The position numbers were made by a program, and so were the translations under genes. The notes under the pieces are model-generated. The model was given only the letters and a program-made list of their open reading frames with translations. It was not told the origin of the DNA and made no database searches. A stretch of 64,000 bases of DNA from Mytilus galloprovincialis (lineage: Eukaryota > Mollusca > Bivalvia > Mytilida > Mytilidae). Below, piece by piece: positions 1 to 64,000 of this stretch; position 1 is the stretch's first letter; each line of letters opens with the position of its first letter. The stretch lies in the NCBI RefSeq assembly GCF_965363235.1, contig NC_134844.1, forward strand, positions 88,188,664 through 88,252,663, given 5' to 3'.

Positions 1-110
1 AATTTACGATCATGTCATTTAAGGGGTATACTCATAGAACAGAATTCTTGGTTAGTAGGTGTTGAAAAACCCAATCACAAAAAAAGCTAGCTTTCAACAA
101 TTGCATCAGG

Positions 111-135
111 TATATATATATATATATATATATAT
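111..135. repeat. (TA)n microsatellite
   Basis: About 12 TA units. Similar runs are at 604-623 and about 37602-37621. Confidence 0.9.
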
Positions 136-175
136 GACTGCCAAATTTGTATTAACAGACAATACTTTTAAATAA

Positions 176-480
176 AGGCAACAGTAGTATACCGCTGTTC
201 AAACTCATAAATCCATGGACAAAAAAACAAAATCGGGGTAACAAACTAAAACTGAGGGAAACGCATTAATATAAAAGGAGAACAACGACACAACACTACA
301 ATGTAACACACACAGAAACGGACCAAGCATCAGACAAAATCCCACGAGAATAACAAATATAACATCAAAACCAAATACATGAATTTGGGATAGACAAGTA
401 CCGTGACACGTCTTATCGCAATGTGAATTTACACTCAAAAATAAGAGAAAACAAACGACGCAACGTTAAAATGTAACACA
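176..480 (-). repeat. Dispersed repeat family R2, copy 1
   Basis: R2 is recognised by ttccctcagttttagtttgt, aacccggatttg and gaacagcggtatactactgt. This copy is on the minus strand; it accounts for the 77-codon open stretch at 205-438, which is not a gene. Confidence 0.75.
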
Positions 481-544
481 CACAGAAACGAACTATAATA
501 TAGCAAAGATACTATGAAAAAAATATGCAATAATAATTCGTTCC

Positions 545-625
545 ATGTTATGCGAAAGCAAATTTACAGATTTACATTGTTAGGTTGATGTTTAGACGAG
601 TTGATATATATATATATATATATGT
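545..625 (+). mobile_element. SINE tail fragment
   Basis: gcaaatttacagatttacat and ttaggttgatgtttagacga match the tail of the SINE at 50.4 kb, ending in the same ta repeat. The head is missing (5' truncation). Confidence 0.6.
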
Positions 626-775
626 TCTAACGTGTCAAATACACATATGAACCAAGATATTTAACTTATTTGTTTCTTTTTTCCAATATTGTCAGATGTC
701 ATCACTTCAGTAATATCTTTGATTTAGTTGTCAAGCATTGTTATATCATTTCCAGCCAATTCGTCAACTTTTTGT

Positions 776-781
776 TTTATT
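776..781 (-). promoter_or_regulatory. Candidate polyadenylation signal of gene A
   Basis: AATAAA on the minus strand, 12 bp after the stop codon. It is close to the stop, and such hexamers are frequent by chance in DNA this AT-rich. Confidence 0.25.
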
Positions 782-792
782 TTGTCGGTAGG

Positions 793-1134
793 TTAATCTG
801 GTTTGTCATTAATCTTGTCATCAAATTCCATAGATTTTATCGATTGTAATTCAATAATGTCTTCGATGTTTTCCCGAACAATAGTATTTGCTTTTCTGTG
901 TAAATCAGCAGTTCTAACTGACAATCGCAGTTCGTTTTTAGATGATTTGTTTGCTCGGTTATCCTCTTCTTTTCTTTGATTTCTTTTTTTCTTAGCATTA
1001 TCCCCTACTTTTTGTGTTTTATTGTCTTTTCTGATTTCAACTTCCTCTCCATCCGCTTTAACACTCACATGCATCATGTTTGTGTCTTTCTTGAATCGTA
1101 TTGCATTCAATAAAGTTGTTACAACACAACATAT
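793..1134 (-). CDS. Gene A exon 20: helix 4 end, charged cytoplasmic tail, stop
   Basis: 342 bp, 113 codons and TAA. Opens ICCVVTTLLNAIRF (end of helix 4), then a very hydrophilic tail rich in Lys, Asp, Glu and Asn with a KKKRNQRKEED cluster, ending KINDKPD. Its start matches gene B (ISCIVMTLYDAVRL), but beyond the membrane the two tails are hardly alignable. Confidence 0.85.
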   Translation of the reverse strand: MCCVVTTLLNAIRFKKDTNMMHVSVKADGEEVEIRKDNKTQKVGDNAKKKRNQRKEEDNRANKSSKNELRLSVRTADLHRKANTIVRENIEDIIELQSIKSMEFDDKINDKPD

Positions 1135-4100
1135 CTGAATTAGAGAGTGGCTTAAAATTAGAATATTGTTGTAAACATGGTAGACGCCACCACAAAATCG
1201 ATTTTTTTTTTATAATTATCTGAGACACCTGAACGATTTCATTTCATAAAAAATCTCTTGTGTTTACTTATTGTACCTATATCTTAATAACAAGGTGTAG
1301 GTCCTGAAATTGCAGTTTATTCTCATTAAATTAATCGGGCATGACTAATTGGGTACGCCTTGTATAATCAAGGGGTCCACATACGGCATTCAAAATACAA
1401 TAAGTCAAAAATTCGTGGAATAAAAATGCATTTGATTGATCATCTCCAACTAAAAATCAGACAATATCATAGTGGAAATCCAAAGATGTTCGAAACCTGC
1501 AAATTGATAAACATAAAAGTACACGTCTTATTGACTGTCATGTTTGAATTCGTTGGAAAATTTGTTTAAGGTTTTTTAGAGGTTGACCCACTCGTCCAAA
1601 ATATACATAAAAATATTTGCAACTGGACATTTAGGTGACACAGGATTGAACTTACGTATTCAGACCGAACGTTGCTTCGTATTCATACATCCATCACAGA
1701 CACACAGCCGAACGGATGCCTCACTTTAGCAAGGGTTTACTGTTGTATAAGAGAAGTGCAGGGGTTATTCGCGTCCAGCTGTTAAACGTAAATCTAATCT
1801 TTTCATTAATCATTTGTTTTTTCAATTTGTATTTTTCGGACCTTTTCACTGGTATCAACGTAAGAATCTAAATGTATTACACGATGTTTGATACATGAAT
1901 TGTTGGAATAGATTTACTAACTGTCTGCTTATAATCTGGTATTAAAAAAAATTATTTCTTGATTACAGACACATAAACAAAACCACCAAATATATATATG
2001 ACAAAAAGTTTTGTGCAGAACATTAATTAGTTAGTTGTAAATGAGGTCGGTATATCGTTGATTGACTCATTTATGAAACAAACATTTTAAGTTTGAAAAT
2101 ATAAGTTTACCCCTTAGTTTTATAAAACAATCCCACGGTTTATATTTAGAACTGAAAATGTTTAATATCACGTAACTGTCTTTAAATCAATTAAGTAACT
2201 GTTATTGTATATATCAAGTAAGTTGAATCCGATTTAGACTCGTCACTTCTAGGGGAAGAGGCCTTTTCTGTACTTTTTATGACTTTTTACGATTTCTAAA
2301 TCAGTAAAAGTTTGATGAAAAGTTAATATAGATATTAAAAGACCTCTTCGCAAAAGAACTCTTAAAATCAACCCACCTTCGGGCTCATGGATCTTAGCTT
2401 CCCTTTTTGTTCCGAGATCTTTTATTGTCAATAATAACTTGCCATTGAACTTTTACTATTAAAATTGAGAATGGAAATGGCGAATATGTCAAAGAGACAA
2501 CAACTCGATCAAAGAGATTTTACTGATAACTTCCTTGTCTTTCATTAAAATTTACTATTGATTTAAATTAAAAAGGTACCAATAGTTATGTATGTGTTTT
2601 TTCGGTTTAGTGCTGCGACTTGGATAAAACTCCTGACCGCACATAAAGTATTATAGACCTGTAAAAGTGGTACAGCTAAACATATTTATGTTCTTAGTAA
2701 ACTATGAGAATACCTAAAGCTCACTAGTTGTATTGGGAATTTGGTTAGAAACAATAAAAATAGATTTACTTTTGTGAAGATCTTCCTCAAATATCAATGA
2801 TTGTTTTCCTTCATTCATCCTTCATTCAAATGCTTACCCTTCCGGAGCACCTGATTTCACTCCCGCTTTTAAGTGGAGTTCGTGTTGTTTCCTTATTATT
2901 ATTTATAACTATTGATGTAAATGTCCTTTGGTTTTGTGAGTCTTTGTTTATTCCTTGGTTTTGATTGTTATTGTTCAATAACTAAGTAATTGATTGTCGA
3001 TAGCATGTTTTACAGTCATATTAGAATAAATTTCAAAACTGTGTGAGATTAAGATGTTTAAGAACTATATATAAAAAATAGTTTCCTTACCCTCATCTAA
3101 CGACATATGTTTAATACATTGTGTTACATGTTACATGCATATTGACTCAATCTGATGAGTTCAGCCCTTACCAACTGATTTTAATAGTGTGTTGTACTGT
3201 TACACAAGTGTCCCATGTTAGGGGGAGGGATGGCGCGAGCAATCTGCTTAACCCCGCCACATTTTGTGTGTGATTTGTCCTAGTCAGGAGCATGCAATTC
3301 AGTGGTTGTCGTTTGTTGCTGTATATCATATTTGTTTTTGTTTCATTGTTTTGTACATAAATCAGGCCGTTTTAATTTGGTCTGATGTATGTTGCATTTG
3401 TCATTTCGGGGCATTTCGTGGTAATTTGCGATATTGGCTTTTGCTCATAAGTGATCGCCATACGGTAGCCTATAGTTGTTTGTTTGGGGTTGTTTTTTTT
3501 AACATTCAATTGATATAGTTCTTAACGTCTGCGTCATTTGGTCAATGGTAGACAGTTGTTTCATTGGCAATCAAACCACAACTTCGAATTTTTATATTGA
3601 CTCAGCAAGCATGTATGACCATCACATGCATTATAAATAGATAGGCAAATCGACTCAACTTGGGCATATCAACGCAATTAGTGTCCTTATATATTGTATA
3701 TTGTTTAAAACCCTCTTACATTGACATCAGGGAGCAATCAGTTATAAGTCATGGCCTCCGTTCACAAAAGTTTCCTCGATTTACCACAAGTCAGCAGCAA
3801 ACTATACAAAGTACCAATGAATGCAAAAAGTACAACCTTCTGTAAAACGAAGTCCTGACTTGATACTACTACATTGAAAACCTGTTTAACTATACGATAG
3901 TGGAATTATAGCCATCGAACTAAGAGTTACAAGTGGTAAAGTTGAAGTTATCCATTCGAAAATGATGGAGACGCAATCAAAAGTTGGTTGCCCGTTAAGG
4001 AATATCTGCCCCACGTATCATGCATATGGCGATGGATATGTTTAAATTGTCGAAACCAGAATCCCGTCCTCTTTTCCTAGAATGTGACATCATTGAATGT

Positions 4101-7100
4101 GTACTTGCAATAGCAACACGATAGTTACCACTTGTTGACCACCTGAAATTACTCCCCGCTTTTTGGTAGGGTTCATGTGCTCAGTGTTTGGTGTTTTATG
4201 CTTTGTATCATAGACTGTTGTTTTGTCTTTTCGTCGTTTTTCGATTTTTGCCTTTGTATTGACAGATTTTCTTCAACTTTTGTGTTTGATTATCTCTATG
4301 ATGTCTTTTTTATGCATTATCATATGTGAAATTATGCGGAAGTGCAGCATAAAATAAGGGAAACACGTGAAAAACCTTTTTACAACATATTATGTAAGAA
4401 TAAAAGGAAACTGGAAGTAAACTTAAAAAACACTTTTTTACACATATTCATACTCACCACTACAAAAATGATCATAGCCATGAATACAATGAAGATTGTG
4501 TTGTATATTTCTAATCTTTCTTTAACTGCAACATCACATGACTAAAAGACATAGTTGGCAAACTTAATTTCTTGGACACACAATGGAGTCCTATATTTGT
4601 TGTACATATCAATGTTTTGTTTAAATCACATGTTTTAAAACAATAAAGCAATATTTTTTCTGCGATGAGTTTTTTACAAGCTGATTGCCGAACTAAATTA
4701 AGTACCAGGATTGGTATTTTTCATCACAATTTGTAAAACAGTGTGTCCAAAACCCATTTAAATAGACCGTTGAGCACAAATTAGTTAGTTTTACAATAAA
4801 ACATCTATTAATCCGTTTATAATCCGTTTAATGAAGAATAATTCATTATTATTTATGATGTCTTTCATGGAGACTTTATAGCTATTTGATCATTTCGTAT
4901 TTCGTAAAACATTACATTTATGAAAATATCAAATGCTATTTCTTATATAATGACATTTTGATTAGATTAATAAGAGCCTTGGAAAAGATATATCATGTTG
5001 ATAAAGCATACCCTAAAGTTAGAGATTTAAATAATTAACCTGTGAGCGATAGTAGCCGTCTAGCATAGAAGTTGTACAGTTGCTATCTGTTCTCGTAGAG
5101 TAAGGGAAGACATCAGTCTGAGATATACAACATTGTACTGGAATTCGTTGACCTGCTGATCTGTCACCATATACATACCAGTAGGTAGATTTAAATGACG
5201 ATTCTATCCTAGGTCCTACTCCACAACATTCTGCCTACATGAAAAGTTAACAGATGTTTTATTCAGAGTTTCCTCAAATTGATATCTACTTTTAAAAGTT
5301 GTCAGTGGTATATATATGCATATGATCCCACTGATCACTTAAACAAAATCATAAAGAGACAAACGACAGACTTCTGAAAAATTGCGATAACTTGTATTCA
5401 ATTTAACATTATATCAGCAGTTTTTCTAAGATTTTCAGATCATGCATATACTTTATCTATAATAATTAGCTGACTATTTTCCTTCTGATATTGTTTGTCC
5501 ATCTGTCAATTGAGATTTATTCACAACACTTAAAAAAACAGTCTTGGATAAGTTTTAAAGGTACTATATTAATACATGTATGTATCCGTAGTGTAGTAAT
5601 AATGTTTTAACTCTTTTCGTGTCATCATACCTGTACAAATAGTGTGTTCCACGAAAATGATAATGACAAATCATGTGTTGCTGATTTGTCAGAGTAATCA
5701 TAACCACCATTAGTACTATTGAACTGTTTCATAAGTTCATCTTCTAGCTCTGAAGATACCTGTAAGTTAAATCAATGTAGTGTACGTCCATATGAATAAA
5801 CGGATATGTGTATCAAAAGTAAGAGTGAGCAGGTAAGCGGGGAACCAACCCAACAAAACTATAAAGCAAAGCAATCTTAGCACACGGTATTCAATTATTT
5901 ACAACTGTTGGGTTAATATTCTTAATTCTTATCGCAATCATATCTAACATGTCTAAATATGATATTTATATTGCCAGACATTATCCTTCTGTATTAATAT
6001 GGGTTTTATACCTATTTTTTTTAAATACTAGTATGTCATAAAGATAGTTTGAGCAGAAACTACATGTCCTTTAACTATCTATTTTTATTCTTGTACATGT
6101 CTATAAATAAAAAAATCTATTTAATTTTTTATTCTTGTACGTGTTTATAAATAAAACAAATCTATTTTATTTCCATTCTTGTACGTGTCTTTAAATAAAA
6201 CAAATCTATTTTAGTTTCATTCTTGTACGTGTCTATAAATAAAGCAAATTTATTTTATTTTTAGAAATTCACCTGTAGTAATATAAACGTCACAAAAAGA
6301 CGTCCCATTTTGTGAAGTTGGTCCATTCATGTGACGCGCAGTTTATATTTCGTTTGTGGTGTCATGGTGTGGTGTCATGGGAAGTGTCCGGTGTTATTCT
6401 TTGGTTTACATGTTGTCATGTACTATTATATTATTACTATGATATCTGTGATGATTGTTCTTGCGTTTGCTTGTACTGTATTCCTGTCCGGTAGTGTTAT
6501 CATTTTATTAACGGTATTTTTAACATTGTTATATAAACAGAAGGTTTGGCTAGCCATACAACCAATTTCAACCCACCATTTTTTTCTTAAAAAGTCCTGT
6601 ACAAAGTCAGGAATATGGCATTTGTTATCAAACAGTCTGTTTCAATTTATATTGGTGTTTGCTTTTGTTGCAGTTCAGTGTACCTGTTGTTTTATTGTTT
6701 TCCTCCTATAGTTGATGTGTTTCCCTCGGTTTTAGTTTGTTACTCGGATTTGTTTTCGCTTTATCGAATTATGACTATTGAACAGCGGTATACTACTGTT
6801 GCCTTATTTGTAACATCTGACTATTTCAATTCAACTTAGGAAATACTAAACCGTCAATACAAACTCCTAGATACGTTATACATTGGATTAGCATCACGTC
6901 ACTTTGGCTCTTTTAATTAAATTACTTCCCTTAGCTGTAGATTGAAAAATAGAAAATTGCTGATCATCAAGTCTGTTTCCGTCTTTGATCTTAAACTAAC
7001 GTGTCTCTGAAAACTTCCTCAGGTGGATATTTACAAATATGCTATGTAGTGCAAAGGAAAAATGCGTAGAATTTGAGGGTTAAGAAAATGGAAAGGAATA

Positions 7101-10100
7101 AATTAGTTAAATTGAAAAGGCTGAAAGTTTTTAGTGTTGATAAGGTTCATTTGTACACGAACACAAGACAAAAATATGTACAATTTACCAATATGCGGAC
7201 AAAACGTTAATGTAATTACGAATTGGCATATTTGAATATTTACTTAAGGGGCATGCATATTCCTATTGAAATGGATGTCAACATAATACGACAATATGGC
7301 CGCTATGCAAATTAGTAAAGTACTCAACATGTTGCCATATATGGCCACTGTAATCATATCCTACTTTTTTCATACTAGACAATTATTTAAATGAAGTTAA
7401 TTCTTGTAAATACGTAGATTTATTTCCAATTATTTTACAAAATATGTACAGTGGTATCATTTATCAATTACTCTGAGTTAGTCATTTGTAAAATAAATGT
7501 TATACAATTTAACGGTCGAAACACTCCCACATGTTGTGACAAACTTGAAGTAACGAGAACACTTTTTGCAAAAATAAATCCATGAAATATATCATAGAGT
7601 ATCATACTTCTTTGAATTTTAGCATACAATATTGTGTATTGTTTTGCAAATTAAGTATAACGACTAGGAAATATTTAAAAACTGTTGGTGATACAACATG
7701 TACAATAACTATATTAGATTTTTATTTTAAAGCTCTAATTAGTTATTTATGGGGGGAAATGACCAACATCCGAATATCCATTTTACTTCAAAATCTAATA
7801 CAAATAACGAGTCACTTTTCATACAAACATAATTACCAACATTTTGTTTTATGTACTTTTGTATAGATTAATTCATCCTTAAAAGAGAGACTAAAGATTC
7901 AGGAAGGATATTCAAATTGCACTATAAAAGAATATTAATGAAAAGTATGAGTTTGCTTTTTTTCTAGAACATAAACCTTACGAATGTCTGTAAAACTGTT
8001 GTTCTCCGAATGTCATGCTATATTTTTAGGAACATTTACTTCAATATAATTTGACAAATTTAAACGACATCTTCGGAAAATTACACAATATATGCAAATG
8101 GAGAACTAAAGAAAAACATTTTATATTTATCCAATTTTTAGTTCTATGATCGTTTTGCAGAAAGTTTTTTCCACGATGCTATCAAACACAACAATTGGAG
8201 CAACAGAATAATTAACGTTTATATCTGTTTGACATTTATCTCCTCTTCATATTTTCTCATATTTCCCTTAATGAGTTTCCTTTTATTCGATGGATACTAG
8301 AATCAATTTAGGAAAATTTGTTTTATTTACACAGATCTTGATATCATTTTTTTTAATAACGTTATAAAACACGAAGCTAGTCAGACGAAAAGGCAAATGT
8401 GTGGTCACACCATAAAGTATAACGAATAAACATATTTTAACAAAGCTACAATCACTATACGAAGTATTATTACGAATAAACGAATTATGTATTTCTGGAA
8501 CTTACATTATTGAAAAAAATCACCCATAATCCTTCTTGAAGAAGATTTGCAACTGCCACGATACACAATACCCCAGCACTCTAGTAAAACAGAAAGTAGG
8601 CCAGTATTAATGTAAAATACTTTACTATTTGCTATTATTTGTGTGTTTTTCTGTCTTGTATGTTCTCCCATTTATTTGTATTGTAGTCCTGTCATGTAAT
8701 GTTGTCATGTAATGTTGTCATTTTAAAGTTATAATTAACATTGCTATAAAAGCGGTAGGTTTGGCCAGCCACAAAACCAGGTTCAACCCACCATTTTTTC
8801 TTTAAATGTCCTGTACCAAGTCAGGAAAATGACCATTGTTATATTATAGTTTGTTTCTTGTTTGTGTTGCATTTTAGTCATGTGTCGTTGTTCTTATCTT
8901 ATATATGATGTTTTTCCCTCAGTTTTAGTTTGTAACCCGGATTTGTTTTTTCCTCAATCGATTTATGAATTTCGAACAGCGATATACTTCTGTTGCCTAT
9001 ATCTAGTCACAACAATAACATTAACGATACCAATGTTTCTGCATCAGATGCATTTTCTGTGGAGCAGGATTTGATTACCCTTCCGGAGCACCTGAGATCA
9101 CCCCCAGTTTTTGGCGGGGTTCGTGTTACGTAGTCTTGAGATTTCTATGCTGTGTCTTATGTACTATTATTTCTTTTTTAGCCATGGCGTTGTCAGTTTA
9201 TTTTCGATTTATGAGTTTGACTGTCCCTTTGGTATCTTTCGCCCCTCTTTTCCACAAGAAATGTCTCTTCAGTGATGTTCAGGGCTTAAATATTTAAAAA
9301 TCCAAAACTTATTAAGAATTGAAGAGATGATAAAACCAAAAAGGATAAAAAGTGTAGCCAAAACCAGACATGGAATCAGCGGTATGCATACGAGAGATAT
9401 ACTCTCTTATTTTCTATCTTAATTTAAAGAAATTTCTAAAATTTTAAAACAACAAATTTTAATTACACAATACCGTGTAACCGTATTTGGCTTGTGATGC
9501 TCTCGAGGACTAACATACCACCAGCAGAGGTATCGACCCAGTGGTAGTAATAACATTAACGGTATCAATTTTACTGCACCAGATGCGCATTTTGACAATT
9601 TAAAGGGAGGCGAAATCTACCAATGGTACATTAAAACTTATAAGTAGACAAATAACTGACAACTCCATGGCACAAATAGAAAAAGATCAAAAGAAAACCA
9701 AGAGTAAACAAAACAATTCTCTTCAGTGATGGTTGAGGCCAAACAATTTGAAAATCCAAAACGTATTAGGAATTGAAGAGCTGATGAAAACCAAAAAGAA
9801 CAAAATTATAGCAAAAGCCGGCCAAGGAATCAGAGCTTTGCATGCGGAAGATACATTCATTAATTCTGCATTTTTATGCAAGTACCGAAGTACTGGCTCC
9901 TGGGCTGGAGATGCCATCGGGTATATCATAATAGGGTGTTTCGGGCCGGTTTTTTTTGTCTCACATCAATACAATCTCCTCGTTATTTGCCAAATCTAGT
10001 GATTGTGATAGAATGTGTTTGTGACATAATATGTTCAAGCAGCGGAATATTCTATAATTGACTTATTTCTTGAGGATTTGAGAGACAAAACTCAATTACT

Positions 10101-13100
10101 TGAACAGAGGGAACACAGCAAGACGGGTAAATTCACAGCATAATTTAGTCTTAAATGAAATTAATGCAGTTACATCTCCATTTAAATTAAATTGCTTTCA
10201 TGTTAATAAAAAACATCAATATGAAGAAGAAACATTATCGTACGACATCAATATAAATTCAATATATATATATGAAAATTACAGATATTATCTTAAATTT
10301 TCGATGCTCTAACAAATTTCATCAGCAATATAAAACTTTTTAAATAAACTCGTCATAGATAAGTTTAAATACAGCCTTTTCAGATATTTCTTTTCTACCA
10401 TAAAGTTACGCCAATCAAATGCTAAATGCACTGTTACGAAAACAGAGAGAAACCAAGACATTAAATTGCTGTATGACATTGAAAACAATTAGAACAAAAA
10501 TAGTACTTACGACAAAACTAAGAACTGATTTCCATTTCGGTAAGGCCATAACAATGAATGAAAATATAACAACTGCTATTGATAGAGACGAAAAAGTTAC
10601 AGTCACAATTGAAAACGTGTTGATAGCACTTGTGAAGGTATGATCAGCAATGTTTATTTTTGAAAATAATTCTTGTATATCAGAGTTTCCAAAAACTTTG
10701 TCAAATCGTATGTTGATGGCTAGACAAATCACCACAATGTTGAATATCTGTTAAATAAAACAATCAGTAATTCACAACCGTGTATAGTTATTTGCAATCA
10801 GTTCAGTACATACGCGTATATTCTTCAACAATCTTTTTGTGTAGGAATCAGACATATTCATTACTAATAGCATGATGTCTCTGACTTACAGAATATGTGT
10901 ATGACATTCATTTACCTGCATCTATGGTGTCGAAAAAATGAAACTAACTGAATATGCTGGTTTTAATTTGATTGACACCTTACAAATTTTGATGATATTC
11001 ATCTACTACTTATTAATCTCTGCAGTTGAGTTTGCTCTTTATCTTTGATCTTTTGTTCGTTCATTTAATTGTTAGTTAATAAATAAGTCGGTGTTTGTTG
11101 CGTAATATTGAACTTCTAAACACTAGGCCAATATAAGAATAAGTAGATGGGGTATGGTTACCAATGAGACACCATCCACCAGACGACCGAGTGTCACCGT
11201 ACGGTGTTTAACAATGAGCAAAATCGATACCGCATAATAAGCAATAGAATGCATCGAAATGTCAAATGGAAAACAAACGAAAAAAACTAACGAGATAAAT
11301 TATATACGAAACAACAAACAAGTATGTTGTAGAGCATACACGATAGCCACTGAATTACAGGCTTCTGACTTGGAACAGGCACATAAAGAATGTGGCTGGT
11401 TTAAACATGTTTGCAGGCGCCCATTCCTCCTCTAACATCATACAGTGATGTAACAGCACAACATAAGAGCAAACTTTAAAAATAAGTTGAAAAGGGCTTT
11501 ACTCACGAAAACTATACAAAGCAAAGACGACTTCTGGCGATGACGTGTATTTTAGTCAACTTCTTATACTGGTTTGTTGTATCAGCGAAATTTTGCATAT
11601 ATATCCTACCATATTCTACATAATATAGACTAAAGCGGTATGCAAAAATGTCAAAGAAAAACAATCAAATGACACTTACAAAAATATTCTATTATCTAGC
11701 ATCCAAGGATAAAATATATACTGTTTAATCACAAATAAACATCCAAGAGAAATAAAGTGAAGCAGTGATATTTTTGTCCTATAAAGTAAAGATATAATAG
11801 TAGAAAAATACATTTTTTACTTTTAAAATAAGACATGTAAGAGCACGATTTTTACTATATGCATGAGCGTGTTATACCATAACATACATACAAATAAAAT
11901 TGCTAGAAATTCTTAATATTTGGAGTTTTTATAAGCATAATTGTATTTTTCCTTATATGATTTATTGCATGTATTGTATATATATTATAGTGATTCTGAC
12001 ATTTCCTAATCGATTATTATGTTGTTTTCCATTATATTACTATTGAATGCTGACATCAAATGTTTTCACGTAGGAATAATGTGGTGGGTGTTTTATGTTA
12101 CAATATATGTTTGGTAATCATGTATCCTTTCAATAAAACATACCACGGACAAAACAAAGTCTAAGTTTAAGAACTTCCTTGACAGATCAAGAGTTATTTT
12201 GTTATAAATTTATAACACAAGGCTATAGTAAAAGTTTTCTAATGCTTTATTGTTGGCAGCCCGAGTTGTTTGAACTAGCAATGCTAAGGCGTGTCTCCTT
12301 AATAGCTAATCGATGCTCAATTCTTACGTTTTCACCTTTTCTTCGTTTTGTATTACCCCACATGTCTTATTTATGACCATTAATTCTCAAATTTTTCCAT
12401 GCAACCACTTTATTTCTATAAAAATGTTTAAACGACATCGCAAATAACCTATTGATAAAAAATCATTTTGATTCTTTTGTCACTTAGAATAAATTTTTCA
12501 CATAGCTCTACATAAGTTTTTCTAAAGATCTCACATTAAAAATCTTGTTTTTGTTGCTTTTTTATTTTTGTGTCTTTGGGTTTTTTCTTCTTTTTTTCTA
12601 TTTGTTTTTGGGGGAGTGGGTGGGGCTTGGTCAGTTAGTTTTTGAAGTCATAAGTCGAAAACAATATACAAAACACTGTTCAACTTTTATATTTGCTAAA
12701 CCAATGACAAAATTAGGCCAAAAATTAAAAAATGACATCACAAACAAAAAATTAATGTGATTCGGTTCTGTTAAGAAGTTCCCACATTTATAAACAAATT
12801 TGGTATGAAAAAAAACTAGGTGTATATTTTTCAAACATCCTCGGTTATGGTTAAATAATACGATATATGCCACATTTGTCATGTTTTAATTATATATTGC
12901 ACCATAAACCCATAATTAATATACGATACACTTGTTTATGTTGTTACCTCTTCCAGTTACTAACACAGAATGATTTTATTTCTTTAAACATCTTTCTGAA
13001 TATTACAGACTTAGCATTCAATGTTGCTCCTGTTGGGTTTTCAGCGCTTTCTGTCAACATTATAACGAGATATTCTTTGCTAACAAATACGAAACCAATA

Positions 13101-16100
13101 ATCTAAGGCAAAATAAAAATACAATGGTTGCATAAATTCCTCTTCGTAGAATGTTTCATTAAATATAAAAAAAAATCACACCACATCGTCTTTTTTATTT
13201 TTCTATGAAGGGCGATTTAATTCGTTGTGTAATGAAAAATAAGTTCCTTTATGATATAAGTTTCAAATGGAAGAAATATCTATAATATTATTTCCACTTG
13301 AACAAATATTAAAGTAGTCGTTCCAAACGGAATAAAGGGTATAAAATATGTGTTTCAACACAACATTTATTATAGAATTGTTTAAAACAAAGTTTCGGGG
13401 AGAATTTCTGTTAGGCGGAACAAATACACGTTTAACGTGTAAGGTATTTGAATTTTAACATTTTAAATATGACCAAGTGATAGCCATATCAGTACATATT
13501 CATGGTTACAAAGAATGCGTTAATTTGTGTTCCTCAATATAGATTCTCACTAAAATAAAAACGAAATTCAGGAAACAATGAAACATCATTTTACACACTT
13601 GACATTTAGTTTTAAAACATTTATCAAATAGGTCCTATTAAATTTATTCTTTTATTTAAAATAAAATTATCAAAACAGCTCAAACTAACTGTACTAAATG
13701 AACTTAAATGTTTCCATGGTGTTCGTACTGTGGTTTCAGTAGTATTCCTGAGGTACCAATTTCGAGTATTTCGTTGGAACAAGTGAACCAAGAATCTAAA
13801 TCAACGAATTACGAACTTTCTATAAGCTTATATGCAGACTATTGCAAAACCACAAAATCAAATATCCACGAAAGTTCAAGCTTTTCTGAATCCACAAACA
13901 TTGGTTCCCACGAAAATAAATGCATCCACAGTTAAATGATACCTTTGTATAATTTCTTTTCAAAATGTCTGCAGTCGGTTTTTTTTAATCTATCTATTTT
14001 CAATTGTTTTCATTCCTATTTCGACGCAAGGTTTACTTGACATTAATATTCTTCGATCCCGTAAGGTGCTTTGAATACAAAATAACTCATCAAAGATACC
14101 AGGTTTATAATTTGGTATAAAAAAACGGGTGTCCCCCCCCCCCATTGTTCAACTTTTTAAAAGTACGGGTAAAAAAGTAATGAAACTAAGTGTATATAAC
14201 TCAAGAGTATATGTCTATTTCAAACCAAATTGTATGGTCATCTAACATCAACATGTTCCCGTCCTGAATATGCACTTAACTATCCACTGGATGTAAAACA
14301 GCCCTCCAGTCAAACTTTTCAATAAAATGATATATGTTCAGAGCACACTAATGACATAATACATTTTTTTTCTATATGAGAGTGTAGATTGAGTCCTTGT
14401 CCTTGTATTATTCAGATTATGTGAATTCGAATTTTTCAGGTGAAATTAATCACTACACTTACCCGTCAGTGTGAGTGTTCATAAAAATTGGAAAGAAGAA
14501 GAAAAACAAATTAGGTGCATGTATTTAAAATTGGAATAAAAACTTAAAAATTGAATTAAAGATTACATTATTGATATTTGTATTATAAATAAAACCTCAC
14601 ATTATAGATATATTTTATTACTTATATGATATATTATTTTAGTGCATTTTAACTGATGATTATTTCAACAATTCATATATCATTTATAAAATTGATATCA
14701 ACTACCAGTATGTTCATGCGATAATTAATTCTAATTTGATATTACGAAGCATTGTTTATTCAAAACAGTTACCATAATAGAATAATGTGATACAATCAGA
14801 AATTATGATATTGGACAATCAGAAGTCTAATTTAAAAAAAAAAGGTACGATCGGGAATAAATTAACAACACAAGTTAGTATGAGATCATTTAAATGAGAT
14901 TACAATTCAACCATATATAGATATAGGAAGATGTGATGTGAGTGCCAATGAGACAACTCTCCATCCAAATAACAATTAAAAAAAAACACCATTATATGTC
15001 AATGTAAGGTCTTCAACACGGAGCCTTAGCTCACACCGAACAACAAGCTATAAAGGGCCCCAAAATTTTATTTTGTATATGCTATTATTATATACCTCTA
15101 AAACAATTTGCAGCAACACAATCGCTAGAAACCAACCAACAAACATTTTAGTCTTGAACAAGATAACATCTGCACATGTCTGAAAGATATAATGGCTTAA
15201 TTTATTTGACACATGCGATTTACAAGTACTTAGTACGCAAAAAAGACCAATCAGCATTATTCTTCGATTTGGCAATTTGAGACCAGAAATAAGAATTCCT
15301 TAAAGAAAACAATATAACAATCGTGACTTTAACCCTAAGCTTATAAAGTGTCGATTTCCTTCGTTTTTTTTTCACAACCCAGTTGGAGGAAATTTTGAAA
15401 TGATGAATAATGTGCTGGTTGAGCAAACCTCCACCAGCAGTTGCATCAACTCAGTGGTTGTAAAAAAATATAATCAAAGATACCAGATAAAGAAAGATTC
15501 ATGGGGCCGTGTCAACGAAGCTGTCCTAGGACTAGGACTTGTCTTAGGATGGTCTTAGGACACGTCTTAGTCCTAAGTGAGGTTAACAAAAGTCTGCTAG
15601 AATAACATTTGTTCTAAGTTTGATCCTAAAGTTAGGATATATACATAGATGTCTTGGGATAGTCATAAAAGTTACGATGTCCTAAAACGAAATAAAAACA
15701 ACAAATATGGCATAAACTGTTAATAGAATTAAACTAATTAAACAAACTATTTATCAATATTTGTTAAAGATTCAATTGAGTTACATTATTTTCAGTTTGT
15801 AGACAAATTTGATCCATAAAATAATTCCAGATATCAACAAAGAGTGTTTATAATATCCAGTTTGAGTTTTTGAGATATTAAGCATATTACAAGAACATTG
15901 TGTGCGTGTTCTAGAACTAACTTGATGCACATATTTGAATACATTGAGATAGTGTGGAGTCATTTGGTGAAGTTCTTTAATAACTAACCTTGCTTTTCTA
16001 TATACAAATTTATATGAAATGGACATCAATACACTACAAACTCCTCAGAGTCTAAATTGACCAGTTTTTGTGCTCGACCAGTAAAATCGAGCACACATTT

Positions 16101-19100
16101 TACTCGACTAGTCTCGACATTGTCTCGACTGTACTTAACTGTACTTAAGTGTACTCGACTAGGTCTCGACTTTACTTAATTAGTCTGATTCAGTACTTGA
16201 TGATCTTTGTGTAGTCTGAAATGGTCTTGACCAAGGCTCGACCTGTCTCGACCTGTCTTGACTAGTCTCGACTCAGTCTCAACCAGTCTCGGCCTGTATC
16301 GACTTGTCTTGACCTTCAAATATAGTTTTGACTGGTGTAAATCAGCCCGTCTAACTAAATTAAATATTGATCTTACAAAATTCAAGCTTATTAGGTAGTT
16401 TGATTTATTGCTGTGAAATGAAAGAATTTAATTTTACAATATGTAAAAAAAAAATTATTATATACAAATTCAGATAGGCATCTTTAATTTTTTTTATAAC
16501 TTTTTCAAATCAACTTGGATTATCCTCAAACTATGCAGATATCTTAGATATATATCAAGCTTACTGAATCCCATTTCATTTAGTTTTTTGTTGTATTGCT
16601 GTAAAATTTAAGAATTAAAGTAATCTTGGTATAAAAAGCTAGGATTTGCAATTCGGACAAAATAGAGATAGTACACTTTAATTTTTTTAATAAATTTTTC
16701 AAATCAACTTGGATTTGCATCAAACTATGCAGCTATCTTACATATATATCAAGCTTACTGAATCCCATTTCATTTAGTTTTTTGTTGTATTGCTGTAAAA
16801 ATTTAAGAATTAAAGTAATCTTGGTATAAAAAGCTAGGATTTGCAATTCGGACAAAATAGAGATAGTACACTTTAATTTTTTTAATGACTTTTTCAAATC
16901 AATTTGGATTTGCATCAAACTATGCAGCTATCTTACATATATATCAAGCTTACTGAATCCCATTTCATTTAGTTTTTTGTTGTATTGCTGTAAAATTTAA
17001 GAATTAAAGTAATCTTGGTATAAAAAGTTAGGATTTGCATTTCCGACAAAATAGAGATAGTACACCTTAATTTTTTTAATAACTTTTTCAAATCAACTTG
17101 GATTTGCATCAAACTATGCAGCTATCTTACATATGTATCAAGCTTACTGAATCCCATTTCATTTAGTTTTTTGTTGTATTGCTGTAAAATTTAAGAATTA
17201 AAGTAATCTTGGTATAAAAAGCTAGGATTTGCAATTCGGACAAAATAGAGATAGTACACTTTAATTTTTTTAATATCTTTTTCAAATCAACTTGGATTTT
17301 CATCAATCTATGCAGCTATCTAACATATATATCAAGCTTACTGAATCCCAGGTTATTTTATTTTTTGTTGTATTGCTGTCAAATTTAAGAATTAAATTAA
17401 TCTAGGTCAAAAAAGCTAGAATTTGCAGTTCGAACAAAATAGAGATAGTACACTTTAATTTGTTTAATAACTTTTTCAAATCAACTTAGATTTGCATCAA
17501 ACTATGCAGCTATCTTACATATATATCAAGCTTACTGAATCCCATTTCATTTAGTTTTTTGTTGTATTGCTGTAAAAATTTAAGAATTAAAGTAAACTTG
17601 GTATAAAAAGCTAGGATTTGCAATTCGGACAAAATAGAGATAGTACACTTTAATTTTTTTAATAACTTTTTCAAATCAACTTGGATTTGCATCAAACTAT
17701 GCAGCTATTTAACATATATATCAAGCTTACTGAATCCCATTTCATTTAGTTTTTTGTTGTATTGCTGTAAAATTTAAGAATTAAAGTAATCTTGGTATAA
17801 AAAGCTAGGATTTGCAATTCAGACAAAATAGAGATAGTACACTTTAATTTGTTTAATAACTTTTTCAAATCAACTTGGATTTGCATCAAACTATGCAGCT
17901 ATCTTACATATGTATCAAGCTTACTGAATCCCATTTCATTTAGTTTTTTGTTGTATTGCTGTAAAATTTAAGAATTAAAGTAATCTTGGTATAAAAAGCT
18001 AGGATTTGCAATTCGGACAAAATAGAGATAGTACACTTTAATTTTTTTAATATCTTTTTCAAATCAACTTGGATTTGCATCAAACTATGCAGCTATCTTA
18101 CATATATATCAAGCTTACTGAATCCCATTTCATTTAGTTTTTCGTTGTATTGCTGTAAAATTTAAGAATTAAAGTAATCTAGGTATAAAAAGCTAGGATT
18201 TGCAATTCGGACAAAATAGAGATAGTACACTTTAATTTTTTTAATAACTTTTTCAAATCAACTAGGATTTGCATCAAACTATGCAACTATCATACATATA
18301 TATCAAGCTTACTGAATCCCATTTCATTTAGTTTTTTGTTGTATTGCTGTAAAATTTAAGAATTAAAGTAATCTTGGTACAAAAAGCTAGGATTTGCAAT
18401 TCGGACAAAATAGAGATAGTACACTTTAATTTTTATAATAACTTTTTCAAATCAACTTGGATTTTCATCAAACTATGCAGCTATCTAACATATATATCAA
18501 GCTTACTGAATCCCAGGTTATTTTGTTTTTTGTTGTATTGCTGTCAAATTTAAGAATTAAATTAATCTAGGTCAAAAAAGCTAGAATTTGCAGTTCGAAC
18601 AAAATAGAGATAGTACACTTTAAGTTTTTTAATAACTTTTTCAAATCAACATGGATTTTATTAAAACTATATAGCTACCTTGGTGATCTTACTAAATCCC
18701 AGGTTGTTATGAAGTTTTAAAATATTTTTTTGTCAAATTTAATGACATGGCACTATACATGATTTAATTACATCAGTACACATGAGTTTTACAGGTAAAA
18801 AGAAAGCCCTACTGTTCTTAAACTCATGTATTACTTATCTAGTGAATTAAAAGCCCTGCGATTTAGATTTAACAGGATGTTGCAACTTTGAATAAATGTT
18901 ATTTAGAATTTAAAACTCTCTGGTAGATGTGATCTTTTTAATAAGTTTGCCTCAAGGAGAAGGTATTGCTTTATAAATCACCACAAATCAGAAGAACTAT
19001 TTTAATAATTTCTAATGTTTCATCCCTTTTTGATATATTTATATAGTGTATATCAAAAGGAATAAAACATTAAAGGAATTATATAACTATTTTATATATA

Positions 19101-22100
19101 CTTTTTCTCAAATTATGAGAAAAGATATATTTCTAATATCGTAGCTTTTTGACCTAGGTTAATTAAATTCTTAAATTTGACAGAAATACACCAAACAAAA
19201 TAACAACCTATGATTCAGTAAGATCAATATATTGCAAAGATATTTGTAGAGTTTGATGAAAATCTAAGTAGATTTGAAAAAGTTATGAAAAAAATTAAAG
19301 TGTACCATCTCTATTTTGTCAAAACTGCAAATCTTAGCTTTTTTTACCTAGATTAAATTAATTCTTAAATTTGACAGCAATACAACAAACTTTATAACAA
19401 CCTGGGATTCAGTAAGATGAATACATCACCAAGATTATATATAGTTTCAATAAAATCCAAGTTGAATTTAAAAAGTTATAAAAAGAATTAAAGTGTACTA
19501 TCTGTATTTTGTTCGAACTGCAAATTCTAGCTTTTTTGACCAAGATTACTTAAATTCTTAAATTTTACAGCAATACAACAAAAAACTAAATAAAATGGGA
19601 ATCAGTAAGCTTGATATATATGTAAGATAGCTGCAAAGTTTGATGAAAATCCAAGTTGATTTGAAAAAGTTATTAAACAAATTAAAGTGTACTATCTCTA
19701 TTTTGTACGAATTGCAAATCCCAGCTTTTTTTTACCAAGATTACTTTATTTTAAAATTTTACAGCAATACAACAAAAAACTAAATGAAATTGGATTCAGT
19801 CAGCTTGATATCTACGTAAGATAGCTGCATAGTTTGATGAAAATCCAAGTTGATTTGAAAAAGTTATTAAAAAAAATAAAGTGTACTATCTCTATTTTGT
19901 CCGAATTGCAAATCCAAGCTTTTTTTACCAAGATTACTTAAATTCTTGAATTTTACAGCAATACAACAAAAAACTAAATGAAATGGGATTCAGTAAGCTT
20001 GGTATTTATGTAAGATAGCTGCATAGTTTGATGAAAATCCAAGTTGATTTGAAAAAGTTATTAAACAAATTAAAGTGTACTATCTCTATTTTGTACGAAT
20101 TGCAAATCCCAGCTTTTTTTACCAAGATTACTTTATTTTTAAATTTTACAGCAATACAAAAAAAAAAACTAAATGAAATGGGAATCTAGTAAGCTTGATA
20201 TATATGTAAGATAGCTGCATAGTTTGATGAAAATCCAAGTTGATTTGAAAAAGTTATTAAACATATTAAAGTGTACTATCTCTATTTTGTCCGAATTGCA
20301 AATCCCAGCTTTTTATACCAAGATTACTTAAATTCTTAAATTTTACAGCAATACAAAAAAAAACTAAATGAAATGGGATTCAGTAAGCTTGATATATATG
20401 TAAGATAGCTGCATAGTTTCATGAAAATCCAAGTTGATTTGAAAAAGTAATTAAAAAAATTAAAGATGCCTATCTGAATTTTTATAAAATAATTTTTATT
20501 TTTACATATTGTAAAATTAAATTCTTTCATTTCACAACAATAAATCAAACTACCTAATAAGCTTGAATTTTGTAAGATCAATATTTAATTTAGTTAGACG
20601 GGCTGATTTACACCAGTCAAAACTAAATTTGAAGGTCAAGACTAGTCGAGACAGGTCGAGACTAGTCAAGACAGGTCGAGACAGGTCGAGCCTTGGTCAA
20701 GACCATTTCAGACTACACAAAGATCATCAAGTACTGAATCAGACTAAGTAAGTAAAGTCGAGACCTAGTCGAGTACACTTAAGTACAGTTAAGTACAGTC
20801 GAGACAATGTCGAGACTAGTTGAGTAAAATGAGTGCTCGATTTTACTGGTCGAGCACAAAAACTGGTCAATTCAGACTCTGAGGAGTTTGTAGTGATAGT
20901 AGCTCTCCAAAAAGTATGTTTGAGGATGTCATATTATAACGCTCATTTAAAATTATTCATGCTGCTCTTTTTGAAGCTTAAAAAATACTATCATCATTAG
21001 CAACATTGTTGGCACCTAACGAAACGGTGCAATAATAATTTAAAATGTGGTAAAAAATTGACTTATTTGTTTAACTAATCCTGATTCAATACATGTAATG
21101 AAATCGAGTGGACCTAAGGACAAAACTAGTTTATATACTAAAATTGCAGCACAAATATCGCATTTTACAAAGTTTTGTGACTATTAGTTGTGTTGTCGTA
21201 TGAAATTCATTTATATATTTTATTATCATATATAGTAACGTATCTTTTAGTATTACGTTAACACTTTTATTTTGCGTTAATTGTTTTCTCTAAAAGAGTC
21301 ATCCTTCCTTCCTTTTCATATATATTGAAATACAATAAAATATATGTCATTGCATTTTCTGCATATTTTTTTTCAATTTGATAAATCTGTTAGGATGGTC
21401 CTAGGACCATCGTACTTAGGACTGTCCTAAAATAGCTTTGTTTTACATCCTGAGACATGTCTCAGACACGTCCTAAGACCATCCTAAATAATGTCCTAAG
21501 ACATATCTTAGGACATATCCTAGGACACCTTCATTAACACGTTCCCTGATTTACTTTTAAGACTTGCCTCTGTTTTGTATCCACCACATCCACCAAAATA
21601 ATCAAATGATGTGTAGGATATTGTATTATACTCAGCAGAGTCAAGTATTCTGGGATGAGCATTTTTACAACAAAATATTATTCCTTGCGTGGTATGTGTT
21701 TCATTGCTATGGTTGACGCCACAACACTGCAGCTGAAAACATTAGAAGACGACTTATAAATATTCAAAATTGGAATTTCTTATGATGATGACTTTTTTTA
21801 TTAACTTTTTTTTAGCATTGCCCACTTAGTATCTACTGTCAATATTTTTGTATTGTACGAGACTTGAACCTTAATCAATAATTTCCTTTCGATTGTTTTT
21901 TTTAACTTATCTTTTCGTCATTTTTTTTCTTTATTTTTCATTGTTTGTATTTCTCTCTTTGTAACTTTCCTTTCTTTAAGAATATAGCAGTATGTCTTTT
22001 TAAATTTCTTACAATTTCTTATTAATTCTTTAAAAATTTTAAAAACATGTTCTTTTAAACATAGTTATGTCGGAAATTTTTTTTCTATCTCAATGTCTAC

Positions 22101-25100
22101 GGATGTCTTACTGTCATAATCATATCATTCCACTTCGTAGTTATTACATTTCCAAAGCCGGGAATAAAATAACCTAATTGTTGTAAAGACAACTGAAATT
22201 TCATGCCACCATTGATCTGTAAAGAAAGATATTTTCAATTTTAAAGATATACTTTTCCACTATACCACATTCTATAAAACATAATAAATGACATTCGTCC
22301 GAAAGCTTTTCTGGATTCAGCTTTCCAAGGAACGCTCAAAGCCGAAAATTCAAAAGTAAAGAATATAATGTAAAATTAAACTAAACAGTTGATGAGCTAT
22401 ATAACCAAAACGGACCTAAAAATAATAGTCAACCCCATCTAATAGACGTTTATAATAGTCAACCCCATCTAATAGACGTTTATAATAGTCAACCCCATCT
22501 AATAGACGTTTATAATAGTCAACCCCATCTAATAGACGTTTATAATAGTCAACTCCATCTAATAGACGTTTTGCTCTCTAATGCATTTTAATTCATTTTG
22601 AGTTCGTGTGATTACCTCAACCTTTTTTCTTGTGTGAAATGTTCAAATAAAAAACGATTTACGATTGTAAACTACTGTCTCGTGGTTACATTTCGAAAAA
22701 TTGTAAACTTATTTCGCTTCTTACTTTCATTAAGACCACATAGTGAAGATCGTTGTTGACAAAATAGAAGAAGAAGCATACAAAAACATTGTAACAATAC
22801 TAATCTAAAAAAAAGTAAAATATCAAAAATACCGAACTCAAAATGGAAAGTCTCTTATTAAATGGAAAAATCAAAAGCTCAAACACATCAAACAAATGGA
22901 AAACAACTGTCATATTCCATATTACATTATGTAGAAAAAAGAAACCGATTGATAATCAGTATATCTATATCGATAAACAAAATTATAGGCTAATAGAGAG
23001 TACAGTATATTTTACACTGTAAAGATATGCGTGTATTAGACTTCAACCAAAGAAATCAAAAGACAAGAATACGACAATAAAAAAACTGGTTATGAAATAT
23101 GTCAGGGTAGAAATCAATCTTGGTCTTGGATAAATAGAGAATATCATATGGCTTTTTCAATATCGCATCCGTATCAACCCGAGACACCAATATAATCCCA
23201 AGAGCTCTGCTCGTGAGATTATATTGGTTGAGGGTTGATATGGTGTGTGATATTGAAAAAGCCATATCATATACACTTTATTATATGCATATACCTCAAG
23301 TAGATGTTTTTTATGTAACATGACGTCATACAGATTATAGGTTTTACATGACGTCATACAGATTATAGGTTTTACATGACGTCATACAGATAAGGGATTT
23401 GAAAGCCTTTGCAACAGTGACTGCAATCGATGACGTGACGTCTTACAGATTAAAGGTGTGATAAAGCTTTTGCAACCGTGCTGATATCGATATCATCACG
23501 GATGGCTGATACAGCATGCTTGCCAATGATTGTATTACACATACAATTTATCTGTATTTACTACTAAGTATATAATAAGAAGTCTTATTAGATCCCTTTT
23601 TTTCAATCAAACCTATTTAATTCTACTGATAAAGGAAAATGTTATTAATTTTGTGACATTCACAGGATAAATTCACAAAAGAAGGTTATCATACCGGTCG
23701 CAAACCGTTCTTTATAATTAGGTTGTTTTAAATGCGAAGAAAGTTCACGAATCTAACCTCTTATCACTGTCCTTCATCTCAAGGTAAAATTGAGGCATTA
23801 AACATTGAGAAAATATGAAGGAAAGAAATGTGTACGCCTTTAGTTGATTTTTCATCTACGTTCAATAATCTCAGTGACTAATTTTAAGTTCAAGCTGAGA
23901 GGTTTCATTCCAGTTCTAACTATGAAATAATAAGAATTTGTGTTTTGCCATGGCGTAGTCAGTGTATTTTCGACTTATGAGTTTGATTGTCCTTTTAATA
24001 TCTTTTGTTTCTTTTATATATGAACTACAGCAATTTCAATGACTTGGGACTTTAGATCAAAAGTTTAAAATTAAAACCAATAACGTTTACGCTGCCGCAA
24101 AACAAATGATTGTAATTTGCAATATTATAGTGCATACCTTTGCAATGAAAAATATCCAAAATGTAACTGCAAGGATTCTTGGTACATGCAAAACCAGAGA
24201 GAGAGCTGTGCTCTGAAATAGAAAGTGTTAATATAAAAATTGTTGTACATCTTCATCCCTTGGCAGTTGTCTAATTGATAATCATATTACACCTCCATAT
24301 TTTTGTATTGAATTATTTTACTACAAAAGCAACCCACCAACACAAAAAACACAAATAAAAACAATCTTATCTGTATTTATATGTGGACAGTTGATTGTCT
24401 TTTTTCATTTGAAACTAATGTCGTATTTCTTTAATCGATTGATTGTTTATCTTTAGCTCCTTTGTATTTGAATCTCAACTTAACTGACTGTTTTTCTTAA
24501 AAGAAGGTACAATGAATAAACTGGTATATTTAGGATTCTTTAACGCTACATTATTGATACTACCATTATCATTTTCTTTTTTTAACTAAACAAGTTGTTG
24601 CTAAATTGCATACCGTTACAAGTAAGATTGGTGATTTTTTCCAGGAACCAACTAAGCCAAGAACAGCTACTGTCGATGTTACTGTCCCAAGTACAACAGA
24701 AGCTGCAGCAAGACCAACCAGTATATCATAAAAATAGTAGTTGTGAAACTGTAGTTTGTAAAATATATGTTTGAGGGAGCTATTATTTATAAATTCGTCT
24801 AATAGAAGTGTTAATCCTAGTCCAAGAAGTCCAACACCTGCTGTCTAAAAAAATATTTCAAGTAATTTTATTGCTTGTCGCACTAATGTGGTTTCTTTTT
24901 GTTATCTTCTTTTTCAGCTTTTAATTAGTCTAATTTGGTGTTATCCTTAATTGCTTCATTAAAATTATTATGTGTAATTACTATTGTAAAATCAAATTCG
25001 GACGAAAGCTATATTAACAGTTAACATAGTGTTCAGTTTTAATATGAATCCATGTTATTTTGTGAAAACACAAATTTCAAAAAAAAAAAAGATACAATGA

Positions 25101-28100
25101 TACAAGAGTAAAATGCTTAATTAAATACTAGGCAACATTGTTAGGCAAATATATTAATTCTTCGACGAACATTGAAGATGTGGATAAGTATTTCAAATAT
25201 ATTGCTCATGACCTCTATCACTACCAATACTCACAAGAGAGCCTATTTTAAATAAGACCGACGCAACAACAACTTTTGACCTGCAACGAAAGGTAGTTAG
25301 AATTATCATAATGATCTCTCGGACCTCACTCAATTAGACTGTTTGTCGACATTTTCTGACAATACTTCATATTGTAAAGGATATTGGTAATTTTGGGGTT
25401 TAGCTGAAGCCCGCCTCCGGGTGCGAGATTTTCTCGCTGTGTTGAAGACCCATTGGTGGCCTTCGCCTGTTTTCTGCTCTTTGGTCACTTTGTTGTCTCT
25501 TTGACATATTCTCCATTTTCATTCTCAATTTTTTTCGGTTTTTATTTCAACGGTAGTCGGTTGAAGAGAACTATTCTGTTGAAACAAGTATCGAATTTAC
25601 AGAAATGTTCGTTGTTAAGAAAACTGATATAATATTTCAAGCAATATACAAAATGTATGTAAAAACAAATGATCAACAAAACAACCAATATGTCAAGTTT
25701 CTTCAACGCAAGAGAACTAAGTATTCTCAAAATCATTTTAAAATAAAACATTACTACTAATGTTAAAATGAATTGATAAAATACCATTTAGGGGGAATAT
25801 TAGTTAAGAGGGTGTCCATGGAAAAACCAGGCAGTGGATGGCACATGACATATTTTGTTTTCAAAATTTTTTCATCTATTTCATATCACAAATTCATTCT
25901 TTCTCAAAGTTAAATTTTGTTTTTTATTAACTGCAACAAATTAAGAGAAAAAAAATACATAGAAAGCACTGAAAATTCATTGAAAAGGGGAGATAACTCT
26001 TCATTTTGTACAAAATTTTGTTGCATTGTTAGTGAACTTTAAAATCATTTTCTGAGCCATCCACTGTTGATTCAAAAATATCTTTGACATATATATCCTT
26101 TGTGTGATATAAACATCGCATTGGAACCAAAAATTCAGTGGGAAAAAAATTATGTTGCGCCACCCATATCATAGGATTTGCCTGATATTTACTTGGACAG
26201 CCTCTTAAATAGTATGCTAATGACCTAATACCATATAAATGGGGTCAGTAAATTCCATATGGGGTCCCTAGCATACTATGTATTGAATTTGTCTTACCGG
26301 CTATCTTAACATGTGGTATTTAGACTAGTGGCCTATCAAAATGATCAAGTCTTCAATATTAAGAACCTACTTCCATGGATCTATACAAAAACAAATGTCA
26401 ATAATAACAGCTTGTTAGCTTTTAATGTGTTTAATGAATTTATTTCAATCGTTCATCATCAATTTCTTCGTCTGTTGAAACCTTTCAATTTTTTCCTTAA
26501 CACCGTGTTGTTTTTACAAAAGGACGTAACACCACTACTAACCATGTATTGAAATAAACCACACCTATTAACCCAATATGAAATATACACGGTCTCCACG
26601 CGGTCGTTTTTAACCAGTTATATTTTTATAAATGTATAGGAGGTAAGATAAAATGCTATATTCACCTGTTCCAATTTTCCTTTATAAAGATGATCAGACT
26701 TCGAAATATTCCATGCTTCAAACTTAACATAAGATAGTACTTATTCTCTGAAATACTTGGTTTCTTTTCTTTATAGTCAAGTTTACGAAAAGTGTATTCA
26801 GCTGCAACTATTGTAACTATCTGTAATAAATCATACAATATATAAACACAAAAGGCAGAACAATAAGCGTTAGAGTAATCTTTCTTTTAACATAAACCTT
26901 CTAATTACATGTTTTCTTGAATTAGTAAATATTTACTAATTCAAGAAAACATGTAAATAGTAGGTTTATGTATAATTTCAATAATTTAAAAAAACTCGCA
27001 TCTCCAAACATCTCTTACGATTACGATCCTTTTTAACATATTGCACACCTTCTATTTTTCTTGACATTTTTTAAAATTAGTTTTCTTTACCAATCCAGTG
27101 ACTAATGAGGCATGCGGTTGTCTGTCCGTTTGTAAATAATAAAGTCACTTGAATCGGCTGTTGAATCTTTCATTGATTTATGAGTATGTTGGTTATTGTT
27201 CAATATAGGAAACAGTTGTTTACCAGTTTTCAGTTAAAGTTGATCACAAATTGAGATCAATAATACTCCTCAAATCAATTTTTGTTGTTGGGTGGGTTTT
27301 GCTCAATTATTGAAACGATTTGTGGACAGTTGTTTATCTTTTCGTTATTTCTACTTGGCCATAGTATTATTTGTTTTTCTTTATTTATGGTTTCTCTGTC
27401 CTTTTGCATATCAGATGTTGCTATGATTTTAATAAAAAATCAAGGAATTTATATATTTAGTAACCTGGAAAAAGTTCAAACACACCCTATGAAAAAAACA
27501 GGATGATTACAAAATATCAAGTGAAAGTTGAATATTTAGAATCAGACAGCCACAAGTTTTTTGTTTTTTCCTTTCTTATTCCTCTGGTTTTAGTGATGTT
27601 CGTGTTGTTTAGTCTTTGATATTGTAGGTTCTGTTTTTTATACTGCTGATTATCGTTTCATCGTTAAATGTTGGTTTTTTTTTGTCATGAGTTTGTTTTC
27701 CATTAATGAGTCTGGTATGTTTCGCCTCACTTTTATCTGTTTAAATCCATTAGCGTGTATTAGTATTTTCAATAAAAACTATTCATAGTACAATTTCAAA
27801 TGATTACTGGGACATTGTATGTGCAAATAGGATAAAAAGTTGTAAAAGATATTTTAAAACTGTATCGCCGACATAAATAATTCAACAAAGTCGCTTTAAT
27901 GTTTTAAGCGCTCAGTGTTATAATGTATTGATGAATACCTGACATACTATACACGTCATAGATATACCGATGTATATCTCTAAGTAAGTGTCTAATTTCT
28001 GGACATACACACTACCACAGTGATATATTTCTGGATAACTATTTTGGCATCCAAGCTACAAATATGAATAATGCACAAGGTCATGCTTTTCTCAGAATAT

Positions 28101-31100
28101 TAATGATATATTCACTTTTAATTCGTTTGGTGTGTACTGATCGGTGTGTTGTCGGGATGTTTATTTAGCTTGAATCGATCATCCAAACCCGATATTGTTT
28201 TTTATTGTTAACGTATGAATCAATTTCTTAACAATCGACTACTTTCTATAAGTATATAACTAAATATATATGTTAATGTATTTCTTATATTTAAAAAACT
28301 GTCTTTCACTTGGATATTTTGGATATTATATGTAATATATTTTATTTTGACTTTAGTATATGAAATATGAGCTTTGAAAAATTGAATTTAAAATCATAAA
28401 TTTAGTATTAATTACGAACCTGTATTTGTTTAAAAAATAAGTGATATTCCCCGTTTGCAATTCTACGTTCATTAATTATTAAGCAACTAAGGTTCATACT
28501 ATCTCATGCAAAGTTTGCCTGAGATGATTTTTACTATTCCATTTTGGTCCTGTCTGATCATATAGCTTCGAACGTTTCACGGTTATTATTCCGATTAGAT
28601 CACAATAATGAGATGTAATCAGATGGGCAATGATTCAGAGTTGTAAAGACGTGGATGTAGGTATGTATAGGTCATCGTACGGCATTCAACGACAAGAAAC
28701 AAATAATTACATGAGTCAGCTGTTACAGGTCCCGGCATGAAAAATAACAAAACAATTCGAACAAAAAAAGGTACGTTTTATCTTATAACAATAAAATTAG
28801 TAAAATCACATATGACAGATGAGGAATATATGACTACTTGTATGTTCTTATTTTAAGATCTAAGATCAGGTAGACACGGCTCCCCATGAGTTGTCGTATC
28901 AGTCAGTCAAATTGTCTTAACAATTCTGCTTAATATGAATAAAGGTTTTGTAGGATTTCTTCTCCGTGAATAAACAAATAGATTCAGTGTATTTACAGTT
29001 TGGGCTGACAAAGTTTGATTGGGCTTTACAAATTTATCTCCCTTTGACAATTTTAGAACCTGTAATAGGCTGTATTTCAATTTTGATTTATCAATATTGT
29101 GGTTGATGCTCTGATTAAATTCCAATTACTGGTCGTTCTCAGAAGTAAATTGGCCTCTACATGAAAATTGCTAATTTATAAATAAGAAATACATATCATA
29201 CAGTGTGTACATGCATGTAAAAGTTTTATATGTATTTGACTTGTAGTAAATAAAGGTTAATGAATTTTACAGCAATGATGGATGATATTTTTTTGTATTT
29301 ATTCAAACAAGGTTAATGTATTCTAATAACCGTTCAATACTAAGTACCGACAAATTTTCAGTTCAATTTAAATATATGTATTGATAGGACCATACTGTGA
29401 AAAAGGACAGATCATATAAAATATAGTCACTTATTTATCACATTGTACTAAGGACAAAAAGGTCACAATTAATTAGTTCACAAGTGTTTGAATATCTTAA
29501 GGATCTACTTAGGTCAGGTTTAGAAGTACAAAAAGAAGCAATTGTTTAAGGCTAAAACGAAAAATTTACAAATCAAATCAGATTTTTTTTTTTATTGTTT
29601 TGGTTTAGATATTCCTGTGCATTCGCAGTCTTCACAAAAGGTGGAAATTTGTGCCTGATATATGTTCAGGCAAATGTAAAATTTTGCCTTGCTGCTGAGC
29701 TTTGAACATTGTTTTTTAGATTGATGATGTGCTTTAATTTACAGAATCCAGAATAATGGGCCATTATAATCTACAGAAAATGGACCCGAATAATAAAGAA
29801 CACAGACAAATATGACAAAACAAAAGAAGAAAAAAATGAATGAAGACATAAATTTTATAATTTTTTCGGAACAAAATGGGAATGAACGCTAAACAAATAC
29901 TTGTGACAAAGGATCCAGTCTTTGTCAATAAGAACATCATTGATGGAAGATACATTGGAAAAAGACCACCAAACTTTTTTATCTTAGCCATTGTTATTAC
30001 TGTGTTAAATCCGCTATTGGGACCAAAAGCTATTTTGTTCTCCTGTAAGTATTTAATCACTTTTTGATGCAGCAGCTCACAATAATACCAGGTACAATGT
30101 ACATAAACTCGTCCAAGATAACAGAATTAAACAAGGGTTTCGTGACTTTCGTCTACAAAAGACTGTGAAGCTCGATTCAAAACAGTTGAAAAGGCCAATT
30201 AAAGTTGTATATATATTTTTATTATCTTTAGGGGCACCACTTTGATCCCTGCCACCTTTTCCTGAATCTTACGCTATTGTTCAAATAATTACACATGTAC
30301 AGTTTCACTAGTACATACTTTTTCTATGTATTACATGTAAGTACATGTTACTTTTTGCATGAATAACTACAAGGAAAATATTTTCATTGTATTGTAATTG
30401 AGATATTTAAACAAAAAGTGCCACTGGCTTTTTTAGATTAAAATATGGTGTCTCAAATTTTAGAATATAGCAAAGTGCTCTCGACCAATAAAATTGTAGG
30501 ATTTGATGTCTCTTAATTGTGAAGATTAATGTAATCATGTTCTTAGTCAGGGATTATCCTATTATTTGGGTCTATTTACAGTTTAAAACAAAGAGATTCT
30601 ATAAATGAGTTAAAACTGCCCCATCAAAGCACATTTATCAGATCGAAAGGATTATCACATTAATTGAAACTGACAACTTGAATTGTAAACAAACAAACAA
30701 ATCAAAATAAATTGAAGTTTACTGGTGCAGTAAAATTTGTACCTAGTTTAATGTGATTATGAAAATATTAATAACTTTAAATTACAACAAAAAAAAACAA
30801 TATCAAAGCAAAAGAAAAAGAAAATAAGTTGTACAATAAAAAATAACCTAAATCTCTAACTTTCCAAAACTTTAATTACTGAACCAGCGGTTGAGAAGAA
30901 TAGTTATTTTTGATAAATATAAGAAGATGTGATATATATGAGTGCCAATGAGACAACTCCCATCCAATTCACAATTAGTAAAAAGTAAACCATTATAGGT
31001 CAAAGTACGGCCTTCAACGCGAAGGCTTGGCTCACACCGAACAGCAAGATATAAAGGGTCCCAACAATGACTAGTGTAAAACCATTTAAACAGGAAAACC

Positions 31101-34100
31101 AACGGTCTAGTCATATAAAATCTTGTGTTTTGAATTTCAAGCAATTTGATTGTACAAGGACTTGATATATTTACTTAAGTTGGAAAAAAGAATGTCGCAT
31201 AAAATGATGATCATATTGCGGTCAATTTATAAACTTCAAAGAATTTGATCCCTTTCATTATGAGAACTGATAATGTCTGCAGGGAATGTGCCACCTTAAC
31301 CTATGTTTTGACACAGCTTTACTTTGACTTAGAAATATTTATTTACAAAAACACAAAAACCTGTAATTTTATTATTGATCTATTGATTTCTAATGTCTAC
31401 TGCTAACGACTTTATCTATGAACTTGATGAACCATTGTTATATATTTAGATATGTATATATATCTTATATGTGTAATTCAGTTACATTTATATGTTTATA
31501 CGGAATTGTACAAATGTACAAATGTACAAATGGTATTAAATATCGTTAACGTAAGACGTGTTTTTGTTCATGAGCTAGACCCAACCCAAAACTAAAGTTT
31601 AAAGACGAAGCCCATATCGTCACACCATGCATACATCTTTATTGTTTTCTAAATTAACATAGCTTTAGTTTTGACATGAAATAGAAACAAAAAAAATATG
31701 TGGAACACCCACTTGTACTAAACTCCATACGCCGATTTATGGTCAATATATTTTGTCAACTTATCATGCAAAAAGGTTGACATCTCAATATACATTGTTC
31801 TTACATGTACATGTACTAGAACCAGCAGCCACATTTCTATCATCTTTTCTTTCAGATGTCAATGGCCTTTTTAAATCGTCAATATAAAAAAGAAGATATG
31901 GTATGATTGCCAATGAGACAACTATCCACAAAAGACCAAAATGACACAGACATTAACATATATAGGTCACCGTACGGCCTTCAACAATGAGCAAAGCCCA
32001 TACCGCATAGTCAGCTATAAAAGGCCCCGATAAGACAATGCAAAACAATTCAAACGAGAAAACTAACGGCCTTATTTATGTAAAAAAATGAACGAAAAAC
32101 AAATATGTAACACATAAACAAACGACAACCACTGGCTCCTGACTTGGGACAGGCACATACATAAATAATGTGGCGGGGTTAAACATGTTAGCGGGATCCC
32201 AACCCTCCCCCTAACCTGGGACAGTGGTATAACAGTACAACATAAGAACGAACTATAAAAATCAGTTGAAAAAGGCTTAACTCATCAGATGGACAAAATT
32301 ATAAGTGGAATGTTTGTTTGATTGACATAGAAACTGGTTAGCTTCCAATTGAGGGACCACGCTGGGGTTTGTCAATGCTGCAATTGGTGGGGTTTGCTAC
32401 GTTTTTATATTAAACTCAAAATCTTGTAAATCTTTGTCACAAATTTGACTTATATGACTGCTATGATACCAGTGAGAATATTTACATTAAAAATAAACTA
32501 TCAATAGACCAATTAAAGACTCGCACTAAATTTCATAGTATATACCTTTTCATAGACTAACATTAACCTTAACTTTTATAATAACTGAATAACACATGTA
32601 CTGCACTGTGTAGCATGACATTTTATGTATAAAGGTTTAAACATTTTATTTAATGCTCAAATAAATGCTTGAATGTGTTTCCATACTTTCATACAGATTA
32701 ATGGACCAAAAATATAAACAATATAATAATGGAGTCATTATGAATTTAAAGATATGAAAAAAAAAATGGCAAAAATTGAGAATTGTGAAAAATTGCCGAA
32801 GGCTAAGAATGAACAAAACAAACAAATGAAGTTCCATTTACAATGTATACTCAATACCTAAAAATACACGCTGATCCCGCATGATTCTATTTTGAAAGAA
32901 GTCGAAAAACTTGTCACAAATGTAACACAAAAAAAAACTCTTTTAAAAGTTATATATACTATATAGTGTATCAAACATCTTTCAGTTTTATTTCTGTATC
33001 TTTACTGTTTACAAAACTTTTGAAATAATAAATCTTTTCTACCGCAGGAATAGATTACCTTAGCTGTATTTGACAAAACTTTTAGGAATTTTTGGTCTTC
33101 AATGCTCTTCAACTTCGTACTTTATTTGGCCTTTTCAACTTTTTTTTATTCCAGCGTCACTGATTAGTCTTTTGTAGACGAAACGCGCTTCCAGCGCAAA
33201 TACAAAATTTCAATCCTGGTACCTATGGCGAGTTTATTTACACTTTAAAAGGGAGTAGCCTTTCCCGCAAATTTGTTTATTTTATCAAAACACATGCTTT
33301 ATATTGTTTTAAACGACGTTACAGGTCAAGTTTGGGACATGCCTGTTTAGTATTTAATTATCTATTTGTACAATTCAAAATGATTTTGTGAATTCATATT
33401 TTGGGGAAAATAAGGCCTTAAACTTGTTAAAACCTATCCCGAATAGAAACAACAATATCTCACCTTTTTTAGAAAGTTTGGGAAGGTTTTTTCCCAGTAC
33501 GTGTATGATATGTAGTGTTTGATATAAGGAGTAGTGGCTTGGTACGCTAATGTGTAATTAGATAATGTGTCGTTGAGGTGAGTTTTCTGTAAAATAAAAA
33601 GACCTAATTTGTATTATAATTCAAAACAAAATGAATGCATCAACCATTCTATTCAGTTCTCTGTAAATATACTTGATCACCGGATCTAGAGAAATGTACC
33701 AATTTTATTTCCAAAAAGAAACTAACTTAATTTACATTTATTTTGGACAAGCATTTTGCAATCGATCAGATTTGAAAATACAATGAACAGAACAGCAGTT
33801 TCTATCTCAATAATTACAAACTAACGTCGGAAAAACGATATATAAAAATATATACGTTTTGCGAACGTACAAGTGCTGAATTCGAAATGAGTTCAAAAAA
33901 GGTGTTTCCAGGAAAAACGTAATGAAATCAAATTAAAATTATTTTCTAAAATACCCGATTTGTTATCAAATTATCATTCTTATTCTGTGTTTATGTCCTC
34001 CCTTTAAAATTTGTAACTTACCTTGTCGTATATGATAGAAAGATTCACTATATTTATCAAGTAGACCACTATCATAAAGGAACTCATCAAGACGTTCTGC

Positions 34101-37100
34101 AATAAATAAACAAATTGTTATATATACAATCCTATCCATTTGATGTTTGCACCTAATTTCTTAGAGGATTTTGTAATCATATGGACATTAATTCCCACAG
34201 AAGGTACATTTATTCTAAATTGAGTTGTTCATTCAAAACTTAGATAATAATTAATGTTAAGTATATAAGTTTATAGTATCTTATTTGTTTGATTAATATA
34301 AATACTTGGCGTTTTTGAATTATATATGATCATCGACACTTTCTAGCATTTTTATAGTTTATGAGCTCTTGTTGGCAATAGCTGCATGAGATAGCGATTG
34401 TATTCAATGTAAAATGTTGATTTATTTATCAGTTAAAATCTTCAGCTTTTGTCGGCCAAAAACATTTATACCATATATTCGGCATTTGTGCTATCAATAT
34501 GTTGTAAGAATGTTAAAAATAGAGTTAACTAGGTTTGAAATAGAAGCGTTTTTTATATAAATTGCTACATCTTATCTTACAAAAAACGTACAAAACCATC
34601 ACTTTTTAATTTTGCATGGATTGGAAATCTTCATATTTTGTAATTCAAATCTTGAGGTCATTGTAAAATCTAAACATATCATACATTTTTATAATTATGA
34701 TCTTAATTCCATCTTATTCATACATAGTTTTTATGTAAAGTTATACATAAGGTAAATCATTGGATAATGTAATAAGCAGGATACCAGTTGTACTTACAAC
34801 GGCCAGTATTTGCTTTTTCCTTCCAATAGCTCCCCATATTCCAAAAATACCAGAAACCAGCTCTAAGACAAATACTCCAATAAAAGAAAATACAACAGAT
34901 TTAACGGTTGTTCCTAATGGCATCCCAGCTAGTATCTCAATGTCGATAATTTTGATGACGTCTTCGTTTAAAATGTCGTTGTTAACCTTCATTAATATCA
35001 ACATCATTATGAAACCAAAGGTAAATGTCTGTAATAAAGAAATTCCAATTTTTTTCTTTGAGTCGTGTAAACTTTCCCCCCTTCATCATTCTCTCTTACA
35101 CCACACACCATTCCCCTTTTTCACTATAAACTATTCCCCATTGCACCATACACATTTTAATCATACCTGATAGTGCACCTTTAGAACACGTACACCTTTC
35201 CCTAACACACGATATACCATTCCCTATTTTATCATTAGTCATTTCCTACTGCACAATACACAATAAGTTCCTCATTATCCTATTACAATCAATCTGAAAC
35301 GGTCATTTATATCTGAACAGATCTTAAAAGACTTAACAATAAATGGGAAGCAACTGTGTTTATCGTCTTGCCGACTTGTTCCTTTATTCATATGAGGGTA
35401 ATTTCATTTATATACCTATATGGAGTTATTTTCTTTCAGAACGACAGGTCATTCTTTTTCAGAATCAACCCGGACGATGTTTCAATGAAATATGCTCAAA
35501 AGCATACAATAAAAAAATTTATTCGTCTGATAGTTTTTTTCTGCCGATTTGGAAATTTATATTTTAAAGTTCAATCGTTAAAAGATGTAAAAGAAACCTT
35601 CATTGCCCGCATTTTAATTTTAGAAACAAATAACGTAAAGTTTTGTTAATTTATCGCTACAATAAAGAAACATTATCATATATATATGTGAGATGAATTT
35701 TAATATAGAATTTCATAAATAAAAAGCCAGATTTAACATATTCGTGTGTTAGATTTTGAAAATCTTATTGAGTCACACTGAATAGGTTGGTTGATTTCTG
35801 GTTGCTTGCTTAACGTCCAGTGGCAAATATTTCATGCATGTTCAGGACGATAAACGCTGAATAGGAAATCATACTGTTACCTACATGTATTTATATTCGT
35901 CTTTGTGTCAGTTCTTAACTTTTTTAAATTTATGTATACCTTTTACTCTATCAAATGATCAACTAATAAGATAAATTAATCTTATATACTATTGAATAAT
36001 ATTAACGTAACTCAGAAAAGGGTCGGGTGCGGAGGATATATAATTATATCTTGATTATTTGTAAATAAAATGTAGTGCTATTCAAAAGATAATCTTTCTG
36101 AATTTTTCGTTCGATTCAATTAAAATGGTTAAAAAAATAACCACTTTTCCGCGATAGAAATGACATTACAAATAGAATACATACCCCTCGCCCTTTTCCA
36201 TAAGCTAAGTGGTACAATAAAATTACTTACAATGTGTCTTGTATTTGTCATACACTGTTATCGGATGGTAACAATACATTTGTGTCTTACTTCATGTAGT
36301 TACAGTAATATTTTTATTGTGTATGGATAATATTTTTTGAAAGGTTTATATCTAGATTAATTAGTGAGTTTTATTTCACATTCTAAATGAGCCGTAGGGC
36401 GTATTAAAACCTGAACGTATTAGAAAGGAATATCCCACTTTAGTGTTGTCGGTAAAATAGGATACTAAATTTGGCAAATTTTTATAACAAATAATATTTT
36501 TTTGACGGTATATAAGTCAGATAATGCATATTTTAAGGATTTTCTTGTCGTAGAACACACCTCGGGGTGTCAGGATTGCTCAAAGAAAGACCTCCCTCCG
36601 GTCGGTCTTTCATTTGATCAATACTGACACCCCTCGGTGTGTTCTACGACATGAAAAACCTTAAAATATGCATTATCTATAACATATATGCTTCTTAGGA
36701 AGAATAAAAAAGTTAATTAATTATACGCATCTACCAAATTGAACTTGAAGGAAACAATAGATGGATTTTTCGGTCTCATATCTTAATTTTTATCTAGAAA
36801 TTGATATTGAGGATCGGTTGAGATCAAAACTTTACGAAAAAAGTTATGATTTCAGCTTTCTAAGATCACCTTGGTATCTGTCTACTCTCTAGTTAAATAA
36901 TTTTCCGTCGTTCAGTCAATAATGAGATTTATCCACTGCGGTAAATACAATAGTGATCAGACAATTCGCTTGCACTTACCTAAGATCTGTTCAGTCTATA
37001 ATCATATTGTTCAGTACTTGTTATTTACTTGTTCATTTCAATAGCATACTAAATTACCTCATCAACCAAATTTTGTACAACAATTGTTCGAATTGAAACA

Positions 37101-40100
37101 TTGCAAAACAAAAACGTTGCTCGTTTTGTAATACTTTATTTGTAAATACTTTATTGGTTCCTCAAATTCCTTCTGAGTCGGTGCTTTTAAAAAAATAAAT
37201 CTACACATAGAAGTATTATTAAGTAAAATAAATTTAACCTGTACTGAGTCAGGTACTCCAGTGATTTTATTACTTTCGTGTATTCTTTCGGAAATATGGG
37301 TCCTGAAGCTCTTCAACTACGTTCTTTAGTTGGTCTTTTTTAACTTAACTTCTATGAGTCGTTTGAAGACTAAACGAGCGTCTGGCGTACAACATTTGTA
37401 TCCTGGAATCTATAATGAGTGTATGTTTAAGCCAGATACTTTATTCGCCTTAACCATTGCAGAACGTATACCAGACCCGACCTTTTCGCGTCACATTCGT
37501 CCGAAATATAAAAAAAATTATAGAAACAAATAAATTAAAGTTGATGTAAACTAGATAAGGTTGTGGATTGAGATTGGGATCAATTGATATACGCATTTAA
37601 ATATATATATTATATATATACAAGCAAACAGGATTTAAGTTAATTATTCTGACGACATTGTACTTGATTTCAGATAACGACTTTAATTCTAAAGAGATAT
37701 AATTTTAATGTTTTAAAAACGATTTGTCGTGGTTTAAATTTAGAATTTGATTCACAAACATCCGTGTTTTATTTTTGATATATTCATAGTTAACAACAAG
37801 AAAGGGACAAAAGATATGACTCAAGTTCTGAAATAGCGAGGTCGTTTCCATCCGTGTTCTTTTTAAATATTATATGCAACAATATACAATCACATCTTGT
37901 TTAATTTATACTTTGAAATGCTTGAAATTGATAATCAGAATTATTTCACATGTTACATTGTAATTTCGTCTACTTATTTCTTAAAACAAGTGGGAAACGA
38001 TCCGGGTATTTCGACAGGGTAAGTATCGTCTGAAAAAAATAAAACAACAAAAATATCGAACTCTTGGAAAATATACCTAATTGATGGAATAGGTAAACAT
38101 AACATAAAGTTCGAATAAAATAATACCGGTATTTCATATTAGAGTTAAAGGATTTTTACCGTAGATAAGGAAAAAAACATTTTTTTCTCGCTGCGTTGAA
38201 GACCCATTGGTGGCCTTCGGCTGTTGTCTGCTCTTTGGTCGGGTTGTTGTCTCTTTAACATATTCCCCATTTCCATTCTCAATTTTATTTTAAATGTAAT
38301 GTAATTGATCTAGTATGCTTAGATCAATTTCCTACAATCTTAACACTGTCGTTGTAATTGGTTCATCTAGACTTGCTTTTGATTTCGAAAATTTTCTAGA
38401 GTTATAAGTTTCTAACCGTCCTATTTGAAGCAATATGTGTACTCCTATGGTTATCATCATGCGTGTTTTTCTATAGAGCCTTTTCATTTGTTCTTAATAA
38501 ATTACTTCAGAACATCCCGTTCTATGCACCAATTGCAAAATGCACAATATGCAATTTCCTCATCTTGGTACAGCTTATTATTGGATTATTTCAGCTCTTC
38601 AATATTTGTTTTAGGTTTCGTATTTGGTTTTAGTGTTCAGCATTACTAAAGAAACATTAATGTCGTATGTAGTATGATTCTATTTTTTTTTTTACAAAGA
38701 TCTGAGGAATCTTGTCATATAGAACTGGTCCATAGTTTTTATTATGTAAATTTTGAGTTGATGTTGCCAATACAAATTCAAAATTACCACCACCTTTGAA
38801 CAAATGTAAGCATAAAACATGTGAAATACATACACATGGCATCTTCTGAGAAACTGTTTTATACATGTAAACGATATCTTGCACTAATTATACTTTGCTG
38901 GTCCTATATTTATTTGCGCTTTTTGTTGCCAATCAAAGCGATATGACCACCGCAGTGGGACAAAACAAAACTATACGAGAAAAAAAATTAATGAGTACAA
39001 ACAATTTCTTTGCCCCTTTCTCACCAAACTATTACTTAAAACCAAATCATTTACAAATGCTCATAGGATGTTCCCATACTTATTTTTTTTATATATCGTA
39101 CTATCCGAAAACAAAGATTGACACATCTATTGAACATAGTTTTACGTAGAATCATGTTGTAAATCCTCACAAATAGCTTCTCCACCAAAATTATGCCTAG
39201 TTTTTGCTAGTTATCTGACATCCAATATGACTGTCCCCAGAGTTTAACATAGAATCCAATGAGAAAGACAGTAAAAATTATAAAAATATATTAGTGGCAC
39301 TACCATGCGTGCATTCAGTGGCACTAACACGAATCAAACAAAACTATTCTCACTGATCTGTTTTCACACTTCAAACTATATATTATTTCAAAAACACTAC
39401 AACCAAATCGATGGTCTCAAAGTAGCTTGCTCGCTTTCAGTGCGGAAGGTTTTTTTTTTATTGCTGCTTATCCAGTTATTACGTGATATTTAAAAATAAG
39501 ATCAAAGATTGGATGGCTCGGAATCAGAATAATGTGACCAGATAGGGTGTCATATATACCTGTGTTTCATTGTGAATTGCGTTAAAAAGCCGGTCCAGAT
39601 TGTTAGCATAGTAAACACCAGAGTCAATTATAGTCTCTAAAAAAGCAGAGCTGTAATGTAACATAACCCTAATTTTAATTTTTCTGTTTTTGGTATTTCT
39701 ATCTACAAACGCATTTTTTTTTAAACGATTTAAGTTATAATATTAATGGAATTTGTTCTAAACTACCAGATGCGCATTTCGACAATAAACGACTCTTTAG
39801 TGATGCTCGAGGCCAAAATATTTGACACTCCAAAACGTATTTAAAAATTTTAATTGCTGAGTAAATCACAAAGAATAAAATTATAGCCAAAGCCGGGTCA
39901 GAAACCTGACCTTTTCCATTGGAAGATATATTCCTCGATTGAGGATAATTTCTTCAATTCTGTCAGCAAATGTCCATAACACAGTATCCGTATTGTCATG
40001 CCAGTACCGAAGTACTGGCTACTGGGATGGTGATATTCTCGGGGACTTATACCCCACTATCAGAGTTATCAACCCAGTGATACGTACATTATTGTAGCAG

Positions 40101-40196
40101 ACAAAATATATATGTATAACTTACCCTGGTTATTAAGGATGCTGTCAAAATAATATTTGCTGAAATAGTCAAACGACCTCGATTTATTTTCACCAT
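793..40196 (-). CDS. Gene A: complete 20-exon gene for a triple-tetraspanin fusion membrane protein
   Basis: Reading right to left, 20 exons splice with consistent phase: 40125-40196, 34798-35028, 34022-34096, 33464-33586, 27939-28055, 26666-26820, 25235-25280, 24614-24844, 24138-24212, 22112-22216, 21568-21732, 15096-15179, 12948-13102, 11733-11778, 10511-10747, 8506-8580, 5631-5759, 5040-5234, 4458-4541, 793-1134. This gives about 913 codons. Three four-helix modules follow one another: module 1 exons 1-6, module 2 exons 7-13, module 3 exons 14-20. Modules 2 and 3 carry the CCG and CC motifs of a tetraspanin large extracellular loop. Ordinary tetraspanins have one such module in about 200-300 residues. 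The expected topology has N-terminus, linkers and C-terminus in the cytoplasm. The start ATG has an in-frame TGA two codons upstream and A at -3, G at +4. All donors are GT except exon 11 (GC). The role is unknown; tetraspanins usually organise membrane partners. Exon joins are inferred, without transcript data. Confidence 0.82.
2835..3000 (+). repeat. Dispersed repeat family R1, copy 1
   Basis: R1 is recognised by cttccggagcacctgagatc, a gttcgtgttgtt middle and an end like tttatgagtttgactgtccc. This copy starts acccttccggagcacctgat. Confidence 0.65.
3195..3590 (-). repeat. Dispersed repeat family R3, copy 1
   Basis: R3 is recognised by ccaatgagacaactctccat, caccgtacggccttcaacaa and ggcggggttaaacatgttag. 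Read on the minus strand these are all present in diverged form here. Confidence 0.65.
4130..4320 (+). repeat. Dispersed repeat family R1, copy 2
   Basis: accacctgaaattactcccc and tagggttcatgtgctcagtg; diverged. Confidence 0.6.
4458..4541 (-). CDS. Gene A exon 19: loop end and helix 4 of module 3
   Basis: 84 bp, 28 codons, phase 0/0. SCDVAVKERLEIYNTIF followed by a hydrophobic run. SCD supplies the last loop cysteine. Gene B 45998-46081 shares CD-A, RL-x-Y. Donor GTG/gtgagt. Confidence 0.85.
5040..5234 (-). CDS. Gene A exon 18: CCG part of module 3 large loop
   Basis: 195 bp, 65 codons, phase 0/0. AECCGVG at the start, IPVQCCISQT in the middle, NCTTS (a Cys and a possible N-glycosylation site) and YYRSQ at the end. 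Shares AECCGVG, PVQCC.SQT and FPY with gene B 46762-46962. Longer than the module 2 equivalent. Confidence 0.88.
5631..5759 (-). CDS. Gene A exon 17: first part of module 3 large loop
   Basis: 129 bp, 43 codons, phase 0/0. Begins VSSELEDELM, has one possible N-glycosylation site (NST), and ends LSFSWNTLFVQ; gene B 47713-47838 begins VDSSLTERL and ends LGWNTLFAK. No cysteines. Confidence 0.84.
6087..6262 (+). repeat. 44-bp minisatellite, four copies
   Basis: attcttgtac starts units at 6087, 6131, 6175 and 6219, each followed by gtgtctataaataaa and a T-rich end. Intron 16 of gene A. Confidence 0.85.
6330..6810 (+). repeat. Dispersed repeat family R2, copy 2
   Basis: Long copy with the front part (gtttggctagccatacaacc, gtcctgtacaaagtcaggaa) and the R2 end. 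The 126-codon open stretch here is not preserved in other copies. Confidence 0.75.
6811..8505. other. Intron 16 of gene A, right part: nothing recognised
   Basis: AT-rich. The 94-codon open stretch at 7582-7866 has no recognisable motif, no splice context and no paralogue in gene B. Confidence 0.5.
8506..8580 (-). CDS. Gene A exon 16: helix 3 of module 3
   Basis: 75 bp, 25 codons, phase 0/0: SAGVLCIVAVANLLQEGLW and a short end. Gene B 49796-49870 shares SAG, VxVANxxQxGLW. Acceptor actag, donor AAT/gtaagt. Confidence 0.85.
8640..9005 (+). repeat. Dispersed repeat family R2, copy 3
   Basis: Same front (aggtttggccagccacaaaa) and R2 end, close to exon 16 of gene A. Confidence 0.75.
9073..9255 (+). 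repeat. Dispersed repeat family R1, copy 3
   Basis: The most complete copy: acccttccggagcacctgag through gtatctttcgcccctctttt. Confidence 0.7.
9250..9600 (+). repeat. Dispersed repeat family R5, copy 1
   Basis: R5 is recognised by ccaaaacgtattaggaattg, aaagccggccaaggaatcag and accagatgcgcattt. Here aatccaaaacttattaagaa, gccaaaaccagacatggaat and caccagatgcgcattttgac. Confidence 0.6.
9718..9955 (+). repeat. Dispersed repeat family R5, copy 2
   Basis: aatccaaaacgtattaggaa, gcaaaagccggccaaggaat, gaagtactggctcctgggct. The 88-codon open stretch here belongs to the repeat. Confidence 0.65.
10511..10747 (-). CDS. Gene A exon 15: helix 1 end, small loop, helix 2 of module 3
   Basis: 237 bp, 79 codons, phase 0/0, exactly the length of gene B 52794-53030, with about 41 of 79 residues identical (shared AINIR, VFGNSDI, IADHTF, TFSSLSI). 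Two codons longer than the equivalent exon of modules 1 and 2. Helix 2 ends in PKWKS. Confidence 0.87.
11131..11500 (+). repeat. Dispersed repeat family R3, copy 2
   Basis: Has ccaatgagacaccatccacc, caccgtacggtgtttaacaa and gaacaggcacataaagaatg. Lies in intron 14 of gene A. Confidence 0.7.
11733..11778 (-). CDS. Gene A exon 14: first half of helix 1, module 3
   Basis: 46 bp: one base plus 15 codons (TKISLLHFISLGCLF). Acceptor ctttatag, donor TTT/gtgatt, which is the weakest donor in gene A. Chosen because only this stretch between exons 13 and 15 has the right length, phase and a hydrophobic reading matching gene B 53765-53810 (SRITLVYLISLVILV). Confidence 0.72.
12948..13102 (-). CDS. Gene A exon 13: helix 4 end and linker from module 2 to 3
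   Basis: 155 bp, phase 0 in, two bases out. Starts IIGFVFVSKEY (end of helix 4), then about 40 polar residues, ending IKSFCVSNWK+R. Gene B 54461-54612 is three bases shorter but shares the KEY and IKSF..NW.R marks. No stop, and phase fits exon 14. Confidence 0.82.
13103..14919. other. Intron 12 of gene A: no repeat or gene recognised
   Basis: AT-rich with the C11 tract. The 75-codon open stretch at 13708-13935 has no paralogue or motif. Confidence 0.5.
14133..14143 (+). repeat. C11 homopolymer
   Basis: Eleven C in a row in an otherwise AT-rich intron (intron 12 of gene A). The length may be unreliable in sequencing. Confidence 0.85.
14920..15060 (+). repeat. Dispersed repeat family R3, variant fragment
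   Basis: gagtgccaatgagacaactc, gtaaggtcttcaacacggag and ctataaagggcccc; ends about 35 bp from exon 12 of gene A. Confidence 0.65.
15096..15179 (-). CDS. Gene A exon 12: loop end and helix 4 of module 2
   Basis: 84 bp, 28 codons, phase 0/0. TCADVILFKTKM, then helix 4 (GWFLAIVLLQIVLE). 21 of 28 residues match gene B 54962-55045. It is cut off from exon 11 by a 6.4-kb intron containing two nested transposons, and a dispersed repeat ends about 35 bp from its donor. Confidence 0.85.
16405..18690 (+). repeat. Left tandem array of the 194-bp unit, about 12 copies
   Basis: Period 194-195 bp, measured from the repeated catttcatttag (16572, 16766, 16961, 17155 and on). Copies are about 90-98% alike by eye. 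Two copies (near 17350 and 18515) share a variant with aggttatttt, suggesting a multi-copy duplication. Confidence 0.9.
19140..20470 (-). repeat. Right tandem array of the 194-bp unit, about 7 copies, inverted
   Basis: Same unit on the other strand (gattcagtaagc at about 19600, 19794, 19988, 20184, 20378). Fewer copies than the left arm, so the palindrome is unequal. Copies near the centre are more diverged. Confidence 0.88.
21568..21732 (-). CDS. Gene A exon 11: CCG part of module 2 large loop
   Basis: 165 bp, 55 codons, phase 0/0. Begins LQCCGVN (the tetraspanin CCG), then IFCCKNAH, then FGGC near the end; with TCADV in the next exon this gives the six-cysteine pattern. Two possible N-glycosylation sites (NHS, NET). 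The donor is a GC type (GAG/gcaagt), the only one in either gene. An inverted-repeat transposon ends about 20 bp downstream of the donor. Confidence 0.88.
22112..22216 (-). CDS. Gene A exon 10: first part of module 2 large loop
   Basis: 105 bp, 35 codons, phase 0/0, same length as gene B 56615-56719. Shared motifs GMKFQL, LQQ and the C-terminal W-N-x-MIMT. No cysteines. Confidence 0.85.
22423..22572 (+). repeat. 30-bp minisatellite, five copies
   Basis: Period exactly 30 bp (taatagtcaaccccatctaa...), five units almost identical (one c to t change in the last). Intron 9 of gene A. Confidence 0.92.
22838..22990 (+). repeat. Dispersed repeat family R6, copy 1
   Basis: R6 is recognised by aatggcaaaatcaaaagctc and cacatcaaac...caactgtcatattcc. 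Marks present: aatggaaaaatcaaaagctc, acaactgtcatattccatat. Confidence 0.6.
23144..23270. repeat. 127-bp hairpin element
   Basis: Arms share atatggctttttcaatatc and ccaatataatc; the centre includes gagctctgctc. Intron 9 of gene A, 50 bp from the CRE repeat cluster. Confidence 0.75.
23313..23396. promoter_or_regulatory. Three tandem 28-bp repeats each with a perfect CRE (TGACGTCA)
   Basis: TGACGTCA occurs at 23321, 23349 and 23377, within repeats tacatgacgtcatacagatt. A degenerate fourth (tgacgtgacgtct) is near 23430. TGACGTCA is the consensus site of CREB/ATF factors. The block is in intron 9 of gene A; enhancer activity is not shown. Confidence 0.5.
23945..24015 (+). repeat. Dispersed repeat family R1, end fragment
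   Basis: ccatggcgtagtcagtgtat and tatgagtttgattgtcc only; about 120 bp from exon 9 of gene A. Confidence 0.6.
24138..24212 (-). CDS. Gene A exon 9: helix 3 of module 2
   Basis: 75 bp, 25 codons, phase 0/0: STALSLVLHVPRILAV then a hydrophobic end. Shares SSVLH/LVLH, VPRI/IPRI with gene B 57353-57427. Acceptor tttcag, donor AAG/gtatgc. Confidence 0.85.
24614..24844 (-). CDS. Gene A exon 8: helix 1 end, small loop, helix 2 of module 2
   Basis: 231 bp, 77 codons, phase 0/0. Begins TAGVGLLGLGLTLLLDEF (end of helix 1). The small loop has NNSS (possible N-glycosylation) and FHNYYFYD. Helix 2 ends LGLVGSWKKSPILLVT. Very close to gene B 57887-58117, which shares GLLGLGLTL, FHNYYFYDILVGLAA and GSWxKS. 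Confidence 0.88.
25235..25280 (-). CDS. Gene A exon 7: first half of helix 1, module 2
   Basis: 46 bp: one base completing the Arg of NWNR, then 15 codons (SKVVVASVLFKIGSL). Acceptor ttgcag, donor CTT/gtgagt. Length and phase are identical to the other three internal helix 1 exons. It contains no Met, so module 2 cannot begin translation here. Confidence 0.8.
25385..25530 (+). repeat. Dispersed repeat family R7, copy 1
   Basis: gcgagattttctcgctgtgt, gaagacccattggtggcctt, ttgttgtctctttgacatat. About 100 bp from exon 7 of gene A. Confidence 0.65.
25808..26204. mobile_element. TTAA-flanked MITE, about 397 bp
   Basis: Ends GAGGGTGTCC and (reverse strand) GAGGCTGTCC, each flanked by TTAA (25804-25807, 26205-26208). 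TTAA duplication is typical of piggyBac-type elements; no coding region. Similarity continues inward (ccaggc / tcaggc). Lies in intron 6 of gene A. Confidence 0.55.
26210..26281. repeat. Short inverted repeat next to the TTAA MITE
   Basis: atagtatgcta is repeated in inverted form at both ends, with ccatat/atatgg inside and an 18-20 bp loop. Could be a hairpin MITE. Confidence 0.45.
26666..26820 (-). CDS. Gene A exon 6: helix 4 end and linker from module 1 to 2
   Basis: 155 bp, entering in phase 0 and leaving after two bases of a codon. It finishes helix 4 (IVTIVAAEY), then gives a basic cytoplasmic linker (FRKLDYKEKKP) of about 45 residues ending ENWN+R. Same length and strong similarity to gene B 61545-61699. 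There is no stop, and the phase matches the following 46-bp exon, which is the key evidence that the modules are fused. Confidence 0.8.
26891..26970. repeat. 80-bp loopless palindrome
   Basis: Two 40-bp arms meet with no loop (centre gtaaat/atttac near 26930); the inner 24 bp of each arm match perfectly, and the outer part has few mismatches. Intron 5 of gene A. Confidence 0.85.
27580..27735 (+). repeat. Dispersed repeat family R1, diverged copy
   Basis: gttcgtgttgtttagtcttt and tcatgagtttg...ggtatgtttcgcctc are recognisable. Confidence 0.5.
27939..28055 (-). CDS. Gene A exon 5: reduced module 1 loop and start of helix 4
   Basis: 117 bp, 39 codons, phase 0/0. It begins LGCQN, has a second Cys ten residues on (YHC), then enters helix 4 (LEIYIGISMTCIVCQ). 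Where modules 2 and 3 have CCG there is only LGC, so this loop has two cysteines rather than six. Gene B 62759-62878 has the same layout (LGCEQ...YYC...SIVCQ). The CIVC pair near the membrane could be acylated, as in other tetraspanins. Confidence 0.8.
28056..29875. other. Intron 4 of gene A, left part: nothing recognised except one R3 fragment
   Basis: AT-rich with no splice-compatible reading related to the tetraspanin exons. No CCG-type exon was found anywhere between exons 4 and 5. Confidence 0.5.
28655..28760 (+). repeat. Dispersed repeat family R3, short fragment
   Basis: ataggtcatcgtacggcatt and caacgacaag are the only clear marks. Confidence 0.45.
29876..30044 (+). CDS. Possible first exon of a CD225/dispanin-type gene, antisense in intron 4 of gene A
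   Basis: Opens with ATG in good context (acaaaATGG) after an in-frame upstream TAA. It encodes 56 codons and ends at a consensus donor (TCCT/gtaagt). The C-terminal part reads RPPNFFILAIVITVLNPLL, then GPKAILFS, resembling the first membrane segment of CD225 (IFITM/dispanin) proteins, where a P-x-G-x-x-A-x-x-x-S stretch is typical and an intron follows nearby. No second exon with the other CD225 segment was found downstream, so it may be a stray fragment or pseudogene. Confidence 0.4.
30915..31100 (+). repeat. Dispersed repeat family R3, variant
   Basis: gagtgccaatgagacaactc, aagtacggccttcaacgcga and ggctcacaccgaacagcaag; same subtype as the copy at 14.9 kb. Confidence 0.65.
31887..32290 (+). 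repeat. Dispersed repeat family R3, best-preserved copy
   Basis: Full layout from gatatggtatgattgccaat through accgtacggccttcaacaat, gtggcggggttaaacatgtt and gttgaaaaaggctta. About 400 bp, no coding capacity. Confidence 0.75.
32291..33059. other. Intron 4 of gene A, right end: nothing recognised
   Basis: AT-rich, no open reading frame with a family signature. Confidence 0.45.
33060..33240 (+). repeat. Dispersed repeat family R4, copy 1
   Basis: R4 is recognised by cttcaacttcgtactttatt, cgtcactgattagtcttttg, tagacgaaacgcgc and tcctggtacctatg. Clear in this copy. Confidence 0.7.
33464..33586 (-). CDS. Gene A exon 4: first part of module 1 large loop
   Basis: 123 bp, 41 codons, phase 0/0. Soluble, aromatic-rich segment with two possible N-glycosylation sites (NDT, NYT) and no cysteine. 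It aligns with gene B 63774-63884: both share a TL.xYTxAY core and end FPxFLxK. Confidence 0.78.
34022..34096 (-). CDS. Gene A exon 3: helix 3 of module 1
   Basis: 75 bp, 25 codons, phase 0/0, identical in length to every other helix 3 exon in both genes. It encodes one hydrophobic segment (LMSSFMIVVYLINIV). Acceptor ttgcag/AAC, donor AAG/gtaag. Confidence 0.8.
34798..35028 (-). CDS. Gene A exon 2: helix 1 end, small loop, helix 2 of module 1
   Basis: 231 bp, 77 codons, phase 0/0, the same length as the helix 1-2 exon of module 2 in both genes. It opens with the second half of helix 1 (TFTFGFIMMLILM), then a polar small extracellular loop, then helix 2 ending FGIWGAIGRKKQILAV. The GxWGAxGRKxxxL stretch corresponds to the GCCGAxRExxxLL motif after helix 2 of tetraspanins. 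Confidence 0.82.
35343..35470 (+). mobile_element. Decayed reverse-transcriptase remnant, intron 1 of gene A
   Basis: The plus strand reads MGSNCVYRLADLFLYSYEG, clearly related to the MGPNCAPLLADLFLFSYES stretch at 42.9 kb. Only this short part is recognisable; it is an old fragment. Confidence 0.55.
36521..36676. repeat. 156-bp hairpin element
   Basis: Arms of about 75 bp: ataatgcatattttaagg and gtcgtagaacacacc on the left recur inverted on the right. GC-richer centre (cctccctccggtcgg). Intron 1 of gene A. Confidence 0.8.
37283..37425 (+). repeat. Dispersed repeat family R4, copy 2
   Basis: gaagctcttcaactacgttc, gactaaacgagcgtctggcg and tcctggaatctataatgagt. Confidence 0.65.
38185..38290 (+). 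repeat. Dispersed repeat family R7, copy 2
   Basis: ctcgctgcgttgaagaccca and gttgttgtctctttaacata; near-identical core to copy 1. A minus-strand end fragment (gaatatgtcaaagagacaac) is at about 2460-2512. Confidence 0.65.
39745..40095 (+). repeat. Dispersed repeat family R5, copy 3
   Basis: accagatgcgcatttcgaca, gatgctcgaggccaaaatat, gaagtactggctactgggat. Ends about 30 bp from the donor of gene A exon 1. Confidence 0.65.
40125..40196 (-). CDS. Gene A exon 1: start codon and first half of helix 1, module 1
   Basis: 72 bp, 24 codons, phase 0 at its end. The peptide starts MVKINRGR and continues as a hydrophobic stretch (ISANIILTASLI), like the short basic N-terminus and first half of helix 1 in tetraspanins. 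An in-frame TGA two codons upstream fixes the start. The donor reads AGG/gtaagtt. An AT-rich TATA-like stretch lies about 140 bp upstream (near 40340), but a promoter cannot be shown. Confidence 0.75.
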
Positions 40197-41314
40197 TTTT
40201 CAAATAATATTTTGATGCTAGCGGTGATGTGGTTGTCAATTTAAATGTCTAATTTGTTATTGTAATACATGTTTCAAACAAAACATACGTGAAATTCGAG
40301 GCTATATTACATTTAAATACATCACATTTAAGACGATATATTATATAATAGACTTCCTAGTTCTTTGTTATACAGAGGACACAAGAAAAATAATATAATG
40401 AAAAGTAACGGCTTTCCACGAATCTTACACTTAATAAAGTGGTCCAATTTTTGCAACAAACACTTTTTATTACTTATGAATTATTTAGGGTTTTAAAGAA
40501 AAAATAAGATATTATTTAATGAAAATTTTAAAACTTGAAAACTCAATCCGATGATACATGCTGAAATATTTCCCCAGGATTAAGTTGAGAGCAATATTAT
40601 AACACGCCAGTCAACTATTTAAGCTTATTCATCAAAAATATCTAAAATAAACGCTGACTTGTTAATTTTGTAAATAGTAAAGTAACTGTTGCTTTTAATT
40701 AGGTATATTTTGTTTGATTTGGCATAACTTCTTTGGATTGTTTACATTTTTCAATGCTATTCGAAACTCCTAATTAATTTTGTATTTACACTGTTCGAGT
40801 GCCATTGGTTATTTAATTGCAGACGAAATGCTTCTAGCGTATCAAATAATAAGCCTCATTACTTTAATTAACTTTACAACCGGTTGATTGATTCAAATGT
40901 TGGTGGACTTTTCGCCCCGATTGTATCACCTGTCCAGCATTCTGAAGTCCTGTGAAGTCCTGTGGTGTAATATTTTTATCTAGTGATGATTAAATGCGTC
41001 AGGTATGCATTGGGGGATAAATCTTTGGATATGTTTATTTGACATCACGGTAGCGAAATCAGAGGAAAGCAAGACCGATCAAGAATCGGGAACAAACGAA
41101 TTACACGTTTTTCATACGATAAATATTAACTTAAAAAAATCAAAAGAAAAAAAAATTGAACCAAATGCTTAATTTAAAGTCATCCTTTCCAATGTATTAC
41201 AGGCGCCTTCATAAATTATTCGACTGTAAAAAAAAGTATGTGAATCGTAGCCTCAATTCCGTTCTCTACTCCTTGATTGTGACTTTACCAAATGCAAAAA
41301 AGGTAAAATAAAAA
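40197..41314. other. Region upstream of gene A: no clear promoter elements
   Basis: AT-rich. A degenerate R4-like stretch lies at about 40790-40860 (gcagacgaaatgcttctagc). The gene A promoter should be here unless a 5' untranslated exon lies further right. Confidence 0.4.
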
Positions 41315-41605
41315 AAAACTCCGAGGAAAATTCAAAAAGGAAAGTCCCCAATCAAATGGCAAAATCAAAAGTTCAAACGAATGGATAACAACTGTCATAT
41401 TCCTGACTTGGTACAGGCATTTTTTATGTAGACAATGGTGGATTGAACCTGGTTTTATAGCTAGCTAAACCTCTCACTTGTATGACAGTCGCATCAAATT
41501 CCATTATATTGTCAACGATGCGTGAACAAAACAAACATACACAATAGGTAAAAATGTCAAAAATAGGGGTACAGCAGTCAACATTGTGTTATCATCTTAA
41601 TTAAT
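41315..41605 (+). repeat. Dispersed repeat family R6, copy 2
   Basis: The longest copy: gaaagtccccaatcaaatgg, acaactgtcatattcctgac, ggtggattgaacctggtttt, taggggtacagcagtcaaca. Lies directly downstream of the retroelement block. Confidence 0.65.
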
Positions 41606-41706
41606 CACTATAAAAACAAACAATTGTAACGAAGAAGCACAAAAAGGTATACATCAAATTTAACATCCTCATTTTCCTTATATTATACGATTTTATTTAT
41701 CTATGT

Positions 41707-42312
41707 AAAATCCACCCATAAAGGATGAGAGGTTTTAAGTACTGGTGTAAAATTGCGCGTTTGAAATTCGCACAGGTACACATAAAATAATTTTGTCGTT
41801 CAAAGTATGACGGGATACATAAATACAGAGTCACGTAAAAATAGATATCACAAAAAACAGACTTAACAGTAAAAGTAATAATAATAAATAAAATAATTGT
41901 GAGGTTCAAAGTATGACGGGATACATAAGTACAGAGTCACGTCAAATGTATATCACAAAACACAGACTTAACAGTAAAAGTAATATTAATGAATAAAGTA
42001 ATTTTGTCGTTCAAAGTATGATGGAATACACAAAATCCACCCATAAAGGATGGAAGGTTTTAAGTACTGGTATAAAATTGCGCGTTTGAAATTCGCACAG
42101 GTAGACATAAAATAATTTTGTCGTTCAAAGTATGACGGGATACATAAATACAGAGTCATGTAAAATAAATATCACACAAAACAGACAACAGTAAAAGTAA
42201 TAATAAATAAATAAAATAATTGTGTGGTTCAAAATATGACGGGATACATAAGTACAGAGTCACGTCAAATGGATTTCTCAAAAAACAGACTTAACAGTAA
42301 TATTAATAACGA
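41707..42312 (-). repeat. Tandem duplication in the 3' region of the retroelement fragment
   Basis: Two direct copies of about 325 and 280 bp start at 41707 and 42032 (both begin aaaatccacccataaagg). Each copy also contains about 100-bp sub-repeats marked by caaagtatgacgggatacat (near 41803, 41909, 42011, 42128, 42231). The block lies just downstream of the reverse-transcriptase stop, so it is probably the element's 3' region. Confidence 0.65.
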
Positions 42313-42371
42313 CAAATAAAAGAATACTATAAAACGTTATTAAGATGATAAACAACGTCAGTACGCAAAGT

Positions 42372-42998
42372 CTATACTTCAAGACCTTCGTGTATTATTT
42401 GTGAAGTTGATACGGAATATTTATCAACAAGTTCTTGGTACCTTCCGATGAACTTTTTTAGAAAAAGGACGAGACGTTCTTTGACATACCCCTGGTTCAT
42501 CAACTTTCTGCTCAGACACTGGTGACGTTTTACAAAGTCTGAGTAGGAGCTGCAAGCTCTTGAATACCGAATAAGTTGGGAAATGTATATCCCAAATGCA
42601 GGTGAAGTTGGTATATTGCTACTAAGGTGGGGGAAATTGATAATTTCAAAATTAAAATCGTCTCGTTTGTCATAGATTCTGGTACTGAGATGACTGTATA
42701 TGTCAAATTCGAGGTATAAGTCTAAAAATGAGGCGGCGGAAGCCGTATCTGTTGTCTCTTTAATTTCTAGTTTTGGTGGATATATTAATGGAACCCAATC
42801 AGAAAGATTCGGATTGTTAATGGAAAGAACATCATCAATATATCTGAAAGTGAAATCAAATAACCTGGCTTCTTTGATCTTCTTGTTTTTGACAAGTGTC
42901 TGAAGGAACTCCGATTCATATGAAAATAAGAAGAGGTCGGCAAGGAGAGGCGCACAGTTCGGTCCCATAGGAATGCCGACAATTTGGTGAAAAGTCTA
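42372..42998 (-). mobile_element. 5'-truncated reverse-transcriptase fragment of a non-LTR retroelement, probably Penelope-like
   Basis: An open stretch of about 200 codons begins GIPMGPNCAPLLADLFLFSY and includes FRYIDDVLS, the YxDD catalytic motif of reverse transcriptases. The palm-domain GIPMG and YIDD motifs are clear, while the upstream fingers and any nuclease domain are absent. Assignment to Penelope-like elements rests on overall resemblance and is uncertain. It lies in the gap between genes A and B, in the same orientation. Confidence 0.7.
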
Positions 42999-43329
42999 TC
43001 AACTTATCACCAAATTAAAAAAAAAAATAGGTTAAAGGACGGATACCACACATAGACCAGAAACTGCTTACCTTTCGTAGCATATTAGTTCACTTCCGGT
43101 ATTTGTTGGGTTGTTGTGAATAAATCTTTGGGTTTCTTTTTAATATTTTGAAATGACACTGACGTTCGTCTGTTGTTATGATGTTATCAGTTTTATAGTG
43201 TACAACCTCGGTTTAACACAGAATATTTATATATCGTTTGCAACAACAAATGATTTTCCTTGTATGAAACACAAAACTTGAAATTCCAGGTTTTTTAGCC
43301 TCGGTGAAATTATACTTTTTACTAGTGTC

Positions 43330-43680
43330 CTTACAACCGTTAAAGACTCATTATCTAACAAATCATATACAACAAGAATGTGTCCACTCGCACTATCATT
43401 TTCTTTCTTCAGTGGACCGTGAAATTTGGTTCAAAACTCTAATTTGGCATTAAAATTAGAAATATCATATCATAGGGAACATGTGTACTAAGTTGCATGT
43501 TGATTGGACTTCAACTCCACCAAACACTACCTTGACCAAGAACTTTAACCTGAAGTGACCAAAGCTTTAACCTGAAGCAGGACAGACGGACGAACGGATG
43601 GACGGACGAACGGACGGACGAACGAACGGACACACAGACCGAAAAACATAATGCCCCTAAAAATGCAAACAGCAGAATCA
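43330..43680 (+). mobile_element. Short interspersed element with GGACGAAC/GACGGACG tail
   Basis: A unique front part (gtgtactaagttgcatgttg, caccaaacactaccttgacc) is followed by repeats of gga(c/t)ggacgaac and an end acataatgcccctaaaaatg. This layout is common in mollusc dispersed elements. Lies just downstream of gene B. Confidence 0.55.
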
Positions 43681-44000
43681 AAAATAACAAAAGTCTTTTT
43701 CATAACTATATTACTTCAAAAACTGTTTGGAATCAATATTTTGGTGTCTATTGCATTAGGAAAATTTACGGAACCTTTGTTTAGAATATGCATTGTGTTT
43801 AAAAGTCAAATTATTGAATAATGCCATGTGCTTCTGAATTGTTATCATATCGCAACATGCATTAGAGGAAACCATGTCAATTCTTCAGAAGTGTTATCAC
43901 TTTCAACTTTTGAAAGTCGTAATATTTATTCTTTTTTATTAAAAATACATGTTGCACACGATAATCTATTTATATCTAGCTAGAAATTCGAAAACGTGAT

Positions 44001-44006
44001 TTTATT
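44001..44006 (-). promoter_or_regulatory. Candidate polyadenylation signal of gene B
   Basis: AATAAA on the minus strand about 125 bp after the stop codon. Others occur at 43925-43940, so the site used cannot be decided. Confidence 0.25.
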
Positions 44007-44130
44007 TAAGTTGACAGTTTATAGTTTAAAAATCTAAATCAAAATGTTACATGTTGTGTTTCATTATTTAATGACGAGCATGTAGCATAATGTATCATTC
44101 GACACTCGAATACGACACTCGAATTCAACA

Positions 44131-44727
44131 CTATAAGTCATCTTCAACTAGATCTTTGGCATCAACATCTGCTATTAATTTGTCTTTCAATTCGGTTCTA
44201 TCTGAAGCTGTTTCTTCATTGATTTGTATACTGGTGTCTTTCATTGTTTTATCTTCTTTTTCTTGATGCATGTTTTCTGTTTCATCGTTTTTATGTTGAT
44301 CTATTGAGTCTGTTTCCTCTTTTTTGTCATCGTTGGTGTTTTCTGTTTTATTCAAATGTTTTGAATCAATCATTTCCTCAGTATTCGTTCTCGTTCTTTC
44401 ATTTTCTTTTTTTGTCTCTTCCAATGACTGTATTTCAATATTGTCTTTAACTTTCTCTGTTTCATCTGTATTTTGCTTAACGAATGATTTCTGTTTTTCA
44501 ATTGATTGCTTCCGCTCACTTTTTGCAGCTTTTCTGGAATTTTCTTTTTCTTTCTTCTTTTTCTTATCTTTTTTATCAGAAACGGTGTTTGTAGGTTTTG
44601 ATGAGGGTTTTTCATCTACTTCTAACAATTCTACTTTTCCTTCATTCGCTTTGTTTTCTAGATGCATAGTATTTGGTTCAGATGGTAGGCGAACAGCGTC
44701 ATATAATGTCATCACTATACACGAAAT
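44131..44727 (-). CDS. Gene B last exon: helix 4 end, long charged tail, stop
   Basis: 597 bp, 198 codons and TAG. ISCIVMTLYDAVRLP completes helix 4. The remaining tail of about 180 residues is nearly free of hydrophobic residues, with a KKDKKKKKEKE cluster, repeated Lys/Glu/Asn/Thr stretches and an acidic end (DLVEDDL). It looks disordered or coiled. It is about 85 codons longer than the gene A tail. Confidence 0.85.
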   Translation of the reverse strand: MSCIVMTLYDAVRLPSEPNTMHLENKANEGKVELLEVDEKPSSKPTNTVSDKKDKKKKKEKENSRKAAKSERKQSIEKQKSFVKQNTDETEKVKDNIEIQSLEETKKENERTRTNTEEMIDSKHLNKTENTNDDKKEETDSIDQHKNDETENMHQEKEDKTMKDTSIQINEETASDRTELKDKLIADVDAKDLVEDDL

Positions 44728-47700
44728 CTGAAATGACATCATTTTTCATTGCAAATAAAATCCAACAGCCGAAACAAACATAAAACAGTCTACGGCAAAA
44801 AAAATCCAACTAAATAATGTTTACTTTTGTAACTTCCAAAGTTTGATTATGAGAAACTAGAGTCAATAAAAAAAGTCGCAATGGACACATACAATTCATA
44901 ATTTGCTTTTTTAGTCACATTTTTAACACGATTTCCATAGATAAATGTGATTATCTCCTACACAAGTTTGCTCACATGAAAACTTTAGATCAATGTCTGT
45001 CGTATATATATAAACAGTTTAATGATAATTTATTTGATAGTTTGAAGTAATTGTACAAAAAACTAAAAGCCTTTACCAACATCTGCTTTTGATTATCTTA
45101 TATTTTGTCGGTTTTTATGCATTTTAGGAAGTAATCTTATAATAGTTTAATGCCATTTTTGTGTAAGTATTTTGCCTGTATTGCAAAGTGTTCCCATTAC
45201 TACATGTATTCAATTTGTCTTCAACTTTGTACTTTTTTTTGGCTTTTTAACTGTTTTGATATGAGCGTCACTGATAAGTCCTATGTAGACGAAACGCGCG
45301 TCTGGCGTATAAAATTATAATACTGGTACCTTTGATAACTCTTGTTTTATAATATTTTGACATCGTATTATAAATCGTATTATTATTGCAGAAATGTTTG
45401 TAATAAAACTTAAGATTCCGTTGTCGTCTGAAATAATAACAATTAAGTAATATGCCTATTTATGATTAATATGAAAATGAGGAAGTGTGTGGTTTGATTG
45501 CCAATTAAACACATATCATTAAACTATAAATGAATTGGTTGCGACAAAAACCTACTTTACTGACAAATAGGTAGGGGTTTTGATCATTGTTTGAGGCTGT
45601 GACATATGTTAATGTCTATACCATTTGGTCTCTGGAGGAGAGTTGTCTCATTGGCAATCATAACACTTCTTTTAAAATAAAATTGAGACCTTTTTTCTAA
45701 AAAATGTTCCCTTTCAAAGTACTTTCAAACAATAACTATTTAAAAAAAAACAATATGAATTTCTCTCATTAAATAGGTGTTGATGTAATATTTGGAATGA
45801 TGCATACACTAAGATGAGAAAAAAATTTAAAAAGGATTAAATGATGCAAACATATTTGTCTGCTGCATGTTCTGTTTTGTGACGATCTTTAGCGGTCTAA
45901 TTATCTAACTTTCCGATTATTCAAATTTTTCTTTGTATTTCATCTTGATCAGACATAAGTAAAACACTATCTTAAAAATTGCTTCAACCTTACAAACCTC
46001 AGCTAAAATGCCGACTGCCATAAACACAAAGAATGGGATACTGTACAGTTTTAATCTATCTTCAAATGCAGCATCGCATCCCTAAAATATAGGTTTTTAT
46101 ACAGTTACTTTTAATGTGCCAGAATTCAAATATTCGAAATGAGCAGTAAACTGGAATCGATATTATTTCATTTTTAGAAAATTATATTTTCAATGTTTCG
46201 TAAGAAACCCGTAATTAACTACTTCTACGTTTAATTTTAACATACTCTTGTAAGAAAGTGCATGTTTGATTTTCACCTTATTCTTTCGACCATGTGGTAA
46301 ATATCATAAAATGAATTTACGTGATATAGTGATCTCACATCAGTAAGATATCAAGTAATCAATACTTATAAGATTGCAGTCTACAACGATATAGTCTTGT
46401 TTGGTTGAGCAATAAAACACAGACATAGACTGACATACATACATATTTACATGTGATCATGGTCTCCAAAATGAATGTTTGTGATAAAGTTCAAAGTTTT
46501 ATCACATAAATTCTAAAAGTCGCAAAATCAAGAGCAGTATGTGTCTTCTGATATGAATACATCCCCTACAATGCGAATCCAAACTGAGTCGAAATATCAC
46601 CATTGGGAAGGAAAAGGGACACAAGTGGTAAAATTTCTGTATATAGTGATATCTAAAGATCTGAAGCTGCAAAATGATGTCGAAACTGATCATGAGATGA
46701 CACTGACATAACGTAGCGGGCAATCCATCGGTCAAATTAAACAATTAGAAGATTAACTTACCTGTGAGAAATAGTATCCAGAAAATTTAGACTTTGTACA
46801 GTCAGGGTCATATTTACTCTCGTAGGGAAATATTTCTGTCTGAGAGACACAACATTGAACTGGTATTGTCTGAGTTGTAAACATTTCACGATCCCCAACG
46901 TTATACCAGAACGATGATGTAAATGACGATAAAAATGACGTTCCTACTCCACAGCATTCGGCCTAGATAATGACAAAAAACATCTTTTCAGCCATCACAT
47001 TATTATCCTTATACAAATATGGAGCTTTAGATTTTAAACCAGTCTTCATTTCAGCCATTTATTTCATGTTACAACTAAGTTAGAAGAATTTTCAAAATTA
47101 ATATATTTAGCTGTTTCTTATTTCGTAGTGCATTTCTTTAAGACAATAAAGGAAAATTTTGAAAAAAATCCAGACTTAGCTTTCTCACTGATATAATTAC
47201 AGTGGTGTTGGACTACTTTTGGGACATATTATATCAAATTTATAGAAACATTTATCAGCTTTAATTAAAAAATATAGACAATTTTTTGTTAAAAGGTGTC
47301 TTGGATTCTGTTGACAGTCTCATATATAGTTTTGTTAATTTTTTGTCAGCTGGACCAAATCACAAATTTACATATAAAATGCATCACACAATTTAATTTG
47401 CTTTTTGAGACATCAAACAACAGGAAACAAATGGAAGAAAATTTCAATTAATACACTGGTCATAGAAGGGACTGTCTTCGTAGACAATAAAAATCAAAGG
47501 ACGATATCTGTGTACCAGGACAAGTAACTTGGTATTGATTCCAGAAACATTGGGGTTTAAAGCGTTTAGACTTTAAATTATTTGATTTGCTTTGCCACCT
47601 TTTATATTTGAGCGCTTCTGGTGGGCATTATACAGACGAAATCAACCTAGTATATCTGATGAGTTTTTTAGAAGTATTTATCTTCTTTTAATTCGTGACA

Positions 47701-50700
47701 AAAGTACATTACCTTTGCAAAAAGCGTATTCCAACCGAGAGAAACATCCCAAGGGTTATAATCATAACGAGCTGACGCATGAGAATAATAATATGTAGTC
47801 AACACAGTCTGTAATCTCTCTGTCAATGACGAATCAACCTGTTTCATAAATAAAATAAAGCCCTTTCAGTATATATTGTATGTTAATGCTTTATTTGCAA
47901 AACAAACAGAAATAAATTTTGATAACTATTTGGTTATGGCAAATACAACATTTGTGAAACTGCACGCACTAACAAATATAACCTCAACAGGGGTTTGGTT
48001 TTGTTGACTCGTTAAAAATGAATAGTTGCATGGATTTACGCATGGTTTAACTCACGGTTAGATAATATTATTTCTTTAAGATTTTGTTAAATAAATTTGA
48101 TTTTATAAAACATCAAGTATAAACAAGTATAAACAAGTCTTAATTGAAAACAACGGTAAACCTATGATTGCATTGAATAGAAACCGCAATTTTCATACGA
48201 TTGCATGTAAAACAAATTTGGTTGTTAAGATGTCTAACAAACAAACAACATTTTACAAAAGACCAACAAAGTGACAAAGTATATTTTAACAAATATATAG
48301 TGGAGACAGGGATTGGGTCGATTACTTTAAAATGCAAATAATTGGCTTTGAGCGTTCATGGAGTTAAATACAGAAAAGCGCTCCGGACGCACGAAATCAT
48401 TAAACGTGTTGTTTTCAATTGTTTACATCACTGGGTCGATACCTCTGCTGGTTGACTATCAGTTTCCGAGGGTATCATCAGCTCAGTAGTCAGTATTTCG
48501 ATACTGACATGATTAAAAACTACCAAAACTGTCCGTTTATAAATTTAGAAATTATTAAAAAAAACTAAGGTTTCAACTCCCTCAGGCGAAGTTGGCTTTA
48601 AATTAATTTGGCTATTTATTTTAGGTATTTTTTACATATAGCTCTTCAACGGTTTCGGTACTTATATATCTTTGGATTGCATATGTTTGGATGATGAAGG
48701 TAAATCCAAAAAAGCGCTTCGGACTCAAAAAATTATTAAACGTGTTGTTTTCATTTTTTTTTTTTACAATTACTTTGCTAATATTATGTAATTGATTACA
48801 TTACAATTACACCTAAATTCAAATGTAATTGATTCCATAAGATTACATTTCTTTAAAGTTATCATGATTATTACTTTAGATTATTTATGATTTCATTGTA
48901 TATTGTTAGATTAAAGAATGTCTTATAAACTTATAAAATAATAATTGATTTTCTAAACAATTTAGCTAAATACCCAATTAACAAAAAACTAAATTATATA
49001 AATGAAAAATCAATTTAGTATAGTTTTAGGGTCTGTGTGTATATATATTTATATATAAATAATTGACAGATCCATATAAAAGTGTATGTTTTTACAAGTG
49101 TTAATCACTACTTCCATTCTCTTGACAAACAATAGGGGACTAAAATTTAATTGTCTTAATTGCAATATCAATAAATGTATTAGTAGTTTATTTTCAATGT
49201 GTTATAATGTATATAATTAATTGAAAAATTTCAATACTTTAGAGAGTCAGAAAGCACATGTTTTTTTTTCAATATGTCAAAAAAATAAAATTTGGTTCTT
49301 AATCTTATCAAAGTCAAATTAGAACTAAATCTGTTATGCTATTGAATTCCATGAACGTATACTAAAATTTTATCATTGAACACAAAATGTATTTAAAACT
49401 TTTCTCACAAGAACTCAATCTTACAATGAAACATTTCAAAAGATAAAATTTCTTAAGTAAACGGTTCACAACATAAATCCCGCAATGTGACATCTTCACT
49501 CTTCTTCATTGTTCATGCCTTACTTGGTTGTACTAAACTTGACAATACATATGATATGATTAATCAGATTGAAAAATAGTTTATACTAGTTTGATATTTT
49601 TTCATTCATGCTATAAATCTTTTAACGATAACTTGTAATCAGAAATTGCATGACTACTGATTACAAATGATTACGATTACTGATTACGATTACCCCATGT
49701 CTGAACGAAGATGATATCGTTTCGTTTTGAACATAAAGAAACAGTAATTAAATAAAATGATAAAATCATAGCAACAGTTTATAAAATTGACTTACACTCG
49801 AGATAAATTTTCCCCATAAACCTATCTGTGTTATATTTGCCACTACAATAACTCCCCACAATCCAGCACTCTGAAATGAGATTTAAACCTGCTGTCAGAC
49901 GTTTATTGGTTGATATATCTTAAAGTATTATAATATCTTACAGTAACCGGAGCACCTGATATCACCCCAGTGTTTGATTATTTTTAGACATGGCGTTGTC
50001 AGTTTATTTTCAATCTATGGGTTTGACGCTCTCTCTGGTATCTTTCGTTCCTCTTTTATAAAACATTAATAATACGTCTTAGAAATGAACGTAGGTATCA
50101 TCCCTAAATACATATAGACATAATGTACATGGTGTATTTGTAATTGATGATCGAACATTTCGAATAAGGACCATTTTATCAATGTGCTTATTTAAATATT
50201 TATTAATTGTACTTGCTGTTCTATCAAATATCTCACGCAAAAAGAAGGCCATATTTTGATTTGGGCGTTTTTAATGTGAATATATATATATATGAAGCCC
50301 AGGTGGTCGTGCGGTCTAGTGGGACGGCTACAGTGCAGGCGATTTGGTGTCACGATATCTCAATAGCATGGGTTCGAATTCCGGCGAGGGAAGAACAAAA
50401 AAATTGCGAATACAAATTTACAGATCTAACATTGTTGGGTTGATGTTTAGACGAGTTGTATATATATTAGGAGAAGATATGGTATTATTGCCAATGAGAC
50501 AACTCTCCACAAGATACCAAAATTAAACAGACATTAACAACTTTAGGTCACTGTACGGACTTCAACAATGAGCAAAAACCTTACCGCAAAGTCAGCTATA
50601 AGATGCCCCGATATGGAAATGTTGAACAGTTCAAACGAGAAAACTAATGGCTTAATTTATGTACTAAAACTGAACAAGCGACAACCACTAAATTACAGGC

Positions 50701-53700
50701 TCCTTACTTGAACAGGCACATACAGAGAGAATTTGTCGGGGTTAAACGTGTTAGCATGTATCGTTTTTTCTAATTATAAAGCATCTCTATTTATTCAAGT
50801 TTCAATGCATCCTTGAGGGTTCCTTATGATCTGTAATCCCGAAAAGCGTCTTTCTGAATATGCTGTTTAAATTAATAAATGATTATAAAATATGACGTTA
50901 ACTCTTTTCGATTGAGCATTTCGGATGATGTCTACAATATACAATGAAAGTACATGGTCGTTGTGTAGTTCTGGTGATATATAATGCAAAATCGCCCTTC
51001 TGTTTATATCTCAAATATTTTTGGGTTTTCCCTTATCAAAGTTTTGAATTATGAATGAAAGACTATTATTCTTTTCATCTTTAGTCACAAGACTTCTGGT
51101 GTTTTATGCTTTTATTTCTTTTTATTATACTTCAAGAGTTTTTTTCCTATATAAAATAAATGAAATAGTTGTGCTATTTCATTCTAAGACAATTTGCCAG
51201 TTAATAGTTTCAAAGACTATTGCCCCGGTTAATAGTTTCATAATCATCTTTCCCGTACTTTTCCATGCTTATTTTTCATTGGACGATAATGATGTCATTG
51301 ACTACTCTGCTTGGTTACGTATGCTTTGCAACGTCAAACTCACTCTTATATTGTAAACGGTGGAATCTGTTTGTTTTGATTGTAATTTCACTTACAAGAA
51401 GCAATTATAAAAGAGAAAGAAAATCTTCATGGAAATTTTTTAAAAGATCTAAAATATAGTACCTTATTCATAATATGGGTTCGCTCTCCGTATATTAAAA
51501 GTGAATTTGCGTTTGGTGTACTTTAACTAGGATTTATAATAAGCACGGAAAGTTTAACATAAGTATTTGAAGTCTTGATTGAAATTAATGAAATATTTAT
51601 AAATACAAAACGAATTATAAAAAAAGTAAAGTTCATCATGTGCATGTAAAGTTATGTTACATTTTTTCTTTCTTTCAGATAAGATATATACACTTTTAGA
51701 AAATTAGTTATTTGGTATATAAAAACACTTAATGGCTGTGTTGTTCAGTATAATAAAACACCTAATGACTGGTTGTGCGGGTAATAGCAAGTTTGTTGTC
51801 CCTTCGCATACCAACTATTGCTCTCGGCTTTGCCTCGAGCAATAGTTGGTACCTCAGGGACAACAAACTTGCTATTACCCTCACACCCAGTCAATAGGTG
51901 TATATTATTAGGGCATACTCTGTTGATTACATTATCAGTGTCCTTGATGTATTTAATCAATTTCTATTGAATCAGTGTTGCAAAAATTACAATAAGACAA
52001 CTCAATAGGAAATGACTGATTGAAACTTACAATTCAGGTGCTACGAATATTACTATGTAATATGCAGGCTTTGTTTACCTTTGTTATGCTGCTTGTAACA
52101 ATGTTATCGGGATACATGATTGAGTCATAACATTAATCTACGACAAAGTGATGATTTATGATCTTAATTTCAATTTTAATTAAGGCTGAACAGTATCTAC
52201 TCTAGCTTTTTTCGTTTTATATGATTCTTTTTGCTTGATAATTATTTCAGTATGCAGTTTGTGTCACGTAGAATGACATTTTATATAAAAAAATAGTCTT
52301 TAAATGCGGAAAACACCTTTAAAGTCTTACATTGCAAATCACGAAAAAGTTACTTTCTATGGTTTTTCTGTTTAATATCTAGGCGGACCGTACATATATC
52401 CGTTATTGTCTTTCTTTTGAATGACGAGCTTTTTGTGCAATTATAAAAGTTTTTGACCTCCATTTATAGGTACAAATACCACTGAAGTTGAACTATAGAA
52501 ATTTATCACATTTGTCATAATTAACTTTGCTAGAATTCATCTTATGAGTTTGATTTCATTTTGTCAAGTGTGTGTAGGATTCGGATACATGTTTAATTTA
52601 TATACAAAGATAAAGTATTTTTAAATAAAATCATCATATATACTATAATTCAATCAAATACACTTCTACATAAGGAAATGTCTGAACTAAGACAGGGATA
52701 TGATCGTGATTTTCCATTCGTTTGATGTGTTTGACAATTTGATTTTACTAATTGTTAAGGGACTTCTTATTTAAAAAATTTCTTCATACTTACTGTAAAA
52801 AGAAATATTCTTCTCCATCTCCATGAAACAATGGCAACAACAGAATATATAACAGCAACAATTGACAATGACGAAAAAGTTGAAACCACGATAGAAAATA
52901 TGTTCAGAGCTTTGCTAAACGTATGGTCTGCTATGCTAAAACTCGAAAGTATTTCCTTGATATCTGAATTTCCAAACACTGTATCGTATCTTATGTTTAT
53001 TGCTATTCCAAGTAAACCTACATTTGATATCTGTAATAGATATTGACGATGATAACTACATTAAAAACAACTATGTACAAAAAATTTTACAAAATGAAAA
53101 AAATGAAATGTCAATATGAATGATCGATAATATAGTTGTGAAATTATTATCAAATTTGCTAAACGCTTATTTTCAAATAAATGAATAGACTTATCACTGT
53201 TATAACAATGATTACGAAGATGGTATGGGGTACGGTTTACTTTTCCGTTTAGAGCACCTGAGATCACCCTAGTCTGCTTAAATGGGGTCCGTGGTGATAT
53301 TTTTATTCGAAATGTATTTTTTTGTTTCCGCATATATGTCTTGTCTTTTCTCAGTCATGAAAGTTCACGGTCAAATGATCATGTTAGAAAATTCTAATTA
53401 TTGGTGGTTTGTGAATTATGACTTATGGTAAGAAAAAATGTATTGTTTATCTGCTACTTCGTGATACATTATCACTTGATATGATATGTGCATACATAAA
53501 GGTGTCACATTGGGAGTTTGATATGATACCCCTTCTTGTTAAGCTGAGAACACCCCTTATTTTTAATTTGCCATGCCGTGTTTTATGGGCTGGTTTCTTT
53601 TTTGGTCGTTTTTCGGCTAATGCTCTTGTGTTGTCATGTTTTTAGTTTGACTGACTCATTGGTATCACCCTTCTCTCTTTGTAAAATGTACTCAATCTAT

Positions 53701-56700
53701 CAAATGTCATAAACGAATTTTTAAAAATAATATAAATGTTAAGACAGTTTAAAAGTAAACTCACAACCAAAATGACAAGTGAAATGAGGTACACCAATGT
53801 AATTCTTGATCTGAAACAAAACAGTCATAAAATCAGAATTTGTTACCAAGGAATTATTCAGACTGTTCGTATTCTATCGTTATATTAAGTATCGTATAAT
53901 TGTTTTTTCATCTTAACTTTTTCTACGAAATTCTGTTATTTTATTTATTTTTGACATTGTTAATTCGATACTATCAAACTGTTAAGGTCTATTTAACTGA
54001 TTGTTTTATTTGTGTAGATGAGTTTATCATGTAGAATTCATTACATAAAGGTAATTATCGAGTCGACGCACATGGTCTCACACTGTTTGAAGTCATCATG
54101 GTCATCGTGATCTCGGTATTTCTCCTATAATGTTTTCTGTGCTATTCATTGATTTACGAATTTAGAACATCGCTTTATCATCTGAAACTATGAACATCGG
54201 TAAACAACTGGTGCTTCTTATTGAATATCTGCTTCAGATTAGAAAAAAAATCAAACCTTTGTCAAATGAATACCAGAGGAGCAATCACTGCAAACACTGT
54301 GATATATTTAAAATCACAATGTCGATAATCTTATTAGAAATTTTTTATCGCAGTTTCTCAAAACAAAATGTTACTCTCATTAATTATCCAAATATTGATA
54401 TACTATCAGTATAAATTGTGTGTGTGCATATTCAAACATGTAATTAATTACATCACAGACCTTCTCCAGTTATTCATGAAGAAAGATTTTATCCCTCGAA
54501 ATGCTGTCCTGAACATTGATGTTGCAGTTGATTCATTTTCCGTCTTGGTGTCCACGTTTTTCAGTGAAGATATAAATATATATTCTTTGTTCGCAAATAT
54601 CAAACCTAAAATCTATCAAAAACATCAAGTTTAAAGGTAGCAAATTTATTCTTTACGTCAAATAATTTTTAGTCTGCGAGAAATTTTTAATTATCATTTT
54701 AGTATTTTAGTAATGCACGGCGTTTTTTATATTAACGCTGTATCAATCTTGTCAGTTTGAAACCATGAGAAAAAAACTTTTTTCACAGCAATAACGAAGT
54801 TAGGTTTCTTGTAATTAGTTGTAAATTCCTGCTAAATAATTTCTAGCAACACTATGAAGCAGACTATTTTGAAATTAAGGTAAGGTTCGTTAATAATGTT
54901 TGCTAAACAATAGTGTTACTTACCTTTAATGTATATACTGGTTATATTACTAAATGCTTACCTCAATGACTACCTGCAGCAACAAAATTGCTAGGAACCA
55001 ACCGATATACATTCTGGTTTTAAATAAAATTACATCTGTACATGTCTAAAACAAACATAAATTTTTGCAGTCTAAATATTCGACTAAGAGGTAAAATACA
55101 TGGTTCGTTTATGTTTGTTATATTGCCGTTCGGTTTTTGTTGCACTTTAGTGTTTCTATTGTTTCGTTGTTTTCATCTTAAAGTTGATGTGTATCCCTCA
55201 GTTTTAGTTTGTACCGCGGATTTACTTTCTCTCAATCGATCTATGACTTTTGAACAGCGGTAAACTACTGTTGCCTTTATTTTGTACTATATTACTAATC
55301 AGTATGACCATGACCTCCAAAAGCAATCCCAACCTTTATTTTGGGTTATGGAACCTTCTGGTATAATTCCATAGAAATACATAGACTCATACACAAGTTA
55401 TTGTACTGTAAGAAAACTAATTCTTGATTTTGGTCCCGTTATGGTCCCTTATTCATAAACAGCAAGGCCAATAACTCCCAGTATTAATCCAAATCTTCCT
55501 ATTGTATGATATGGAATCTTGTGATACAATTTCATATATATCGGTTTTTTTATCCTTAAATTATCATCTGGAAACCAAATGTATTCCGACAACAACGACG
55601 ATGTTGGCAACGTCATTACATTTGACAAACGCGATCATTTTGATTTTGTGGTTGTTTGAAAAGGAGATTACACAAATTGAGAAAATTTTCTAGGTGCACT
55701 GAATCAACTATATATCTATTGATTTCAGACTATTTATATTACAGCATTATTTTCCGTATTACTTGTTTAAATATCAAACTTACATCAGTTTTGTGCTCAT
55801 AACATCCACCAAAATAATATAAAATACTATTATCAGTATTGCCATACTGGCTTCCTGGATCCATACGACTTTCATGAGCATTTGTACAACAAAATCTATT
55901 TCCATACGTTTTGGACCAAGTTTCGTAATAATAATTTACTCCACAGCACCGTAACTGTCAATAAAATATCTTCAGGTTTAATCAACTTTTATAGTATAAC
56001 TTTGATTTTTTTTTCTTCTGAACAGTTTTACATTTTGACAAACTAAGATATATAGGGGCCTTATATATGTGCAGGGGTTTGATCATTGTTAAAGGCTAAC
56101 CGCAACCTACAATTGTTTATTTGGTCAAATTGTCTCCTCCTATATCTAAACAATAAAAATATGATTTACACTGTTCTGTTCTTGGGACAGACGGCATTTA
56201 AATTTTAATAAAACTTGTCCACTTATGTACTCTGATTATTTAAGACTTGAAAATTATGATGTTAGATGCGATATTTTTTCAATTATGGTGGTAATAGTTA
56301 TTGTCATGTCAGGTCTTTTTAACTGTTCTAATAACTCTCCCTTGCCATTGGCATTTACCATTGTTTGCAACTAGACTATTTTGTTATTATTTTTTTCAAA
56401 TTAGGATGGACATTTTATTTGGTCGCTGTCACATTGTCGTTCCCCAACAGCTTATATTATCTGATACAAAAAAATAACCCATCTAAACATTGCGGTTTGT
56501 TTCAGAATAATGTTTAACAAATAGAACTAGACAATTCCGTAGAATCCATGGTAATTCTAAAGCTCTATGTGCAGTCAGAAAATGTTAACATTTGGACAAA
56601 GTTTTACATCTTACTGTCATGATCATTTCATTCCAATATCTTGTGAGTGTGTTCTGACTATTGCTATAGTAGTAACCTTGCTGTTGTAGACCAAGTTGAA

Positions 56701-59700
56701 ATTTCATACCATCGTCAATCTAAAAAAAAACATCTGGCAGTTAAATAACATTTTTGTTTAAATATCTCATGCATTACTGATTCGTCCTGTCACTTCAAAA
56801 GAGGCTTTGCTAATTTATGATGTAAGATTTTAAAAATCACTATAATAGTATTAAACAGATATTTAATATATGCAATAGGTTAACGTTAAAGTTGCGTATA
56901 TCTACAATATTGTATTTTCAGTGATACTAGTTTCCAAAGAATTTACATAATGCAATAGCAATGAATTAAATATTTCTTTACAAGTGAGACGTTAAGCTAG
57001 CTTTAAAACCACGTTTAATTCACAATTGTTGTACAAAATTTGAACATAGTTTAAGCAATAAATTTCATCATTCAATTGCTCCAAATATAATATTTTTACT
57101 ACTTCCTTGCAAAAATAAGCCTATAAAATCTCAAAAAAATATGAAATGTTTAAAATCTAATGTATAAAGAGATTCATTTTTTTTCTGAAAATACATTGTT
57201 CTAGGAGACATTTTTTTTTTTTATTTTGAAAATTCTTAATAAGGTTAGCTTTATCTGAAATTTCAGTATCCGAAGTTTGAAGGGAACAAATGCATACTGT
57301 CATGTAATTAGAAAAACTTTTCGAAATTTAAAAACCACATGAATACACATACCTCTTCTACTAGATAAATCCATATGATTATAGCAATGATTCTAGGAAT
57401 GTGTAAAACGCTCGACATAACAGAACTCTGCAAAGCAATAGAATAAGAAAAACAGAAATTTATTTACGAAATTAACTACAATAATGCAATAGCAATGAAT
57501 TAAATAATAATTTAAAAAAGTTTCATTTGCAAAAAGAAATTCTACAAGAAACTTGTATATATATATTGACTCTTTTTTAACCTTTATCGAGTTTACTACT
57601 ATCTTTGTAAGTTTTTCTGAGTACCCTTTTCCTAGATAATTGTGTCCTTACTGAAGCCTTGAATATTGATAGCAGTTGTCTTGAGTCATATAAAAAAATG
57701 TGTTGAGGTGTACAGAATACTAATGGTGGTATTTGTTTAATATTTGTATTAAAGTTGAGAATCCAACTTTGGTTATATTACATAATTTTTAGGTGAAGTA
57801 CAAACAAAAGTATGTTAGTGCCGTCCACAATCACGTTTACCTGTGTGTGTTTACATATAACATGTCTACATTTGCCTTTTACATACCGTAATCAATAGTT
57901 TTGATGACTTTCTCCATGAACCAATTAAACCAGTTATAGATGTAACCATCGTCAAAATGCCAATCACTACAGCTGAAGCTGCTAAACCCACAAGAATGTC
58001 ATAAAAATAATAATTGTGGAATTGTATTTGTCTAAATATATATCGTAATGCTGAATTATGTATGAATTTATCTCCAATCAGGGTTAGTCCAAGCCCTAGT
58101 AGTCCAGTTCCAATAACCTGAAGAGTCAAATAAGACGTATTGTTATATACTTAGAGTAAATGACTTATAGCTCTACAGTATCATAGAAGCCTTACATTTA
58201 CTTGAATTCTTTGCACTTGTTTTTGGCTTTCTAACTTTTGTATCTGGGCGTCACTAGTAAGTCTTGTGTGAACGAAACGCACACCTGGCGTATTAAATTT
58301 TAAATCCGGTGCCTTTTGTTAGCTTTTATTCGATTGTTTCTTTGTCTAATATGTTCTCGTATTTATTAATATTGTAGTTCAATTTTGTTGTGTTGTCATT
58401 TTAATGTTATATTTAACATTGGCATTAAAGCGGGAGGTTTGGCATGCCACAAAACCAGGTTCAACCCACTATTTTTTTCTTTTAAAAAATTTCCTGTACC
58501 AAGTCAGGAATATGGCCATTGTTATAGTATAGTTCGTGTCTGTGTGTGTTACATAGAAACGTTGTGTTTCAATTTTGTCGTTTGTTTCCTCTTATATTTG
58601 AGTGTGAATTCTCATTATTATAAGACGTGTCACGGTACTCTTCTATCCCAAATTCATGTATTTAGTTTTGATGTTATATTTGTTACTCTCATCGGATTTT
58701 GTCTAATGCGTAGTTCGTTTCTGTGTGTGTTACATTTTAATAGTGTGTCGTTGTTCTCTAATATTTAATGTGTTTCCCTCAGTTTTAATTTGTAACCCGG
58801 ATATTTGTTTTTTTTATATCGATTTATGAGTTTGAACAGCGGTATACTACTGTTGCCTTTATTTAGCCAATCACAAAACTCATTTGTAATCCGTAATATG
58901 AAAAATGTATTTTCCTGTTGTTATTCTCCTGTATTGAGCCATACGATAGGAAGATTTTATATCGGGGTTATTACATTATTTTTCTTCTTGAGAACCCCTT
59001 AAATTATCAATATTATAAATAGGTATGTTCACCATTGTTAAGCATATGATAAAAAGACCATTACATGTTATTTCATGAAATATCAGATGTATTATCATCC
59101 CTCGGCCAAAATCAGGCTTAAACCATTGGCTTTTTGGCTGATAATACAGTTGATATGAAAAATTGCATAATTTGGATGATATTAATTTTGTAGATTTATG
59201 TAATAGTGGCAGTGGACAGCGAAATCAGCTTTGCTTGCCTTGATGTGAAATATTTTGCGATCTGGCTCTTATATTTGATTAAATGATATTGTGAAAATAT
59301 CTGTAGCAAATAAACTCTTCATAGATACCAGGATCAAATTTTGTATTTACGCCAGACGCGCGTGTCGTCTACAAAAGACTCATCAGTGACGCTCGAATCC
59401 AAAAGTGGTACGAAGTTGAAGAGCATTGAGGACCAAAACTCCTAAAAGTTTTCCAAAATACAGCTAAGGTAAACTATTCCTGAGGTAGAAAAGCCTTAGT
59501 ATTTCAAATACTCATGTTTTGTAAACAGTTTATAAATATAGCCATATAAGCTCTTCGGACGCATGATTTTTGAAACGCATTTTTTTTCCTTTTCACGTGT
59601 CAGACTTGCGTTAAAATTTAACGTTGTGTTTCTGTTGTGTCGTTTGTTTCCTCTTATATTTGAGTATGAATTCACATTGCTATAAGACATGACACGGTAC

Positions 59701-62700
59701 GTTTCTATCCAAAATTCATGTATTTAGTTTTGTTATTCGTTATTTGTTTTTCGTTTTGTTATGTTTGTTATGTTTGTTATTTGTTATTTGTTATTCGTTT
59801 TGTTTTTGTTGTGTCGTTGTTCTCCTCATTTATTTAATGCGTTTCCCTCAGTTTTAGTTTGTAACCCGGATTTGGTTTTTTTCTATCGATTTATGAGTTT
59901 CGAACAGCGGTATACTACTGTTGCCTGTATTTACCGTATTTATTTTTCTATACCAAATATATGATCCTGAAAATTCTTAAATCTGTATTTCTTTAATGTT
60001 GCCATCGAATCATTTACGATTATTATACGCTCACACATACATCGATGAAGTATTTTCAAATAATGTATACTTACTAGTGAACAAATCTTGAAGCTAACTG
60101 ATATAAACATCAATTTTGACCTGAAATTGAGATGTATTTGAATTTTTCACTGAAGAGAAAATTATCTGAAAGATCTCCAATCCATATGAAAATACGAACA
60201 GTTGCAAACAGTTCGCTTTCATAGGAATGCCGATGAATTCAAAATATATGTTGTCAATAAGAAACTGAAACATACTGATTCGAACAAAATTTGACGTATT
60301 GTACCCCAAAAATAAATTTATAACTAAGCTGACATTTTCATATTGAAAAGTAAATCATAAAAATACTGAATTCCATGGAAAATTCAAAAAGGAAAGTCCC
60401 TAATCAAGGTGGTATGTGTGTCTTCCTCCATCTTGGATTGTAAAAAACAGAGAATCAAAGTCCCCTATCAAATGGCAAAATCAAATGATAAAACACATCA
60501 AACAAATGGACAACAAAATAAAAAAGCGTTACGGATTATTAGTTTAAGACGATTTTTCAATTTGACACGGGGAACAATGGTATAAAGGGATGAAAATCAA
60601 AATTTTGATAAAATTAATTTAATATTGAGATTTGAAATTATCCAGAAGTTCTTTTGAGTTCTTAAGAATCCAAATATGATTAATACCAATACGCGAGTAA
60701 ACAGTTACACAGTATTTTAGAAAACTTTCTTTCACTGTGGATGGATTTTTGTCAATCTTCCTTTGTAGAACCTGCAGATGAGCAGGCAATTTACCATTGT
60801 TTCAGGTGTCCAGTTCACACAAAGTTATTCCTCAGTTTGCAGTTGAATTTGATGTTAAAGGTAGTCATGAAAACTTCTGATTCTCAAAAATCATATCCTT
60901 TTTTAAATTATATGTTATTGAGTTGGGATAACCTGAGTGCTCATTTATTCCTAGTTCGTTTACAAGACACTCGTAGTAGTACGGTTCAAATACTAAAACA
61001 ATAATATGTAAATCTTTGTTCACAGGAACAATGACAATTAATCAGGAAAAAATGAGACATTTCACATTTTTTTTCTCTTTTTCACAATATTTCAACTTTT
61101 AGACTGGATTTTTTTTAGACCAGCGATAGCTTTAACCCATTCTGACAATGTGTCTATTTCGACTTCTCTTTAAGTTATGGCGGATTCCACTGTGTCATTC
61201 ATAATAATTTTGAAGTAATGGTTTAAATTGATGCGTCGGGATTCTCTGCATCTAGGACCATGGGATAACTTTCGGAGACATTTATGTTGAATTATGTTAA
61301 GATCACTAGTAATGCAATGGCAAGATGGTGTAAATATAAGATGACAATGGAACTGTTACATGCCAGGGGATTATTCGGTTACTCTTTTAAATCGAAGTCT
61401 CGCTATTCTTGCCTATAGGTGGATATTTTTAGTGCAATGAGTTTGTTGTAACTATAGGATACAATGACATTTATATTATTTATGTAAAAAAAATATTTGT
61501 TCTTTTTGTAAAAATGTGTTCCTATATCATATATATTTATCTACCTTTTCCAGTTATCCCTAACAAATATGGCAAATCTTCGAAATATTCCATGCTGTAA
61601 CGTCAACAGTAAATAGTATTTGTTATCTGAAATTCTCGGTTTCTTTTCCTTAAACTCAAACTTCCTGTATGTATATTCTACTGCAACTATAGTTACTATC
61701 TATAAAGAAACAAATTAAACATCACCTGATCATGGTTTTCTAATCAAAACTGAGGAATCATTATCTACTGGTTATGAGCTATAATAATATTCATCGAAGA
61801 AAATTAATTGTACAAAAGTTGCCTTTTAAGACAATATATAAACACGATACTTAAATAAGTGAAACCGAGTAATTGTTTCCTTGATAAAGGCATAGGTTAT
61901 TTACTTTTTGATGCAGAAAAAAATGGTGTATTTCAGAATGAATAACAACAGTCATAAAAAGCATTACTTTTTTTTAGTTTGAAATGTCCTTCTTGTGGGA
62001 TTCCCTGTTTTTTCCACATAAAAACACCCGAAAATCCGGATATTGGACTTTCATCCTTTTTTAGGGTTAAATTAACATTTGATCACACATATCATACTAT
62101 ATGTAAATCGAGATCAAAAAGCATTTTCATTTTTTGTTTTTATAGTAAATTTTACTCTGTTGGCATTTTTTGAAATTGGCCCTTCTGTGAAAAAAATCCT
62201 CGGCATATTGGCCCTACCTCTTAGAATATTTGTCAATTGATTTATGTATGGAAGTTTTGGTGTCTATTACTTGTAATACACTGAGTTTATTTAGAATTAC
62301 AACATTATGGTGTTTTCGCAGACATAAGCATACTCTTTTTTTAACTATTCAATTATATATGATGCTGATTTATCGATATTGGTACCAATCATTTGGAATG
62401 GTGTGTCCTTACTGCTCTTATCTTCGTACATTGTTTGGCTCTTTACCTTTTTCTAATAAGAGCGTCATTGATAGTCTTTTGTAGACGACGTGCAACTCCG
62501 ACGTACAACGTATCAATCTGAGATTCTACAATGAGGAGGAGGACAGGGGTAAGGGGGACAGGGATAAAGGGGGTAGGAGAAAGGAGAGGAAGGCTGGGAG
62601 AAAGGAGAAAAAGTTGGAGAAAAAATAAAATATGAAAAAATAAAATATCTCTCTTTTTTCCGGTAAATTAAAAAAAAATAAGGAGAAGAGGGGTGGGAGA

Positions 62701-63884
62701 TGGGAGAAAGGTACCCCCTGTCCTCCCTCTCTACAATGAGATAATTGTATTCACGTACCTGACACACAATAGATGTTACAATCAAACCAAAATATGTCTT
62801 CAGGTAACTACTTAGTTGTTCATTATAGTTTTCATAGCAGTAATAAACACCAGACGTGTATATTTGTTCACATCCCAACTACAATAAAACAATAAACATA
62901 AACTACTACATTTCATTTAGGAGATAACTGTATTGTATTTTAAGCTCCGACGGCATCAATTGGGGATTTGGTCGCAAATTAAGTTTACTGGCGACGCGTT
63001 AGCAATTGATGCCATCGGAGCTTAAAATACAATATTGTTATCTCCATTCTAATGAAACTGACAGAAGACAACGTTAATACATGTATTTAAAATCTGTCAT
63101 ATGCCGTCTGCGCTTGCGCGTACGTCCCATAACATCAATTGTCAATTGATGCCATGTAAATAAGTGACGTTATCCAATCAATATGAACGTTACAAACGTT
63201 GTTGCATTAGAATCCGTTATTATGATTGTTCACATCCCAACTACAATAAACATAAATTACTACATTACATTCCGTTATTATGATTGGCCGTATTCCTAAA
63301 ATTCTATTTGATTTCCGCATAAAATTCAAAATGGTTCCTAGAATTATATTTTATATCCGTATAAAATTCAAAATTATGACAGCACGTGCAATCCATGACA
63401 AAAGTAAAATAATGCATAAACATGAACGAAAGATTTCATGGTTGCGGCATATGATGGGTGTAATTACTAGTACACCTAAATTATGAAGCGCTTCCGCGAT
63501 TATTGTCAGCCAATCAAAAGTATGTGTTTGAATTAAAAACAAATACACGTTATTTAGTAGTAGAATAAAAAATATGACTTTGATGTAATCATTGATACAT
63601 AAACAAAACGTCATTTATATCCGCGCTTTTGCGTTTTTCTTTCTAGTATGCATAAATTAAACGAGCAAATATAGTCACTGAACATACATTTGGAGATGTC
63701 CTTTTGGTATTTGAAACTGAGGACGTTATATACTCTTCTTGAAAATGCTATATCAAAATAAGATAGAACTTACCTTAGATAAAAAGCTTGGAAAAGTATC
63801 ATAATAGTAAGTGCTTGACATATAAGACGGTCCTTGGTGATAAGCTTGCGTATAAGTGTACAATGTATCACGTAGGCTTGACTT
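44131..63884 (-). CDS. Gene B: 5'-incomplete paralogue of gene A, triple-tetraspanin fusion
   Basis: Fifteen exons are present: 63774-63884, 62759-62878, 61545-61699, 60075-60120, 57887-58117, 57353-57427, 56615-56719, 55784-55954, 54962-55045, 54461-54612, 53765-53810, 52794-53030, 49796-49870, 47713-47838, 46762-46962, 45998-46081 and the terminal 44131-44727 (the 46-bp exons complete the linkers). They encode 871 codons. By comparison with gene A, only the first three exons (about 126 codons: start, helices 1-3 of module 1) are missing, beyond the right edge. Exon sizes match gene A exactly except in the loops, linker 2 and the tail. Module 2 helix 4 is identical to gene A at 21 of 28 residues; the module 3 helix 1-2 exon at about 41 of 79. 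The tail is longer (198 codons with the end of helix 4, against 113). Gene B lies upstream of gene A on the same strand with about 3.9 kb between, which fits a tandem duplication. Confidence 0.8.
45215..45345 (+). repeat. Dispersed repeat family R4, copy 3
   Basis: cttcaactttgtactttttt, agcgtcactgataagtccta and gacgaaacgcgcgtctggcg. Confidence 0.7.
45480..45670 (-). repeat. Dispersed repeat family R3, fragment
   Basis: gagttgtctcattggcaatc marks the R3 end on the minus strand, with a deleted interior. Confidence 0.55.
45998..46081 (-). CDS. Gene B exon: loop end and helix 4 of module 3
   Basis: 84 bp, 28 codons, phase 0/0: GCDAAFEDRLKLYSIPF, then a hydrophobic run ending AVGILAE. Acceptor ttttag, donor GAG/gtttgt (weak). 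Confidence 0.82.
46762..46962 (-). CDS. Gene B exon: CCG part of module 3 large loop
   Basis: 201 bp, 67 codons, phase 0/0. AECCGVGTSF, IPVQCCVSQTEIFPYES, DPDCTKS, YYFSQ. Same cysteine spacing logic as gene A exon 18. Confidence 0.88.
47713..47838 (-). CDS. Gene B exon: first part of module 3 large loop
   Basis: 126 bp, 42 codons, phase 0/0: VDSSLTERLQTVL, a Tyr/Ser-rich middle, and LGWNTLFAK. Matches gene A exon 17. Confidence 0.84.
48360..48520 (-). repeat. Dispersed repeat family R5, fragment
   Basis: cactgggtcgatacctctgc and ccgagggtatcatc match the R5 end on the minus strand. A second gcgcttcggactc fragment follows near 48710. Confidence 0.5.
48755..49702. mobile_element. Element with TAATC/GATTA-rich ends, about 950 bp
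   Basis: The left end has gtaattgattacattacaat and further attac/taatt repeats; the right end has gattacaaatgattacgatt and actgattacgattacccc. Elements with such TAATC-repeat termini occur in many invertebrate genomes. No coding region and no clear target duplication. Confidence 0.4.
49796..49870 (-). CDS. Gene B exon: helix 3 of module 3
   Basis: 75 bp, 25 codons, phase 0/0: SAGLWGVIVVANITQIGLW and a short end. Acceptor ttcag, donor AGT/gtaag. Confidence 0.85.
49945..50065 (+). repeat. Dispersed repeat family R1, shortened copy
   Basis: ccggagcacctgatatcacc joined early to acatggcgttgtcagtttat and ggtatctttcgttcctcttt; the middle is missing. Confidence 0.65.
50297..50462 (+). mobile_element. 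tRNA-derived SINE
   Basis: Starts with a tRNA-like head: A-box region ggtggtcgtgcggtctag and B box GGTTCGAATTCC (near 50372), then a tail with ttgttgggttgatgtttag and a run of ta. It fits an RNA polymerase III SINE with a tRNA-Leu/Ser-like head. It is not a tRNA gene: the cloverleaf is degenerate. Confidence 0.7.
50465..50760 (+). repeat. Dispersed repeat family R3, copy next to the SINE
   Basis: ccaatgagacaactctccac, cactgtacggacttcaacaa and aaacgtgttagcatg. Begins directly after the ta tail of the SINE, so it probably inserted there. Confidence 0.7.
50761..51757. other. Gene B intron segment: nothing recognised
   Basis: Plus-strand open stretches of 101 and 64 codons (51051-51459) overlap in different frames and show no motif. 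Confidence 0.45.
51758..51901. repeat. 144-bp hairpin element
   Basis: Arms share gtaatagcaagtttgttgtc and accaactattgctc in inverted order, with a centre around cggctttgcctcg. Gene B intron. Confidence 0.8.
52794..53030 (-). CDS. Gene B exon: helix 1 end, small loop, helix 2 of module 3
   Basis: 237 bp, 79 codons, phase 0/0. ISNVGLLGIAINIRYD, VFGNSDIKE, SIADHTF, STFSSLSI, ending SWRWRRIFLFT. Exactly the size of gene A exon 15. Confidence 0.87.
53240..53345 (+). repeat. Dispersed repeat family R1, front fragment
   Basis: agagcacctgagatcaccct and tggggtccgtggtg. A related end (gttgtcatgtttttagtttg) is at about 53550-53670. Confidence 0.55.
53765..53810 (-). CDS. Gene B exon: first half of helix 1, module 3
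   Basis: 46 bp: one base plus 15 codons (SRITLVYLISLVILV). Acceptor tttcag, donor GTT/gtgagt. No Met is present, so the module cannot start here. Confidence 0.8.
54461..54612 (-). CDS. Gene B exon: helix 4 end and linker from module 2 to 3
   Basis: 152 bp, phase 0 in, two bases out. ILGLIFANKEYIFI, then a Glu/Thr/Ser-rich stretch, then IKSFFMNNWR+R. One codon shorter than gene A exon 13. Acceptor tttgatag. Confidence 0.8.
54962..55045 (-). CDS. Gene B exon: loop end and helix 4 of module 2
   Basis: 84 bp, 28 codons, phase 0/0: TCTDVILFKTRMYIGWFLA, then LLLQVVIE. A copy of a dispersed repeat starts about 60 bp upstream of the acceptor. Confidence 0.86.
55105..55280 (+). repeat. Dispersed repeat family R2, copy 4
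   Basis: R2 end only (ccctcagttttagtttgtac, gaacagcggtaaactactgt), inserted about 60 bp from a gene B acceptor. Confidence 0.7.
55290..55695 (+). repeat. Probable dispersed repeat in a gene B intron
   Basis: ttctggtataattccataga, ttttggtcccgttatggtcc and cttattcataaacagcaagg resemble a repeat type common in bivalves. Only one copy is in the window, so this rests on recognition alone. Confidence 0.35.
55784..55954 (-). CDS. Gene B exon: CCG part of module 2 large loop
   Basis: 171 bp, 57 codons, phase 0/0. LRCCGVN, RFCCTNAH, YYFGGC. Normal GT donor (GAT/gtaag) where gene A has GC. Carries the same cysteine order as gene A exon 11. Confidence 0.88.
56047..56150 (-). repeat. Dispersed repeat family R3, end fragment
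   Basis: gtgcaggggtttgatcattg and ttggtcaaattgtctcctcc resemble the minus-strand R3 end seen at 45.6 kb. Confidence 0.4.
56615..56719 (-). CDS. Gene B exon: first part of module 2 large loop
   Basis: 105 bp, 35 codons, phase 0/0: IDDGMKFQLGLQQQGYYY, ending WNEMIMT. Same length and motifs as gene A exon 10. Confidence 0.85.
57353..57427 (-). CDS. Gene B exon: helix 3 of module 2
   Basis: 75 bp, 25 codons, phase 0/0: SSVMSSVLHIPRIIAI and a hydrophobic end WIYLVEE. Acceptor ttgcag, donor GAG/gtatgt. Confidence 0.85.
57887..58117 (-). CDS. Gene B exon: helix 1 end, small loop, helix 2 of module 2
   Basis: 231 bp, 77 codons, phase 0/0. VIGTGLLGLGLTLIGDKF, FHNYYFYDILVGLAA, and helix 2 ending ITGLIGSWRKS. 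The GSWRKS site corresponds to the GCCGAxRE region of ordinary tetraspanins. Confidence 0.88.
58205..58330 (+). repeat. Dispersed repeat family R4, copy 4
   Basis: gcgtcactagtaagtcttgt and gaacgaaacgcacacctggc; directly followed by an R2 copy. Confidence 0.65.
58330..58870 (+). repeat. Dispersed repeat family R2, copy 5
   Basis: Long copy with front and end, plus a partial internal duplication (gtgtgtgttacat occurs twice). A 127-codon open stretch is in a different frame from that of copy 2. Confidence 0.75.
59310..59480 (-). repeat. Dispersed repeat family R4, copy 5
   Basis: Minus-strand orientation: ccagacgcgcgtgtcgtcta, gactcatcagtgacgctcga, tacgaagttgaagagcattg. Confidence 0.7.
59580..59930 (+). 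repeat. Dispersed repeat family R2, copy 6
   Basis: R2 end with an internal run of ttgttatg/ttgttatt units near 59750-59800. Confidence 0.7.
60075..60120 (-). CDS. Gene B exon: first half of helix 1, module 2
   Basis: 46 bp: one base plus 15 codons (SKLMFISVSFKICSL), aligned to SKVVVASVLFKIGSL of gene A. Acceptor atttcag, donor CTA/gtaagt. A reverse-transcriptase remnant starts about 10 bp upstream of its acceptor. Confidence 0.8.
60131..60300 (-). mobile_element. Decayed reverse-transcriptase remnant beside a gene B exon
   Basis: The minus strand includes FLIDNIYFEFIGIPMKANC and LFVFSYGLEIFQ, matching the GIPMGxNCAPLLADLFLFSY region of the same family. It ends about 10 bp before the acceptor of the exon at 60075-60120. 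Confidence 0.55.
60375..60520 (+). repeat. Dispersed repeat family R6, copy 3
   Basis: aggaaagtccctaatcaagg and again aagtcccctatcaaatggca: part of the front is duplicated. Confidence 0.6.
60521..61544. other. Gene B intron segment: nothing recognised
   Basis: Contains an 87-codon plus-strand open stretch (60741-61004) with no known motif. Its base composition is slightly less AT-rich than the neighbourhood, so it could be a fragment of an unknown element. Confidence 0.4.
61545..61699 (-). CDS. Gene B exon: helix 4 end and linker from module 1 to 2
   Basis: 155 bp, phase 0 in, two bases out. IVTIVAVEYTYRKFEFKEKK, then HGIFRRF and RDNWK+R at the end. Nearly the same as gene A exon 6, showing that the first linker is conserved in sequence as well as length. 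Confidence 0.82.
62440..62535 (+). repeat. Dispersed repeat family R4, copy split by the polypurine MITE
   Basis: agcgtcattgatagtctttt and gtagacgacgtgcaactccg; ends at the 11-bp target duplication of the polypurine MITE. Confidence 0.6.
62536..62729. mobile_element. Polypurine MITE with 11-bp target duplication
   Basis: Flanked by tctacaatgag on both sides (62525-62535, 62730-62740). Ends gaggaggacaggggta and (reverse strand) gagggaggacagggggta are inverted repeats. The plus strand is almost all A and G in its left half (repeated ggagaaagg). The long target duplication recalls Mutator-like elements, but the family is not shown. Confidence 0.6.
62759..62878 (-). CDS. Gene B exon: reduced module 1 loop and start of helix 4
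   Basis: 120 bp, 40 codons, phase 0/0. LGCEQ, second Cys at YYC, then LKTYFGLIVTSIVCQ. As in gene A there is no CCG. A polypurine MITE ends about 20 bp beyond its donor, and its acceptor with the first codons is duplicated upstream at about 63227-63245. Confidence 0.8.
62920..63045. repeat. 126-bp hairpin element
   Basis: Arms share ggagataac, tattgtattttaagctcc and ggcatcaatt in inverted order, with a centre of about 25 bp. It sits inside an insertion flanked by a 45-bp direct duplication (62865-62918 and 63227-63271). Confidence 0.8.
63774..63884 (-). CDS. Gene B exon: first part of module 1 large loop
   Basis: 111 bp, 37 codons, phase 0/0, matching exon 4 of gene A (123 bp). Reads KSSLRDTLYTYTQAY, then an aromatic middle, then FPSFLSK. 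First gene B exon visible; its upstream partners must lie past position 64000. Confidence 0.75.
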
Positions 63885-64000
63885 CTACAATAATATATTT
63901 CGACGTACTTAAGCAAAGTCAAGAATTTTTAACAGACATTTTATTTCATTTTCTTTTATGTTTTATATCTTGCAACGACGGTTGTTTCAAGTTATTGGCA

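What the first reader, a model, noticed from the sequence alone, without database searches (positions are those of the whole stretch)
793..40196. One gene encoding three tetraspanin modules in a row
Exon phases, lengths and the absence of internal stops or usable start codons join three four-helix tetraspanin-like modules into one predicted chain of about 913 residues. Three of the four internal helix 1 exons have no Met, and each linker exon ends in exactly the phase the next 46-bp exon needs. Tetraspanins are known as single-module proteins that assemble with each other in the membrane; a covalent trimer would fix stoichiometry and order. I know of no described family like this, but I could not search.
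Basis: partly seen in the sequence, partly recalled or inferred. Interest (0 to 1): 0.92.

Follow-up and report, generated by a model that had tools for sequence, protein, structure and literature searches.

The report
Triple tetraspanin gene, present twice
Two neighbouring animal genes each appear to encode three tetraspanin membrane modules in a single chain, whereas tetraspanins are normally separate one-module proteins; RNA evidence is still needed.

Summary
A tandem paralogue, gene B (63884..44131, its 5' end outside the window), has the same exon order and phases in its 17 visible exons. Matching modules are 49-56% identical, synonymous sites are near saturation, and pN/pS is 0.43 overall, 0.37 in linkers and 0.40 in the 46-nt joint exons. 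All four joints use matching phase-2 splice sites, and linkers 1 and 2 resemble each other beyond shuffles. Module 2 is a clear tetraspanin. Module 3 is divergent but has CCG and six loop cysteines. Module 1 is reduced, without CCG or Pfam hit, and is tied to the family by exon layout.

Best reading: one fused three-module, 12-helix tetraspanin gene, duplicated and kept under selection. Against it: no RNA data, one weak joint donor, in-frame ATGs upstream of both joint exons in A, and possible private start exons in three of four joint introns. Eight library searches showed no described fused tetraspanin. It is a new variant of a known family.

The parts
40125..40196 (-). Gene A exon 1 (module 1, start Met, first half of helix 1), 72 nt, phase 0 out
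   Evidence: in-frame stop two codons upstream, donor AGG|gtaagt; no B counterpart in the window
34798..35028 (-). Gene A exon 2 (module 1, helix 1 end, small loop, helix 2), 231 nt
   Evidence: only open phase-0 180-300 nt AG..GT candidate with both site scores >=0 in 33587-42500; no B counterpart in the window
34022..34096 (-). Gene A exon 3 (module 1, helix 3), 75 nt
   Evidence: best of three 69-84 nt candidates; same 75 nt as modules 2 and 3; no B counterpart in the window
33464..33586 (-). Gene A exon 4 (module 1, large loop first part), 123 nt
   Evidence: matched by B 63884-63774
27939..28055 (-). Gene A exon 5 (module 1, remnant of cysteine region plus helix 4), 117 nt, no CCG
26666..26820 (-). 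Gene A exon 6 (linker 1), 155 nt, phase 2 out
   Evidence: 67% aa identity to B, pN/pS 0.26
25235..25280 (-). Gene A exon 7 (46-nt joint exon, start of module 2 helix 1)
24614..24844 (-). Gene A exon 8 (module 2, helix 1 end, small loop, helix 2), 231 nt
24138..24212 (-). Gene A exon 9 (module 2, helix 3), 75 nt
22112..22216 (-). Gene A exon 10 (module 2, large loop first part), 105 nt
21568..21732 (-). Gene A exon 11 (module 2, CCG and cysteine region), 165 nt, GC donor
15096..15179 (-). Gene A exon 12 (module 2, helix 4), 84 nt
12948..13102 (-). Gene A exon 13 (linker 2), 155 nt, phase 2 out
11733..11778 (-). Gene A exon 14 (46-nt joint exon, start of module 3 helix 1); weak donor TTT|gtgatt
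10511..10747 (-). Gene A exon 15 (module 3, helix 1 end, small loop, helix 2), 237 nt
8506..8580 (-). Gene A exon 16 (module 3, helix 3), 75 nt
5631..5759 (-). Gene A exon 17 (module 3, large loop first part), 129 nt
5040..5234 (-). Gene A exon 18 (module 3, CCG and cysteine region), 195 nt
4458..4541 (-). Gene A exon 19 (module 3, helix 4), 84 nt
793..1134 (-). Gene A exon 20 (end of helix 4, charged C-terminal tail, stop), 342 nt
63774..63884 (-). Gene B, module 1 large loop exon, 111 nt (first B exon visible)
62759..62878 (-). Gene B, module 1 helix 4 exon, 120 nt, no CCG
61545..61699 (-). Gene B linker 1, 155 nt, phase 2 out
60075..60120 (-). Gene B 46-nt joint exon, module 2
57887..58117 (-). 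Gene B module 2 helix 1/2 exon, 231 nt
57353..57427 (-). Gene B module 2 helix 3 exon, 75 nt
56615..56719 (-). Gene B module 2 large loop first part, 105 nt
55784..55954 (-). Gene B module 2 CCG exon, 171 nt
54962..55045 (-). Gene B module 2 helix 4 exon, 84 nt
54461..54612 (-). Gene B linker 2, 152 nt, phase 2 out
53765..53810 (-). Gene B 46-nt joint exon, module 3
52794..53030 (-). Gene B module 3 helix 1/2 exon, 237 nt
49796..49870 (-). Gene B module 3 helix 3 exon, 75 nt
47713..47838 (-). Gene B module 3 large loop first part, 126 nt
46762..46962 (-). Gene B module 3 CCG exon, 201 nt
45998..46081 (-). Gene B module 3 helix 4 exon, 84 nt
44131..44727 (-). Gene B last exon (end of helix 4, long charged tail, stop), 597 nt

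Best explanation
The region is one minus-strand gene (A) that encodes three tetraspanin modules in one 12-helix chain, with a diverged tandem copy (B) of the same design upstream of it. Shown from sequence: exon order, phases, open frame, conservation between A and B, similarity of linker 1 to linker 2, and tetraspanin identity of module 2. Inferred: the exons are spliced into one message, both ends and both linkers lie in the cytosol, and the three large loops face outside. The reduced loop of module 1 would hold at most one disulfide; modules 2 and 3 have full six-cysteine loops. The most likely function (inferred, about 0.35) is a preassembled tetraspanin scaffold: module 1 anchors or spaces, and loops 2 and 3 hold partners side by side at a fixed ratio. 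Origin (inferred): a phase-2 intron joined one module's tail exon to the next module's first exon. Because the linkers resemble each other, the joined unit itself was probably copied to give the third module before the whole gene duplicated. The confidence given is for one gene encoding one three-module chain.
For: The exon model has no internal stop and 17 of 19 introns in phase 0; the joints are the only phase-2 introns, in A and in the visible part of B. A/B pN/pS is 0.43 overall [0.38-0.48], linkers 0.37 [0.28-0.51], 46-nt exons 0.40 [0.21-0.67]. Linker 1 versus linker 2 with their 46-nt exons gives shuffle Z 3.1-4.6 in 4 of 4 A/B combinations. The joint codon is Arg at all four joints, split AG|G or AG|A between the exons. 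Joint candidates are improbable by chance. PF00335 scores 51.9 bits on A and 81.7 on B, two stretches each. The five-row module profile finds UPK1B at 1.6e-7 and CD53 at 9.8e-5 in the PDB. The twelve expected helices are found in A.
Against: No RNA or protein evidence. The donor of joint exon 11778..11733 is weak (-2.7 bits). In-frame ATGs lie upstream of both 46-nt exons in A, and three of four joint gaps hold an ATG frame ending at a phase-2 donor of 4 bits or more. Module 1 has no Pfam hit and no significant profile match to modules 2 or 3. Module 3 alone gives no PF00335 hit and no PDB match. A exons 1-3 have no B counterpart in the window. Hydropathy shows a thirteenth weak peak in A (residues 48-66, 1.45).
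Confidence: 0.8

Rival explanations
1. Six ordinary, separate tetraspanin genes in a head-to-tail cluster (three in A, three in B), each with its own promoter and stop.
For: Tandem tetraspanin clusters are known in animals (recalled). Read without splicing, 3 of 4 linkers meet a stop right after NWxR, and A has in-frame ATGs upstream of both joint exons. The two gaps of A and the first gap of B hold an ATG frame ending at a phase-2 donor that could serve as a private first exon (only Met-Lys in B's first gap; none in B's second), and AATAAA/ATTAAA motifs occur in all four gaps.
Against: The stop after a phase-2 donor is expected: by my count from the donors listed, 13 of 24 non-linker donors would read the same way. 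The upstream ATGs are absent in B. Splice sites of matching phase sit at both sides of all four joints, and the joint exons taken together are under constraint.
Confidence: 0.12
2. Mixed output: one fused gene that also makes shorter one- or two-module proteins through intronic polyadenylation after a linker or through starts in the joint introns. This is compatible with the best explanation, so the odds overlap.
For: Stops follow directly after the linker donor in 3 of 4 cases, and poly(A)-like motifs are present in all four gaps.
Against: Such motifs are expected in AT-rich introns, and nothing but short matches is shared between the A and B gaps.
Confidence: 0.2
3. Decaying pseudogene or assembly artefact.
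For: One GC donor and one weak donor in A.
Against: The pN/pS interval lies below 1 in 15 of 17 shared exons; the other two are short, with upper bounds 1.14 and 1.24. Two diverged copies carry the same layout.
Confidence: 0.02

Closest known systems
CD63-like animal tetraspanins (Garcia-Espana et al. 2009, PMC2650405)
   Same: Modules 2 and 3: four helices, small and large loop, six phase-0 introns, CC-CC-C-C cysteine pattern with CCG.
   Different: Those are single-module proteins of 200-300 residues. Here three modules are joined by phase-2 introns, and module 1 lacks the intron before helix 4 and four of the six cysteines.
Uroplakins UPK1A/UPK1B and peripherin-2/ROM1
   Same: Tetraspanins that build defined complexes (PRPH2/ROM1 hetero-oligomers: abstract of PMC10665016 seen in the listing; uroplakin plaques recalled). 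The five-row module profile's best PDB hit is UPK1B.
   Different: They assemble from separate chains.
Tandem tetraspanin gene clusters, for example Drosophila 42E (recalled)
   Same: Head-to-tail copies on one strand.
   Different: Each gene there has its own start and stop (recalled); here the linkers are conserved coding exons with splice sites in phase.

Membership tests
Tetraspanin (PF00335), module 2 | Profile match above the curated cut-off (32.1 bits) | tested here: met
   A 37.8 bits, B 64.4 bits
Tetraspanin (PF00335), module 3 | Profile match above the curated cut-off | tested here: not met
   Module 3 alone gives no reported hit in A or B. The full chains score 14 (A) and 17 (B) bits more than module 2 alone, with a second stretch; modules 2+3 of A also give two stretches, the best covering all of module 2. 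Module 3 matches module 2 by hhalign at E 6e-12.
Tetraspanin (PF00335), module 1 | Profile match above the curated cut-off | tested here: not met
   No hit; hhalign to modules 2 and 3 E 0.07 and 0.24
Tetraspanin | Four transmembrane helices per module with small and large outer loop | tested here: met
   Hydropathy only: 12 helices in A at the expected places plus one weak extra peak; 9 in the visible part of B
Tetraspanin, CD63-like | CCG motif and CC-CC-C-C large loop | tested here: inconclusive
   Met in modules 2 and 3 of A and B; not met in module 1, which has two loop cysteines; pattern from PMC2650405 section 6
Tetraspanin, CD63-like | Six phase-0 introns | tested here: met
   All six in modules 2 and 3, five in module 1 of A. 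Assignment to the paper's numbers 1-6 is inferred from location; its figures were not seen.
Tetraspanin | Single-module protein of 200-300 residues | tested here: not met
   Predicted 913-residue chain with three modules; size from PMC2650405 section 3
Tetraspanin | Lateral assembly into tetraspanin-enriched membrane domains | not testable with these tools
   Needs protein work

The most novel reading that the evidence does not exclude
An old animal gene family in which tetraspanins are made as an obligate covalent trimer, with one module reduced to a minimal loop and two keeping full loops, so that ratio and order in the membrane are fixed by the gene.
Probability: 0.65. Interest if true: 0.72.

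Novelty: new variant of a known kind. Interest (0 to 1): 0.62.

Why it matters
Tetraspanins are described as small single-module proteins that assemble loosely with each other and with partners. A natural covalent trimer kept in two diverged genes would show that fixed order and ratio can be selected for, and would be a ready-made test object for how tetraspanins contact one another. It also shows how a multi-module membrane protein can arise: only the joints carry introns outside phase 0.

Tried and rejected
Plus-strand reading: the 70 best plus-strand frame pairs below 42 kb (region 16-21 kb left out) looked like interspersed repeats, with nothing tetraspanin-like. The gene is on the minus strand.

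A missing CCG exon in module 1 was sought in both genes and not found. The A/B alignment of the shared part shows module 1 running on without it.

A whole-genome search was not possible, because no genome is held for this window. Scans of viral contigs and of prokaryote genomes with the module 2 alignment gave no relative; neither collection is expected to hold animal genes.

PDB search with module 3 alone gave nothing at E up to 10; with module 1 only one weak hit, PsaK at 0.36; with module 2 alone CD53 at 7e-4 and UPK1B at 1.

Start exons shared by A and B inside the joint gaps: none found, though single candidates exist in three gaps.

First exon versus the 46-nt exons: no significant similarity.

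Sequence similarity of module 1 exons to modules 2 and 3 is mixed: helix 1/2 exon A1 versus A2 has Z 3.7, others 1.1-2.2; helix 3 exon -0.8 to 1.1; helix 4 exon 1.5-3.7.

Full report
What is there. Six-frame self-comparison of the window shows that the signal lies on the minus strand and that there are two copies of it. Splice models were built from AG/GT boundaries, open frames and A/B similarity. Gene B lies upstream on the same strand, 63884..44131, with 17 exons visible and 871 residues; its first exons are expected beyond the window end. All introns are GT-AG except one GC-AG in A. In A 17 of 19 introns are phase 0, in B 14 of 16 visible ones; in each gene the two exceptions are phase 2 and are exactly the joints between modules. 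Ten of the 17 shared exons have the same length in A and B, six differ by 3-12 nt, and the last exon differs more (342 and 597 nt).

Module anatomy. Each module is a joint or first exon, a helix 1/2 exon (231, 231 and 237 nt in A), a 75-nt helix 3 exon, a loop exon, a CCG exon (modules 2 and 3 only), a helix 4 exon (84 nt in modules 2 and 3) and a linker or last exon. In module 1 no CCG exon was found in either gene. Its helix 4 exon is 117 or 120 nt, that is 84 nt plus a short remnant with one cysteine. Hydropathy gives the expected twelve helices in A with one weak extra peak in the small loop of module 1, and nine in the visible part of B. The linker loops hold 9-14 Lys/Arg, as expected on the cytosolic side.

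Is it more than chance? Splice-site matrices were trained on 28 exons that did not include the 46-nt exons. The rest of the window gave five AG-46-GT open candidates of at least the same score (one on the sense strand outside the exons, four on the other strand), which means 0.025-0.056 expected per joint gap; each of the four gaps holds one. The A/B pairs match at 9 of 15 and 6 of 15 residues; none of 10,000 shuffles reached either score, and 0.08% and 0.11% of 6216 pairs of unrelated open 46-mers did. Of 41 A-side/B-side minus-strand frame pairs with E up to 1e-3, 17 are exon-exon, and these cover 15 of the 17 shared exons in register; the 46-nt exons are too short for that test. The other 24 overlap no exon on either side; I read them as interspersed repeats because the same stretches recur in several pairs (region 16-21 kb left out).

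Selection. Over 778 aligned codons A and B are 50% identical in protein with pS 0.71 and pN 0.31, ratio 0.43 [0.38-0.48]. Linkers give 0.37 [0.28-0.51], joint exons 0.40 [0.21-0.67]; linker 1 (0.26, 67% identity) is among the best conserved exons, linker 2 less so (0.48, 39%). Two short exons, the module 3 joint and module 3 helix 4, have intervals that cross 1. Synonymous change is close to saturation, so the duplication is old and the layout has been kept since.

One gene or several? Three points favour fusion. All four joints have a donor and an acceptor in matching phase 2, and the codon built across the joint is Arg each time. Linker 1 and linker 2, with their joint exons, are similar beyond shuffles (Z 3.1-4.6; 0, 0, 0 and 4 of 1000 shuffles reach the score), which suggests that a joined unit was copied. 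Against it: in A an in-frame ATG precedes both joint exons (absent in B), an ATG frame ending at a phase-2 donor exists in three of four gaps (only Met-Lys in B's first), poly(A)-like motifs are present in all four, and the donor of A's second joint exon is weak. The stop met directly after the linker donor in 3 of 4 cases carries little weight, since a phase-2 donor beginning GTAA, GTGA or GTAG always reads so; by my count, 13 of 24 non-linker donors have that form. No RNA evidence was available.

Family. PF00335 matches the full chains (51.9 bits A, 81.7 bits B, two stretches each) and module 2 alone (37.8 and 64.4). Module 3 alone gives no reported hit and no PDB match, but it has CCG and six loop cysteines, matches module 2 by hhalign (E 6e-12), and must hold the second stretch in the two-module construct, where the best stretch already covers module 2. 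Module 1 matches nothing significantly as a whole; its link to the family rests on exon lengths and phases. A profile of five modules finds UPK1B (1.6e-7), CD53 (9.8e-5), a chain named Tetraspanin in the same entry as UPK1B (4.6e-4) and tetraspanin-7 (0.024) in the PDB; with module 2 alone only CD53 (7e-4) and UPK1B (1) appear. Garcia-Espana et al. 2009 (PMC2650405; outline with abstract, passages, sections 3 and 6) state that the six ancestral introns are all phase 0, that CD63-like members have the loop pattern CC-CC-C-C, and that tetraspanins are 200-300 residues long. Modules 2 and 3 fit the first two statements, and the chain as a whole breaks the third. That 75-nt and 84-nt exons are typical of tetraspanin genes is recalled, not looked up.

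Novelty. Eight searches of the open-access library (search listings with starts of abstracts, some capped, for instance 25 of 279 papers) showed no described multi-module tetraspanin. Beyond listings, only PMC2650405 and three passages of PMC3970140 were seen; the latter's hit for 'tandem tetraspanin' was unrelated. Subscription papers and protein databases were not searched, and predicted proteins with two tetraspanin domains may exist in databases (recalled, untested).

Mechanism. Shown: a conserved coding layout in two genes. Inferred: a single 12-helix chain with cytosolic ends and linkers and three outer loops, the first minimal and the other two full. I think it most likely acts as a preassembled scaffold that fixes ratio and order of two partner-binding loops (about 0.35 for that function; 0.8 for one gene and one chain). 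The role of the charged C-terminal tail (108 residues in A, 193 in B after the last helix) is open.

Noticed in passing
44131-63884: A second, diverged tandem copy of the same three-module gene (gene B), outside the coordinates of the finding; its 5' exons are expected beyond the window.
   Followed up: yes
16032-20895: Foldback-like element in an intron of gene A: outer arms 98% complementary (16032-16272 and 20655-20895), inner arms made of 194-bp tandem arrays in opposite orientation.
   Followed up: partly
42372-42968: Minus-strand 198-residue frame between genes A and B that looks like a reverse transcriptase fragment (recalled resemblance to Penelope-like elements); Pfam gave no hit at E up to 0.01.
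   Followed up: partly
41707-42308: Tandem repeat with periods of about 105 and 325 bp just beside that frame.
   Followed up: no
8638-9006 and 58329-58920, 31788-32075 and 50421-50656, among others: Short stretches shared between non-exon parts of the two genes, not in gene order, read as interspersed repeats.
   Followed up: no
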